From Talaromyces rugulosus (lineage: Eukaryota; Ascomycota; Eurotiomycetes; Eurotiales; Trichocomaceae), in assembly GCF_013368755.1 (NCBI RefSeq), contig NC_049563.1, positions 1,984,001 through 2,048,000 on the forward strand: DNA of 64,000 bases, written 5' to 3'. The position numbers and the translations under genes were made by a program. Under the pieces are notes generated by a model. That model worked only from the letters and a program-made list of their open reading frames with translations, ran no database searches and had not been told where the DNA came from. Positions 1 to 64,000 of the stretch are shown piece by piece. The stretch's first letter is position 1. Each line of letters starts with the position of its first letter.

Positions 1-898
1 GCTAGCGAAACTACGCCATCACGAACCAGCACTTCGGCATTTTGCCAAAGAACTGCCACAGGCAGCGTCAAGCAAACTTTTTGCAGCGTCTACTGCTGAG
101 CAGTGGAAAGGTCTAATGCTGGAATCACAAATTACAGAGCTCACCTCATCCACCAGCACTCCAAAAGGACTATGTGTCGGTCGAAATAGAGTAAGGCGTG
201 CTGAAGAAATCACAGACTTTGAGCGCTCTGTTAATTTAGATTCGATCGCCGCTCTCGCATACGAGCGGCGTGATCCGGAAAATGCAGAGCGCTGCGAGCG
301 TCTTCTCGTCAGCTGGTATGAGCAAAACCAAAGACAGCTTCGGCAAAACAAGCACAGCAGGGCTAGCCTTTTGATGCTCTGGCACTCTGTCTTCCTGGTC
401 ATACACGCAGACTTGGAAGCACTCGAGCGCGCCTGTGGACGAGATGGCGACAATGTCTCATGGAAGGCCACTCAGTATGCTCAAGAATGGGCCAATTCAA
501 CGGATGGAGTGCGCTGTATACTGCATGCGATACAGATACAAGCTCTCTTTCAAGCCATCCTCGTGGGTACCGAGCCTTTTATTCATGTCCCCATGTGTCT
601 GTACCACTGTGGGCTTGTGTGGTTCTGTTTCTCCAGATTTGTCCAAAGGGGACAGGCAAGGAGACTGGGTGATAGTTTCCAATTCCCGGAGATGGCCTTG
701 GTGGGCATTGATCGTAGTGACGACGATGTGAGGAACACGGTGCTGGAATACAGCGGTGGTCTGCAGGCAGGGCGAGCTGGTCTCAGCAGAGTCTTCATAG
801 TTATCGATCTTTTGCAGCGCATTGTCCATTGGAAGATCGCGCAGAGCTTTGCGACGACTTTGCTCACATTGGTAGAATCAGAGCAGGGCATCTTCTGA
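1..898 (+). CDS. C-terminal part of a C2H2-type fungal transcription factor (5' partial)
   Basis: The reading frame (frame 2) is open from the window edge to TGA at 896-898, giving about 298 residues with no start in view; the first ATG at 116 is internal. The segment LLMLWHSVFLVIHADLEAL, followed by a GRDG, a YAQEWANS stretch and a long hydrophobic helix pair, matches the C-terminal fungal transcription factor homology region usually found downstream of two C2H2 fingers. In such proteins the N-terminal fingers bind DNA and this region is regulatory; the fingers would lie left of the window. The class is recognised from pattern, not from a search, and the target genes are unknown. Confidence 0.7.
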   Translation, partial: LAKLRHHEPALRHFAKELPQAASSKLFAASTAEQWKGLMLESQITELTSSTSTPKGLCVGRNRVRRAEEITDFERSVNLDSIAALAYERRDPENAERCERLLVSWYEQNQRQLRQNKHSRASLLMLWHSVFLVIHADLEALERACGRDGDNVSWKATQYAQEWANSTDGVRCILHAIQIQALFQAILVGTEPFIHVPMCLYHCGLVWFCFSRFVQRGQARRLGDSFQFPEMALVGIDRSDDDVRNTVLEYSGGLQAGRAGLSRVFIVIDLLQRIVHWKIAQSFATTLLTLVESEQGIF

Positions 899-1422
899 TT
901 AATTTGCTGATAACATGCTGTAATTGATATATATGCTTCTCATTTTCATCAGAATAAAAATGAATGGGAATGGGAATAAGAAAAGAATGAAAATGAAAAC
1001 CGGAGATGGTGTTTGGTGTGGGCGGGAAGTTGGTTCATTTCCCCCGAAGCCACCCTCAATATATATTTTATTGTGCCAAGAATAGCCATACTACTAGTCG
1101 ACCGACCCTACGTCAAGAGAAGACCATGAAAGCTATGGTTACTTCACGTAGGAAAAATGGCAGTGTTATACCAGGTGTTCTTGAGCAGCAAGAAATAAAG
1201 GTGTTTGGAGAGATTCTGCGGCAGGCCTGGAAATTTGACAGTGATGGGCATGAAGGCGAAAAACAAAGCGCGTTTCTTAAAATCTCTTTGGGAGATATCT
1301 ACCTAGATTTTGGTACTGATCAACGATTAAAAAAATAGCCTAGTATTGCTAAAGCGGGATACTATATATACATAGTTTCCGTACGATCTATTCATCGGAG
1401 CATTGGCCGTACGGTCTAAATG
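899..1422. other. Intergenic spacer without a supported gene
   Basis: This is the 3' flank of the transcription factor gene and the upstream region of the tRNA gene. A 110-codon open frame at 1006-1338 has no recognisable motif, no introns and no family resemblance, so it is not annotated as a gene. Confidence 0.5.
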
Positions 1423-1630
1423 GACACTTTGGCGGAGTGGTTAACGCGGTAAGCCTGTCTGAAGCTGTCTAAAAGAGACTGAAACTAATATCATTCGTTC
1501 AGCTGGCCGTTAGTGTCTCCTCATCTTACCCCATAATTCTCACCACTAATGAATATAGTGCTACTGGATCACTTCTGATCTATAACAGCCAGTTCCTTCG
1601 GGAGCGCAGGTTCGAATCCTGCAGGTGTCG
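1423..1630 (+). tRNA. tRNA-Ser-like gene with a long insertion in the anticodon arm
   Basis: The acceptor stem GACACTT (1423-1429) pairs with AGGTGTC (1623-1629) and is followed by G73. The D arm (GCG/CGC, 1432-1447) contains an A box, and the T arm (GCAGG-TTCGAAT-CCTGC, 1606-1622) contains a perfect B box. A class II variable arm TTCC-TTCG-GGAG lies at 1593-1604. A T7 terminator follows at 1650-1656. G73 and the long variable arm point to serine. Between the D arm and the variable arm there are 144 nt (1449-1592) instead of about 19. Placing an intron at the canonical site after base 37 does not give a paired anticodon stem, so the anticodon cannot be assigned. It is either a tRNA gene with an intron of about 125 nt or a gene broken by an insertion. 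The intact promoter boxes and terminator favour a transcribed gene. Confidence 0.65.
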
Positions 1631-2239
1631 CAAATCCGCGAGGAATTTCTTTTTTTCTCTCTCTTTTGTGGGATCTTTCTTTCCTTATCAAAGGAGACCG
1701 CTTTTTGGGTTGTTGCAATCTGGCTTCACTTCAAAAAAGGGAGAATTACCCAGTGCTCACTTTTTTCCACGTCTGTCTGTCATTTATTTGTCACTAAGCT
1801 CGTATTAACAAGGTTGATCGGTAACCGGAACATTGTCTCCTGCTTGTGGCTACGTTATATCTGGCATTATTACTAATATAGCACTATATAATTACCAATT
1901 ATTACATATGTGATGCGTTTACTACATTTACTGCGTTTCAGCTTCGCCAGACGCCCCTGGTGGACATTGGACTCGATCGTGCGTAGCAAGGCTGTATTAC
2001 GCCGAGCCAACCGACCAACCGTGCGTCGGTTTAAATTGAATAAACTGCCCGTTTTTGAACTTGACTATAGTTGGTATGGAATATTCAAGGAACTTGAAAC
2101 TTTAGAGCTATTTAATGGCTATTTGAATACACATTTTGAAGAAGTCTGAGAAACAAAATACACGCATTCTCAGAAGACATTCGATACCATGACGTCATGT
2201 TGGTATCAATACAACGCGAATCTATTTAAAAAGTGCCAC
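1631..2239. other. Spacer between tRNA gene and small-gene cluster 1
   Basis: Apart from the pol III terminator at 1650-1656, nothing is supported here. A 79-codon frame at 1910-2149 has an arginine-rich start but no recognisable domain or intron structure. Confidence 0.4.
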
Positions 2240-2552
2240 TCAAGCTACAGTAAGTATATCCTTCTCGTCTACAACATCCGAGTGGCCTCCTTCGTGGGTA
2301 TCTCGAATCTTTTGAGAGTCATCCGTGTTAGTCATCTGTTGTGGTTAATGTAAGAATACATACAAAATATTGCCCAGTGAAGGTACCATCGTTGTCGAAA
2401 ATGACATCTAAAACAAGTCCTCTGTGCTCACTTGTTTGATCTGAAGAATATTAGTACCGCTTGACGTAGTTCATGGAACTGACCCCAGCGACAGACGGTT
2501 GTAACTTACCGTAGTACGGCGTGAATTGAACATATTGTCCTTCTTGATACAT
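2240..2552 (-). CDS. Small paralogous protein A (62 aa), cluster 1
   Basis: Gene model: complement(2510-2552, 2364-2440, 2240-2308), with GTAAGT and GTATGT donors and CAG and AAG acceptors. It encodes 62 residues beginning MYQEGQYVQF. The family pattern is GQ-x-V-x-F, then H-R-G-L-V-x-x-V, then G-x-Y, then a C-terminal E-x-D-I-L. Intron 1 is phase 1 and intron 2 phase 0; exon 2 is exactly 77 bp, as in four other members. There is no signal peptide and no membrane segment, so a soluble intracellular single-domain protein is expected. Its size and its alternating hydrophobic and glycine positions resemble SH3/Tudor-like barrels, but that is inference and the function is unknown. It is the most downstream gene of a same-strand run of four. 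Confidence 0.78.
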
Positions 2553-2820
2553 TTTACTGTGTGGTTTCAGACTTTATTTTTTAATAACCATTCGACCATT
2601 CAGATTTCTCAAAAGTTAAAATCGAGGAGAAGAATCTCAAGGTAAATTTATTTACACACAATAGGAAAATGTTGCCGCTGTGCTGGGTCTTTATAAAATA
2701 ATTTCCTATATGGTGACATCATAACAATTTTGCATATGAAAGGCAAATTGCCACGAAAATAATATGATGACAGGGATTAAGAAACAATTAACCCAAGAAA
2801 AGGCATCTGGACTTTAATTT

Positions 2821-3105
2821 CTAAACACTGTATTCATCACCTGGCAGAAGAGGCCCAACGATATCCTCTTCACGAACAACGTACTCCATGCCGCCTGAGT
2901 TATATGTGTGTCGAACCTAATCCAGGACCCTTAACGTATGGTTCTAAAAGTCTAAAAGAGAAAAGAGACAAACCAGATATGCACCTGTGAAGGTATTCGT
3001 TGTATCGATAATGGGATCTAATATACGACCAGCTTCTTCATCTGGGGTGGCTTCTCCATTATAATTCTTATAGTGGATTAACTGCCCTCTGTTAAACAGG
3101 ACCAT
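2821..3105 (-). CDS. Small paralogous protein B (75 aa), cluster 1, lacks intron 1
   Basis: Gene model: complement(2974-3105, 2821-2916). The single intron (57 nt, GTTTGT...TTAG, phase 0) sits where the other members have intron 2. Intron 1 is absent at exactly the codon where it interrupts the paralogues: the sequence runs straight from the GQLIHYKNY block into the EEAGRILDP block. The last exon gives VRHTYNSGGMEY followed by V-x-E-E-D-I and a longer acidic tail. ATG at 3103-3105 starts MVLFNRGQ, which aligns with the starts of the other members. Function unknown; see the family finding. Confidence 0.72.
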
Positions 3106-3530
3106 GATTAAGGAAATTTTTGAAACTCCGGTAATTAAGGCTTGTTTCTTGTCAGTCAATCTAACATTGAAGGGGTCAAACTTTATTTATAACTCTATTT
3201 ACGTAATTCTTAGATCATACTTCACTTGATCACTACCTACGCTGCCATCATTCGAGGCAATTTAACGAAGTCAAGCTCATAATTTGATCGGAAAAAGGGC
3301 TTACTTTGGAAAAGTAAAACAAATATGAACGGTTCTATTGACCAAAAACATTTGCTTACTTTCAGCCAGCCGAACTGGGCAATACAGTTAGAACTTCGTG
3401 GGATCCGGGTTCTGGTGAATCACGTCACCAAAAAGATGTATCGTGAAATAACTAAGCGGCAATTTGCCGCAGGTCCAGTCTACTGGGCTTTGAAAGGCTG
3501 CTAAATAAGTAGCTGAGACTCTTGTATATT
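3106..3530. other. Spacer between small paralogues B and C
   Basis: AT-rich sequence containing the upstream region of gene B and the 3' flank of gene C. I see no further family member, RNA gene or repeat here. Confidence 0.4.
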
Positions 3531-3870
3531 TTATTTCAAGATAGCCACATCTAGTTCATCTGTGGCATGTCTCTCTTGAGAACCTGAAACGCCCTGGATC
3601 TTTGACCGGAGGAATTGGTTAGCGTTCAACCGGCAAATTTCAAATGCATATTAGGGATTAATTTGCTAGCAAGGATTCAGATATCGTCAGATATACTAAA
3701 TATTTCCCTGTAAAATGTCCCTCATGAACTTCTAGTATCTGTCCTACCCAAATGCTCCCTAGGCTCGTTTCGTAAACTGCTGGTGGTGCTTTTATTAACC
3801 GTGGAATGATCTCACCGTTAGGATCTTTGAAATTGACCAGCTGACCTCTGGGGAACCTGCTAGAGTTCAT
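3531..3870 (-). CDS. Small paralogous protein C (61 aa if spliced), cluster 1
   Basis: Gene model: complement(3816-3870, 3697-3758, 3531-3599). Intron 2 (3600-3696) has a GTATAT donor, a perfect GCTAAC branch site and an AAAG acceptor. Intron 1 (3759-3815, GTGAGA...CCTAG) is 57 nt long and free of stops in frame, so an unspliced 80-residue version is also possible. The spliced form fits the family better: MNSSRFPRGQLVNF, then WVGQILEV, G-H-F-T-G-K-Y, then a C-terminal D-E-L-D-V-A-I block. An ATG further upstream, at the end of a longer open frame reaching 3966, does not align with paralogue starts. Function unknown. Confidence 0.65.
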
Positions 3871-4167
3871 TATTACAGAGTCGGTATTTGCTTCATTATA
3901 AAAATCTGGCGAGTCAACATTTGGGCTCAATGTAAAGGTGACATACACAGGAGCAGGAAAAACCAACTGGAAATTTCATTGGTTTAAAATAATGGCCTCA
4001 TCATATAATCATCACTGCATAAGCACAGCATGCCGCTGGCGGCAAAATTTGAGAGTAGACAAACAAGTCTTCCGAAATCACCTCTTGCATTAGGAGGAAT
4101 GAATTAACAAGATATTGAAAGTGTGGGATTTTATTTGGAATCTTCGATGGGATCTTGAGCAGGTCAT

Positions 4168-4600
4168 TTATCGCTCTCTATCTCTATCTCTATCAATGTA
4201 TGCCTCGTGGATCGTCTCTAGCTTGCCAGATTCATGATTTGCCACCTAATAGTAGAGAAGAAATCGCATTAGCCACTTCGAATAGTATGGCCAAAGTAAT
4301 GCAGAATATTGATGAACGTGCCATGTATTTGTGCAACGCACTACCCTCGTTATCGACGATGACGGCCTCGACGGTACCGGTATTTTGAGATGATCTTTCT
4401 AGTTGATTGGCGGTCAATAACAGGTCCTCAAATTTCACTGTATGTCCTTTTTTGATTATCGGATAGACATGTCTGTCAGACCTACCATCCATCCCGGCAT
4501 AACTGATTGTCTGCCCAATGCTATACTTGGCAGCGGCGGCCGGTGGTCGAGGGAGATTCTCGAGAATCTTATTCATACTTGAAAATGGGCTATCGGACAT
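4168..4600 (-). CDS. Small paralogous protein D (89 aa), cluster 1, GC-AG intron
   Basis: Gene model: complement(4486-4600, 4322-4398, 4168-4245). Exon 2 is 77 bp and both intron phases match the family. Intron 1 (4399-4485, GTAGGT...ACTAG, 87 nt) is open in frame, so its retention would not stop translation. Intron 2 starts with GC instead of GT (complement of 4320-4321) and ends in TTAG; with a GC donor the reading frame passes cleanly into VANHESGKLETIHE. The N terminus has about 25 extra residues, including a proline/alanine-rich stretch, before KYSIGQTISY. The C terminus ends in a D-R repeat encoded by a GAGATA microsatellite. The unusual donor could mean a real GC-AG intron or an early pseudogene. 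Confidence 0.6.
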
Positions 4601-5283
4601 TTTTTAAAAGTAGATTTTCTTGTTTCTTCAAGACCTGGAGTGTATTAGGGAACATATTGATCGAACCGAGTTGGTTGTATTGTATGAGTGGTGCACCGCC
4701 TCTTCACATCTTGGCCTCCCGGAATAAACTTCCAAGACAGCTACGTACAAAAGTAGGGTGGGGAGCCACCAGAACATTTTTATGTAGAAGTACGAATTGT
4801 CCTCAGTAGCATTAGCAATGTAGACCAGTTTATTGTCTTTCGACTCATCAAAGGCTATTGTTGTCAGCTGAAACACGATGAAACGTGGGCTCAAGGCGTT
4901 TTACAAGCTAGGCCCTCAGAGCAAACAAAAGGACTCCATTACTATTATTGTGACATATGTAGTCAAACCACACCATTATGCGCTATTTGGCGTCAAGCTC
5001 CAACATCAATAGTGACAATAAGTGAGGAGGCTGGGAAGAATTAGGGCTTAGGGTTGGTGGGCGGGGATAGGCTGAGTCAGCAGAGGAGGACGTCACCGAC
5101 GACCCCTCGCTTTTGCATCATTAATTCATCGCTGGCTTGGTTTAGAAGAGAGAGTTTAGTCTTGTCATAAGCTACATAGGTAGGAGATCTAACACATTCA
5201 AACTGGCATTCAGCGCTGTAAAAGAGGCTTGTAGTCGCAGGCTACACCAACAGCTTCAGTATCTTTCTGATAGAGGGTTCGGC
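4601..5283. other. Spacer upstream of small-gene cluster 1
   Basis: It contains the probable promoter region of gene D on one side and of the flavoprotein gene on the other. An 88-codon minus-strand frame at 4628-4894 faintly resembles the middle of the small-gene family but lacks the G-Q start block and splice sites; it may be a relic. Confidence 0.4.
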
Positions 5284-6139
5284 ATGGCGAGTAGCAATCC
5301 GACCGCCTCGCCTGCCCCGTGGAAAAGCCTGTTTTTGGAGCATGTCTCTAAACAGGAAGATCCATATATGGCAGTGGCAACTGTGGAGCGAGATCCCAAG
5401 AGCGGCTCGTCGATTCCGCGTGTGCGATATTGTGGTTTTCGGGGCTTCTTCGGCGAGCTCAAGCTTCACCATTCGGCAGAGAAGCAGCTAAAAGAGGAGA
5501 ATGAACTGAACCCATCTTTGTATGAGTCTGATCTTTTGGCATTTACGACGGATGTGCGCATGCAGAAAGTCGAACAGTTTGGTGATTTTGAGGGAGCGAT
5601 CGAGGTGGTCTTCTGGGTAAAGGAAGTCATGGCCCAGTGGAGGCTGAGGGGAAAGGCTTTTGTAATCGGCGACGATGCGAACAAGCCCGCTGAGAGAGAA
5701 TCGAGGTCAGAGATTTCTAAAAGCCTCAGGAGAAAACCAAATCCCTCAGACGACTCAGAGGCATCTGCTGAAAACTGGACTTGGGAAAATGAAGTTACCG
5801 CATATTTTGCCAACCACAGCCCTATCATGAGAGGTATGTATACAATGCCTGCATCTGCGCCATTGTTGGGCGACGACTAACGATTATTCCCCAGGTTCTT
5901 TCAAAAACCCAGCACCTGGACAGCCCTTGAGCGAAGAGCCAACCGACCCCAACCTCAAGCTGGGCCAGAAAGTCACAGGGCTTCACGATGCCATTGCACG
6001 GGCTAACTTTCGAGTCGTAGTGATCCGGGTTGAAGAGGTAGACAGGCTGGACCTGACCCGCACAGAGAGGGCTGTTCGGTGGAGGATCTCTGATAGTAAT
6101 AAAACTGGGCAATGGGAAGAAGTGGAGTTGTGGCCGTGA
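5284..6139 (+). CDS. Alr4036-type FMN-binding (pyridoxamine 5'-phosphate oxidase-like) protein
   Basis: Exons 5284-5833 and 5895-6139 are joined across a 61-nt intron with a GTATGT donor, a GACTAAC branch site and a CCCCAG acceptor, giving 264 residues. The N terminus reads PWKSLFLEHVSKQEDPYMAVATV, then P-R-V-R-Y-C-G-F-R-G-F. Later come a SDLLAFTTDVRMQKV stretch and a EVVFWVKEVMAQWRLRG stretch. This is the split-barrel flavin-binding fold of the Alr4036 family. The C terminus ends WEEVELWP, the usual end of these proteins. The biochemical substrate is not established for the family; binding of FMN is inferred from the fold. It is a soluble protein with no signal peptide and is divergently placed relative to small-gene cluster 1. 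Confidence 0.85.
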
Positions 6140-6810
6140 TTCCAGCCTCCGGGGCGTTTGTGCTTCTCGTCTGAACAAGTTGACTGTATCCCCGATCCGG
6201 CAACGTGTGAGATGTGCCCAACCCCCCCGGCTGCCTAGAACCAATAATTCCTTTCTTTGACCCATCTGGAGACCTTTACCTGTATCTTCTCTCCATTTAA
6301 TTTGTCTGAATAGCCGCGCCCAGTCCATTCCTTTGACCTATTGTGCCGGCCGTCAAGCTTGGTTTCAGAAAAGGCTCTGTTTGAACGGCTTTTTCCGGCT
6401 GAAACGAAACAATTCAATTAATGTCGTTTGTTTTGTTCCCTGCCGGTTTTATAACTTGGGCCATTGAGACGCTCTTTGATGCAAGCCACAGGATTTCTTG
6501 ACAACCTGGTGGGCCCCATTGTTTACCTTCTCTCTGCCACAAAACACAAAAGACTCCACCGCAGAAAGGCGCGTTTGTCGTCTTTTGCTATTGTTTCACC
6601 TTGCTCTGTCTCTTCTTCAATCGTGACTTCCATAAAGTCATCTCCCTTCCCCTCCCATCTTGCTCTTCTTCTTCCTCTCCATCTTCATCATCATCATCAC
6701 CACCAACAACAGTCAACCGACCATCTTCCAATTTTTACATCAAAACCGTCCTCTTAACTTTCCTCTCACACGTTTACAAAACACGCCAATATTTCTTTCC
6801 AAAATCCATC
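6140..6810. promoter_or_regulatory. Pyrimidine-rich upstream region of the half-zinc-cluster gene
   Basis: The stretch from about 6540 to 6780 is rich in CT tracts and TC/ATC microsatellites (CTTCTTCTTCCTC, CATCATCATCATCATC), typical of fungal promoters and 5' leaders. Short open frames here are low-complexity artefacts. No TATA box was assigned. Confidence 0.4.
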
Positions 6811-7616
6811 ATGCCTTCCGACGAAGTTCCTCGTGCCCCTAGACCGCAGCCAGAATCATCTGCAGAGCCTTCAGCCTTTTTGGACAATAGCAACAATGTA
6901 CAACCCCCCGCCGCTTCAGCTCCAGCCAAGAAAGTAAGCAGCAAGAGCCACCGCCATCACAAACAGATGAATGCCAGTATGCTAACAACCGTGTTTAGAC
7001 ACGCACTCGCAAAGAAATCAAGCCCAAGTTCACCCCGGCCTGTGAAAACTGCAGGGTGAAGAAACTGCGATGCACCCATCGTCGTCCCATCGGTCAGGAA
7101 ATCGACACCACCAGTGTCCATGCAAAGCCCGCACAATCCGAGAAACCAGAAGGGCCTCGAACAAAGCGACTCCGTAGCACGCTGCGCAACCCAGGCCACG
7201 ATGACTTGATCGGATACGATACCGTGCCTGTGGCAGAGCCTGCTGAACCGGCTGCCCAACCGGGACGACAGGCCTTAGGTTTGCGAAAGCGCAAGCGCAG
7301 TCGTGATGAGGCGGAGGAGTCTGCAATTGGCATTTCGGCGAATCCCTTGATTTCTGGCCCAAGTCAGCCTGCGAAGCAGAGGCATGCGCCCCCGGCGGCG
7401 AATCGGAGATGGACTTTGCAAGAGATTAGTACAATTACATGGTGTGACACCATGGAGGAGAGATTCCGGCGACGATTGAAGACGGCCAAAGAACAGTGGC
7501 GCAGGCTAGGCGAGACAATCGAGATCGCACACGCACAGTTTGACGAACTTGTTGAGGATATGGACGCTATGGGGCATATACTAAAAGAGTGGGATGGAAA
7601 ATTCCCAGGCGCTTAA
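6811..7616 (+). CDS. Protein with half of a Zn2Cys6 cluster (246 aa)
   Basis: Exons 6811-6933 and 6999-7616 are joined across a 65-nt intron (GTAAGC...GTTTAG, branch ATGCTAAC). Residues 55-66 read ACENCRVKKLRC, the first half (C-x2-C-x6-C at 56, 59 and 66) of a fungal Zn2Cys6 DNA-binding cluster with its basic VKK. The second C-x2-C-x6-C half is missing: no cysteine follows until a lone one near residue 190. The middle is rich in R/K and P/A. The C-terminal 60 residues (from RRWTLQEI) are predicted helical and end in an acidic-hydrophobic segment. It may be a degenerate regulator that no longer binds zinc in the usual way. Partner and target are unknown. Confidence 0.72.
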
Positions 7617-8198
7617 CGGTGGTTTTTCATGTGTGGGTCTGATTATCATGAAAAGACATACAGGAGTCTAGGGTTGGAAGTTGCATATTGACGCTGGCGC
7701 TAGAGATTTTTTTGATTTACTGGGATTTGATACCATGTTTAGCGATTTTTTTATCTGGACGGTCTTTGTACCATCAGGATTGGTTGTTCAGTACTTGATT
7801 GAGGATTCATTTTGAGCGAGTTGGGTTTGTTTGTAACATGATTTTCTGGAAGAGAAAGCTCGGAAAAGAGAGAGAACTGTTTTGACATGAATATCGATGC
7901 TTTTGTGTGTTACCACTTCATACTGTGTGCTATTGAGAGTTTCAGATGCATAAATATTAAATCATTAATAGTATTGCGAATCCATACTAGAAAATACAAG
8001 TCCACTCACCGCCTAGCATTGGACGGGCAGAGCCGGGCGGTGAGCTCCCCGCAAAATAATCCGTCAGAAAAGAAAATAATTTCTCACCGCCCGAGCCTGC
8101 TGCTTCTTCGACCATCTCAACAACTTTTTCCCTCCCTTTTTTCTCTAGCACCAAGCCTGTATAGCCTGCATTCTTCGGACGTGCCATTTTTATCCACA
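7617..8198. promoter_or_regulatory. DBP7 upstream region with repeated CTCACCGCC motifs
   Basis: The motif CTCACCGCC occurs at 8005-8013, inverted at 8034-8044 (CGGGCGGTGAG), and again at 8083-8093 (CTCACCGCCCG). The last two form perfect 11-bp inverted arms 38 bp apart, 105-165 bp before the DBP7 ATG. A CT-rich tract follows from about 8100 to 8190. The reading frame is open upstream to 7887, but the ATG at 8199 matches family starts. Confidence 0.45.
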
Positions 8199-10598
8199 AT
8201 GGCCGATGATGGCATGCTTCTGAATTTTTCCATTGGTGATTCCGTGCTGAAACCGGAGCAAAAATTCAAAGGTGGAACATGGAGGGACCGGCTTTCGGCG
8301 AGGAAATTTGCGCAGGGAAAACGAGCCCCTCGCCAGAGAGCCCAAAGGGTAAACGGTCAGCCAGGAGGAGACGATAATAATAATCCGAACCGTGTGAACC
8401 TCGGTCCACGAGCAGAATCCGGCCCCCGTCCAAACAAGAGACAAAGGACCGACGACGATGGAAGTTTTCGACCGTCGACATCTTCGACCGGCGAGCCTCG
8501 TGTGGGAGGGGGAGGAGGAGGAGGATCACGAGGACCGAAGCCCAAGAATATTATATCGTCGCTTTTCTCGTACAACCCAGCCCCCAAAGACGTTGAGGAA
8601 CTGGAAAAAAAGCAAACCGAAACAGACGAAGCAGAGATCCAGCCTTCAAATGCACCTTTGATTCATGGCTTGGAGGATTTCACGGCCCTCGGCTTGGGCT
8701 CGACACTTGCCGCGCATCTTTTGACCAAGATGGAACTCAAGGCGCCGACAGCGATCCAAAAAGCATCTATAGCACAGCTTGTGAAGGAAGATAGTGATGC
8801 CTTCATACAGGCCCAGACTGGTTCAGGAAAGACGCTAGCATATCTCTTACCGCTCGTTCAGAGGATTATGGCTCTCAAATACACTAGCAGTTCAAATCTT
8901 GACGATAAAAACTCGGATGCAGTCCATCGTGACTCGGGATTGTTTGCCATTATCCTGGCGCCGACTAGAGAACTTTGCAAGCAGATCTCCGTTGTTCTAG
9001 AGAACCTTTTACGGTGTGCTCATTGGATTGTCGCAGGCACAGTTATCGGTGGTGAAAAGAAGAAGTCGGAAAAGGCTCGGCTGAGAAAGGGTCTGAACAT
9101 CCTTGTAGCCACGCCAGGTCGACTTGCCGATCACTTGGACAACACTCAGGTGCTGGATGTAAGCAATGTTCGATGGCTGGTTATGGACGAAGGTGATCGT
9201 TTGATGGATCTTGGATTCGAGGATGAGATACAAGGGATTGTGAAAATACTCGATGCGCGCCAACGACCTAGCTCTGTGGTCGGCTTACCTACCACGAGGA
9301 CTACAGTGCTATGTTCTGCCACATTGAAGATGAACGTCCAACGGCTCGGAGAAATCAGTTTGAAAGATGCCGTTCATATCAAAGCGGATCCTGCTGATGA
9401 GGATGGAAATCAGGGCTCTGATGATGAAGAGGCTGCCTTCACGGTTCCTGCCCAGCTCAAGCAGTCATATGTTGTGGCAGCAGCAAAGCTTCGATTAGTC
9501 ACTCTTACGGCTCTGATGAAACGTACATTTGCGCGCAAAGGCTCTGTGATGAAGGCCATAGTATTTGTGTCATGTGCCGATTCTGTGGAATTCCATTTTG
9601 AATTGTTCACTCGGAAAAACGAAGCAGATACGAAAGCAGATCCTACGGATCCTACAGATTCATCTGATGAAAGTGACGCAGAGACCGAAGACAAGAAAGA
9701 AAACAAGGAAAAAGAGAAAGCAGCCCAGCATGGCACCATTCGCTTAGCGACAGCATTCTCTAGCCCTTCCAACCCCGTCACAATCCACAAACTGCATGGT
9801 TCGCTACCTCAACATGTCCGGACATCGACTCTTTCTGCGTTTTCGAAAAGCAAAGAAGCATCTGTCCTTTTCTGCACCGATGTCGCTTCTAGAGGTCTCG
9901 ATTTGCCCAACGTCGATCTTGTTGTGGAATACGACCCTGCATTTAGCTCTGACGAGCATCTGCACCGAATTGGTCGTACAGCTCGTCTTGGCCGTGACGG
10001 TCGAGCTATGGTCTTTCTTCTACCGGGTAGCGAAGAAGGCTACGTTGAAACCCTCAAGAGGGGTTATCGAGACGGTGGGAAATCCCTCACGCGCACCGAT
10101 GCCAATGAAATTTTGAAACGTGGATTCGGCGGGAATACGGACGCTAAAAGTCGGAATTGGGAAGAAAAGGCCACGGATTGGCAGCTTGATGTCGAACGCT
10201 GGTCGTTGGAAGACCAACAGGCGTTGGAACTTGCTCGACGGGCCTTCCAGTCCCATATTCGTGCATATGCAACTCACATTGCTGCCGAAAGAAGCTTTTT
10301 CAACATCAAAGAACTTCACCTGGGCCATTTGGCGAAGGCATTTGCTCTCCGAGACAGACCGTCCAAGGTCAATGTTCCGGGTCTAAGACAAACCAAGGAC
10401 GACACCAAGAAGGATTTCAAAGCAGGCAGGCGAGTCTCGACAGGTAATGGAACGGATAAGAAGAGGTCTGCTGGTAGGAATAATGACAATGACGATGCTC
10501 CGCAGCGTACAACAAATAACGATGAAGCTGCTCGTGCGATGCGTGCCAAGATACGCCAGATGACTGGAGGTGGTGCCGGCGAATTCAATTTGGCTTAA
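8199..10598 (+). CDS. DBP7: ATP-dependent RNA helicase DBP7 (DEAD-box family)
   Basis: Intronless, 799 residues. Motifs: Q motif KAPTAIQKASI (181-191), Walker A AQTGSGKT (205-212), APTREL (254-259), TPGR (305-308), motif II DEGD (330-333), SAT (373-375), RGLDLPNVD (565-573) and HRIGRTARLGR (589-599). DEGD in place of DEAD, the two acidic insertions (about 400-412 and 475-505) and the long basic N terminus are characteristic of Dbp7, a nucleolar helicase needed for early large-subunit (60S) pre-rRNA maturation. The C-terminal DUF4217-like region lies around 680-730 and the tail is basic. The ATG at 8199 was chosen because MADDGMLLNFSI begins like other fungal Dbp7 proteins; longer in-frame starts lie in the leader. 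It converges with ASA1, with only 118 bp between the stops. Confidence 0.95.
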   Translation: MADDGMLLNFSIGDSVLKPEQKFKGGTWRDRLSARKFAQGKRAPRQRAQRVNGQPGGDDNNNPNRVNLGPRAESGPRPNKRQRTDDDGSFRPSTSSTGEPRVGGGGGGGSRGPKPKNIISSLFSYNPAPKDVEELEKKQTETDEAEIQPSNAPLIHGLEDFTALGLGSTLAAHLLTKMELKAPTAIQKASIAQLVKEDSDAFIQAQTGSGKTLAYLLPLVQRIMALKYTSSSNLDDKNSDAVHRDSGLFAIILAPTRELCKQISVVLENLLRCAHWIVAGTVIGGEKKKSEKARLRKGLNILVATPGRLADHLDNTQVLDVSNVRWLVMDEGDRLMDLGFEDEIQGIVKILDARQRPSSVVGLPTTRTTVLCSATLKMNVQRLGEISLKDAVHIKADPADEDGNQGSDDEEAAFTVPAQLKQSYVVAAAKLRLVTLTALMKRTFARKGSVMKAIVFVSCADSVEFHFELFTRKNEADTKADPTDPTDSSDESDAETEDKKENKEKEKAAQHGTIRLATAFSSPSNPVTIHKLHGSLPQHVRTSTLSAFSKSKEASVLFCTDVASRGLDLPNVDLVVEYDPAFSSDEHLHRIGRTARLGRDGRAMVFLLPGSEEGYVETLKRGYRDGGKSLTRTDANEILKRGFGGNTDAKSRNWEEKATDWQLDVERWSLEDQQALELARRAFQSHIRAYATHIAAERSFFNIKELHLGHLAKAFALRDRPSKVNVPGLRQTKDDTKKDFKAGRRVSTGNGTDKKRSAGRNNDNDDAPQRTTNNDEAARAMRAKIRQMTGGGAGEFNLA

Positions 10599-10716
10599 GA
10601 TGATGCATATGTGGTGTTGCATGAAAAGCGTGTCTTTCTTTTTCTTTCTTGTCATCTTTAAATTTTTTTCTTTCTTTATTTACTCATTGTAAATAAGCAT
10701 CGTGCATTTGTCTAAT

Positions 10717-12115
10717 TCAGTAAATATCCCATAGCGAGATTTTACCATCTTTAGAGCCTGCTGCTAGCCAATGCATTTGCTGCGCTTTTTGACTTCTCTG
10801 GTGCTGTACCATTTGTAGAGGGGATTCATGCGAAACATGCTGCGTTTGGGCATTGTTTTCGTCCGTATTTTCTGTCTCGTTACCAGTTAATATCTCTATG
10901 TCCTCATCAGGAGACAAAATATCGGCAAAAGCCACAGTGTAGCACCCTTCTTTGTGCCATTTCAGCACAGCAAGTTCTTTCATAGTCTTGCTCGAGTACA
11001 CTCGTATCCGAGCATCCCAACCAGCAGTCCCAAAAATCTTCTGGTCTGATCGTAGTCGCAGCCCTTGCTGCCCAGCGTGTTTTGTGTTGAGCAGTTTCAG
11101 CGGACTCTTCTCCGCAATTGCTGCAGGGCCAACGGTCGCCGCCGTCGGAACAGGATGTTTCACGATCAGCGCATCGGCCGAAGATGTAAAGAAATACGAC
11201 TGCTTTTCTGACTGCACCGAGTCTAGTGATAGAACCGGCTGACTATGAGGCCGAGATACATAGACTTTTGACCATTTCCATGTCTTTGGGGGATCACGGA
11301 TAGACCGTTGGACGTGGACCATGACATGCCCGTCTTCGTAGCCGGACAACACGTAAAGCTGGTTTTGAGCAGTGTACAAGAGATTCACAGCCATGACCAT
11401 GCCTGTATGCACGGTGGTATCTGCGAGAATGGTTGACACGCGTTTCTCCGATGGCAAATGGAAAATGTCAATAGCGCCAGAGTTGAGGGCGTTGGGGACA
11501 GCAAAGTAGACAGATTGCCCAGCCGTCAGCCCTTGGTCAGTCGACGAGGGATTTGCATCTTCCCCAAAAGCCTCTGTTGCCGGGTCAGGCACCAAGCACA
11601 GCGAAAAAGCGCAAAAGTTGAGCGCGTTGACTGGAAGGGAATGCACAAGCCAGGGCTCTACAGACGACGACAACGACGACGACGTCTGCGTCGAAGAAGC
11701 GTTTACTTGCGTTCTTTCAACCGGTAAAATACGATTGAGTAATGCCTCTTTATCATCAGAGGCCTTTATTCTCCACAGCCGGAGCTTGTGGTCTCTTCCA
11801 TGACTATTCCCTCTTCATCAGTCCGAAATTGCTTGGCACGAGAAGGAGAAGGGGTTGGTTATACGTAAATATTTCTTGTTGCGCTGGAAGGTCAAACCCC
11901 TTGACCTCCAAGACAGCCCCTTCATGAGCCTTCCATACCGCGCGCGCGCGTTTCGTAATTACATCCCAAATAACAACCCATCCGTCGGCGTCGGCGGAGA
12001 TGAGGCGAGTGTTGTGGGCAAAGAAATGCAGAGCTTGGATGGCAGATGAGTGGCCGCGCAGAATGTACCGTGGGGAAGCCGGGGGCAGGGCTTTCTCGAC
12101 AATTGTTGTTGACAT
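10717..12115 (-). CDS. ASA1: ASTRA-associated protein 1 (WD40)
   Basis: Exons: complement(11865-12115, 10717-11803), with a 61-nt intron (GTATAA...AATAG), giving 445 residues. The N terminus YILRGHSSAIQALHFF, followed by LISADADGWVVIWD, is the first WD repeat. After the splice the ITHGRDHKLRLW-type second repeat is restored as FTHGRDHKLRLWRI. Further blades run to the C-terminal LAAGSKDGKISLWDIY. The order and this end match Asa1, a beta-propeller subunit of the ASTRA complex with Tra1, Rvb1/2, Tti1 and Tti2, linked to PIKK stability and chromatin. Start at ATG 12113-12115; the frame extends upstream only through non-ATG codons. The serine-rich insertion (STQTSSSLSSS) lies between repeats. 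Confidence 0.9.
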
Positions 12116-12532
12116 TGATGCTTTTACCAATGGTCGACAGCTTTTAATGGATTAAAATCGTAACTTGGGTCGTTGCTGCTGGTTGTTGATTGGGCGGATG
12201 AGTCAGTTGGGTGCCTTGGTGCCTGGCGGCTGGCCTGTTGGTGCCTGAGGCTTTACGAACGACGCATACTACAATGTTCTAATTGTTCTTGTACTGATTT
12301 CATTAAACCTCGTGTATATGGCATTATATTCAGACAGAAATCCAGAAACAGTAACCAAATAAAATATACATACATAAATCTTAAACTTTCCCAATAAGAA
12401 TGCAATTTCGTAATCGTTCCGAGTGCATTGTAAATAGCACGTAACATCGTCATAAAAATTTTCAGTGGCACAGGGTATCGTAGAAAACACACGTCTAGAA
12501 TACAGATCTGAAAGGCCAACCGAGTTCGTCAA
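12116..12532. other. Intergenic: ASA1 promoter and 3' flank of the Zn2Cys6 gene
   Basis: Both neighbouring genes are on the minus strand. The region is AT-rich at 12290-12420 and holds no supported feature; overlapping small frames on the minus strand are spurious. Confidence 0.4.
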
Positions 12533-14725
12533 CTAGTATGGAGGAGGGTAATTGTAGCCGTCCAGGTGGTTTTGCGGGGCAACATAATGATCCTGATATG
12601 GATGGTTTGGCATGGAAAAGTCAGCGCTAACCATTAAGGGATTCACAATCCCTGATTGTACCCTCGTGCGCGAAGGTGTCGTCATCGAGTTGGAATTCAA
12701 CAGCGAGTGGCCATTTAAGGTTGTCGTAGAGCTTGCAGATTCCGACTGGGGACGATTGTTGGGAGTTTCCCAGCCCCATTTTTCTTGTAGCTCGTTCTTG
12801 AGAAAGCCAATACGCCAGCCAGCCTCCTTCATGATTTTATCCATGATGTCCAGGATTTCTTCCTGTGCATCACGAGAGACCAAACATTCAGCTGCGATTG
12901 CAAGACAGCGGATTGACATGGTAGCAACTCCACTATGGCCTGTCAGTCGCCGGAATTAAGGAGAGAGGGAAATTTTAAAATCGACATACCGGTCCTTAAC
13001 GTGAGCAACGATGCCGCACAGGTCATGGGCATGTCTTTGTTGCATGTCCCGCATTTCTGTACTAAACTCGGATTCGACAGGATGGCATTTGGCCAAAAGA
13101 ATGCAAGTGGTGTGGTAGAACAGACGGGCAGCAATCGCAGGTCGTCTGATTAGCCTGTGAAGAGCAAATGGAAACATTCATAAGCAGGAGAAAATCGGTG
13201 AGAACGCGGTAGGACTTACCAAACTTCAGGAAAGGCCGACTTTGAGGTTGTTTGCCATGGATGAAGATAGCTCATGGGAATCATCGAACGTGGAATGCAT
13301 TTTGCCCACTCGTCACACCACCTCTTATATGTAGTCCATTCATGGCACCGCTGTTGCAGTCGCATGGTTTGAGTATGCCGATCTGACCCCTGGAGTTGAG
13401 GAGCACTCGTGCGAAAGTTAGCAACTTTCGCACAGATGAATACCATCCGATGCGTCCATGACTCTTCGTCACCGAATAGACTTTGCGAAGGCACAAGCTC
13501 CGATTCCATGTCCATTCCCCACGTGTCAGGGTCCCAGGCCATCTGCCAATCGAAATGCAGACAGCTTAACAGCTCCATTCCAACATTGAGCCAAAAACAC
13601 GCACCGCCTACTCCAGGTGTTTTTCCGTTCCACTGGCACTCTTTGATGAGGGCTCTGGCACCCGCGATATGGTTCATCCGTTGCACTGCACTCTCGCACA
13701 TTACTTCATAACAATTCAAAATGACAGCAGTCGTAGCACAAAGAACAGAATCCCGACTGGGGTCTTGCAAATGGGATAGCAAGGCTCGGGAGGCAGCATT
13801 GTAGTAATGCAATGCGCGGTCTTCACTGAATGACGGATTCACAAGATGGAGATGTCGGGCTCCACACGCCAGAATGGAGTTGAGTAGCATAGGTTCTCCA
13901 AGTGCATGGAAAGGCAGCTTCTCTGTAAACTGGGCTGAGTCAGATCGAGGGCAATATTAAGTGATGATCAAGCTAACTTACATGTTTTTGGGCATCCATA
14001 GAATCCATCCAAAGCCCAACTTCTTCTACAAAAACTTGCATGAGAAGGGCTTCCTCGGGAGTGTTGATATATGGGCGGATGTTTGAAGCAGATACAGGCG
14101 ATGATTTCGGTAGAAAAGTGGACTGTTCAGCAAATGATGGTGTTATGTACGAAGGCTCGCTGAATATGGAATCTTGCATATCTGTATGCTGCGCCTCGGG
14201 ATATGATGGAAGCATGGAAGGAGATACGGGCAAAGACTGCCTCGGCATCACAGATGCGTTCAGAACATCAGGAAAGTCGAATTGCGAAGTTGCTTCTTGA
14301 GACGCCTGGTTATACTGTTTCAATGAAGGATATCTCTCGAAACCTCCCTCATATTCGGATGCGATCTCTCTCGACTCATCCTGAAAGGCGAAAAAGGACC
14401 GGTGCGGAGGGGTTATATAATGAGGCGGAGATACTGTTTGAGTATCGATGAAATTGAGGCGAACGCCTCGCTTGCATATCCTCCCAGACTTGGAGCAATT
14501 CTGACACCTTGGCAACGCCTCATCGCATTTCAGATGGCGTTCGCGACAGGTTAGACAGCCCGTCCGCACTCTTTTTGGTTTTGAATTGTCGGAGCCATGG
14601 CGGATCCTGGGCGGCTGTTCGTCTGCATTGTCTGGACGACTTTCAATAATTGTTGGTTGCGTGTTGTGCGAATGACTGTGTGGTTCAGACGCCGGTCGTC
14701 CAGATGAGACGGATGGATTCCGCAT
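12533..14725 (-). CDS. Zn2Cys6 transcription factor with Fungal_trans_2-like domain
   Basis: Four exons: complement(13982-14725, 13220-13929, 12990-13154, 12533-12932), all GT-AG, 672 residues. The binuclear cluster is near residues 53-85 (GCLTCRERHLKCDE then CQNCSKSGRICKRG; C-x2-C-x6-C-x6-C-x2-C-x6-C), preceded by a basic KPKRVRT. A serine/proline-rich linker follows, then the regulatory region starting FTEKLPFHALGEPMLLNSIL and the ACGARHLHLVNP helix typical of the ARCA/Fungal_trans_2 class. The third exon continues the helical repeat (LIRRPAIAARLFYHTTCILL). The tail has FLKNELQEKWGWE, a common end in this class, and an asparagine/proline-rich terminus. It is expected to be a nuclear, sequence-specific regulator; targets cannot be deduced. 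Confidence 0.9.
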
Positions 14726-15849
14726 TGCTTGTCTGTTGTTGCTGGAGTCTAAGCTCTAAGCTTCAAACCCGGAGAACGATACCGCCTGGGTGTGGCAGGT
14801 CAATTATAGGCGACAGAGGATATTCTCTGCGCGGTACATGACGCTTGTCACTCCATGTATGATGTCGAAGTGATGGCCGGGGTTATTGGCTATTCGCTCG
14901 CGGAGAAGGGAGGACGAAGGGCTTTTGTTACGACACGGCGCAAGGACGAGGGGGATCAATTGGGATATGTCGGTCGGTTCAAGTGAAAGTCTCGAGCAGG
15001 AAAATATCGCTACTGAGAGAGATCTAGACTTCTTGTTGGTTAGTGATAGCCACCGATGACAACCAGGACGAGCTCCACACGAAATAATCGGATCGCACGC
15101 GGAGAAGTTCGGACAAACCAACGTCAAGAAAAGCTGCGCCGGTGAGTTGATGAGCGCGACTAGGCAGGAAAAAATGCTAGAGGGGAGAAGCAATGCGATG
15201 CGCAGGCGACAAAAGATGGGTTGCTGCAAGGTTCAACCGGAGACATCGCGAACCCGCGTCATGGCAATGCCGGGAGGGGAAGGAACTGCCGCCCACGCTA
15301 AACATTGTTCTCACATCATCTCTTCTATCTCTTAAGAATACTACCACTCCCTCATTTATTTTTATTCTTGTTCTAAGGAAAATAAGCGAGGATTATTTGT
15401 TATTCAACTGGCTACAAAGTACTGACATTTTCACCAACAACATGAAGCACCCTCTTTAGAATGTCTTTTGTCTTTGGGCAGGTATCTCTTAAGAATACTA
15501 TCACGCCCTCATTTAAACAGCCTGCATTTTCAGTCTCTTATCCTCTCAATTTCTACCTCAATTTTGCAGGTTCATTCATTCCCGAAATTCTAGGACACCA
15601 TATTGTGACTATCCATTTCTCTGCACACGATCCACACACAATCAACACACTATCAACAGAGTCTCCCCATCTCTCATTTCTGTTTCCTCCACACTCGGGA
15701 ACTGGCAACAGCAGCAGTGAGCAGAGCTGCGCACTGCGACCGATTCAATGAAGCATATCTCTGATGAAAAGTGCGGAGGAAGTTATGTCTTCGCGACGAC
15801 CAAGATATACTTGGCATCGTTTACAGCTTCTTACTCTCTCTACGTAGAG
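14726..15849. promoter_or_regulatory. Upstream region of the Zn2Cys6 gene, with a 32-bp direct repeat
   Basis: The long non-coding upstream region includes a near-identical 32-bp direct repeat (15327-15358 and 15484-15515, containing CTTAAGAATACTA) 157 bp apart. Open frames on both strands here are short and start without homology. Probably promoter sequence of the factor at 14725 and 3' flank of the unresolved locus to the right. Confidence 0.4.
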
Positions 15850-17929
15850 TCAGGACCCGATCGTCCAGCAGGGATTCGTGTCGATGAATGTATGTTCCCG
15901 GCACCTAATACGCCAGCACTCAACAGAGGGCGCACAATCCCTATCCTCGATCCCCTTTTCTCGTAAATATCTTTCGTATCTGAGATAGAACGGCTTTCGC
16001 ACTTGTTGAGGTTGGAATAGGTTTGTGATAGATGTCGATGTCGAAGGAATGCTCTGGTCCACTGGTAAAGGCTTGACTGTTTTACCTTTGCAGCTACTCG
16101 AATTGCACCACCGAATAGCTATAATGTAAGTGCCGGGTCGGTGGACCGCTCATCGGCCGTGCTGTCGTTTGAGAGGCGCTGTTGGCAACGCCGACAGGCC
16201 AATTCAACGACTCTTCCGTCAAAATGGCTATGCCAGTAATTTTTATGTGGCCGGGTATCCTTCTCGATGCTCTGTTCTTGATGGCTGAGAATTTGCTTAA
16301 ATAAACACACAAGTTGCGGGATATCGCACTGGGAACCTCCTGCAGCCTAAGCACCCGCATAAAAATGGTACTCACGTCCTGGAAGTTGGAGATGGGCTCA
16401 TTCGCAAATAGGATATGCTTTTGTCCTTGAAACCACTCCAGGACCGCAGCTGGTAAATCAGTAGGTACTACCCAGTCGTCGGAGGATGTCCAATTAGACA
16501 GGGCTTCTTTGGCGAGTGGGGTGTATTCACTCAAAGCCTTATTGCTATGAGATTTGTGTTGTAAATAAAATCCCCCCGATCCTACTCTAAGCTGATCAGA
16601 AGCACTGCCACATTGAATGACTTCGGTGCTTTCATCCACCTGTGTTTTCTGTGCTTCGTGCAATCTATTGTTCACTTAGTAAAATTTCTCTTGCCCTGCT
16701 TTATGCTTTATAAAGAAATTTGAAGACCTACTTTTCCACTGAAATTGGACTTCCTTGTAGATCTTTCACGCGGATACAATCCAAAAGAATGTTCATGACC
16801 TCTGTGGTGCCTCCAGCGCCTTCAATCACTTCATTGTACGGAATACGTCTCAATTCAACACATCATTCCGGAGAACGCTGTAGAGGAGATTTTGCAGCAC
16901 TTTTTGCATGATCGGGAAGGTTATTTGCGGCGGCGAAATTTGAGACTACATCTGTCATCTCTCCATTAGTAAAATGGTCAGTACAAGAAAGTGAGAAATA
17001 GTACCAGTCCAGACACCGTAAGCTGGATTTGTAGCAAGCTGCTTGGAACATATTTTCCGGCTCTAGCCTCGTTTTCGTCGACGTAATCTTTGTTTCATTT
17101 CTTTGCAGCTGAATAGCACCAAAATTAGAACTTCGGCTTTCACCCGTGACTCCCTGAGATAGAAACAGTTCATCGCGAAATGGTTCCTTTGTCTTACTGG
17201 GCGATAGCCGCATCTGTTGTCCTGCGTATGGGCCAATCACGAAGTTTTTCGACGTGAGTTTCAATGCAAACTCCTCGTTCTGGAGCATACCTATACCCAT
17301 TTTGTTGATTGTACTCGTATTCACGACATAGCTGTAATGCTTCAAAGTAGTAGTCCAGGGAGTCGGTCAGTGATATCCATGAGATTTCCCATGTTATCTC
17401 TCTTCTTGGCGACCCAGGCCTTCAGTCGAGATGTTCGGTTGCTGATGCTGGACTTGACTCGCTTGTTGTGTACTCTCTTCGGATTCCGAGGAGACACGAA
17501 TCAGGAGACAAGTAAATTGATCGCGTGTTTTGCGTAAATGTCGTCCTGGCCATCTATTCCTGCTCCATTGCCGTTTCTGCTTCCCTATTGGGAGCTTCAC
17601 GCCCAAATTATGGGGTTGATTCCATACTTGAAGCGGTTGGCGGTCGGGAAAGGCACTGTCAGCATAGAAGTAACTTCCAATGGCTTCGAGTTATCCGGTC
17701 GCATGAGAATTAAAACCGCCAGTAAATGGATGATGAAATGATCCAGACAGGAGGATAACTTCCACCCTTGCCGATAGAGACTGTTGGGAGCAACTTGTTT
17801 ATCCGCAAAACCTGTCATTGACAAAGCCCATAGAAGCAAAATATGAGTCTGATCGGTGAACAAAAAGGCTAACTGCCCAGGGTTGTGGAGCATTCTTGGA
17901 CGGTTGGTTGTATTGTGAGGTGCAGACAT
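15850..17929 (-). other. Unresolved probable multi-exon minus-strand locus
   Basis: Several long minus-strand open stretches lie in different frames: 17597-17929 (starting MSAPHNTTNRPRM and containing QLAFLFTDQTHILLLWALSM), 16863-17345, 16094-16675 (containing AVLEWFQGQKHILFANEP), and about 15850-16075 (GKTVKPLPVDQSIPSTSTS). Their size and composition suggest coding sequence, but I could not find a consistent set of splice sites linking them, and some frames lack ATG starts. It could be one gene with several introns or a decayed gene. I recognise no domain. Confidence 0.3.
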
Positions 17930-18019
17930 GAGCTTTGCGAAGTTGTAATATCCCACTAGGAATGATAAGTAAATCTCATGATAATGTAGTTGTTGATCGA
18001 GACGTATATAGACCCGCAC

Positions 18020-18129
18020 ATGCCCAAGCCTAGCCGGAGATATCCAGAAATGTCAACGTTTTGATCCCCATGGCGGAAGTTTTTCACTCACCTTTTTATT
18101 TGCAGCTACCATTTGCTGGCATTTAAGAC

Positions 18130-18162
<33 letters not shown>

Positions 18163-19346
18163 AAATTCATTGTGTGTGGCTTCCCCTGTCTTTATCATCG
18201 ATATTATTGTCGTTGTGTTTTTTTCTCGCAGCGCCGTGAAGCACCCTGTTGATCTTTCCCTGGTGCTAGATAATTCAAAGCTCATGGGGGAAAATCTTCT
18301 TTGATTCTTGTCAGGAATGTCCCGAGACCGCACAAACGGCCTGATGAAGAAGAGACCGCCAGGTCAGGTGTGTGACAGGTCTGCCTGATGGCTCAGGGAT
18401 GGCTCCGCCAACAATAATCATCATCATATCGCTATTTGCGATGGATGCGTGATGGACTTGTGAATTGTTGATGGATGATTGATGGATGTGAGAAGTTGAA
18501 GAACTTCCACTGAAGCGAATTTAAATGTGCGGTCGCTCGGGCGGTGTAAGAATCCAAGGGCGGTGCTCTATTAGGAAATTGCCCAGTCCCGGTCGGTGAG
18601 GAAAATAGAATCTTTCTTACAAGAAATAATAACTATGAAATATATTTGTGCTTTTAGAGTTGCATTAGATACATGCTCACAAATCTATATTCTTGATACG
18701 TCAACACTGATTTTCCACCAGTTGGCGACTTTTCCCCCCGGCAGTGATGGATCTAATAGGCTATAGCACTCCTCAATCAGCATCGTAATAATCTCAACTG
18801 TTTATTATAAAGATATGGGTTAAACTATTAAAGTCTCTAGATTCTGGCAAATGAGTATCGAGGTCTTATCTTGAGTTCTATAGTCAACATACGGGCTATT
18901 ATCTGGTTCGCGCTATGATTTCCACGTCTCTCGTCACTTTATCAACAGAGGTAAATAGCATAAATTAACATCTCAGGTACATAGACGATACAGACTAGAC
19001 CGGCATTAGGTCTATTCACGAAGACCGCATTATCCGCGTGGTATGAGCGAGATCCTCGTATCTAATAATTCAAATAAGACGTGAAAATCTACAATCATGA
19101 CTGTGGCAACTCATTTTTATATCGGAACTGCGTTCCGTCGACTGGGTATTGAGTGATATAGTCATTTCATCACAAAACGGGACCATTGGCGAGATGGATA
19201 CGTGAAACAACTTTAAATGCAACAGTTCTGATTTCCAAAATCTCGACTGCTTCAGAATTATTCAAAAACAACGATTTTTCAACGGGTTAGCACTTTGACC
19301 GATGGTGGTTGATCTCCAAGACGATTCAATAAATAATCCCAGTACA
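18020..19346. other. AT-rich spacer with an (AC)n microsatellite, upstream of cluster 2
   Basis: The spacer contains the (AC)n tract at 18132-18160, ATGG-rich short repeats at about 18430-18490, and two GGGCGGTG motifs (18539-18546 and 18558-18565) similar to those upstream of DBP7. No gene was found. Confidence 0.4.
18132..18160. repeat. (AC)n microsatellite
   Basis: About 14 uninterrupted dinucleotide units. Confidence 0.95.
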
Positions 19347-19680
19347 ATGGCCAAATACAAGGAGGGGCAGTTTATCCAGTTTAATCCCAGCCACGGTTAG
19401 TAATTCATGCAAAAATATAATATTATATGAGAAACACAAGCTTTGACCACCTACTGGATTCTATAGATCCCAGCGTTGATCATAGAGGTTACATCTCAGA
19501 AGTCTTGACTAATGAGAAGGGCATTCCCACTGGGGATTACATGGTAATCATTTCTATCTCAGAGGAGAAAAAAGCCGTTATCATTTTACTTACCGTTACT
19601 ATATGATCATATAGGTTGAGGATCGTGATTGGGGTCTGATCAAAATCCAGGAGCGAGATATACTCTCGGCTTATACGTAA
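19347..19680 (+). CDS. Small paralogous protein E (63 aa), cluster 2
   Basis: Exons 19347-19395, 19467-19543 and 19615-19680. Introns are 71 nt each (GTTAGT...TATAG and GTAATC...TATAG). Exon 2 is 77 bp, intron 1 phase 1, intron 2 phase 0. The protein begins MAKYKEGQFIQFN, passes H-R-G-Y-I-S-E-V and GIPTGDYM, and ends VEDRDWGLIKIQERDIL plus four residues. This is the clearest family member and defines the consensus: G-Q near residue 8, a H-x-G turn, G-x-Y before intron 2, and an E-x-D-I end. Soluble, function unknown. Confidence 0.82.
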
Positions 19681-19938
19681 AGAGCTTTCTACATGTCATC
19701 ATTGGAGACCAGCGTTAATAGAATAACCATCCGGCATTCAAATCCGCAGTAGGCACAGGCAATTTACATAATTATTTTTTTTTATTCCTGGAAATCAGAG
19801 TTAAGTGGCTTCGCGGCACTGGTGATAATTATTTCTGCTTCGAAGCCTTCTACCCCTTCATATCGAACCACCGATCTACGTACATCATAATCACTCAAAC
19901 ACCTAATTATCCACTTACTTTGCCTTATCAAAGGAATC

Positions 19939-20259
19939 ATGTATGAGCTAGGAGATGTGGTAGAATTCAGCTACAACCATGGTAAGTAGCGACGACAAAC
20001 TCCATCAACAGCGCAACTTAAAAAGTAATCTCCATGTTTCAGAACTAGCAAACAGCCACCACGGACTCATTATAGGCATCGTGACGGGCGAAAATGGTAA
20101 AAGCCTCGGGTCTTATCTTGTAAGTGACTTTATTTGAGGCGTCTAATATAAATTAGTATTACTGACACGATTGATGTTCAGGTTGAGGAACGCGATGGTA
20201 GCCGTGTCAAAGTAGAAGAGAAAGATATATTTAAAGGTTTAAGGGAGCTTAGAGAGTGA
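19939..20259 (+). CDS. Small paralogous protein F (65 aa), cluster 2
   Basis: Exons 19939-19981, 20043-20119 and 20182-20259, with GTAAGT and GTAAGTG donors and CAG acceptors. Exon 2 is again 77 bp. The protein begins MYELGDVVEFSYNH (G-D in place of G-Q), passes S-H-H-G-L-I-I-G-I-V and S-L-G-S-Y-L, and ends VEERDGSRVKVEEKDIF followed by a short charged tail. It lies 259 bp after gene E on the same strand. Confidence 0.82.
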
Positions 20260-20886
20260 TTATTCCCGTTATGGGTAACTGAATATTCGGTTTTGTTTAG
20301 CTTGTATTTGGTGATGAGAAAATAAGTAGCTAGTAGTCTAACTATATAGTAATTTCAACTTATTTGTGGTTAGGGGTAGATTAGAAGGTACGACATCGGG
20401 GACTCCCAGCTCCAGCGACGCTATGTGTACTAAGTATCATTAATATGTATAGAAGATCCGATCTATTGAGTGTTAGATTTATCTACTGTTTTAAAATTAC
20501 AGCACAAACATCCTATTGTTTTCGTAACACAACCTGGTTTTGACCTTGAAGTTATTAGTGCCATTAGGGCTAAGATCGTCTTGGAAAACGGCCGGCCTGT
20601 GTCTATTCCGAGAGCTTTGTGGATATTCAATTATTGGAATTTAGATCATATGATCATTTATAGCTATTTTTAGATAGAAAGGTACACAAAACACCGTAAC
20701 AGGAAATGATTTGTGTAAACCTTCACGTTTCACGAAGTCACCACGAAATCTCCGACCTTTTTGTCGGCGTCTGCTCAGGTCAACTTTTCCTTAAATTTTC
20801 AAAACAAGTGACCCAAGCCAAAGGACAGAAAGAGAGAACAGATAACTCAAAAACTGAGGTGAAAATATCATGACGCAAAGGTCACA
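20260..20886. other. Spacer between small paralogue F and the membrane protein gene
   Basis: AT-rich, no supported feature. An open frame at 20470-20673 begins with GTG and shows no family resemblance. Confidence 0.4.
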
Positions 20887-21950
20887 ATGGCGGCATCAAC
20901 TAGGGACCTATTAATAAAACTGCCGACAAGCACAATACTTGAAACAAGACTATCCACAACGACTTCAGGGGTTCCCGCACTGACGACCGTTCTCAATCTG
21001 CCATCCTCGTGTCTAGCTGATATATGGCTTGATTTTTGTTACGTACCCTCAACCTCTGACAGCGACGTAATCTCTGACATATATGACTATGTACGCCTCG
21101 GCCCACGACTGTGGGATTCTAACTGTTTCCCATTGGGCTATTCCCCAGAAACAACGGATTCCGTGTTTTATTCTCCAGGGGTATGCCCACAGAGCTATAT
21201 ACAAGCATGTTCGAGTAAATTTACCGCTGGCACTGTTACAGAAACCCAGGCAATATGCTGTCCGACGTAAGTCTCCTACAAAAATTCAACTGGTTTCAAG
21301 TGTTCACTAACTTTCATAACAGCGATTACTCCTGTCAAAAAAATACCGATTGGCCGTGGCGACTCACGAATCAATGTGTATTTCGACTTTCGTCTACGTC
21401 AATCTTCCTAATAACGAACTCGTTGGCTGGGCCAATTAGCTCTGTCACAGAGACAGCAACGAGTGGTTACGAGATCAATGCTTACGGTATCAGTATCAGA
21501 TACCAGTCCAGTGATTTTGTATCAGCGCCAACAAAAATCTCTTCTTCCTCTACTTCTCCATCAACCGCGGCAACCACAGGCACTTCCCCACCCACGTTGA
21601 TCGCAACATCAGCACCAGAAACAAACCACCCTTCAGGCCTATCCAGTGGTGCAGGAGCAGGCATCGGTGTTGGCGTAACTATTGCAGTGTTTGCTCTAGT
21701 TGGTTCTGGTCTTTTCTATTTCTTCCGTCGTCGACGATCAACTTCAACCACGTATGAAGCGACATCAGTGACACCAATGACGCCAACGCCACCAACACCG
21801 CCGTCGGAGTCACACGATAGATCAGAACTGGTCGGTAGCCAGGTATACACAGAACATGAATTTGAACACATTCCACGACAGGACGTTGTTACCCTAGCGC
21901 AGCCTCCGAGTCATTCGGACCTAGTCCGGCCGGGATCAGGTAAAGAGTGA
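20887..21950 (+). CDS. Single-pass membrane protein with Ser/Thr-rich stalk (335 aa)
   Basis: Exons 20887-21266 and 21323-21950, with a 56-nt intron (GTAAGT...AACAG). The N-terminal half is cysteine-containing (SCLADIW, NCFPLGY, CPQSYIQAC, ICCPTDYSCQ), a pattern common in fungal surface proteins of unknown role. Then come a Ser/Thr/Pro-rich stalk (SSSSTSPSTAATTGTS), a glycine-rich membrane span (IGVGVTIAVFALVGSGLFYF), an RRRR stop-transfer and a T/P-rich cytoplasmic tail. No N-terminal signal peptide is visible from this start, which is odd for a type I topology; an upstream exon or a later start is possible. It sits between paralogues F and G. Confidence 0.78.
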
Positions 21951-22254
21951 GACAAAATACACTCTTTATGGCACTTTCCAGAAAGGCCAACTGTATGTCC
22001 AGACATATTCAATATTTCGAACTTTTTTTTTTTTTTTTTTTGGTTTCTCTTTTGTTTTATTTCTTTATTTCTTTTTATGGTTGAAACTGGTTTCATGATT
22101 AGTGGCAAGCATCGTTCGCCTTTGGTTGCCGGATTTCGAATCCGAAAACATCGACGCCGATTGCTGTCATATATAGTTTTCCCTTAAGTCGATCAATATA
22201 TTCAAAACCAATACATTTATCCCCTTGCCTGAAGTCTTTGTTTTAGTTTTAACT

Positions 22255-22586
22255 ATGCATATCGGACCCAACAAAGGACAATTGGTCCAATTCGCAGCAA
22301 ATTGGGGTACAACAACTCAGTCGCTCAAGACACTTCTCTAGAATTCCGTACTAACCATTGAAATAACTTCCCATAGATAATGGCAACGAGCACGCGGGCT
22401 ACATAAGAGAGGTCATGGTTGATAGAAACGGTGCTTTTTCAGGGCATTACATGGTATGATCAGCTACCTTTTCTTTCTTGCCCTTCTACATTTTAACCCG
22501 TACATTTGGGGTGCAAGATTGAAGATAAAAACGAAGGCGGCAAATTACATTCCTTAAATGCAGCAGGGATTCGTCGGGTGATGTGA
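22255..22586 (+). CDS. Small paralogous protein G (65 aa), cluster 2
   Basis: Exons 22255-22306, 22377-22453 and 22518-22586. Introns GTACAA...CATAG (70 nt) and GTATGA...GCAAG (64 nt). Exon 2 is 77 bp. The protein begins MHIGPNKGQLVQFAANW, passes E-H-A-G-Y-I-R-E-V and F-S-G-H-Y-M, and ends IEDKNEGGKLHSLNAAGI plus four residues. Its last exon has lost the E-x-D-I ending, so it is the most divergent C terminus of cluster 2. Confidence 0.75.
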
Positions 22587-22789
22587 AGGGGGCTGGTGTC
22601 TTTGGTTATTGATCATGGTTGAATCACTGGCCACTGTGACTCGGAAGAAAGGTCCGGCAACGAAAAGGTAGCTGATAGCATTTGCCTACGTCTATAAAAA
22701 AAATTGTTGAATACATCTGTTGTTCATCTCCTAACTGCTTAAATAAATTTATGTTTTTATAACTCGCATTCAACAGCAAAACAAAAGCA

Positions 22790-23066
22790 ATGGCTCAGTT
22801 CGACAAGGGGCAAAGAGTCCTCTTCAAACCACAGGATGGTACGTAAAACTCCAGTCTCCTTTATACGATGTGTCTAAGCCATGGTCTAGAACCTGCAGCG
22901 GAACACAAGGGCCTCGTTCGACGAGTCATGCCCGATGGTCGATATCTGGTTTGTGTTCCTTTCTTCTTTGCTTCAACTATCATTGCTAACTCTTCAGATT
23001 CACGATTTCGATGCCCCGCGTGACAGCATGATAGAGGAAGGACTAATCCTCCGAGCTCTTGATTGA
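22790..23066 (+). CDS. Small paralogous protein H (58 aa), cluster 2
   Basis: Exons 22790-22838, 22890-22948 and 22998-23066, with introns of only 51 and 49 nt (GTACGT...TCTAG, GTTTGT...TTCAG). Exon 2 is 59 bp, that is six codons shorter than the 77-bp form, the loss falling in the loop between the H-K-G-L-V-R-R-V strand and the G-R-Y-L strand. The protein begins MAQFDKGQRVLF and ends IEEGLILRALD. Its base composition is less AT-rich than its neighbours. It may be the least derived copy, but that is a guess. Confidence 0.78.
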
Positions 23067-23377
23067 AAACCACGGAGGAATAGGAGAGTAGAGAGTAAAT
23101 AACTTCTGGATAGTATGATTTGGATTCTTAACAAGTCTACTAGAGATGATATTTGAATACTTCAAAGAGACTGAAACTTCAAGAGTATATCGTAAAATGG
23201 TTGACGTCAACTCCCAACGCCATCTCCATAAAACATTGAATTTGAAAAAGCAAACTGCCGATGTCTCATGGAACTGGGACCTAACAAGCCACTGAATATG
23301 TCTATGGCATATACACACACAACTTTTCACTGGGGTAAAAATTCATTGAGAAACACACATAGTCCCCACAAATAATA

Positions 23378-24434
23378 TTACATCTCCATTCGGTCTTCGT
23401 CTTCGTCGTCTAACCCATCCAGAGCTCCGGCTGGGACACGCCCCTCGTTGAGCTCTTTCTCCAGACGGGCGATTTCTTGTAGGCTCTTGGCTTCGCGAAT
23501 CATCTTTTCGACACGCTTTCGCTCCTTATCCGTCAACTTGACTCGGATAGCCCTGTCACCTGCGCCTCGTCCAGGAGCGGCAGCGCCTGTAGACGGCACA
23601 TCAAAAGTTCGCGACTTGGCGCCCATAATCTTCGATGCTAGCTCCGTCGGTTCTTCAAACGAGCCGAAAAGTTCAGTCGCCTTGGCACGTTCAATGTCCT
23701 TGACCTTTTGGTAATCGAGGAAGCGGATGTGAGGGTTACGCCAGATGACCCAGTATCGATAGTTCTTGATCATGAAACTTAGCATCGAGTTCCGAAGGAA
23801 AAAAATCAGGGTATTATACACACCTCTTTCCGCGTAACCGGGTTTTCCATTAATACCACATGCGTAAGCCTGGCGAAATTCTGCAACGGGTCGAGATCCG
23901 CCAACTCGGACATGTTATTTGCCGTGAGCACCAGTGTCTCCAGATTCGGTATTGACGTAGCCAGAGTAGGCTGGATGTGGTTCACTCGGTTGCGCGCAAG
24001 CAACAGCGTCCGTAAGCGAGGGAAGAAAGGGAAATTCGAGAGCGAGGAGAGGTCATTGTCGGTGAAATCGATCGCATCTTGCTCCTACTCCACGATTAGA
24101 AAAACCACTCACAATGGAAAAAAAGAAAGAAAGAAAGAGAGGAAATAGAGATGTATCAAAGAACTCACCTTGGCGACAGCTAAATTTTCAATAGCAGGAA
24201 TTTTGTGGCCTAAATTCGTCTCAAAAAGAGGAAAGAATGATATATCAATGGGTTCCTCACGTAGAATTGACACGACAAAAAACAGCAAAGAGAAAGTAGA
24301 AACAGAAAAAGCAAGTGTAGTATCTGTTCTTCTCAGGTAATAAATGACCACCCACCTCTAAGATCTAGCTCTCGCTCCTTTATCGGGTTGATGTATGAGA
24401 GGGAATTGTGAATGAGCTCGACGGTCAATCGCAT
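23378..24434 (-). CDS. LEA1: U2 small nuclear ribonucleoprotein A' (leucine-rich repeat)
   Basis: Four exons: complement(24356-24434, 24169-24209, 23824-24084, 23378-23764), 255 residues. The N terminus MRLTVELIHNSLSYINPIKE, the IPAIENLAVAK motif, FTDNDLSSLSNFP, LLLARNRVNHI and NLETLVLTANN are the LRRs of U2A'. The capping motif is YWVIWRNPHIRFLDYQKV, where family members have the Y-R-x-x-V-I segment. The acidic C terminus is DGLDDEDEDRM. The protein binds U2B'' and stem-loop IV of U2 snRNA in the spliceosome. Intron phases are consistent throughout. The 41-bp second exon is short but has good splice signals. Confidence 0.93.
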
Positions 24435-24823
24435 CTTGACGACGTAAGTGGGTGCCGGCTAATTGTTGAAAGGCATGCGCTCAGAAGGTGTGGAAGTAAA
24501 ACCAAAGCTTCCAGGCCAGTTGTGGCTGGTGTGAATATTGAGAGTGTATCGAAGATCTCTTTTGGGATTTCTCTCGTCTGCAAGTGCAACTTTCAACAAG
24601 CAAGCTCCAAAGAAACTAGAATGCGGGAGAGTCACGTGCCGATTGGTCAAGCTTTGCGCAAATCGTGTTCGAAAAAATCTACTCAACTACGATGTAAGAC
24701 AGTTTAATTAAATTATATCGATATATATATGTATATATATTAATAGTGGCTTATTTAAATTCTATTCCTGCACTTGTGGTAGTGACGTGGTCAGGATAGT
24801 ATAGTTATGAAAGAACTACTACC

Positions 24824-24855
<32 letters not shown>

Positions 24856-24981
24856 TATTGCTCGCCTCAAAATTGATGACGGCCATCTCCACAGATCAAC
24901 GCCAATTCAAACCCAAACCAGTAACTCCAATCTAAACTCCTTATTCGTAAGACTGCGTTGCAGTCATGCTCAGTGCCTCAT
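24435..24981. other. Spacer between U2A' and apyrase genes with (AGT)n microsatellite
   Basis: It contains an AT-rich stretch (24710-24750) and an (AGT)n tract at 24825-24855. No gene is visible. Confidence 0.5.
24825..24855. repeat. (AGT)n microsatellite
   Basis: About ten trinucleotide units. Confidence 0.9.
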
Positions 24982-27306
24982 TCAATCGTCACTCACTGGC
25001 TGCAACATGGGAGACTTGCGGTACGATCTTGTCGGACTGACGGTTCGAGACCGACTACCAGTTGTAGCAGTGGCGACCAGGTGCTCCCTACTCTCGGTTC
25101 TGATGACCAACCCTTGTCGGTCGAGCGCATTTGAAGACGGCGCAATACCCAGTCCGATACTGGTGCTAGATATATTACCGAGCTCGAACTTCAAGCCTGG
25201 TGTCTGCGAGGCGAGTGCCGAACCGGAACTCTTAAGAGAGTGGCGTTTGGAGTGAGGGGGGCTGTATCCAATAGGACTAGTTATATTGTGTGCATCATCC
25301 TCGCTGTCGGTGTCGGCACCGGAGAGCTCAAATTCAGGCCCGCCATCTTCGAGGACGCGTTCGTAAGCAAGAGAGTTTCTTCCAATGAATGGAATTTTCG
25401 ATCCAACAAATTTCCTGCGAGATCGAGGACCTCCCCGCTTGAAGAAAGTTTGCAGTTTATGATAAATCCGTAAGCGGCGGCCGCGGCCGCACAAGAAGAA
25501 AAGAACGATGACGATGATAAGCACGAATAATAAGACACCAGGGATACGCCGTGGTGATTCTCCGCCAAAGAGAGCATCGTGCCAACTGTCACTTTCCTCT
25601 ACTGACGGGCCGGGTCCTGGCACGAGTTCGACGCTAGGATATTGGAAATCCTTCGGAATACCGGGTTGGTTGCTTCCAAAGCCAACTGGAAGGGCATTTT
25701 CCTCAATAGTGGGGACCTGTGAGGCAGCATAGAGGATCACCTTGCCGAGGGTCCAGCTAACTTCGGTTGAGTCGATTTTATTGACGGCTTGGAACGGGTG
25801 GACATATCCTTGCTCTTTGCCATGTTGGATGACTTCCTTGGTCCCGTTGTGGCTAGAACTAGGTGTGTCCTCGATACCAACCCGAGGAATACCAATGCCT
25901 CCGTGGAGAACGTTGATAAGCCAAGATGCCTTGAAGCAAACCTGGTATGCTTTCTCGCTATCGACCTTGGAGCCCCATCGTTCTTCTGCCAGACCTTGCT
26001 CGATAGCGGCCCATTCTTGGGAGCAAAAAGCATCAACTCGGTGTTGATACGTATTGAAGTCGTAAGCCTTGTCTTTGTGGCCCATTTCAAAGATTTCGTG
26101 AGTTGTGTGCCAGTATTCGCTAATGCCAACAAAATGGTTCACATCAAAGTCAATGGCGGGGACATGGACTCCATTCAAAAGACACGGCTCGTCAGCGCAA
26201 GGCGCATCTTTGTCAAGCAGCGGGAAAGTTTGCCGTAAGCACTCGTCAAAACGTCCCGTGCCTATCAAATAAGGAGTAGATGGCGTATCATCAATAAGAG
26301 GTTGGCCATCCATTGCGGTGCGGAGACGATTGGGAAGACAGGGATCGGGAATTTCAGTAACCTTGGCCAAGGACACCGATTCCTGAAGAGCCTCAATGTA
26401 GCGGCGGCGGGCTTCGCGAACGCCGAATTCCAACCACGAGGTAACGAAAAGTTGGTAATCTTGGCTAGATCCGTCGATATTGCGCAGGCGCAATAGTTTC
26501 AGGTCATTGGCATGCTTTTCGGCCTCGGTAGCATTCGGAACAAAGGCGATTTGGGCGGACGCGCCACCCATATCCAAGAAGCCATATGTGTGATGGCCTT
26601 TTCCGTGAGCATGCTCTTCGGGAGAATCAAAACTCCCTAGTAGATAATTGGCGGCAATCCAGCCATATAGACCTTCTGTTTCTCCTGGAATAACCTGGAC
26701 ATGAACATCGCACTCAGGGAGGAGGAAATCGGAGTTCTCCCGGAAAAAAGAACAGACTTGGTTGAGAATTTGACCGCGCTGGGCATCGCTCAACAAGCGC
26801 ATACCAGCCGTGGCCAAGAGGAAGACGGGCGTGTCTTTGACAGCGGTTTCCGGTACGATATCAAGGGCATGCTGCAAGAGCTCGTCGAGATGATCAGGGC
26901 CGACTTGTTCGGGGGTGTCGGCAAAGGTCGATATACCTAGGCGGCAACATGCATTAGTACAGGCTATATCGGCATGCATAGTGTTCGTTGTTTTTTCTGC
27001 ACTCATACCAGGGTGAATCTTTTTAGTCCAGTCCTCCTTGGTCCTGATCTTGGGCAAGGATTTCAACTCTTGCGGATTTCCCCCTTGGCGGGCCTTGGAA
27101 TTATTGAGCCATCGATAGATATGGACTCGGGTCCCCTAAGAACGGTGAATTAGAATGCATGAACATCGACCACAATTCGCTTCCGTTGCACATACAGACG
27201 AGCCCGCGTCCAGGATAACACCATATCTCCCTATAAAAAGACGCGTCAGCGTTTATTCTTCTCTTTCCGGTCTCCTTAGCCTTGTCGAGTACTAACATTT
27301 TCCCAT
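24982..27306 (-). CDS. YND1: Golgi apyrase, GDA1/CD39 nucleoside phosphatase family
   Basis: Four exons: complement(27297-27306, 27196-27230, 27009-27135, 24982-26936), 708 residues. The first exon is only 10 bp (MGK plus one base) and the second 35 bp. Together they restore apyrase region ACR1 as YGVILDAGSSGTRVHIYRW across the intron. ACR2 is LLATAGMR, ACR3 is GETEGLYGWIAANYLLG and ACR4 is FLDMGGASAQIAF. A single membrane segment, IPGVLLFVLIIVIVLFFL, lies about residue 530, followed by a basic cytosolic tail rich in serine. The enzyme hydrolyses nucleoside di- and triphosphates in the Golgi lumen, supporting glycosylation. The Ynd1-type architecture (C-terminal membrane anchor) distinguishes it from Gda1, which is N-terminally anchored. 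Confidence 0.92.
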
Positions 27307-28998
27307 TTGGTATAGCGATGGTTCGGAATATTAATATTTATCTGAACAGCATGATCTGGGGGGGCGCAGGGCGGAAGCGATCACGGAACCCAGATGTCGA
27401 GTAGGTTGAGCGAATGTGTCGGAATCGGCCACCACAAAAACCAGCTGCAGGCGGCAGATAAGAGTAGCAACAACGGGATGTTGTTTTGGGGGGAGTAGTA
27501 GCGATCGTGGAGGGGTCTCGGACTGGGGAACCAAACGAGCGGCGGCGGGCAGAGGAAATCAAGACAAGAGTAAAAGCGAAGACATTCGCGGCAAAAGGGA
27601 AGATAAACTAATTAAGTGTTGTCGTTAGTTGCATTGGAGGATGGGAGAGAGCGTCGTAGTCGCACGGGAAGGCGTCACACCAGGCACGTGTTTATTACCA
27701 ATACCGGTATCATAAGCAGACGATATCCACATGCCAAATAAACCCCCTGCCATTGGCAGAGCCGGCCACTCCAGGCCAGAATCGACCGCTGCTGACGGGC
27801 CTGGTACGGGCTGATACGGTATTTGGGAGCCGTGAGTGGACCGCTTGGCCCCCCGCCCCACCCAACTGCCCGCAAACGGCGGCTGATTGGTTCGCCCTCT
27901 TGTTTAGTATCCCACGGACTTTCTTTGCGACGGCACAATTTTATATTTCGCCATGATCTTCAAGAAATAGGAGAAGAAACACACCTCCGGGAGTTCTGTT
28001 CTTATCTGGTACTTATGGTGCAGACTACATTTTTTATCATCAACGCCATAATATCTGTTCAAGACAATTAAGACACGCGGAACTGGTGGGAGTGGGCCGG
28101 TTTCACCGATGACGTCGGCTCCTCCTCCTCGCCTATAGTTGCATCCTAGCAACGATAAGAAATCTTGAAAATCCTGCGTACTAACCCTGTTCGGTCACTA
28201 GTTCGCCTTCAAATTGTTATTCCCTGCAGTATAATAAAATAATATTAATTTATGAGTGATGCAGATAGATTAATCGGCATTTCTGCGAGACCCTTGGGCC
28301 GCCCCTGGTCCAAAAGATGTCATACATGCTGTACATCTTTATGCAATAGTAACTCCAATCTCCGTATAATACTACCGCACCGTTGCAGACAACGCCGATC
28401 AAACACAGATCGCATCCACTCGGCCTGTCATTGCCCATCGGGGAAGCCGTTGCCCCATTGGCTGTTGGTGGTACTGGAAGCCTGCCTGTAAGATATGAAT
28501 TAAAACACGTCGTTGATGTCAAATGTTGCTTATAGAGCGGTTGCTTGTAGTGGGGTGCACCCGGTTATATAGAAATTATATGGAAAATCGATGTCAGTTC
28601 TGCCGTAAACATTCTCGTGGCTCTAGCTTACCCCTTGACGCAGTGGTTCAGTATTATTCTGTATACATCATGGGAATTGATCACAATTGATATTAGTTGA
28701 CTACATGTACATATATAGCTGACGTGTACCCATGTACACCATTTCCGGAAGCCGAATGTATACATTTTAGCGGCTGGACTGTATCCTTGCCGGAGATAGG
28801 AGAGAGAAAGAAGGGTCAAGTTATATTGGCTCTAGACCTTAGTCTCTTGGGTACAACTGTCTCTCTCTTATATCTCCAACATATTACAATCAGAAATTGA
28901 GCAACAAGCTAGTTGATAGATAGGTTTCGATAAACTCTGTCACGGATCTCAAGCAGTTGATCAGATCAATCGAAATAGTGGCCCGCATTCTTCAACAA
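27307..28998. other. Long non-coding spacer between apyrase and tRNA-Ile
   Basis: Holds the apyrase promoter region on its left side. Open frames are short, overlapping on both strands, and without recognisable domains. No repeat or RNA gene was found. Confidence 0.4.
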
Positions 28999-29093
28999 GG
29001 TCGATTAGCTCAGTTGGTTAGAGCGTGGTGCTAATACGGCATCTGCCAGTGTATGACACGCCAAGGCCATGGGTTCGACCCCCATATTGACCA
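28999..29093 (+). tRNA. tRNA-Ile (anticodon AAT) with a 21-nt intron
   Basis: The acceptor GGTCGAT (28999-29005) pairs with ATTGACC (29086-29092) and is followed by A73. The anticodon arm is TGGTG-CTAATA with the intron at 29037-29057 in the canonical position after base 37, then A-CGCCA. The T arm is ATGGG-TTCGACC-CCCAT. A run of seven T (29095-29101) terminates transcription. Standard nuclear gene. Confidence 0.93.
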
Positions 29094-29740
29094 CTTTTTT
29101 TGCTACACCAAGGTTGGTGTAGCTGGGCGAGGTGGCATGTAAATGATGAACCCCACGCGTACGGGACACCAAACATATCCGGAAGTTAATCATTTTAACG
29201 AGAATCAGACAAACAGGGTTGGTATATACAAATATACCACAAATACCATAAAGAATTGTTCAAAACGAAGACAATTTCAAATTGAATACTTACTACTATA
29301 TTTACGCATATTTGTGTGTACAACTCACCGATATCAATGATGGTTGCTTCCAATTGGTTATTATTTTATCATCTAACTTGTACTTTCGTATTTTAGCAAT
29401 TTCATATTCACTTTTATTAGAGGTCACAGTTTTACATGGATAAAAGATAAGTTTAATGGTCTCGCTTCGCTCAGCTGGATCGGGTTGTGAGGTTTGGTCA
29501 CGTGATCGGATATGTTTTATTAGTCAGCCGGAATATGTAGCCTTGCCAAAAAGGGCCCAACCCTTTTTGGTCTAATGGAAAAAGTCGGTCACATATTTCT
29601 TGATACAATACAAATCAAATCACAATTTATACAGAAATCACTTGTATTTATGGTAATATAGTTCTGTTCCGAAAGGCCACAGCCAAGCAATCTGGTTAAT
29701 AAGGTCTGTAACGAGACCCGCTTGTACCGATTTAGCACGC
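29094..29740. other. Spacer after tRNA-Ile with two perfect inverted repeats
   Basis: A 10-bp inverted repeat at 29102-29123 (GCTACACCAA/TTGGTGTAGC, 2-nt loop) directly follows the terminator. Another lies at 29546-29570 (CCAAAAAGGG/CCCTTTTTGG, 5-nt loop). Otherwise AT-rich sequence without genes. Confidence 0.55.
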
Positions 29741-30187
29741 CTGAGATTGCAAGCCTGTAGTGAGGCCAATTTGACCGGTTTGACAACGTACTCGGGGAGC
29801 TGTAGGCCTGCAGTGGGACCGATTTGACTGTTCTGTCTGATTTACTTGGCCTGCAAGCCGGCTAGTGAGGTTATATAAAGTGTACCCGTAGTGATGCTTG
29901 CGCGCACCTGGTTGATGCGCCTGGGAAGCCTGCAAACTGGTTGGTACATATGTAATGCCTGCAGGACTGTCCGCGCGCACCGACTTGAAAAGTCTGTAAG
30001 CTGATTAGTGAAGTTATATAAAGTGAGCTGCAACGTACTGAGGAAGGCCTGCCCGCGCGCACCGATTTGAGGCACCTGAGAAGCCTACAGGCCGGTTGGT
30101 GAGGTTCCATGAAGGGGATTGCAACGTGCTGAGGAAGCTTGTATTAATGCCTGTCTGTGTGCGCTGGTTGGTGAGGCCTTGGGAAGT
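29741..30187. repeat. Degenerate tandem repeat array, about six units
   Basis: Units of about 45-105 bp each begin with a variant of GCCTGCAAGCCGGTTGGTGAGG at about 29753, 29808, 29850, 29928, 29994 and 30085. Several contain TTATATAAAGTG and GCGCGCACCGATTTGA. Units are unequal and interleaved, so the array has evolved by slippage or unequal exchange. The array is GC-rich compared with its flanks and non-coding. Confidence 0.6.
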
Positions 30188-30603
30188 TGACGTGGGTGAG
30201 AAGTGTGGTTTTATATATATTTGAGGGTGTTGCTGATATATATGTTCACCAGGGTCAACCCCCTTAGGGTAACTGCGTCGACGCATCTAGTTTACTTTGT
30301 GGGTTTATGGATTAAAAAAATTATTTTTTATTGGTTCCGCATATAATTATATGGTTACAGAATGATTGCAAGTTCGGTATATCAAAAATTTGCTATCTTA
30401 TATTCGGCAACGTTGCCAAGGATATGGAACGTATCGAAATTAGTTACCACGAGTTTATATTACATACTAAAACACATTGGCACTACTAACGTATTTTATA
30501 ACCCCCGTCGGCCACATAAGCGTGCCCGGCCACCTGTAATCCCATATAAAATGGCCATTTTTCAGATTAGAATATCATAACTTTTTATTAAATAACTATA
30601 ATT
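30188..30603. other. AT-rich flank at the left edge of the retroelement nest
   Basis: No gene. This sequence directly borders the LTR of degraded copy D1. Confidence 0.4.
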
Positions 30604-30877
30604 TGTGACGTGCCTTTTCCAAAGATATTCGATTCCTATCTAGGGGTGCGATTCTCTAAAACAACAAGCATGGGAAAGGAATCTAACTACCAGGACCTGC
30701 GGGAAGGTTTTATCTTGTGTGCTTAGGTAACCAGCTTGACCTCTTATGGCCCCGGGGTGAGGCTATCCCCAGATCTGGCACTGCGGGTTAAGGTTGATGC
30801 CTTTTTTGTCTGAGGTCTTTTATCTGGCTATGAGGCCGCTCCTACCTTTAGGGATAGCCTTAGGCTCAGCCGTTATA
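30604..30877 (-). repeat. LTR of degraded copy D1 (274 bp)
   Basis: Reverse complement of the element 2 LTR, same length. It begins TGTGACGTGCC and ends with a mutated CCGTTATA in place of CCGTCACA. Confidence 0.9.
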
Positions 30878-31805
30878 TTATCCCTCCTTTTAGAAATGCT
30901 TACTCTTAAGTGTTGATTGCTGGTTTGTTATTATCTGTATGCTTTTTAATAAATTGATCCTCTTCTATGGTTTTTATCTACGCATCTAATTAACGCGGTG
31001 GATCTAGTTTTTTGGGGTTGGTATTATAGAATAATTTCAGTGCTAGTAAAGTGTTTGAAAAGTACTCTATTAGATACTATACTGGATCTGGGTCTCTGTC
31101 TAGCTAGTTTACTTGATAATACAGCTTTTTCTAATATATCTAAAAGTCTAGAATCTTGTTAATTTCCTATTCTAAATTTCTATTGATCTAGAGCTTAGGA
31201 TATTCCTTCTTTAGTTGACTAGTGAGGGGCTTGGTTAAAGCGGCACAGCGGAGTTTGTCTGGAAAAAAAATATAATATACTTATATGCCTTGCAGCAAAT
31301 CTAATTTAAAGGTATATTTTATTTTATGTAGTATCTTATATAGCCCTTTAGACTAATAGCCTAGTTTTCTATCTGGTTATCCTGTATCCTATTCTTTATT
31401 ACTGATATAGACATGGTCACTAACTCTGAAGTCTATTTTCTGTCTATACTTGTTTATTTACTGTTACTATCTGCTTTATACTTCTATAATATTATTATAG
31501 GTATGATCCTATATACACTCTAAATACTGTATCTATACTTAGGCTTCTTTCTTATTTAGTATATAGCTTTTAGATGGCATTAATAATATCTAATTAAATG
31601 ATATCTAAAGAGTATAATCTTTTTTTATTTTAAATAAGGATATCTCTATAGATTTTTATAGTAGTGATGTAGCTATAAAGTTAATGATTAGTAGGTACTT
31701 TAACTAGTTATTTATTATAAAGTTAATATATAGCTGTAGCTGCTGCTGAAGATATTAATTTATTATCTCTATTTATCTATCTATCTAGATATATTGTGTT
31801 ATTAA

Positions 31806-32058
31806 TGTGACGACGAGTCGATTCCTATCCTCTAAGAGTACTCTGCAACGAGAAAACCAAACATGAGAAGGGAAAGAGGAAGAGAAAGAACCTCCCCCGC
31901 TAGTTACATGAGAAATATTCCTTTGTGTGCGTCAGTCTATTCCCTTTATGGTTCCGCATGAGGTTATTCCCATCTCAGTACCGCTCTCGGTTCCCTTTCC
32001 CTGGTGGTGCCTCAGGCCGCCACTGCTGGTTCCCGAGGCCTGGGTCAGGACCGTCACA
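31806..32058 (-). repeat. Solo LTR of the element 3 family (253 bp)
   Basis: It reads as the reverse complement of the 253-bp LTRs of element 3, apparently identical, flanked by the target duplication ATTAA. No internal region is present, as expected after LTR-LTR recombination. It is GC-rich and unmutated inside AT-rich D1. Confidence 0.92.
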
Positions 32059-33081
32059 ATTAACAGCTTTACCTTAATATGAAAAATTCAGCACGCCTTT
32101 TTCTAGAACTTAGAGATAAATTGGCTTCTTTGGTCTGATATAATACTGTTTAGCAGGCCTGTCTATAGAAAGATATATTAAATCTATAACTTTGCTATGT
32201 TTCTAGCTGTTATCCCTTTATAGTATAATATAGAGACCAGTCTTTTGATTAAGCGGTTAATGGTGACAAAAACGTTATTAAATCTCTGTTTATTCTAAAG
32301 TAGTTCTATAAAGTCTATTAATAAATACTGTCAAGGTCATACTAGGATAGATAATGGTTGGAGAAGTCTAGGGATCCTATCTTTGTGCATGTTCATCTTC
32401 TTGTATATCTTGTAATTATTTATATACTGATTCACATTATTACTCTATATCTTCTAGTAGAACTGTTCTTAGACTAGCTTTAGTATTTTTATATATTCTG
32501 GGTGTGTTATTATAGGTTGTTAATATACTTTATTTAGCAGTTATACTTATAAATTATTCTTCTTAAGAATATAGAGTTATTTATTAAAGAAAAGTCATTT
32601 TTTAATTATCCTATAGCTTTCTCTTTTCTCTAAAAGTAAGACTTTAGCACCTTTCTCAGCTATATATTCTTTGTTAGCTGTTAACATCTTGGTGACAATA
32701 TTATCTTTTACAGTTAGAGTGACCAGTTCTGTATATACCATTTTAAATATGATTTTATTATTAATTTTATACCACAGCAGTAGCATTTAGTTCTAGTGGT
32801 TGAGATTTTTTATCTTTTTATCTTTTCTTTAGATAAAGATATCTATTAATATATTTATTTTTCTTAGTTAATATCTAAGTACAAAATAGTATTTTTCTAA
32901 GAACTTGCATTATTAGGCTTATTAAGTATTTAAAGCTTTAATAATTATAAAGTACTCAAGAGCCTAGTAATCTAATAAGATATTAAAAGACTCTTATTTT
33001 TTTAGTCTAATCAATTTAGACTTCTATTTTTTTAGAACTTTTATTACTGCCAGTAGTTCCTTATTATGGATATTATAATTA

Positions 33082-33693
33082 TGTCAATCGGTTCAACAAC
33101 TCGTCACCAAGATGTGAATCGGGGTGGGTATTCTGCTAACAGAAGGCAAGATGAGAACGTTGTGTAAGGCAATCCTAGGATAAGTAGAGTACTATCGCAA
33201 TGATAGGCTGCAAAGTATGTTGAAGAGTAATAGTAGTATACTATTTGCTTAAGAGAATAAAACACAATAAGCTAGATACATGATGGTAAATGAGTGTCCT
33301 TATATAGCTGATCCTAAACATAGCGAGCATAGTCAAGCTCTGCTTGACTATGTCAGTACATAGTTCCTTAGCATAGTCTCACTATGTTGACTATGCAGTC
33401 ACGTGCCTAAGTCCGTAAGGTGGGTCTTTTCGTATGGAGACTCTTTTTGCGTGGAGATCCTTTCCGTACGGGATCTCTTTTCGTACGGAGTCTGTTTTCG
33501 TATGGAAACCATTTCCATACGACACAGGCTTCCGTTCGATGAGTCATTCCATGCGGGAGTATAAGTGTAGGCGTTTCTTCCTTCTCGGGTACAATCAGAG
33601 ATTCTACCCCACGAGAATATCCAATAACCTTTGCTTATGTAACTAGCGTCCGCTGTCACATCTATTGGCTGAGCGTTATCGATTCTTATGACA
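33082..33693 (-). repeat. Element 1 LTR (3' LTR)
   Basis: 612 bp, same sequence as 40117-40728 wherever compared. It contains a cluster of TTTTCGTA(C/T)GGA repeats at about 33427-33510. The ORFs inside it occur in both LTRs and are not genes. Confidence 0.93.
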
Positions 33694-33806
33694 ATCCCCT
33701 CCTTCGAAGGCTGGCGTCCCGACAGTCACATAAATAGTCGCAGGTCCCCGTCGCACAGGTAGGCTGATTCCTTTTCGTTAACATTCTTGGTGGTGATGTT
33801 CTAACC

Positions 33807-34340
33807 ATGTCGTCAAAGCAAAATATCGATAAAAACAATTTGTTCGCCCGTATTGTTGAAACCGGGATCGTTCTTCTTTTCCCTTGCCACAAGTGTGCTC
33901 TCTCAGGGAAGTCGTGTATTAAATCAGAAATTTCAAAGCGTTGCAGTGAGTGTGTTCGCAGCGGTCGCGGTCGCTGTGTTGAGATGGCGTCTTCGGATTT
34001 GGCATGGAAGAAGTTGTTGGCTGCTCAAAAGAAAATTGAGGAGGATGAGGAGGCAACTCTAGCGAAACTTCTTCGTCTCAAGAAACAGCGGAAGCTGCTT
34101 CAGAAGCGCGCCGGTCAGTTTATCCAGACGGATATTAAGGATGTGGAGGAGTTGGAGCGTTTGGAGGAGAAGGAGGAGGAGGAACGGAAACGAGAGGCCG
34201 AGCTGCAAAAATCAAACGAGATGATTGCGGCTGCCATCCAGGAGTTTCCCGTGTCGTCTAACAACGAGTTCGACCACGTCCTTTCCGAGTTTCTTTCTGG
34301 CGAAACGCTCGAATCTTTTCGGGGCAGTTCAAATGCCTAA
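33807..34340 (+). CDS. Antisense accessory ORF of element 1: Zn2Cys6-like cluster plus coiled coil (177 aa)
   Basis: This ORF is on the strand opposite to gag-pol, starts 113 bp inside the 3' LTR and overlaps the last 83 bp of the gag-pol frame tail-to-tail. Cysteines at 27, 30, 37, 46, 49 and 57 give C-x2-C-x6-C-x8-C-x2-C-x7-C, which fits the fungal Zn2Cys6 spacing. The basic residues between them are K36, K39, K44, R45, R51, R54 and R56. Residues 65-165 are charged and heptad-like (KKLLAAQKKIEEDEEATLAK, EELERLEEKEEEERKREAEL), a likely coiled coil. The start context is ACCATGTC. It may be a nuclear or chromatin factor serving the element. Function is inferred only from the motif. Confidence 0.72.
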   Translation: MSSKQNIDKNNLFARIVETGIVLLFPCHKCALSGKSCIKSEISKRCSECVRSGRGRCVEMASSDLAWKKLLAAQKKIEEDEEATLAKLLRLKKQRKLLQKRAGQFIQTDIKDVEELERLEEKEEEERKREAELQKSNEMIAAAIQEFPVSSNNEFDHVLSEFLSGETLESFRGSSNA

Positions 34341-37300
34341 CTGGTTCCCATGAATTGTGTTCAGGTCCGTATCCTTTCCAGCTGACTAAGTAAAAGATTC
34401 TTCCTTCCACTAACTTTCTCTTCAGAATGTTTTCAACTTCATATTCATCCTCGGTTGCTTCGTCGTTACTGTTTTCTGGGTTTTCGGTTGGTTCCAATAA
34501 TGAGATGTGAAATACTGGGTGCACTTTCATTCTTGCTGGTAGTCGGAGTTTGTAATTGTCGTTGGCGAGTTTTTCTTGAATCGTGAAAGGTCCGTATTTG
34601 ATAGCGTCAAGTTTGTTGCTTGGTCTCTTGCTTGGAATGTTGAAATTTTTCTGTCCAATTGTTCGTCGTAGTAAGTAAACTTTCTCCCCCTTTTTGAGGA
34701 TTGGCGCGTCCTCGCGCTTCTTGTCGTAGTAGGTCTTCATTCGGTTTTCAGCCCACTTGATGTCTTTCGATATTGTCTGATGGAGTGCCTGTAGTTTGTT
34801 GGCTTGTATTATCGCGGCTTCGGATAATCCTTCTCGTGGTACTTCAGACCATGTCATTCTTGGGTGTCGTCCAAGATTTGCAAAATGTGGAACTTGTTTC
34901 GTCGTAGCGTTTTCTGCATTGTTTAATGCGAACTGTGCTAATGGTAGTAGTTCTACCCAGTTATCTTGTTCCCAGTCTAAATAGTGTCGAAAATACTGTT
35001 CAACTGTTTGAATCATTCTTTCAGACTGGCCATCAGTCTGTTGGTGATTCGCGGTTGATAGTTTGTGATGCATTCCGCATGCTTTTGCAATTGTCTGCCA
35101 ATATTTGGATGTGAACAACTTGTCTCGGTCCGTGATGAGTTCGTTTGGTAATCCGGTCCATACAAAAACTTTTCGTAACATAAGTTTTGCACATTGTTCT
35201 GCTGTCATATCCTTTGGTGTTGGTTCTAGGATAACATATTTCGTAAGTCGGTCGACTGTTATTATGGCATCGGTGTAGGTAACTCCTGTTACTGGGTCCT
35301 TGGACTGCGGTAGTCCTTGGATAAAGTCAACAGTGATACTTTTCCATGCTTCTTCTGGTACTTCCGGTATTTGCATTTTTCCAAAGGGTTTGTGGTGTAC
35401 TGCCTTGTTTCTGTTGCATTCGTCGCAGTTTCTGATGTAATTCTCAACCCTTTTTCGGACATAAGGAAAGTAGAATGTTCGGGTAATCATTTCGATTGTC
35501 CTTTCAACTCCTTGGTGTCCTTTTGTTGGAGGATCGTGGTAGCGCTGAATGACTTCCGTAGTCATATTCTGCGGTACTCTGATCATTCCATTCCATATCG
35601 CTAAGCCTTTCTGAACATTTTTCGTAACTTGTCCGGCTTGTAATTCTTCTTGTATTTTTTGATCCTTGTTGGTTTCCTGATGCATTCGTTCGTAGAATGG
35701 ATCATCGTCAACAACTCTTATTGCGGTCGCAATGATTGCATTGTGGTTGTGGCGTAGAACTCCTGATTCTTCTTGCAGAATGTTTGTCTTGGGGGGTTCT
35801 ATCCCGATCGCGTAATCTGGTCGTCTGCTTAATGCGTCTGCGGCTGCATTTTGTTTTCCTGGAATATGTTCAATCCTGTAATTGAATTTGGCTAGTTCTT
35901 CGGCCCATCGTATTTGTCTTCCAGATAATTCTTTTGTTGTCGTGAAGTATTTCAAATTGTGATGGTCGCTTTTGACGATTACTTCATGTTTTGCTCCTTG
36001 GAGATAGTGTCGCCATTGTCGAAATGCTTGAACTATCGCGAGTAATTCTCGGTCGTGAACGTCGTAGTTAACTTCCGCCGATGTAAACTTTCTCGAGTAG
36101 AATGCGACAATCTGCGTTTCTCCCTTTTCATTGATTTGTTCATGGATTGCTCCAAGAGCATATCCAGATGCGTCTGTTCGTAGAATGCTTTGTAATTCTG
36201 GGTTAAACAGTTGTAATATTGGCGCAATTTTAACGAGTTCTTTAACGTTTTCAAAAGATCGTTGTCTTCTTGCTGTCCAATCAAATGGTTCGTCTTTTTT
36301 CAGCAATTCTGTCATTGGTGTTGTAACGTCTGAGTATTTCTCAAGATATCGTCGAACGTATCCGCTGGCTCCAAGAAAAGATTGTACGTCGTGGACGTTC
36401 GTTGGAGTTGGCCATTCGAGGATAGCGTCTAATTTTTCTTTCGGTATCTCTAGTCCGTTTGTTGTATATACCATTCCTAGGTAGTTGACTCGTGTGGTGT
36501 CGAATTCACACTTCTTGATTTTGAGAGTCAATCCTGCTTCCATAAGTTTTGTCATAACCAGTCGTACATGGTTATCGTGTTCCTTCGGGTCTTTTGAGTA
36601 GACTATAACATCATCGAAGTATACTGCAACGAAGAGGTTAAGGTATTCTCGTAGGATGTGGGTCATAAACCTCGCGAATTCTGCTGGTAGCCGTTTGAGT
36701 CCCATAGGCGCTACTAGCCATTCGTACAGTCCCAAGTCTGTAAGGAATGCTGTTTTCCAGATGTCGTCATTTTTCATTCGTAGGTTGTAGTATCCCCATT
36801 CAACGTCGAACATTGTCATGATTTTTGCACCTTGCAATAAATCTCTCTTCTGTTCCTGATGTGGCGCTTTGTTTGCGTCGTCTTCGGTCATGTTATTTAA
36901 TTTTCGGTAGTCGATGACCATTCGTGGTGATCCGTCGCGTTTTGGTACAAACATTGCTTGTGCAGAAGCCTTTGCTTTTGATTCTCTGATGTAACCGGCT
37001 GCTAAGAATTTCTCAATGAATTCCTTAGTAGTTCGGAGTTCATCTTGTGAGATTTGTCGTTGCTTCACTTGTGGTACCTGTGCTCCTGCTTTGAGAGGTA
37101 TCTCTGCTTCGTATTCTTTTTCGTGTTGTGGTAGTCGGTATTCTTTTTTCACAAATAATTCGGTAAAGTCTCGGTATTTCTCTGGTAGCTTGTCGAGCAC
37201 TTCCTTCAGTTCCTTTTCGTAGATTTCTTTTGGTTTCCTTCGTGTTTCAATTTGTCGGCCTATTTCGTTTATTTCTTCAGCATGTTTCACCTTCAACTGC

Positions 37301-40047
37301 TGGTCCGGTTTGATCCCCATTTGCTCTGTTTGTAGCATCTTCAGGTCTATTGACACTGTCTCGTGTTTCCAGTCAATGACAGGATTATGTTTTCGTAGCC
37401 ATGTCATTCCGAGTATAACGTCGAAATCCTTTCGCTCGAACGGACTTAAATCCAGTTGGATGCTTTCTTCATGTTCTCCTGATTTGATTGTGATGTTTTC
37501 AGTTCGTCGTACGAATCCTTCGATTGTGATTTGTCCTTCAAAATTTTGTACAGTATGCCATAGGTTTGTCTCGTACGTTTGGATCCTGTTTTTCTTGACG
37601 TATGCTTCGCTAATGTAATTCGTCGATGCTCCCGAGTCAAGGAGTAATTTGGCTTCGTGTCCGTCGATTGTTCCTTTGATAATGATCACAGTTTCTCCTG
37701 TCTTGATAGTTGTGGCAATAAGGTGGTGTCCTTTTCTGTGTCTTTCAAGGTATCGTTTCTGTGATAGAACAATTTCGGTCCAATCTTCATCGGTGTAGAT
37801 GACTCGTCCTTCGTGGTATGGACATTTTTTCGCGTAGCACTGGTCAGTTTCGATGCTATTATGGAAAGGATGCCAAATTTCTTCTGCGTAGCACCAACAT
37901 TCGTTCCAGCCCTTCGGACAGTCCGGGATGGGTTGATAGATGATCATCGGTGCCGTTGGCTTCCATTTGTTCTTTTCCTTTTCTTCGAGGTGAGTCGGAC
38001 ATTTTGACTCATAGCATTGCGTCCAGTGTATTTTCTTGTGATGGTGTCCTCCATATTGTGGGTAGTACATGCATGAACATCTTTCGGTATGCCCAAGCAT
38101 CGGGTGGCACAACCGTGTTCCTTTGGTGAGTGAGACGTATTCGAATTCGTTTGCGAGTGCGATGTTCTTTTTCCCGTGCATATCGCATTTGTGAAATGTC
38201 CACTCGTGGCATTCTTCGCATTCAAGGATGTGTTGTCGGTATGTCTGAATAGAGTCTTCCCAACATACTGGTTTGGGTGGTTTGCAACTGCATTCTCGTT
38301 TTGGTTCTTCGTAGTCGATTTCAGGGAATTCCTCTGTTGTTTCGGAGTCTTCACTGTTTGTTTCCGGAATCTCAATTCTTGTTCCTGGAACCGTCGTGCT
38401 GGTTCCTAGGACTGAATCCCATTCTTTCCTTGTGATTGGTGGTCGTTTCTGGAACAGTCTGATTGTTTCATTTGCTTGGTGGATCGCCCTTGCGGCGTCT
38501 CTTCTGAGGTTTGTTGTTCTTGTTAACTGTGATTGTTGCGGGGTGTCTGGTTCTCGATCCGAGTCCTCGTGGTCAACTTCTCTGTCTTTTCCACCGTCTC
38601 GAAACGTCAGGGGGTGTTGGCTTTCACTTCCTGATGAAAGGTCATCAATACGCCGTCCAGCGGTTTTGCTGTATTGGTCTTCTCTGCGAGGTTCTCTGAT
38701 TGGTCCTTTCTCTTGACCTTGTTGTAGGTGAGGTTGCGCTTCTTCCGGGTTAGCGTCTTCTTCCTGGGGTGGTTCCCTTTCTGAACTCTGTCTGAGGCGT
38801 CCCTTAGATTGCCCAGGGGTATCTTCTTGCTCGAAATTCTTGAGCGATTCGTATATTTCCTTTTCTAGTATCGGTCCCCAGAAGTCCTTGACTTCGTCGA
38901 CCTGTTCATTTTCTGACTCCTCCTCCTCACTGTCCGAGGGGGTCACAATTGTCTGGTGTATGGCCGCAATTTGTTGATGGACTGTTGTTATTTTCTGAGG
39001 GCTGGCGTTACCGTTCTGTCTGCCTTGCCCTGATCGGCACTGTCGTGCAAAGTGTCCTTTTCGTCCGCACTTGTAACAGGCTTTGTTTTCCTTGCGCTTG
39101 GCCATTTCTTCCTTACTGATCACGTTGTTGAGCTGCATCTTGACATCGCCGTCCTTGTCGTATTGGGTTCCTCGCTTTGCCGATGTGTTGGCATACTGAG
39201 GGAATCCTCCAACTTTCTTCCATCTCTGAAACTCCTGTCGCTTCTGTTTGATCTCGAACAGTTTGTTGTCAATCTTGACCGCCATCTCAATGAATCTGTC
39301 AATGTTGTCGGGTCGGTCGAGTTTGATGAGTTCCGTCTGGACTTCTTCCTTGAGCATGTTCTCAAAGGTTGCGATTTGAATAGCATCATCATAGTGTAGT
39401 GGTGTTACTATCTGTCGGAATTTGGTTGCCAACTGCTGAGCGGATCCGGTCTGTCGTAGGTATCTTAGTTGTCTTTCCGCGGTCCGTAGCTCGTCGATGT
39501 TTCCGAACGCTTCTCCAAGTTTCTGTTTGAACATGCCGTAGTTCGAAAACAGTTCCCTGGTGATAGTCCCCCAACTACTTCTGTCGGTAGTGTACAATTC
39601 ACTTAGCATGGGTTGTATCCATTCTGCTGCTGCATCGGTAAAGCATGATGCCACAAAGATCATTTTCTTTTTGTCATGGGTGATCTGGTTGGCTTCGATA
39701 TGCATTTCCATGTTGACCAAAAATGTCTTCAACTTGGATCTAGTTCCGTCGAAGGTCATGGGTTTTGGTAGTTTGACCCTGTTGCCGGCTGTTCCAGCTT
39801 CGCCAGGTGGTATAGCCATGACTTGAGCTTCGAGTTGGTTGACATGATCGTCTCTTTCAGCGACCGCAGCTTGCAGTCTTTGAATGTGTTCATTCATTTG
39901 ATCGATGACTCTTTCCAACGTGGTGAATCTTTGCTGGGTTTGCTCGTCGGGTTCATCGTCACTGTCTTGATCGACTGGTCTTGCTTGTCTTGCAGGTGGG
40001 CGCGGAGTTGCCGGTCCTGCTGCTGGTGCGTTGCTATTTCCTGCCAT
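34258..40047 (-). CDS. Gag-Pol polyprotein of element 1 (1929 aa, single frame)
   Basis: No frameshift or stop separates Gag from Pol. A coiled coil lies about 40-75, the retrotransposon gag domain at 95-265 and the CCHC knuckle CYKCGRKGHFARQC at 324-337. An acidic linker is followed by an unusual Cys/His-rich block at 586-745. The protease motif LLLDSGAS is at 801-808, RT active site YFDDV at 1143-1147, RNase H ILRTDASGYALG after that, integrase HHCC and DDE (TVDF, TDRDKLF, TDGQSERM), and a C-terminal chromodomain (EVENILKRK, YLVSWKGYGPEHNSWEP). The RT palm is divergent: the usual RYPLPL motif is replaced and NAPATFQ reads LPAEFAR. It is intact and probably coding; whether active is unknown. 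Confidence 0.93.
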   Translation of the reverse strand: MAGNSNAPAAGPATPRPPARQARPVDQDSDDEPDEQTQQRFTTLERVIDQMNEHIQRLQAAVAERDDHVNQLEAQVMAIPPGEAGTAGNRVKLPKPMTFDGTRSKLKTFLVNMEMHIEANQITHDKKKMIFVASCFTDAAAEWIQPMLSELYTTDRSSWGTITRELFSNYGMFKQKLGEAFGNIDELRTAERQLRYLRQTGSAQQLATKFRQIVTPLHYDDAIQIATFENMLKEEVQTELIKLDRPDNIDRFIEMAVKIDNKLFEIKQKRQEFQRWKKVGGFPQYANTSAKRGTQYDKDGDVKMQLNNVISKEEMAKRKENKACYKCGRKGHFARQCRSGQGRQNGNASPQKITTVHQQIAAIHQTIVTPSDSEEEESENEQVDEVKDFWGPILEKEIYESLKNFEQEDTPGQSKGRLRQSSEREPPQEEDANPEEAQPHLQQGQEKGPIREPRREDQYSKTAGRRIDDLSSGSESQHPLTFRDGGKDREVDHEDSDREPDTPQQSQLTRTTNLRRDAARAIHQANETIRLFQKRPPITRKEWDSVLGTSTTVPGTRIEIPETNSEDSETTEEFPEIDYEEPKRECSCKPPKPVCWEDSIQTYRQHILECEECHEWTFHKCDMHGKKNIALANEFEYVSLTKGTRLCHPMLGHTERCSCMYYPQYGGHHHKKIHWTQCYESKCPTHLEEKEKNKWKPTAPMIIYQPIPDCPKGWNECWCYAEEIWHPFHNSIETDQCYAKKCPYHEGRVIYTDEDWTEIVLSQKRYLERHRKGHHLIATTIKTGETVIIIKGTIDGHEAKLLLDSGASTNYISEAYVKKNRIQTYETNLWHTVQNFEGQITIEGFVRRTENITIKSGEHEESIQLDLSPFERKDFDVILGMTWLRKHNPVIDWKHETVSIDLKMLQTEQMGIKPDQQLKVKHAEEINEIGRQIETRRKPKEIYEKELKEVLDKLPEKYRDFTELFVKKEYRLPQHEKEYEAEIPLKAGAQVPQVKQRQISQDELRTTKEFIEKFLAAGYIRESKAKASAQAMFVPKRDGSPRMVIDYRKLNNMTEDDANKAPHQEQKRDLLQGAKIMTMFDVEWGYYNLRMKNDDIWKTAFLTDLGLYEWLVAPMGLKRLPAEFARFMTHILREYLNLFVAVYFDDVIVYSKDPKEHDNHVRLVMTKLMEAGLTLKIKKCEFDTTRVNYLGMVYTTNGLEIPKEKLDAILEWPTPTNVHDVQSFLGASGYVRRYLEKYSDVTTPMTELLKKDEPFDWTARRQRSFENVKELVKIAPILQLFNPELQSILRTDASGYALGAIHEQINEKGETQIVAFYSRKFTSAEVNYDVHDRELLAIVQAFRQWRHYLQGAKHEVIVKSDHHNLKYFTTTKELSGRQIRWAEELAKFNYRIEHIPGKQNAAADALSRRPDYAIGIEPPKTNILQEESGVLRHNHNAIIATAIRVVDDDPFYERMHQETNKDQKIQEELQAGQVTKNVQKGLAIWNGMIRVPQNMTTEVIQRYHDPPTKGHQGVERTIEMITRTFYFPYVRKRVENYIRNCDECNRNKAVHHKPFGKMQIPEVPEEAWKSITVDFIQGLPQSKDPVTGVTYTDAIITVDRLTKYVILEPTPKDMTAEQCAKLMLRKVFVWTGLPNELITDRDKLFTSKYWQTIAKACGMHHKLSTANHQQTDGQSERMIQTVEQYFRHYLDWEQDNWVELLPLAQFALNNAENATTKQVPHFANLGRHPRMTWSEVPREGLSEAAIIQANKLQALHQTISKDIKWAENRMKTYYDKKREDAPILKKGEKVYLLRRTIGQKNFNIPSKRPSNKLDAIKYGPFTIQEKLANDNYKLRLPARMKVHPVFHISLLEPTENPENSNDEATEDEYEVENILKRKLVEGRIFYLVSWKGYGPEHNSWEPVRHLNCPEKIRAFRQKETRKGRGRTRC

Positions 40048-40116
40048 GATTAGCTCGTTAGTAAGGTTCGATTGCTTACCTAGTTCTCAAAACTTCGTGT
40101 TATGAGGGTGTTTTAT

Positions 40117-40728
40117 TGTCAATCGGTTCAACAACTCGTCACCAAGATGTGAATCGGGGTGGGTATTCTGCTAACAGAAGGCAAGATGAGAACGTTGTGT
40201 AAGGCAATCCTAGGATAAGTAGAGTACTATCGCAATGATAGGCTGCAAAGTATGTTGAAGAGTAATAGTAGTATACTATTTGCTTAAGAGAATAAAACAC
40301 AATAAGCTAGATACATGATGGTAAATGAGTGTCCTTATATAGCTGATCCTAAACATAGCGAGCATAGTCAAGCTCTGCTTGACTATGTCAGTACATAGTT
40401 CCTTAGCATAGTCTCACTATGTTGACTATGCAGTCACGTGCCTAAGTCCGTAAGGTGGGTCTTTTCGTATGGAGACTCTTTTTGCGTGGAGATCCTTTCC
40501 GTACGGGATCTCTTTTCGTACGGAGTCTGTTTTCGTATGGAAACCATTTCCATACGACACAGGCTTCCGTTCGATGAGTCATTCCATGCGGGAGTATAAG
40601 TGTAGGCGTTTCTTCCTTCTCGGGTACAATCAGAGATTCTACCCCACGAGAATATCCAATAACCTTTGCTTATGTAACTAGCGTCCGCTGTCACATCTAT
40701 TGGCTGAGCGTTATCGATTCTTATGACA
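40117..40728 (-). repeat. Element 1 LTR (5' LTR)
   Basis: The transcription start side for gag-pol. 69 bp separate it from the gag ATG (complement of 40045-40047). No tRNA primer match was assigned. Confidence 0.93.
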
Positions 40729-42864
40729 AATTATACTCAGTTAAGATTATCGATACAGAGTAGTATATAATTGGATACTATTCCTTATCTTTATATAGTT
40801 AAGATAGAATTATGGCCATTACTCTATCTAATATATCTATTTCTACGCAGGTTTAATAATTAGAATTATAATAGGCTAGTATCAAAGCTTCTAATAATTT
40901 CTTTTTTAGATTTTCAAATATTTCTTCACACTCTTTACTCTATATAAATGGAACATTAATTCAAGTAAGATAATATAATAGCCTTATAGTTTAGCTATAG
41001 GCCTTTATGAACTTCTAATAGAAGTTACAGAAACCAAAGAATAACTATACTCCTAAAACTGTTATTAGTGTTTTCTAGGAAAGGATAACCTCAATCTTTA
41101 CTAGATTGACCTCTATCCCCTCTGAGGTAATGATAAAGCCCAGATACTTGGTCGATATAACATGGAACTCGCATTTTTTGATACTGGCTTGCAGTCTTGC
41201 CTCTCAGAGTCTCTTCAACATCTATTATATATATATCTCATGCTCTAGCTTGTTCTCGCTATATATTAATAAATTATTGATAAATATAATTATAAACTGG
41301 TCAAGGTAGTCTATAAAGATATTGTTAATTAGTCATTAAAATGTTGCTAGTCTATTGATAAAACTAAATAGCATTATCTTATACTTAAAAGTGCTATACC
41401 AACAATAGAAAATAGTTAGATCTGTAGAGTCTAGATATATTTAGATTTAGTAGAACTCCTATCTAATATCCAGCTTAGTGAAGATTTTTATCTTATTTAA
41501 ATGCTTAAAGACTTCCTTAATAAGTGATAGTAGATATTAGTCTTTTCTAATTAAAGCATTCAGCTTGCGGTAATTAATATAGAAATAGAATCCACTATTA
41601 GCTTTCTTAGCTATGAGGATTGAAGATATAAATAGTGTATTATTAGGGATAATAAATCTTTTATCTAGATTATTAATAATATAGTCTTAAGCTGCTTAGA
41701 GCTGTTCTTTTAACATTTAATATAAAGGACTATAACCTAACTCTAAATCCTGATTTAACTTGATTTTGTGGTTATATTTCTAGTGAACTAGCAACTTGTT
41801 TAAGTGGATCTTTGAGAAGATATTAGTAAACTTGTAATATTAATCTGGTAGCTGTTGTTTAATCTTTTTACTTTTAGTTGACTTAGCTATTCTTTCTTTC
41901 TTAGTTTCTAGTATCTATTTTATCTTGTAAAGACTAGTTATAAAGATATCTATAGTTTTATTTTTTATATAATAATAGAATCTAGCAGCTTTGATAATTG
42001 TTATATCTATTCTATATATTCTTCTTTCTGAATATTGATGATGTGGGTTTCTTATTGGATTAATAACTGGTAATGCTTTCTTAATACTGTTAAAGGGTCT
42101 TGTGATGTTCTTTGATTATAAGGCTTTCTCTATTTTTTGTAGTTTTATTCTTAATTATATTCTTTATGTTTTTTCTATAACTGTAGGCATTTTTCTTTAG
42201 GATTCTGATTGTAGGAGTGGAATAGGTTCTTTTATTAACTAATCTCGGCGCTCTATATCAGCTTGGTGCTTGAGATTAACTAGTCTATTTCTCTTTAGTA
42301 TTGTCTTTGGTATATGGATGAACTGCTTTCTCTCTATTTGATTTTTGAGAGATATATCCTCTGGCTATAAAAGATAATGGTTTCTGTAATCTATTAATAT
42401 ATTGTATTTCTCCAGCTATATATAATTTAAAATAATATTGTGATGGCCTAGTTGTATTAAAAGAAAGGATAGATGCTGTTGTATCTGGCTATTAATAATC
42501 AGTGTTAAGATTATGAAATGTGTGACTAGTTCTATTGTTTTCCTATTATATCCTTTCATTTTATAGGGTTCAGAAATAGATACTATGTATGTCTGAAAGT
42601 GTTGTACAAGCTTCTTTACTAAAAATATATCTAAAAAAGCAAATCTGTTGGCTCTAGTATTGGCCAAAGCTTTGGTGTAAATTGAATATCTATTCTTAGC
42701 TAGTTGAATAGATATAGTTATATTATCCTTCTCTTTTCTTATCAGCTATAAAAGATTTAAAGCTTTGTTATCTATACTTGATACGCCTAAGAAGGAGATT
42801 TCTCCTAGGCGTGGGTGTTTTCTAACTCCTTGCCTGTGTCATCTTCCAAGGCTTTTAGATCCAG
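40729..42864 (-). mobile_element. Degraded copy D1, proximal pol and end of gag (minus strand)
   Basis: Continuation of D1 after element 1. The reverse strand follows element 2 pol from RNase H back to protease: 42416-42667 still reads FAFLDIFLVKKLVQHFQTY. It then reaches the gag-pol junction at about 42780-42830 with its hairpin. Saturated with C-to-T/G-to-A changes. It ends at the element 2 insertion. Confidence 0.88.
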
Positions 42865-43138
42865 TGTGACGGCTGAGCCTGAGGCTATCCCCAAGGGTAG
42901 GAGCGGCCTCGTGGCCGGATGGGAGGCCTCAGGCAGGAAGGGCATCAACCCTAACCCGCGGTGCCAGATCTGGGGATAGCCTCACCCCGGGGCCATAAGG
43001 GGTCAAGCTGGTTACCTAAGCACACAAGATAAAACCTTCCCGCAGGTCCTGGTAGTTAGATTCCTTTCCCATGCTTGTTGTTTTAGAGAATCGCACCCCT
43101 AGATAGGAATCGAATATCTTTGGAAAAGGCACGTCACA
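42865..43138 (+). repeat. Element 2 5' LTR
   Basis: 274 bp. Ends in CGTCACA, followed by TTACAACAAGC where a primer site would be expected; no tRNA was matched. Confidence 0.93.
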
Positions 43139-43359
43139 TTACAACAAGCATCGCTACACTTTATCTTTGTCTTTCTCACGACTAGCACAGCCAGCACTCA
43201 GCTGCAGTCAGCGCTCTGGTCGGGGGTAGACTTTTCTTTATCTCAACCTCTTTGTGTTCAGCACGGTCCGTACAGCCACGACAAACGCCTTGTCAGCGCT
43301 CTGACCCTGAACCTTCATTTACCTTCATTCGAAACCTGGAAATCTTGTGAGCCAGCACG

Positions 43360-44568
43360 ATGGCAAGACCAAGTACCGCTGACGGACGTCAGCATGGCGA
43401 GAGCGCCAGCAACGACGATGTGGGAGAGCCCAGTCGCCGCTTGACCGTTAACCTCGAAGAACTGAAGCTTGGAGATGTTCCTGAGGGACCACTCAATAAG
43501 GATGAATTCCTTGAGCTTTGCAGAAGCGACCCTGGAGGCCTGTTTGAAGGTTTATTCCAACACCTCTCCATGCAGGAGAAACGACTAGAAGAGGCTCTCG
43601 CTGAGTCTAGCAACAACGACACAGAGGAAATCGACTCTATGAGAGAGGAGATTCAGAACCTCAAGAGCAACCTGGCCGACCATCGCCAGGCCATGTCCGA
43701 ACTGATCACGGAGCGTGATGCCGCAATCGCCAATACCTCTCCAGCCGGGGGAGACCACAAGAAGAAGACCACCAAGCTGCCAGATGGCCAGCTGCTATCG
43801 GATGGAATCGATCCCAAGTACGAATCATGGGAGATCGACGTCGAGAACAAGTTGGAAGCCAACGCCGACCATTACCCAACAGCCCTGGCCCGTATGGCGT
43901 ACGTGAAGGGGATGTGTAAGGGAGAAGCGGCCAACCACTTGCTCCCACGATTCCGGAAGGACTCAGCACAACGTTACCAGGATGTCGGTGACATCTTCGA
44001 GCATCTGAGAACAATCTACATGGACGAGAACCGCGTGATCAATGCGAAGATGGAACTCCGTCGCCTAGCAATGAGAGATTCGAAGTTTCAGATCTTTTTG
44101 TCGAAATTCACGCTTCTTGCCCAGGAAGCTGGCCTCGCCCTATCAGAATGGAAGGAGGAACTCTACCACAAACTCTCGTTCGACATGCAGCGCGCCATGA
44201 TCAAGGAAAGCACCGACCCAATGGTGTCGTACCAGACCTTTGTACAAGGATGCCACACTACTGCCAACCGCCTCGAGCAGATCGCTGAAGGGGAACGACG
44301 CGCCCGCAGCCGTGGGATTGGGAGCAGCAAAGGCCACAGCCAGGGAGGCCACCAGTCGAATACCTCCGGAGGATCGAAGCCGAAGAATGAAGCCCCTCAA
44401 CCGCAGCTCTCCTGGGAAGAAAAGAAGAAGCTAATGAGCGAGGACAAGTGCTTCAATTGCAAACTGAGCGGTCACCGTGCTGACAAGTGCCCCCTCAAGA
44501 AGAAGGCTCCGGATCTGAAGGCCTTGGAGGATGACGCAGGCAAGGAGTCGGAAAACGCCCACGCCTAG
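43360..44568 (+). CDS. Gag of element 2 (402 aa)
   Basis: Starts MARPSTADGRQHGES. The retrotransposon gag region covers about 140-320 (DPKYESWEIDVENKLEANAD, then MCKGEAANHLLPR). The single CCHC knuckle CFNCKLSGHRADKC is at 364-377. Residues 95-130 form a coiled coil. The stop TAG (44566-44568) lies inside a hairpin and downstream of a candidate slip site, so a fraction of ribosomes would continue into Pol. Confidence 0.92.
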   Translation: MARPSTADGRQHGESASNDDVGEPSRRLTVNLEELKLGDVPEGPLNKDEFLELCRSDPGGLFEGLFQHLSMQEKRLEEALAESSNNDTEEIDSMREEIQNLKSNLADHRQAMSELITERDAAIANTSPAGGDHKKKTTKLPDGQLLSDGIDPKYESWEIDVENKLEANADHYPTALARMAYVKGMCKGEAANHLLPRFRKDSAQRYQDVGDIFEHLRTIYMDENRVINAKMELRRLAMRDSKFQIFLSKFTLLAQEAGLALSEWKEELYHKLSFDMQRAMIKESTDPMVSYQTFVQGCHTTANRLEQIAEGERRARSRGIGSSKGHSQGGHQSNTSGGSKPKNEAPQPQLSWEEKKKLMSEDKCFNCKLSGHRADKCPLKKKAPDLKALEDDAGKESENAHA

Positions 44569-47500
44569 GAGAAGTCTCCTTCTTAGGCGCATCAAGTACG
44601 GACAACGAAGCTTTGGATCTCTCACAGCTGATGGGGAGAGAGAAGGATAGCATGACTGTATCTATTCAGCTAGCTAAGAATGGATATTCAATTTGCACCA
44701 AAGCTTTGGCCGATACTGGAGCCAACGGATTTGCCTTTTTAGATGTATTTTTAGCGGAGAAGCTTGCACGACACTTTCAGACATACACAGTACCCGTTTC
44801 TGAACCCTGTGGGGTGAGAGGGTATGATGGGAAGACAGTGGAACCGGTCACGCACCTCATGATCTTAACACTGGTTGTTGATGGCCGGATGCAGCGGCAT
44901 CTACCCTTTCTCTTAGTGCGACTAGGCCGTCACGATGTCATTTTGGGTCGTATGTGGCTGGAGAAGTACAATGTGTTGGTGGATTGCAGAAACCGTCGCC
45001 TTTTATGGCCGGAGGATGTGTCTCTCAAAGATCAAATGGAGAGAGAGCAGTTCATCCGCATGCCAAAGACAATACTAAGGAGAAATGGACCAGTCAATCT
45101 CGAGCACCAAGCTGATATGGAGCGCCGAGATCGGTTGATGGAAGAACCTGTCCCACTCCTACAACCAGAACCCCAAAGGAAAGCGCCTGCAGTTACAGGA
45201 AGAACGCAAAGGACGCAATCAAGGATGGAACTGCAGAAAATGGAGAAAGCCTTACGATCAGAGAACGCCACAGGACCCTTTGGCAGTACCAAGGAAGCGT
45301 CACCAGTTGTCAGTCCGACGAGAAACCCACATCGCCAACGCTCAGAAAGAAGGACGTATGGAATGGACATAGCAATCATCGGAGCTGCCGGATTCCATCG
45401 TTGTGTGAAAAGCAAGACTACAGATGTCTTCATGACTAGTCTTTGCGAGATAGAGCAGGCGCTGGAAACTGAGAAGGAAAGAACGGCCAAGTCGACTGAA
45501 AGCGAGGAGATCAAGCAGCAGCTGCCGGATCAGTATCGCGAGTTCGCCGACGTCTTCTCGAAGATCCGCTCAGACGAGTTGCCAGTTCACCAGAAGTATG
45601 ACCACAAGATCGAGTTGAATCAGGACCTAGAGTTGGGTTATAGTCCTTTATATCGAATGTCAGAGGAACAGCTCCAAGCAGCCCGAGACTATATTATTGA
45701 TAACCTGGATAAAGGATTTATCGTCCCTAGCAATGCACCATTCGCGTCTCCAATCCTCATGGCCAAGAAAGCCGATGGCGGATTCCGCTTCTGTGTTGAT
45801 TACCGCAAGCTGAACGCTTTGACCAGAAAGGACCGATATCCACTGCCACTTATCGAGGAAGTCTTTGAGCGCTTGAGTAAGGCAAAGATCTTCACTAAGC
45901 TGGACATTAGGCAGGGGTTCCACCGAATCCGAATGCACCCAGACTCCACAGATCTGACCACCTTCCGTTGTCGGTATGGCACTTTTAAGTATGAGGTAAT
46001 GCCGTTTGGCCTCACCAATGGACCAGCGACGTTTCAACGACTGATCAACGATATCTTCATGGACTACCTTGACCAGTTCGTGATTGCGTTCATCGACGAT
46101 CTATTGATATACAGCGAGAACGAGCTAGAGCATGAGATGCATGTGCGACAGGTGTTGGAGAGACTCCGAGAGGCAGGACTGCAAGCCAGTATCAAAAAAT
46201 GCGAGTTCCATGTCACATCGACCAAGTATCTGGGCTTTATCATTACCTCAGAGGGGATAGAGGTCGACCCAGCAAAGATTGAGGTTATCCTTTCCTGGAA
46301 GACGCCAATGACAGTTTTGGGAGTACAGTCATTCCTTGGTTTCTGCAACTTCTATCGGAAGTTCATAAAGGCCTACAGCCGAACTGCAAGGCCATTGCAT
46401 TACCTCACTCGAACTGACGTTCCATTTATATGGAGTAAGGAGTGCGAAGAAGCATTTGAAAGTCTGAAAAAGAAATTATCGGAAGCCCCGGTGCTAGCCC
46501 ATTACGACCCCAATCGCCAAACCCGCGTGGAAACGGACGCGTCAGACGGAGTAGTGGCCGCAGTCCTATCTCAACTGTGTGAGGATGAGGAATGGCATCC
46601 GGTCGCGTACTACTCCGCATCGATGACCCCAGCCGAGCATAATTACGACATCCATGACAAGGAACTACTGGCAGTAATAAAGGCTCTGAGGGAATGGAAG
46701 TCCGAATTGGTCGGACTGAGAGGACAGGAGTCCTTTGATGTCCTATCGGATCACCGGGCTCTTGAGTACTTTATGACTACCAAAGCTCTGAACGCCCGAC
46801 AAGCCCGATGGTGCGAGTTCTTGGAGGAATACCACTTTGTACTCAGATACCGACCAGGAAAAGCGAATGTATTGGCGGACACCCTCACCCGGAGAGAAGA
46901 TGAAAAGGCGAAAAACCTCGACCACCGGAACCGAACGCTACTGCCGCGGCATAAAATCGACGATAAGATCGCACTTGAGATGGCATATGCAGAACTGGTC
47001 ACCCTAACTGCAGAGGATGATATTGTCACCAAGGTGTTGGCGGCCAACGAGGAATATGTGGCCGAGAAAGGTGCCGAAGTCTTACTCTCAGGGAAAGGGG
47101 AGAGCCATAGGGTGATTGAAGGACGACTTTTCTTTAATGAACGACTCTATGTTCCCAAGAAGGACGATTTACGAGCACGACTGCTAGACGAAGTACATCG
47201 ACAACCCGCAACAGCGCACCCAGGACGTACAAAGATGCTGAAGCTAGTCCGAGAACGGTTCTACTGGGAGGCATGGAGCAATGATGTGAACCGGTATGTG
47301 GACAATTGCAAGACATGCAAGAGGACGAACACGCGCAGGGACAGGGCCCCTGGACTCCTCCAACCGTTACCTATCCCAGTACGACCTTGGCAGCATTTGT
47401 CGATGGACTTCATGGAGCTGCCCCAGGACAAACGGGGATTCGATAACGTTTTTGTCACCGTCGACCGCTTGACCAAAAGACCGGTCTCCATACCGTGCCA

Positions 47501-48557
47501 CAAGGGGGTGACAGCTAGAGACATGGCAAAGTTATGGATTCGGTATATCTTCCCGTGGACAGGCCTGCCAGACAGCATTGTATCAGACCGAGGAGGCCAG
47601 TTCATCTCTGAGTTCTGGGGAGAGGCGTGCCGAATCCTTCACATCAAGGTAAAGCTGTCGACAGCACGGCATGCCCAGACAGATGGACAAACAGAGATAG
47701 CGAATCAGTATCTTCAGCAGCGGCTGCGGCCATATGTTAACTTTGCAATGGACGACTGGTCGGAGTACCTACCAATCATCGACTTTGCAGCTGCGTCACT
47801 GCCACAGGAATCTACAGGGATGTCCCCATTTGAGATAGAAAAAGGTTATGCTCCTCGGATGTCGTTTGATTGGGCGCCACCAACGCCGCCTAGAAGCTAC
47901 ACACTGAACGAGAAGGAAGCCCGAGCATGGGTACAGCGTTTAGAGCGCATATGGGACCACGCCCGCAATAATATTGCGGAAGCACAAGGCAGACAGCAAC
48001 GGCAAGCGAACAAGCGCAGACGGGAGATAGACTTCGGAGTTGGTGACCACGTCTACGTCAGTAACGAAGGATGGGATACAGGACGACCAGGCAGGAAGCT
48101 GGGCCATCAGTCCGAAGGGCCATACAAGATACTGCGTAAGATAGGACATGCCTTTGAATTGGATTTGCCGCAGGGCGTACGAGTGCACCGTATCTTTTCC
48201 CCGGACAAGCTCCGCCGCGCCGCTTCGACCGAGCCCCTCGCTGGTCAACTGGAGGAGGAATGTCCTGAGCTCCAGGTCAACGGAAATTCGGAATGGGAAG
48301 TCGACAGGATCCTGGACTCCCGGATGCGCTGGAAGAAGCTGTGCTATCGAGTAAGCTGGCTAGGCAGGGACCCAGATCCAGTATGGTATCCAGCAGGGTA
48401 CTTTTCGAACGCTCCACTGGCGCTGAAATCGTTCCATGATGCCAACCCCGAGAAGCCAGGTCCGCCGCGCCGGTTGGATGCGTGGATGAAAGCCATGGAG
48501 GAGGATCGATTTGTTGAAGAGCATGCAGATGATGACAGACCGGCAACCAACGCTTGA
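44535..48557 (+). CDS. Pol of element 2 (PR-RT-RH-IN-chromodomain), in -1 frame to Gag
   Basis: The frame is open from 44535, overlaps the last 34 nt of gag and has no ATG near its beginning, so it is probably made as a Gag-Pol fusion by -1 frameshifting. The protease motif is ALADTGANGFAFLD (about 44706-44747). RT has YRKLNALTRKDRYPLPLIEE and FIDDLLIYSE. RNase H has ETDASDGVVAAVL. Integrase has the H-H-C-C finger ending CKTCKR, then SMDFMEL, SDRGGQF and TDGQTEIANQY. The C-terminal chromodomain is EWEVDRILDSRMRWKKL through WYPAGYF. All catalytic residues appear present; a candidate for an active element. Confidence 0.93.
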   Translation, partial: RRQGVGKRPRLGEVSFLGASSTDNEALDLSQLMGREKDSMTVSIQLAKNGYSICTKALADTGANGFAFLDVFLAEKLARHFQTYTVPVSEPCGVRGYDGKTVEPVTHLMILTLVVDGRMQRHLPFLLVRLGRHDVILGRMWLEKYNVLVDCRNRRLLWPEDVSLKDQMEREQFIRMPKTILRRNGPVNLEHQADMERRDRLMEEPVPLLQPEPQRKAPAVTGRTQRTQSRMELQKMEKALRSENATGPFGSTKEASPVVSPTRNPHRQRSERRTYGMDIAIIGAAGFHRCVKSKTTDVFMTSLCEIEQALETEKERTAKSTESEEIKQQLPDQYREFADVFSKIRSDELPVHQKYDHKIELNQDLELGYSPLYRMSEEQLQAARDYIIDNLDKGFIVPSNAPFASPILMAKKADGGFRFCVDYRKLNALTRKDRYPLPLIEEVFERLSKAKIFTKLDIRQGFHRIRMHPDSTDLTTFRCRYGTFKYEVMPFGLTNGPATFQRLINDIFMDYLDQFVIAFIDDLLIYSENELEHEMHVRQVLERLREAGLQASIKKCEFHVTSTKYLGFIITSEGIEVDPAKIEVILSWKTPMTVLGVQSFLGFCNFYRKFIKAYSRTARPLHYLTRTDVPFIWSKECEEAFESLKKKLSEAPVLAHYDPNRQTRVETDASDGVVAAVLSQLCEDEEWHPVAYYSASMTPAEHNYDIHDKELLAVIKALREWKSELVGLRGQESFDVLSDHRALEYFMTTKALNARQARWCEFLEEYHFVLRYRPGKANVLADTLTRREDEKAKNLDHRNRTLLPRHKIDDKIALEMAYAELVTLTAEDDIVTKVLAANEEYVAEKGAEVLLSGKGESHRVIEGRLFFNERLYVPKKDDLRARLLDEVHRQPATAHPGRTKMLKLVRERFYWEAWSNDVNRYVDNCKTCKRTNTRRDRAPGLLQPLPIPVRPWQHLSMDFMELPQDKRGFDNVFVTVDRLTKRPVSIPCHKGVTARDMAKLWIRYIFPWTGLPDSIVSDRGGQFISEFWGEACRILHIKVKLSTARHAQTDGQTEIANQYLQQRLRPYVNFAMDDWSEYLPIIDFAAASLPQESTGMSPFEIEKGYAPRMSFDWAPPTPPRSYTLNEKEARAWVQRLERIWDHARNNIAEAQGRQQRQANKRRREIDFGVGDHVYVSNEGWDTGRPGRKLGHQSEGPYKILRKIGHAFELDLPQGVRVHRIFSPDKLRRAASTEPLAGQLEEECPELQVNGNSEWEVDRILDSRMRWKKLCYRVSWLGRDPDPVWYPAGYFSNAPLALKSFHDANPEKPGPPRRLDAWMKAMEEDRFVEEHADDDRPATNA
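44550..44588 (+). promoter_or_regulatory. Candidate -1 ribosomal frameshift cassette of element 2
   Basis: G-GAA-AAC (44550-44556, gag frame) is followed by 6 nt and a hairpin GCCTA-GGAGA / TCTCC-(TTCT)-TAGGC (44563-44588) that contains the gag stop. The pol frame can only be entered between 44535 and 44568. The same arrangement recurs in element 3. Confidence 0.6.
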
Positions 48558-48585
48558 GGGCAAGCGTTTCCGAAGGGGGGGGTGA

Positions 48586-48859
48586 TGTGACGGCTGAGCC
48601 TGAGGCTATCCCCAAGGGTAGGAGCGGCCTCGTGGCCGGATGGGAGGCCTCAGGCAGGAAGGGCATCAACCCTAACCCGCGGTGCCAGATCTGGGGATAG
48701 CCTCACCCCGGGGCCATAAGGGGTCAAGCTGGTTACCTAAGCACACAAGATAAAACCTTCCCGCAGGTCCTGGTAGTTAGATTCCTTTCCCATGCTTGTT
48801 GTTTTAGAGAATCGCACCCCTAGATAGGAATCGAATATCTTTGGAAAAGGCACGTCACA
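48586..48859 (+). repeat. Element 2 3' LTR
   Basis: Same sequence and length as the 5' LTR where compared. Confidence 0.93.
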
Positions 48860-49287
48860 TCCAGAGCCTTCTTCTTGAGGGGGCACTTGTCAGTATAGTG
48901 ACCGCTTAGTTTACAATTAAAGCATTTGTTCTCACTTATTAGCTTCTTTTTTTCTTCCTAGAAAAGCTGCAGTTGAAGGGCTTTATTCTTTGGCTTTAAT
49001 TCTCTGGAGATATTCGACTAGTGGCCTTCTTGGCTGTGGTCTTTGCTATTTCTAATTCTATAGCTATAGGCGCGTTATTCCTTTTTAATGATCTGCTTAA
49101 GGTGGTTAATAGTAGTATAGTATCCTTATATAAAGGTCTAATATGATATTATTAGGTCAATGCTTTTCTTGATCATGGTATGCTGTATATTAAATAAGAG
49201 TTTATAGTAAAGTTCCTCTTTTTATTCTAATAGGATAAGGCCAGCTTTTTAGATAAGAAGTATGAATTTTAATAAAAAGATCTGAAA
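48860..49287 (-). mobile_element. Degraded copy D1, gag segment (minus strand)
   Basis: The reverse strand matches element 2 gag around the CCHC knuckle (TGCTTTAATTGTAAACTAAG) and upstream toward TTTCAGATCTTTTT, where D2 was inserted. RIP-type mutations throughout. Confidence 0.85.
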
Positions 49288-50203
49288 TGTGACGGCTGAG
49301 CCTGAGGCTATCCCCAAGGGTAGGAGCGGCCTCATGGCCGGATGGGAGGCCTCAGGTAGGAAGGGCATCAACCCTAACCCACGGTGCCAGATCTAGGGAT
49401 AGCCTCACCCTGGGGCCATAAGGGGTCAAGCTGGTTACCTAAGCATATAAGATAAAACCTTCCCGCAGGTCCTGGTAGTTAGATTTCTTTCTCATGCTTG
49501 TTATTTTAGAGAATCGTACCCCTAGATAGGAATTGAATATCTTTAGAAAAGGCATGTCACATTACAACAAGTATTACTATACTTTATTTTTATCTTTCTT
49601 ATAACTAGCACAGCCAGTACTCAGCTACAATCAGCATTCTAATTAAGAATAGACTTTTCTTTATCTTAACCTCTTTGTGTTTAGCACAGTCTGTATAGCT
49701 ATAATAAATGCCTTATTAGTGTTCTGACCCTAAACCTTTATTTATCTTTATTTAAAACCTGGAAATCTTATAAGCTAGTATAATAATAAGACCAAGTACT
49801 GCTGACAGACATCAACATAGTGAAAGCGCCAGCAATAATAATATAAGAGAGCCCAGTCGCCACTTAACTATTAACCTTGAAGAACTGAAGCTTGGAGATG
49901 TTTCTAAGGGACCACTCAATAAGGATAAATTCCTTAAGCTTTATAGAAGCAACCTTAGAGGTCTGTTTAAAGGTTTATTCTAATACCTCTCTATGTAGGA
50001 GAAATAACTAGAAGAGGCTCTTGCTAAGTCTAGTAACAATGATATAGAGGAAATCGACTCTATAAGAGAGGAGATTCAGAATCTCAAGAACAACCTAGCT
50101 GATTATTACTAGGCCATATCTGAACTGATTACAGAGCGTGATACCACAATTACTAATATTTCTCTAGCTAGGGGAAACCATAAGAAGAAGACTACCAAGC
50201 TGC
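49288..50203 (+). mobile_element. Degraded copy D2: 5' LTR and start of gag
   Basis: The LTR at 49288-49561 (274 bp) differs from element 2 by about a dozen transitions. Gag follows with heavy C-to-T/G-to-A damage; the start codon region GCACGATGGC has become GTATAATAAT. Interrupted by the LINE at 50203. Confidence 0.9.
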
Positions 50204-53200
50204 TATTATTATTATTATTATTTAATCAAATTTAACGTCTATACCGAGCCCTAGGCTATGACAGACAGCGATTCGTGTGGATTAGGCCTGCTTATAGGGG
50301 TTGCCCCCTATAAACCGGTGCCTCTACCCCCATTGGATCCATGCTTTCAAGGTATCTTGCACTTTCCTCGCCCCAAGCCACTTATATGCGCAGGACGATT
50401 CGGGGGCTTATAGTGGGTGGCAACCACTACCCCCTCCTTATGGCCACTAACGTTTGGGCGTTGCCTACAATAGCGGGCCGCCCCTGCCCGCTATCCTTCC
50501 CCCTCTCGCTCTCCCTCATCCAGGGCCTCAATGCCCCAATTATCAGTCTTATAGGCCTGCTCCCAGGCCTGTTGGTTATCCTCTCGCTCCCTAATGGCCC
50601 CTATAAACGCCAGCAGCGCTGTAGTGGCCTTTGGGTCCTGGAATAGGCGTGCTTCGGGGCACTGCTCGCTATCCTGCAGGGCCTTTACCCCCGCTTCGGC
50701 CAAGCCGGCATATAGTTTTTCCCGCTGGTGGCACCACTGTCGACAGTTTGTAAGAAGGTGTCTTACCGTCTCAGTCCCCCTAGAGCACCCCAAGCAATTA
50801 GGGAAGTCTCGGGCCTTAATTCGGTGCAAATAGGCCCCAATTGGTGCGTGGCCAGTCTTGAACTGGTAATATCGCCGCGCTAGGTGCTTGGGGGTGTTCG
50901 CCAACATTGGGTCAAGCTTCCATCCCCGGGGGGGATAGTAGGCCTGGCTTGCCCGCTGGGCACGCTTTGCAAGCTTTGCAGCAAGCCAGTTGGCCCTGGC
51001 AGCTCTATAAGCTTCGGTACAGGCCCGTTGAGCATGTGCCAGTGAGATGCCCGAGTATTTGCCTGTTCGGGGCTTCCCCGCAGCTTTCTTGGCGGCTTTA
51101 TCGGCCTCTTCGTTGCCTGGGACCCCCTTATGGCCTGGCACCCAGCATATAGTAACCCTGCGGCCGGTGGCCTGCAGTTCCTTGGCTAGATCATGTGCCC
51201 GCAGCGCCAGGGCTTGGCCAGGGCCTGGCTGGGTATGCTGAAGCCTGCCTATAGCGGCTTGAGCATCGAGAAACACCCTAATTGGCCCTCTAAGATTCTC
51301 TGCCAGCGCCCACTCTAGGGCTTCGACTACTCCTATTAGTTCTGCATCAAAGACTTCGAAGCCTGCGCCCAGGGGAGCTAGGCGCGACCTCCAGGGGCCA
51401 ATAAGTGGCTTATAAGCTACCGCAGCGCCTACGCGCTGATCGTCTAACCTGGAACCGTCTGAGTAAAGGTCAGTGTTCCCTATCCCACTTAGGGGGTCTG
51501 AGGCTAATTGCATAGCGGTTTCAGGGGAGTCTATCCTGAAATCTAGTGGTATAGACCTATTACCAGGCTCTATTGTACGCTCAAAGCCCTGGGAGGGGTC
51601 GGCGGTCAAGGCCTCTCGTAGCCTGCGGGCCAGGCCCATGCCCAGCTTCCAGGGGCCTCGGCGGGTTGGTGTTGCCCAAGCTCGGTCTTCTAGCGGCTGC
51701 TCTCCAGGCTGTGCATGGGCGTCTCCCTCCCTAAGCGTTATGGGGAGTATTTCTGCTGCTGGATGCCCCTGGGGGAGTCCTAGGAGTCTCAGGGCATACC
51801 GCCGCTGTTTACTATCTAATAGGGCCTCTGCTGGTTCCAAAGCTGCCTCCCTTATAAGCGGTCCTAATGGGGTGGACTTCAGCATGCCTGTGACTGCCCG
51901 GGCCTGGTTATTAATTAGGCCCTGCAGTCCTTCTAGGCAGTTCTTTTGCCCATGCCACCAAAGCTCGGCCCCATAAAGCGCCACTGACTGCGCGGTGGCC
52001 TTTTGGATTCGCCATGCCAGGCCTGGGGGGAGCCCCTGGGCCTTGCACAGTGCCCGCACTCGTCTTTCAGTATTTTGACCTTTTTGCAGGCGGTACTTAT
52101 AGTGGGCTTTGAGGGTAAGCTTTGGATCTAGTAAGACCCCTAACCACCGGATGGCTGTTGGGGAGAATGCCACTAAAGCGTCTCCTACCTGCACCCTAGC
52201 TTCCTGGACCTGATTTTTATGTTCCCTGCTGGTGGCCCTAGAGAATAGGATGGCCTCTGTCTTTTTAGGGTCGAATTTGACGCTATTTGCCAGTCCCCAC
52301 TCAATAGCAGCTTTTGCCGCTGCTTCTAGCTGCCTGCAGATCTCAGAGACCGAGCTTCCCTGGGCTACCAGGCCTATGTCATCGGCATAGGACAGGGCCT
52401 TGATCCCTGGCACCTGCTGTTCCATAGCCTGAAACACACCCCGGATATAGATAAGAAAGAGGATTGGGGAGACCGGTGAGCCCTGGGGCAGCCCTGAGTC
52501 AATAGGCTGTTCAGGGGCTTTATAACCGTCAATTACGAGGCTGACCCTTCTATTTGTAAGGAAGGATAAGGTCCACCTTATAAGGTCATTATCCAGGCCT
52601 GCAGCTTCCATAGCCTCACTAAGCTTATAGGGGTCAACATGGTCGAAGGCCCCCATAACGTCAATAAAGATAGTGCCTGTGAGAAGCTTTTGAGTCCATC
52701 CCTCGTGCACTGTTTGCACGAGGCAGGCCACCGCGTCAATAGCCCCACGGCCCCGCCTGCACCCCATTTGTCCAGGGTGTAAAGCCCCCTGGGCCTCACA
52801 CCAGTCCGCTATAAGGCCTGCAGCCAGCTTCTCAACAACCTTGCCCAGGCAGCTAAGCAAGCTTATCACCCTCCAGGCCTTCACCTGGGTGTAATCAGGC
52901 TTCCCTGGCTTCCGAAGTAGGATGCCTTTAGCGGTCTTCCAGGCCCCTGGGTGCACCCCAAGCCGAAAGCACTGCCTAGCCATCCCTATGATTCGGGGTG
53001 AGTCTAGTGCCCAGAGTAGCCGGCATGCTTTAAAATTGAGCCTGTCGGCCCCCGGAGCTTTCTTAATGCTCTGGCTGAATAGGGCCTGATGCACCCGCTC
53101 TGGCGTTATAAGCATGTGGGCCTGTCCACCTGGCAGCTCCCCAGGAGGGGAGCTACGGGGGGCGTTAGGAAATGCCATTTCCCTGATTAGGGCTTCTTTA

Positions 53201-56200
53201 TCGGCCATGGTAGTGGCAGGGGGAGCCCCTAGATCCGGGCCTTGGAGTGCTGGGGTGGTGGGATTAGTCCGTGGCTTAGTGTACTGTAGGGCTATCCAAC
53301 ACCTATTAGGATCTCCTGGAGAAGGCTTTTCCAGGCCATCCCTAGGGCCTTTGGGAAAAGGGTTCCCAGTGGGGTTAGAACCTTTTTTCCACTCTTCCTT
53401 CCCCCCAGGGCCTCCCTCAGCAAGGAAGGCCTCCCAGCAGGTCCTTTTAGCCGCCTTTATTTCATGGTAATAAGCGGTTCTTGCAGCCTTGAATTCGGTG
53501 TCGGTACAGGCATGGGCCTGCCACCGCTTGCGGGCTGCAGCCCATAAGCTCCGGGCTTGCCGCAGCTCTGGCTTCCACCACCGCTTAGAGCGTGCACAAA
53601 GCCGTACTGCTTTGGCATGCCTATCGAGTACGCTGGTTAGGGTGTCCTGCACCCAATTGGCCTCTCTAGCAAGGTCTTCCTCGGTGCATTGATCACTAAG
53701 AGGGGGGTGGCCTACAGCCTCTGAGGCCCAAGCTGCTGTGGCCAGCTTTAGGGCTTCCTCGTTTACCTGCAGAGCTTCTATCTGCCACCCAGTAATCTCC
53801 CCGGAGATTCCTCCTGGGGGGGGTTCTAGGGCTTCCCAGGCTAGGACGATAAGCTCATGGTCAGATGTTGTAGGCTTATCCTTATCCACCTCCCAGGCTT
53901 GCAGAGGCCCTAGGGTTGGCGAGGATAACGCTAAATCAATAATTGACACCCCCTCGGTCTTCTTATAGCGTGTGGCCTCCCCCAGTGGGTTATTAACATA
54001 TAGTGAGTGCCGCTCTATAAGCTGTTCCAAGGGCTCAGCGTTAACCCGGCCCTTGGCCAGTGGGTTCCACGAAGGGCTATGGGCGTTGAAATCACCCACT
54101 AATAGGCACCTACCCACTATAAGCAGGTCCCAGTCTGCGTCCTCGATGGCCCGGCGTCGTCTAGGGAAGGCCCCTTGCCACCGGTAACTGGCCCCAATCC
54201 ACACATCATAGCAGTTGACTATTCTAGTGCGTCGGGGGGCATGCCCGCTAATTATTGGTGCTTCCCATATGTCCAGGGCCTGTAAATAGGGGTGGTCTAC
54301 TAAATCAGTGCGGTTCTCGACCCTAACCGCCCCTATAAGGTCTTTACGGATGGCCATAAGCACCCGTTGATCCCGCTTCTCCCCCCCTGGCCAGTACAGC
54401 AGATAGCCTGGGTGGGAGAAGTCATAAGCAATATAAGGCTCTTGCAGGCATATAATGCCTATTTGCCGCTCTATCCCCGCTTCTAGAGCCCCTAAGGTTG
54501 CGGGGTAGGTACGGCCGCAATTATGTTGAATAATCAACATTAAGAGGGGCTGCAGCTCCAGCGTTGGTGTTGGACACGGGGATGAGTACGGTAGGGGTGA
54601 TGTCCCTGGGGCATCTTCCATAGCGTCATCGACCTCCCTAAGCTTTGGGGCTTGGGGGGCGTCCTGGGTAGTGGTTGGGGGAGAAGCCTCCTCAGCAACG
54701 CCTTCCCATTCAGTCCATTCAGGGGGGGGAGGGGGCATAACGACCTCTACGCCAGGGAAGCGCTTATGGAGTCGCCGGCGGGCCTCCCGAAGCTTGGGGC
54801 ACCCCGGGGAATCAGCCTGGTGCTTCCCCCCACAGTTGCCGCATTTAGTGGGTGCATGCAGGCATGGGTGGCCTGTTTGGGCCCTGCAGTCTAGCACGTT
54901 GCAGGTGTGCTCTTGGGCTTCATGGGCGCCAGCACACACGGTGCAGAGTGGTGGTCGGGTGCCGCAGCCTCTATAAGTTCGGTGGCCAATGCCGCAGCAT
55001 CGGGTGCAAACGGTGTCTTTACCCACTTCGTGGTAGGGGCTGGTAGGGTGCCTGTTGCCCCCGAAGCGTACGCCCCGGGCGAGTAGCCTGCGGGCGTCAT
55101 CTAGGCCTCCTACTGTTATAACGATAGTAGAGAAACGCTGCTTATTAGTCTGGATAGCCGCTATCGGCTTGATCCAGGTAGGGTTTCTCATTAGGGTGCA
55201 TGTGCCCCCTAATTCAATTTCTTCCCTGGCTAGGCCTAGCCCTGAGGCGCTATAGCGGGCTACCGGCACCGCATGCACCTTAATCTTGTGCCACTGTTGG
55301 TCTGCTTCCACTGAGATGACTGCGGGGTCGACCCGGTGGCAGGCAGCCACTAATAGGTCCTTATAGGCTGGTAATAGCGAGCCTACGGTGCTTCCTTGGT
55401 CCAATAGGGCTGAGATAGCCCCTGATTCGGTGTAATTGGCGTCTATTACCCTGGCGAAGTTCGGGAAGCCTGCCTGGGCTAGGCAGCGGTTAAGCTGCAA
55501 GATGACATCGGCTTTAGACTTTCTAGGGGCGGTGCGGCCATTTTCACGCCTAAATATAAGCCTGCGGTCTCCCTTGTTGCTTCCGCGAATAGGCTTCAGG
55601 CTCCCTGGGTCCATTTGGACTTTTGGGGGCTGGTTCGGGGAGTAAGCCCGTTTTTTTGTAACGATTTGCCACTCCTGGGCATTGCTGGCCGCTATATCGG
55701 CCCACTGGGGGCCTGCTGCGGGCTTCACCCCAGGGGGTGGTTTTGATATCGGGGGTGAGGCTCTGCGTGGCTCTATGGGCTTAGCGGCCCTATTCGGGTT
55801 AGCTTGGGGGCCATGGGCGACCTCTGCAAACGTCGTCCCCTGGGATGGCAGAGGCTGTCGTGGGCCCTGGCGGTCGCCCCCTGACGATAGGGGCTTTAGC
55901 GGGTGGTTTGGGGCGTTCGGGGAGGCCTGTTGAGCTTCTAGGGTTGAGAAACGGCGCTCTAGAGCGCCCAATTGGCCTGTGAGGCGCTGCTCCATAGCCT
56001 CTACCAGAGAGGTCATATAGGCCTTCATAGCGGCCATCTCCGCGTGCAGCGCGCTATTGCTGCTTGCAAAGTGGCCTAATAAGGCCTGTTCCATGTCCTT
56101 GTAGGCTGGGCCGATTAGGGCCTTCATGGGGGCTCTTTCTGCCCCGTCAGGGCTGTGTTCCTGTAGTCTCTTCCCTAGAGTTTTAGGTGCTTCCTGGGAG

Positions 56201-56489
56201 CCTGGCACGCTGCTTAGGGGGGGAAACAACTCCCTAGGGTTGATTTCCAGGCTAGGCAAGAAGCCCTCGCTCTGAGGGACTGTTGCACTTGCCTCGGGGG
56301 GCGCTGGTGGTGCTGTCCCCGCTGGGGTGCCTATATAGGCCCCTACGGGGTTCACCAGACCTAGCGCCTGCCCCCCTGGGTCTAGGGGGTGGTTGTCGAT
56401 ATTGGGGAGTCCAGGGGCCATAGCGAAGCCCTGGATGCCTTCCAGTAGCATTGAATTTCAAAAGGTTGATTTTTGATTTTCCCGGCGGG
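50204..56489 (-). mobile_element. Tad1-like LINE, full length (about 6,286 bp, TSD about 11 bp)
   Basis: It is flanked by TACCAAGCTGC at 50193-50203 and 56490-56500, a duplicated piece of D2 gag. Its 3' end (left side) is an (AAT)n tail at 50204-50222 rather than poly(A). The 5' leader is only 38 bp (56452-56489). High GC contrasts with the AT-rich host copy. It encodes one long frame. Confidence 0.92.
50491..56451 (-). CDS. LINE polyprotein: ORF1 and ORF2 fused (1986 aa)
   Basis: Residues 1-480 are a gag-like ORF1 part with a helical segment (ALERRFSTLEAQQ). Cysteine knuckles lie at 482-551 (CTRCCGIGHRTYRGC, CTVCAGAHEAQEHTC, CGNCGGKHQADSPGC). The APE-type endonuclease is about 638-872 (IIQHNCGRTY, GIICLQEPYI, LVGDFNAHSPSWN, TSDHELIVL). 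The reverse transcriptase has KAWRVISLLSCLGKVVEKL, GLPQGSPVSPILFLIYI and YADDIGLVAQ. RNase H follows with LYSDGSRLDDQ, FDAELIGVVEAL, ICWVPGHKGVPGNEEADKAA. The C terminus carries a CCHC-like FPNCLGCSRGTETVRHLLTNC. In Tad and most LINEs ORF1 and ORF2 are separate; here no stop divides them. It looks intact. Confidence 0.92.
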   Translation of the reverse strand: MLLEGIQGFAMAPGLPNIDNHPLDPGGQALGLVNPVGAYIGTPAGTAPPAPPEASATVPQSEGFLPSLEINPRELFPPLSSVPGSQEAPKTLGKRLQEHSPDGAERAPMKALIGPAYKDMEQALLGHFASSNSALHAEMAAMKAYMTSLVEAMEQRLTGQLGALERRFSTLEAQQASPNAPNHPLKPLSSGGDRQGPRQPLPSQGTTFAEVAHGPQANPNRAAKPIEPRRASPPISKPPPGVKPAAGPQWADIAASNAQEWQIVTKKRAYSPNQPPKVQMDPGSLKPIRGSNKGDRRLIFRRENGRTAPRKSKADVILQLNRCLAQAGFPNFARVIDANYTESGAISALLDQGSTVGSLLPAYKDLLVAACHRVDPAVISVEADQQWHKIKVHAVPVARYSASGLGLAREEIELGGTCTLMRNPTWIKPIAAIQTNKQRFSTIVITVGGLDDARRLLARGVRFGGNRHPTSPYHEVGKDTVCTRCCGIGHRTYRGCGTRPPLCTVCAGAHEAQEHTCNVLDCRAQTGHPCLHAPTKCGNCGGKHQADSPGCPKLREARRRLHKRFPGVEVVMPPPPPEWTEWEGVAEEASPPTTTQDAPQAPKLREVDDAMEDAPGTSPLPYSSPCPTPTLELQPLLMLIIQHNCGRTYPATLGALEAGIERQIGIICLQEPYIAYDFSHPGYLLYWPGGEKRDQRVLMAIRKDLIGAVRVENRTDLVDHPYLQALDIWEAPIISGHAPRRTRIVNCYDVWIGASYRWQGAFPRRRRAIEDADWDLLIVGRCLLVGDFNAHSPSWNPLAKGRVNAEPLEQLIERHSLYVNNPLGEATRYKKTEGVSIIDLALSSPTLGPLQAWEVDKDKPTTSDHELIVLAWEALEPPPGGISGEITGWQIEALQVNEEALKLATAAWASEAVGHPPLSDQCTEEDLAREANWVQDTLTSVLDRHAKAVRLCARSKRWWKPELRQARSLWAAARKRWQAHACTDTEFKAARTAYYHEIKAAKRTCWEAFLAEGGPGGKEEWKKGSNPTGNPFPKGPRDGLEKPSPGDPNRCWIALQYTKPRTNPTTPALQGPDLGAPPATTMADKEALIREMAFPNAPRSSPPGELPGGQAHMLITPERVHQALFSQSIKKAPGADRLNFKACRLLWALDSPRIIGMARQCFRLGVHPGAWKTAKGILLRKPGKPDYTQVKAWRVISLLSCLGKVVEKLAAGLIADWCEAQGALHPGQMGCRRGRGAIDAVACLVQTVHEGWTQKLLTGTIFIDVMGAFDHVDPYKLSEAMEAAGLDNDLIRWTLSFLTNRRVSLVIDGYKAPEQPIDSGLPQGSPVSPILFLIYIRGVFQAMEQQVPGIKALSYADDIGLVAQGSSVSEICRQLEAAAKAAIEWGLANSVKFDPKKTEAILFSRATSREHKNQVQEARVQVGDALVAFSPTAIRWLGVLLDPKLTLKAHYKYRLQKGQNTERRVRALCKAQGLPPGLAWRIQKATAQSVALYGAELWWHGQKNCLEGLQGLINNQARAVTGMLKSTPLGPLIREAALEPAEALLDSKQRRYALRLLGLPQGHPAAEILPITLREGDAHAQPGEQPLEDRAWATPTRRGPWKLGMGLARRLREALTADPSQGFERTIEPGNRSIPLDFRIDSPETAMQLASDPLSGIGNTDLYSDGSRLDDQRVGAAVAYKPLIGPWRSRLAPLGAGFEVFDAELIGVVEALEWALAENLRGPIRVFLDAQAAIGRLQHTQPGPGQALALRAHDLAKELQATGRRVTICWVPGHKGVPGNEEADKAAKKAAGKPRTGKYSGISLAHAQRACTEAYRAARANWLAAKLAKRAQRASQAYYPPRGWKLDPMLANTPKHLARRYYQFKTGHAPIGAYLHRIKARDFPNCLGCSRGTETVRHLLTNCRQWCHQREKLYAGLAEAGVKALQDSEQCPEARLFQDPKATTALLAFIGAIREREDNQQAWEQAYKTDNWGIEALDEGEREGEG

Positions 56490-56740
56490 TACCAAGCTGC
56501 TAAATAGCCAGCTACTATTAGATAGAATTGATCCTAAGTACGAATCATGGGAGATCGATGTCAAGAACAAGTTAGAAACCAATACTAACTATTATTCAAC
56601 AGCTCTGGCCTGTATAGCATATATAAAGGAAATATATAAAGAAAAAACAGCCAATTACTTGCTTCCACAATTCCAGAAGGACTCAGTATAATATTACTAA
56701 GATATTAATAACATCTTTAAGCATTTAAGAATAATCTATA
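56490..56740 (+). mobile_element. Degraded copy D2, gag segment
   Basis: Starts with the LINE target duplication and continues gag (ATCCTAAGTACGAATCATGG, matching element 2 at 43809) to the CTATA duplication of element 3. Confidence 0.88.
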
Positions 56741-56993
56741 TGTGACGGTCCTGACCCAGGCCTCGGGAACCAGCAGTGGCGGCCTGAGGCACCACCAGGG
56801 AAAGGGAACCGAGAGCGGTACTGAGATGGGAATAACCTCATGCGGAACCATAAAGGGAATAGACTGACGCACACAAAGGAATATTTCTCATGTAACTAGC
56901 GGGGGAGGTTCTTTCTCTTCCTCTTTCCCTTCTCATGTTTGGTTTTCTCGTTGCAGAGTACTCTTAGAGGATAGGAATCGACTCGTCGTCACA
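56741..56993 (+). repeat. Element 3 5' LTR
   Basis: 253 bp, matches 62394-62646 and the solo LTR at 31806-32058. Confidence 0.93.
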
Positions 56994-57126
56994 TAAAACC
57001 AAACATCACTTCCTTTATCTTTTACTCAAGACTGCAAAGCTTGTACAGCAGTGTCAGCAATCTGACTATCGCTCAAGCTACGTCTTGATCCTTTTATTGT
57101 ATCACCGCTGAGCCTGGAAGACCAAG

Positions 57127-58359
57127 ATGGTACGACCAGTAAGCATGGGTGAGGATCGCCAAGGGCCAGTGCAAGAGGCACAGGCAGACCCGATGGGGGC
57201 AAACGAGTCGAGCGAAGCACCGGGACGTCGTTTGACCTTTGGTCTGGAGGACCTTGAGCTGGATGAACATCTGTCGCCTACACAGATGAACGAACAAGAA
57301 TTTTTGTCGCTTTGCCGCACTGATCCCCAGAGGTTGTTCGACCGGATGTACGAACAGCAGGACAAGAGTGCACAGCAAGCAGAGGATCTGAGGATCCAGA
57401 ACGAGAAAGAACAGCAGAGCCTGATGGTCGAAGTCGCCAACCTCAAGCAGACCATCCGTGACCAGACAGCTGCTATGAGGGAGCTCATTGAGGAGCGCGA
57501 CACCGCTCAGGATAGAGCCGACAGGACTGGGTGGGGTACTCCAGCTCCAGAAGGGAAGCACACCAAGAGTACCAAGTTGCCAGATGGGCAGGTGCTGGTG
57601 GATGGGAAGGACCCTAAGTTTGAGTCGTGGCTTATCGATGTCGAAGGGAAGCTCGAAGCCAACGCTGACCACTATCCTACTGCCCAGGCACGCATGGCCT
57701 ATGTGAAGAGCATGTGCAAAGGAGAAGCAGCGAATCACCTGCTTGCTCGCATGAGAAAGGACTCGCCTGATCGATATCATGATGTGGACGACATCTTTGA
57801 CCACCTTCGTACCCTGTACCAGGACGCCAATAGGGTCATCAACGCCAAGATGGAACTGCGACGCCTCATGATGAGAGACACCAAGTTCCAGCCTTTTCTC
57901 TCGCAATTCGTACTGCTTGCTCAGGATGCAGGCTTGGCCACTAGCGAGTGGAAAGAGGACCTGTTCTACAAGTTGTCCTTTGAGTTGCAGCGCGCAATGA
58001 TCAAAGAGAGTAACGACCCACGCGTCTCGTACCAGGAATTCGTCAAGGAATGCAGCACCACTGCCAATCGTCTCGAGCAGATCAACACCAGCGAGAAGCG
58101 TGCACGCCCACGTAAGACCGATACATACCCTAGACCTGGCGAGAGCTACCCAAATCCAGCAACTCCGAAAGCGAAGAATGGATCAGAAGGCCTACCGTGG
58201 TTGGAACGAAAGAAGCTGATGGAGGAGAACAAGTGCTTTAACTGCAAGTTGCCAGGGCACAGAGCATTTGATTGCCCTCTGAAGAAGAAAGCACCAGAGC
58301 TGAAGAATCTTGAGGAAGTCAGCCCACCGGAGAGTCAGTCGGAAAACGACCATGCCTAG
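57127..58359 (+). CDS. Gag of element 3 (410 aa)
   Basis: Starts MVRPVSMGEDRQGP. Coiled coil about 80-130 (EQQDKSAQQAEDLRIQNEKE), gag core with DPKFESWLIDVEGKLEANAD and MCKGEAANHLLARM, one CCHC knuckle CFNCKLPGHRAFDC at 370-383. The TAG stop (58357-58359) is embedded in a hairpin as in element 2. Confidence 0.92.
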   Translation: MVRPVSMGEDRQGPVQEAQADPMGANESSEAPGRRLTFGLEDLELDEHLSPTQMNEQEFLSLCRTDPQRLFDRMYEQQDKSAQQAEDLRIQNEKEQQSLMVEVANLKQTIRDQTAAMRELIEERDTAQDRADRTGWGTPAPEGKHTKSTKLPDGQVLVDGKDPKFESWLIDVEGKLEANADHYPTAQARMAYVKSMCKGEAANHLLARMRKDSPDRYHDVDDIFDHLRTLYQDANRVINAKMELRRLMMRDTKFQPFLSQFVLLAQDAGLATSEWKEDLFYKLSFELQRAMIKESNDPRVSYQEFVKECSTTANRLEQINTSEKRARPRKTDTYPRPGESYPNPATPKAKNGSEGLPWLERKKLMEENKCFNCKLPGHRAFDCPLKKKAPELKNLEEVSPPESQSENDHA

Positions 58360-61181
58360 GGAAAGACTCCTCTCTAGGCATTGCGAGTGTTGATTTATCA
58401 TCTTTGGACCTTTCCCAGTTATTGGGGAGAGAGCAGGATAGTCTAGTCTCACCTATTCGATTAGCTAAGAATGGACTTTCTATTGCCACCAAAGCGTTAA
58501 TGGACACTGGAGCAAATGGTTACGCTTTCCTTGATATTTTTCTTGCCGAGAAGCTCGCACGCCATTTCCAAACTCACGTAATCCCCTTGGAACAACCCTG
58601 TGCAGTGAAAGGGTATGACGGCAAGACAGCCGCACCGATTACACACCTAATACGCCTGACTTTGAAGATACAAGGACGAGTACAGCAGCATCTTCCTTTC
58701 CTGATATTAGAGCTAGGGAAACATGATGTCATCCTTGGACGAATGTGGATGGCAGAGCACGGTGTCTTGATAGACTGTCGCCATCATCGGTTACTCTGGC
58801 CAGAAGAGGTTTCCTTGAAGGATGAGCTGTTGTCCAAGCAAGACCTCTTTATCCCCAAAGCAATCCTCTCCCGACCGAAGAAAGTTTCCACAGAGCATCA
58901 GAAGGATGCCGATCGACGAGATGGTCTCTTTAATGAAGAAATCAGACAGGAGGCTACTGGTGAAGCACTATGTGAGACTACACCTGTGGATACTATCCCC
59001 AGATCACGTTGGACCAGCCACCGAAAGGAACAGCTCGTGGCGTTGGCAAAGATGAACCAACAGTTGAGCAGCGCGCGTAATGACCTCTCCGAGGAAAAGG
59101 CAAATCCAGTACACCGCCAGAAACAAGCCAAGCCTGCGAAACCGAAGCCTGAGGTGCAGATAGCACTTATTGGGGCCACAGGATTCGTGAGGTGCTTGAA
59201 GGATAAGAATACAACCACCTTCATGACGAGCTTCCATGAAATCGAAAAGGTCATACAGGATAAACAGGAAGACCACCTAGGAATTGAGGAGCTTGCTGAG
59301 ATTAGGCAGAAACTACCCGAGAGGTATCAGGAATACGCGGATGTATTCTCTAAACGGGAATCAGACAAGCTTCCAGATCATAAAGGCTACGATCATCGGA
59401 TTGAGCTAACCAGCGAGCAAGAGCTAGGTTACAGCCCCTTATACCGAATGAACCTGAAAGAGCTTGAGGCTGCGCGAGAATATATCCTGGACAATCTGAA
59501 TAAAGGTTTTATTGTGCCTAGCAACGCACCCTTCGCATCGCCAATTCTCATGGCATCCAAGCCAGATGGAGGACTTCGATTCTGCGTGGATTACCGGAAG
59601 CTGAACGCTCTGACCAAGAAAGACCGATATCCACTGCCGCTAATTGAAGAAGTCTTTGAGCGGCTGAGCAAGGCAAAGATATTCACCAAATTGGACATAC
59701 GGCAAGGTTTCCATCGCATCAGAATGAGCTCGGAGTCAGAGGACTTGACAACCTTCCGATGTCGATATGGAACATACAAGTACAAGGTGATGCCTTTTGG
59801 GTTGACAAATGGACCAGCAACTTTTCAGCGACTGGTGAATGACATCTTTATGGACTGTCTTGACAAGTTTCTAGTAGCGTTCGTCGACGACCTACTGATT
59901 TACAGTGAGAATGAGCTTGAGCATCAGGCACATGTGAAATTCGTGCTGGAAAGACTGAGAGCAGCTGGGCTGCAGGCTGCAATCCATAAATGCGAATTCC
60001 ATGTCAAAACCACACGGTATCTAGGATTCATCGTCACGCCAGAAGGAATCAAGGTTGACCCGACTAAGATCGATACTATCCTGAAATGGATGGCCCCAGG
60101 AACTGTGCGAGGAGTGCAATCGTTTCTAGGGTTCTGCAACTTCTACCGGAAGTTTATACGGGAATATAGTCGGATAGCCAAACCCCTGAACCGCCTAACT
60201 CGGGTAGATGTCCCCTTTGTCTGGGACAGCGACTGCGAACTGGCATTTGAGAAGCTAAAGAAGTTGTTAACCGAGGCTCCAGTGTTATGCCACTACCAAC
60301 CAGAGCGATCGACACGGGTAGAAACAGATGCCTCTGATGGGGTGGTCGCAGCGGTCTTGTCGCAGTGTTGCGAGGATAACAAGTGGCATCCGGTAGCGTT
60401 CTACTCGGCAACAATGATGCCAGCTGAGAGGAACTACGACATTCATGATAAGGAGATGCTCGCGATCATCAAGGCCCTGAAAGAATGGAGACCCGAGTTG
60501 ATAGGGCTCCAAGGGGAGGAGCGGTTTGAGATCCTATCCGACCACCGAGCTCTTGAATACTTCATGTCCACAAAGTCATTAAACGCCCGACAGGCGAGAT
60601 GGTGCGAATTCTTGCATGAGTTTCACTTCACTCTAAAGTATCGACCGGGCAAGGCCAACGTACTCGCGGACACCTTGACCCGACGACATGGTAATGAGGC
60701 AGGCAATCTGGACCATCGGAAGAGGATTCTACTCCCAGAAGAAGTCTTAGATAGCAGAATCATTGAGGAGCTGAACTGCGGAAAGTATCCACAGGCCGAT
60801 AACCTGGGAGCAGAAGTCCACGTGGTCATGGCTGGGACCGATCTGGTGCCTCGCGCCATAATGGCTAATAAGCAATATGCTGCCACAGCTGAAGCAAAGG
60901 AACGAGTAGAGCACTCGGGAGAGGACTGGCAAATTATCAACGAGACGGTACTATTCAAAGGCCGCTTATACGTTCCTGAGGAAGGAGACCTGCGCACACG
61001 TTTGTTGGATGAGATCCATCGCCAACCATCTACTGCCCATCCTGGAAGGACAAAGACTCGGAGCTTGGTTAAAGAACGCTATTATTGGGAGTCATGGAGT
61101 AAGGATGTGAACCGTTACCTGGACAACTGCATGGTGTGCAAGCGGACGAATACTTGGAGGGACCTGCCTCCGGACTGCTGA
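58314..61181 (+). CDS. Pol of element 3, first part (PR-RT-RH-IN finger), ends at a frame break
   Basis: The frame is open from 58314 (-1 relative to gag), with no nearby ATG. Protease ALMDTGANGYAFLD, RT YRKLNALTKKDRYPLPLIEE and FVDDLLIYSE, RNase H ETDASDGVVAAVL, and the integrase zinc finger ending CMVCKRTNTW. Relative to element 2, one base is missing between about 61160 and 61175, which leads into TGA at 61179-61181. The rest continues in another frame at 61136-62398. Confidence 0.88.
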   Translation, partial: GSQPTGESVGKRPCLGKDSSLGIASVDLSSLDLSQLLGREQDSLVSPIRLAKNGLSIATKALMDTGANGYAFLDIFLAEKLARHFQTHVIPLEQPCAVKGYDGKTAAPITHLIRLTLKIQGRVQQHLPFLILELGKHDVILGRMWMAEHGVLIDCRHHRLLWPEEVSLKDELLSKQDLFIPKAILSRPKKVSTEHQKDADRRDGLFNEEIRQEATGEALCETTPVDTIPRSRWTSHRKEQLVALAKMNQQLSSARNDLSEEKANPVHRQKQAKPAKPKPEVQIALIGATGFVRCLKDKNTTTFMTSFHEIEKVIQDKQEDHLGIEELAEIRQKLPERYQEYADVFSKRESDKLPDHKGYDHRIELTSEQELGYSPLYRMNLKELEAAREYILDNLNKGFIVPSNAPFASPILMASKPDGGLRFCVDYRKLNALTKKDRYPLPLIEEVFERLSKAKIFTKLDIRQGFHRIRMSSESEDLTTFRCRYGTYKYKVMPFGLTNGPATFQRLVNDIFMDCLDKFLVAFVDDLLIYSENELEHQAHVKFVLERLRAAGLQAAIHKCEFHVKTTRYLGFIVTPEGIKVDPTKIDTILKWMAPGTVRGVQSFLGFCNFYRKFIREYSRIAKPLNRLTRVDVPFVWDSDCELAFEKLKKLLTEAPVLCHYQPERSTRVETDASDGVVAAVLSQCCEDNKWHPVAFYSATMMPAERNYDIHDKEMLAIIKALKEWRPELIGLQGEERFEILSDHRALEYFMSTKSLNARQARWCEFLHEFHFTLKYRPGKANVLADTLTRRHGNEAGNLDHRKRILLPEEVLDSRIIEELNCGKYPQADNLGAEVHVVMAGTDLVPRAIMANKQYAATAEAKERVEHSGEDWQIINETVLFKGRLYVPEEGDLRTRLLDEIHRQPSTAHPGRTKTRSLVKERYYWESWSKDVNRYLDNCMVCKRTNTWRDLPPDC
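58341..58380 (+). promoter_or_regulatory. Candidate -1 ribosomal frameshift cassette of element 3
   Basis: G-GAA-AAC (58341-58347), a 5-nt spacer, then a stem TGCCTAG (58353-58359) pairing with CTAGGCA (58374-58380). The stem sequence differs from element 2 but the geometry and stop position are kept. Confidence 0.6.
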
Positions 61182-62398
61182 ACCCGTTGCCTATCCCAGA
61201 TCGACCTTGGCAACATATCTCAATGGATTTCATGACTTACCCGCAGGACCGCAAAGGATACAACACAGTATTCGTGATTGTGGACCGACTTAGCAAAGCA
61301 CCAGTGTCAATACCTTGTCAGAAAGAGACCACGGCCAAGGGAATGGCCCGGTTGTGGTTGGAGAATGTGTTCCGCTGGACAGGACCCCCTGACTCTATTG
61401 TATCAGACAGGGGTGGTCAATTCGTGTCAGAATTCTGGTCGGAGGTGTGCCGCTGCCTTGGAATCAAGCTGAAGCTGTCAACTGCCCACCACCCTCAGAC
61501 CGACGGACAGACAGAGATCGCCAACCAGTACTTATCACAGAAGCTGAGAGCATTTGTGAACCACGCGCAGGACGACTGGTCAGACTGGTTGCCGATGATG
61601 GATTACGCAGCAGCAACCCTACCTCAAGAGTCGATTGGACTGTCGCCATTCATGGTCGAGAGGGGATACCAGCCACGCACCTCATTCGATTGGAAGTCAC
61701 CTGAACCACCAAGGAAACTAACCCTGAACGAAGAGGATGCCAAGTCATGGCTAGGTCGAATGCATAGCGCCTGGGAAGTGGCGAGGACGAACCTCCAGAA
61801 GAGTCAGGAGCGACAGCAGTTGACGGCCAACAGGAAGCGCCGACCACTCAACTTCGATGTAGGTGATCATGTCATGGTTACCACGAAGCACTGGGAAACG
61901 GGGCGGCCTAGTAGGAAGCTGGACATCCAGGCAAATGGTCCATACCGAATCAAGAAGCGAATTGGCAACTCTTTCGAACTGGAATTGCCGGACGGGATCA
62001 ACGTGCATCCTGTATTCTCACCGGAGAAACTGAGGCGAGCGGCAACCACAGAACCATTACCAGGACAGCTGGAAGAGCCGGCAGAGCCTATCGAGGTGAA
62101 TGGACAGGATGAGTGGGTGGTTGAAAAAGTATTGGACGCCCGGGTACGCTGGAAAAAGCTTTATTACCGGATAAAATGGTTAGGTCATGACATCGATATG
62201 GAGTGGTACCCAGCCGGAAATTTCAAGAACGCTCCTGTCATGTTGAAGGAGTACCATGACTGCTACCCAGAGAAGCCAGGACCACCGAAACACCTCCAGG
62301 AATGGTTGAAGGCAGCGGAGGAGGACAGATTCGTGCCAGACGGGGGAGATGACAGCATGCTTGAGGGCAAGCATGGCCTAGAAGGGGGGGTAGTGTGA
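61136..62398 (+). pseudogene. Pol of element 3, second part (integrase core and chromodomain), frame-shifted
   Basis: It continues the element 2 alignment after the break: LLNPLPIPDRPWQHISMDF, SDRGGQFVSEFW, TDGQTEIANQYLSQ, and a chromodomain EWVVEKVLDARVRWKKL through WYPAGNF. The DDE residues are present. Not joined in frame to the upstream part, so a complete integrase is not expected unless a second frameshift occurs. Confidence 0.88.
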
Positions 62399-62646
62399 CG
62401 GTCCTGACCCAGGCCTCGGGAACCAGCAGTGGCGGCCTGAGGCACCACCAGGGAAAGGGAACCGAGAGCGGTACTGAGATGGGAATAACCTCATGCGGAA
62501 CCATAAAGGGAATAGACTGACGCACACAAAGGAATATTTCTCATGTAACTAGCGGGGGAGGTTCTTTCTCTTCCTCTTTCCCTTCTCATGTTTGGTTTTC
62601 TCGTTGCAGAGTACTCTTAGAGGATAGGAATCGACTCGTCGTCACA
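62394..62646 (+). repeat. Element 3 3' LTR
   Basis: Preceded by a G-rich tract (GAAGGGGGGGTAG). Same as the 5' LTR where compared. Confidence 0.93.
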
Positions 62647-64000
62647 CTATATAGACAAGAACTATGTGATCAATATAAAGATGGAACTTCATCACCTAGT
62701 AATAAGAGATTTAAAGTTTTAGATCTTTTTATTAAAATTCATACTTTTTACTCAGGAAGCTGGCCTTGCCCTATCAGAATGGAAGGAGGAACTCTACTAT
62801 AAACTCTTGTTTGATATACAGCGTGCTATGATTAAGAAAAGTATCAATCTAATGATATTGTACCAGATCTTTATATAAAGATGCTATATTACTACCAACT
62901 GCCTTAAGCAGATCGCTAAAAGAGAATAACATGCCTGTAGCTATAGGATTAGGAGCAGTAAAGGCCATAGCTAGGGAGGCTATCAGTCAAATATCTCTAA
63001 AGGATTAAAGTTAAAGAATAAAGCTCCTTAACTGCAGCTCTCTTAGGAAGAAAAAAAGAAGCTAATAAGCGAAAATAAGTGCTTTAATTATAAACTAAGC
63101 GGTTACTGTGCTGACAAGTGCCTCTTCAAAAAAAAGGCTCCAGATCTGAAGGCCTTGGAGAAACAGAACAAGGATGACACAGACAAAGAGTTAAAAAACA
63201 CCCACGTCTAGAAGAAGTCTCCTTCTTAGACACATCAAGTACAGATAATAAAGCTTTGGATCTCTTACAGCTAATAAAGAAAGAAAAGGATAATATAACT
63301 GTATCTATTTAGTTAGCTAAGAATAGATATTCAATTTATATTAAAGCTTTAGCCGATACTAGAGCTAATAGATTTGCCTTTTTAAATATATTTTTAGTAG
63401 AAAAGCTTATATAATATTTTTAGATATATATAGTACCCATTTCTGAACCCTATAAAGTAAAAGGATATAATAAGAAGATAGTGAAACCAGTCATACATCT
63501 TATAATCTTAACACTGGTTATTAATAGCTAGATACAATAGTATCTACCTTTTCTCTTAGTGTGACTAGACTGTTATAATATTATTTTAGGTCATATATGG
63601 CTGGAGAAGTACAATATATTGGTGGATTACAGAAACTATCACCTTTTATAGCCGGAGGATGTGTCTCTCAAAGATTAAATAAAAAGAAAGTAGTTCATCC
63701 ACATACTAAAAATAATACTAAAGAGAAATGGACCAGTTAATCTTAAGCACCAAACTAATATAGAGCACTAAAATCAGTTAATAGAAGAATCTATCCCACT
63801 CTTATAACTAGAATCCTAAAAGAAAGCGCCTGCAGTTATAGAAAGAACATAAAGAATATAATTAAGAATAAAACTGCAGAAAATGGAGAAAGCCTTATAA
63901 TTAGAGAATGCTACAGGACCCTTTAATAGTACCAAGGAAGCATTACCAGTTGTCAGTCTGACGAGAAATCTATATCACTAACACTCAGAAAAAAGAATAT
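62647..64000 (+). mobile_element. Degraded copy D2, rest of gag and start of pol (continues beyond window)
   Basis: Gag resumes with ATAGACAAGAACTATGTGAT, runs through a mutated CCHC region (about 63080-63130) to the gag stop hairpin near 63208-63230, then pol protease (GCCGATACTAGAGC at about 63350). Dense C-to-T and G-to-A changes give many stops. The right end of D2 and the far part of D1 lie outside the window. Confidence 0.88.

What the first reader, a model, noticed from the sequence alone, without database searches (positions are those of the whole stretch)
2240..23066. Undescribed family of eight tiny three-exon genes in two clusters of four
Genes A-D (minus, 2240-4600) and E-H (plus, 19347-23066) encode 58-89 residue single-domain proteins with one shared pattern: a G-Q/G-D block near residue 5-10, x-[VI]-x-[FY], H-x-G-[LYV]-[VI], a variable loop, G-x-Y, intron, then [VI]-x-[DE] and often E-x-D-I. 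Sequences between members are very divergent but exon structure is kept. Such rapid divergence of a tandem family of minimal domains is unusual. The barrel-like pattern could fit nucleic-acid or chromatin reader modules, or a self/non-self or element-defence role; none of this is shown.
Basis: partly seen in the sequence, partly recalled or inferred. Interest (0 to 1): 0.88.

Follow-up and report, generated by a model that had tools for sequence, protein, structure and literature searches.

The report
Tiny Tudor-like genes in fungal tandem
A mould carries a cluster of eight very small, very divergent genes for one barrel-shaped protein domain, which look like shortened descendants of a known fungal and bacterial domain (Hva1_TUDOR); a modest but real family finding whose function is unknown.

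Summary
Eight small genes (minus 2240-4600, plus 19347-23066) share one domain: each is found by a profile built from the other seven, and in the seven members aligned the introns share column and phase. A ninth, decayed first exon lies at about 2014-2071. In this genome I found the family at this locus only; Talaromyces marneffei has a copy of B. It has known kin: the genome holds two Pfam Hva1_TUDOR genes (PF11160) with introns at the same columns and phases. Profile comparison joins the two families end to end (94%, P 1.4e-7), with one ten-residue gap where the window genes lack Hva1_TUDOR's AS-x-x-D-x-x-Y hairpin; Pfam misses them. The reverse search is weak. A model of the T. marneffei copy is a five-stranded Tudor/SH3-like barrel (pLDDT 78). 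'Rapid divergence' is not supported: copies of A, B, E and F in relatives are closer than the paralogues. Best reading: old, hairpin-less derivatives of Hva1_TUDOR, probably soluble binding modules; ligand unknown. New variant of a known kind.

The parts
2240..2552 (-). Gene A, exons 2552-2510, 2440-2364, 2308-2240; 62 aa
   Evidence: splice model; leave-one-out E 2.4e-21; exon 3 copy P0012
2821..3105 (-). Gene B, exons 3105-2974, 2916-2821; 75 aa; no first intron
   Evidence: E 1.9e-8; annotated T. marneffei copy P0009 (EYB26_001800, 74 aa, 53% identical) continues across the exon joint as modelled
3531..3870 (-). Gene C, exons 3870-3697, 3599-3531, 80 aa; alternative with 39-nt intron 3815-3777, 67 aa
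   Evidence: weakest member, leave-one-out E 1.5e-4
4168..4600 (-). Gene D, exons 4600-4486, 4398-4322, 4245-4168; 89 aa; second intron would be GC-AG
   Evidence: E 9.1e-10
19347..19680 (+). Gene E, exons 19347-19395, 19467-19543, 19615-19680; 63 aa
   Evidence: E 1.6e-16; copy P0008 identical over 25 of 25 exon-2 residues
19939..20259 (+). Gene F, exons 19939-19981, 20043-20119, 20182-20259; 65 aa
   Evidence: E 1.1e-10; copy P0007
22255..22586 (+). Gene G, exons 22255-22306, 22377-22453, 22518-22586; 65 aa
   Evidence: E 7.7e-16
22790..23066 (+). Gene H, exons 22790-22838, 22890-22948, 22998-23066; 58 aa
   Evidence: E 5.7e-9
2014..2071 (-). Decayed ninth copy: first exon only, start codon reads ATA, no second exon found
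   Evidence: (E 2.2e-4), (inverted repeat I1, 74% to exon 1 of E)

Best explanation
The eight genes are an old tandem expansion, in a Talaromyces-like fungus, of a shortened derivative of the Hva1_TUDOR domain (PF11160, Tudor clan). Each codes for a single soluble-looking five-stranded Tudor/SH3-like barrel of about 60 residues with little or nothing else. Relative to Hva1_TUDOR they lack about ten residues of the strand 2-3 hairpin, the stretch with Hva1_TUDOR's AS-x-x-D-x-x-Y motif, while keeping the same two intron sites. Shown by comparison: shared homology, intron sites (given the splice models), absence of the hairpin, copies of several members in relatives. Predicted: the barrel fold. 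Inferred: they work as small non-enzymatic binding modules, more likely for a peptide or protein partner than for nucleic acid, with the variable strand 1-2 loop giving each paralogue its own partner. The chance that the ancestry statement is right I put at 0.85; that the binding-module statement is right at about 0.5.
For: Ancestry: two PF11160 genes elsewhere in the same genome (spliced; Pfam 63.4 bits and 46.5, cut-off 24.1). hhalign of family A3 against Hva1_TUDOR A10: probability 94, P 1.4e-7, 61 columns, a 10-residue gap at the hairpin; with A1, which has no D row, 93.3 and 2.6e-7. Controls by the same tool: PHF1 Tudor P 0.089, the integrase tail of the window's own retroelement P 0.39. 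A family HMM (8 members and T. marneffei B) finds the two genes at 20.1 and 16.7 bits against a best of 3.3 among 1102 decoy fragments and 0 of 2000 shuffles of each. Introns: intron 1 splits column 18 in 8 of 8 rows that have it (6 members, 2 Hva1 genes) and intron 2 follows column 57 in 8 of 8 rows that have it (7 members, 1 Hva1 gene), in a MAFFT alignment of the proteins; C was not in that alignment. Fold: pLDDT 77.8, pTM 0.66, five strands with a short helix turn before the last; neighbours include PHF1/PHF19 Tudor, TDRD3 Tudor and R67-type dihydrofolate reductase, groups that the Hva1 crystal paper also names (PMC5008624, passages). Binding module: no further Pfam domain, no cysteine in any of the 8, 7 of 8 with negative net charge and 6 of 8 with pI below 5.6.
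Against: The reverse search is weak: a profile of only the two fungal Hva1 genes beats all 2000 shuffles for D and H only; for A, B, E, F, G and T. marneffei B 10 to 123 shuffles score as well or better, and C is not found. No member reaches PF11160 in Pfam. Two bacterial Hva1_TUDOR sequences score near noise with the family HMM (4.5 and 3.5 bits). Splice sites of the window genes and of the two Hva1 genes were chosen by hand. The first fold attempt with six sequences failed (pLDDT 46.7), and the good model is of the T. marneffei copy of B, not of a window protein. That copy is slightly basic (pI 8.2), against a simple acidic rule. No expression or binding data exist here.
Confidence: 0.7

Rival explanations
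1. The proteins bind nucleic acid, like KOW or PWWP barrels.
Against: 7 of 8 members have negative net charge; no KOW or PWWP match in Pfam. Charge is only a hint.
Confidence: 0.15
2. They are methyl-lysine readers of chromatin like PHF1 or SGF29 Tudor domains.
For: SGF29 Tudor is the first row in Foldseek (E 0.11) and PHF1/PHF19 Tudor the first rows in VIA-align; acidic character suits basic histone tails.
Against: The PHF1 cage positions (recalled: W41, Y47, F65, F71) do not hold F, W or Y: W41 equivalent 1 of 8, Y47 equivalent 0 of 8 (His in 5), F65 equivalent 0 of 8, by anchored counting on sequence. The fourth position could not be placed.
Confidence: 0.12
3. They bind a nicotinamide cofactor or tune redox metabolism, as proposed for Hva1.
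For: Hva1 is the relative with a studied function; its structure resembles type II dihydrofolate reductase, and NADPH was proposed as ligand (PMC5008624, passages). R67-type reductase is also a neighbour of the model here.
Against: For Hva1 itself the paper calls the interaction potential. The window genes lack the Hva1_TUDOR hairpin motif.
Confidence: 0.15
4. A fast-evolving self/non-self or element-defence family.
For: Tandem, divergent paralogues; ORFs that look like transposable elements fill much of the window from 33 to 62 kb.
Against: Copies of single members stay alike between relatives: exon differences 1/22 (A), 3/44 (B, P0004), 0/25 (E), 7/40 (F, split codon assumed equal), and B is 53% identical to T. 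marneffei B. No match to the integrase tail of one element.
Confidence: 0.06
5. A decaying, non-functional cluster.
For: A ninth copy has decayed; D needs a GC donor and C has an odd loop.
Against: Fewer changes in exons than in intron frames between relatives, 4/91 against 9/52, Fisher P 0.015, one copy per gene for A, B and E; B is kept in T. marneffei.
Confidence: 0.12

Closest known systems
Hva1_TUDOR (PF11160, formerly DUF2945), with two genes in the same genome (G000:C2 about 5293077 and G000:C3 about 5629813)
   Same: End-to-end profile match, small proteins, introns at the same columns and phases; Tudor clan (PMC6324024, passage), the fold type predicted here
   Different: Window genes lack the ten-residue hairpin with the AS-x-x-D-x-x-Y motif and do not reach Pfam's model; they form a tandem array
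Hva1 of Cryptococcus neoformans (CNAG_02591, PDB 4P5N; PMC5008624, listing and passages seen)
   Same: Small fungal protein whose crystal structure resembles Tudor domains and type II dihydrofolate reductase, as does the model here
   Different: No direct sequence or structure comparison with 4P5N was made here; its proposed NADPH link is not shown for the window genes
PHF1/PHF19 Tudor domain
   Different: No profile match for PHF1 (P 0.089); cage residues not kept at three placeable positions
Talaromyces marneffei hypothetical protein EYB26_001800 (P0009)
   Same: Copy of gene B, 53% identical, continues across the modelled exon joint
   Different: No other member was returned from that species in 3 word-based searches, which have limited reach

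Membership tests
Hva1_TUDOR (PF11160) | Pfam profile score above the curated cut-off | tested here: not met
   0 hits to PF11160 for A, B, E, F, G, H and for the final C and D models
Hva1_TUDOR (PF11160) | Hairpin motif AS-x-x-D-x-x-Y-x-V-E | tested here: not met
   10-residue gap at that place in the family rows; motif as I read it from the 4 sequences of alignment A10, fully kept there in part only
Hva1_TUDOR (PF11160) | Homology over the whole domain | tested here: met
   hhalign 94%, P 1.4e-7 over 61 columns; family HMM to the two Hva1 genes 20.1 and 16.7 bits; reverse direction weak, D and H only
Hva1_TUDOR (PF11160) | Gene structure of the PF11160 genes in this genome (not defining for Pfam) | tested here: met
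   Same intron columns and phases, with hand-made splice models
Tudor methyl-lysine reader | Aromatic cage | tested here: not met
   F, W or Y at 1/8, 0/8, 0/8 of three placeable positions; fourth position not placeable; cage residues recalled
Tudor/SH3-like barrel fold | Five-stranded small barrel with a short helix turn before the last strand | tested here: met
KOW / PWWP | Pfam KOW or PWWP match | tested here: not met
   no such match
Ty3 retroelement integrase tail (domestication) | Sequence match to the SH3-like tail of one of the window's elements | tested here: not met
   hhalign P 0.39; one element only

The most novel reading that the evidence does not exclude
A lineage-restricted set of minimal, hairpin-less Tudor-like barrels works as a combinatorial set of binding modules (perhaps mixed oligomers), at least some of whose parts were fixed before the Talaromyces species split: a eukaryotic multigene use of the Hva1_TUDOR scaffold that current family models do not see.
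Probability: 0.15. Interest if true: 0.55.

Novelty: new variant of a known kind. Interest (0 to 1): 0.32.

Why it matters
It shows a known but functionally open domain, Hva1_TUDOR, giving rise to a tandem family that Pfam does not detect because one hairpin is gone. It suggests that more short, multi-exon barrel genes are missed in fungal annotation, and it gives a set of natural variants for asking what the hairpin does.

Tried and rejected

Literature: 8 searches, seen as listings. None of the titles or abstract starts listed describes this family; the lists were cut at 5 to 15 rows. The one hit for 'EYB26' is a maize paper. led to PMC5008624 (passages read); one search listed three papers, of which passages of PMC6324024 and PMC11580470 were read and PMC12502724 was not opened.

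The tree groups F with its copy (97/99) and B with its copies (96/90, flagged open) but does not resolve the paralogues; long branches were flagged. The exon/intron test used one copy per gene (E, A, B), for B only the first 9 intron residues; dropped B copies gave exon against intron differences of 5/44 and 3/9 (P0001), 2/44 and 0/9 (P0002, against the trend), 6/44 and 5/9 (P0005); the intron of F could not be aligned. The organism is inferred as Talaromyces-like from P0009; it was not identified (one search did not help).
Full report
The window lies at G000:C3:1984001-2048000 of a 35.76 Mb genome in six contigs.

Observation. I rebuilt the eight genes. Against profiles built from the other seven, each held-out member scores E 2.4e-21 to 1.5e-4, and 0 of 1000 shuffles of each reaches it. 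Five of eight have a second exon of exactly 77 nt. B lacks intron 1 and C probably does, so 'three-exon' holds for six of eight, or seven with the short-intron reading of C. A scan of the window found no further convincing member except a decayed first exon at about 2014-2071. A codon-level pattern for the first strand hit 15 places in the genome, of which only three, all in this locus (E, G and the remnant), belong. That pattern does not cover every member, and its control (the pattern read backwards) gave 9 hits. Protein searches of the genome with members and copies gave only this locus, within the reach of that tool. Forty kb to the left and 10 kb to the right gave no hit better than E 8.

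Relatives. Three searches of 5.8 billion proteins returned 12 distinct proteins. Nine resemble B; one each is a copy of E, of F and of the third exon of A (the last a weak hit, E 0.44, but 21 of 22 exon residues agree). Eleven of 12 carry the sources jgi or lgn, which I take for metagenome assemblies, and several read on into the introns, as a gene caller for prokaryotes would. P0009 is an annotated T. marneffei protein that runs across B's exon joint as modelled. Between window and relative, exons change less than the adjoining intron frames: 4 of 91 against 9 of 52, P 0.015, one copy per gene for A, B and E; one of the three dropped B copies goes the other way. Copies of B and of F group with their own member, so at least these are older than the species compared. 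The divergence is then age, not demonstrated speed.

Ancestry. The paper on Hva1 of Cryptococcus neoformans (PMC5008624; passages) describes a small fungal protein with structural neighbours of the same groups. Its domain is PF11160, renamed from DUF2945 and placed in the Tudor clan (PMC6324024, passage). PF11160 occurs at two other places in this genome (no third by protein search). Spliced, they code for 75 and 97 residues and score 63.4 and 46.5 bits. The first has one intron and the second two. In a MAFFT alignment of seven members, P0009 and these two, intron 1 splits column 18 in all 8 rows that have it, and intron 2 follows column 57 in all 8 rows that have it; C was left out. Profile comparison gives 94% and P 1.4e-7 over 61 columns, with a ten-residue gap at the AS-x-x-D-x-x-Y hairpin, and much the same without the doubtful D row. 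Comparisons with PHF1 and the retroelement tail give P 0.089 and 0.39. The family HMM ranks the two Hva1 genes above all 1102 decoys. Against this, a profile of the two Hva1 genes alone finds only D and H beyond all 2000 shuffles and misses C, and two bacterial Hva1_TUDOR sequences score near noise. The splice sites of the Hva1 genes were also my choice, although Pfam's model runs across the joins.

Mechanism. The members are mostly acidic single barrels without cysteine and without a further Pfam domain; no signal peptide was apparent by eye. The methyl-lysine cage of PHF1 is not kept at three placeable positions. I therefore think of small non-enzymatic binding modules for a peptide or protein partner, each with its own strand 1-2 loop; this step is inference, at about even odds.

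Verdict. A new variant of a known kind.

Noticed in passing
window 33425-40556: A Ty3-type retroelement by look of its ORF (34258-40047, minus) between two copies of a 97-base repeat array (33425-33521, 40460-40556), probably in its long terminal repeats.
   Followed up: no
window 43360-48557 and 57127-62398: Two further Ty3-type elements by look of their ORFs, the second with its polymerase frame split.
   Followed up: no
window 50491-56451 (-): A 1986-aa ORF that looks like a non-LTR element with reverse transcriptase and RNase H (read by eye).
   Followed up: no
window about 1423-1630 (+): By eye, two tRNA-like halves separated by more than 100 bases; neither ARAGORN nor Rfam (gathering cut-off) calls a tRNA here.
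   Followed up: partly
window 28999-29094 (+): tRNA-Tyr called with anticodon ATA by ARAGORN, which may come from a misplaced intron.
   Followed up: no
window 20888-21950 (+): Between F and G lies what looks by eye like a gene for a Ser/Thr-rich protein with one membrane span; its second part gave one sub-threshold Pfam hit only.
   Followed up: partly
P0012 against window about 2240-2242: In the relative, the stop codon of gene A reads as Trp and the frame runs on for four more residues.
   Followed up: no
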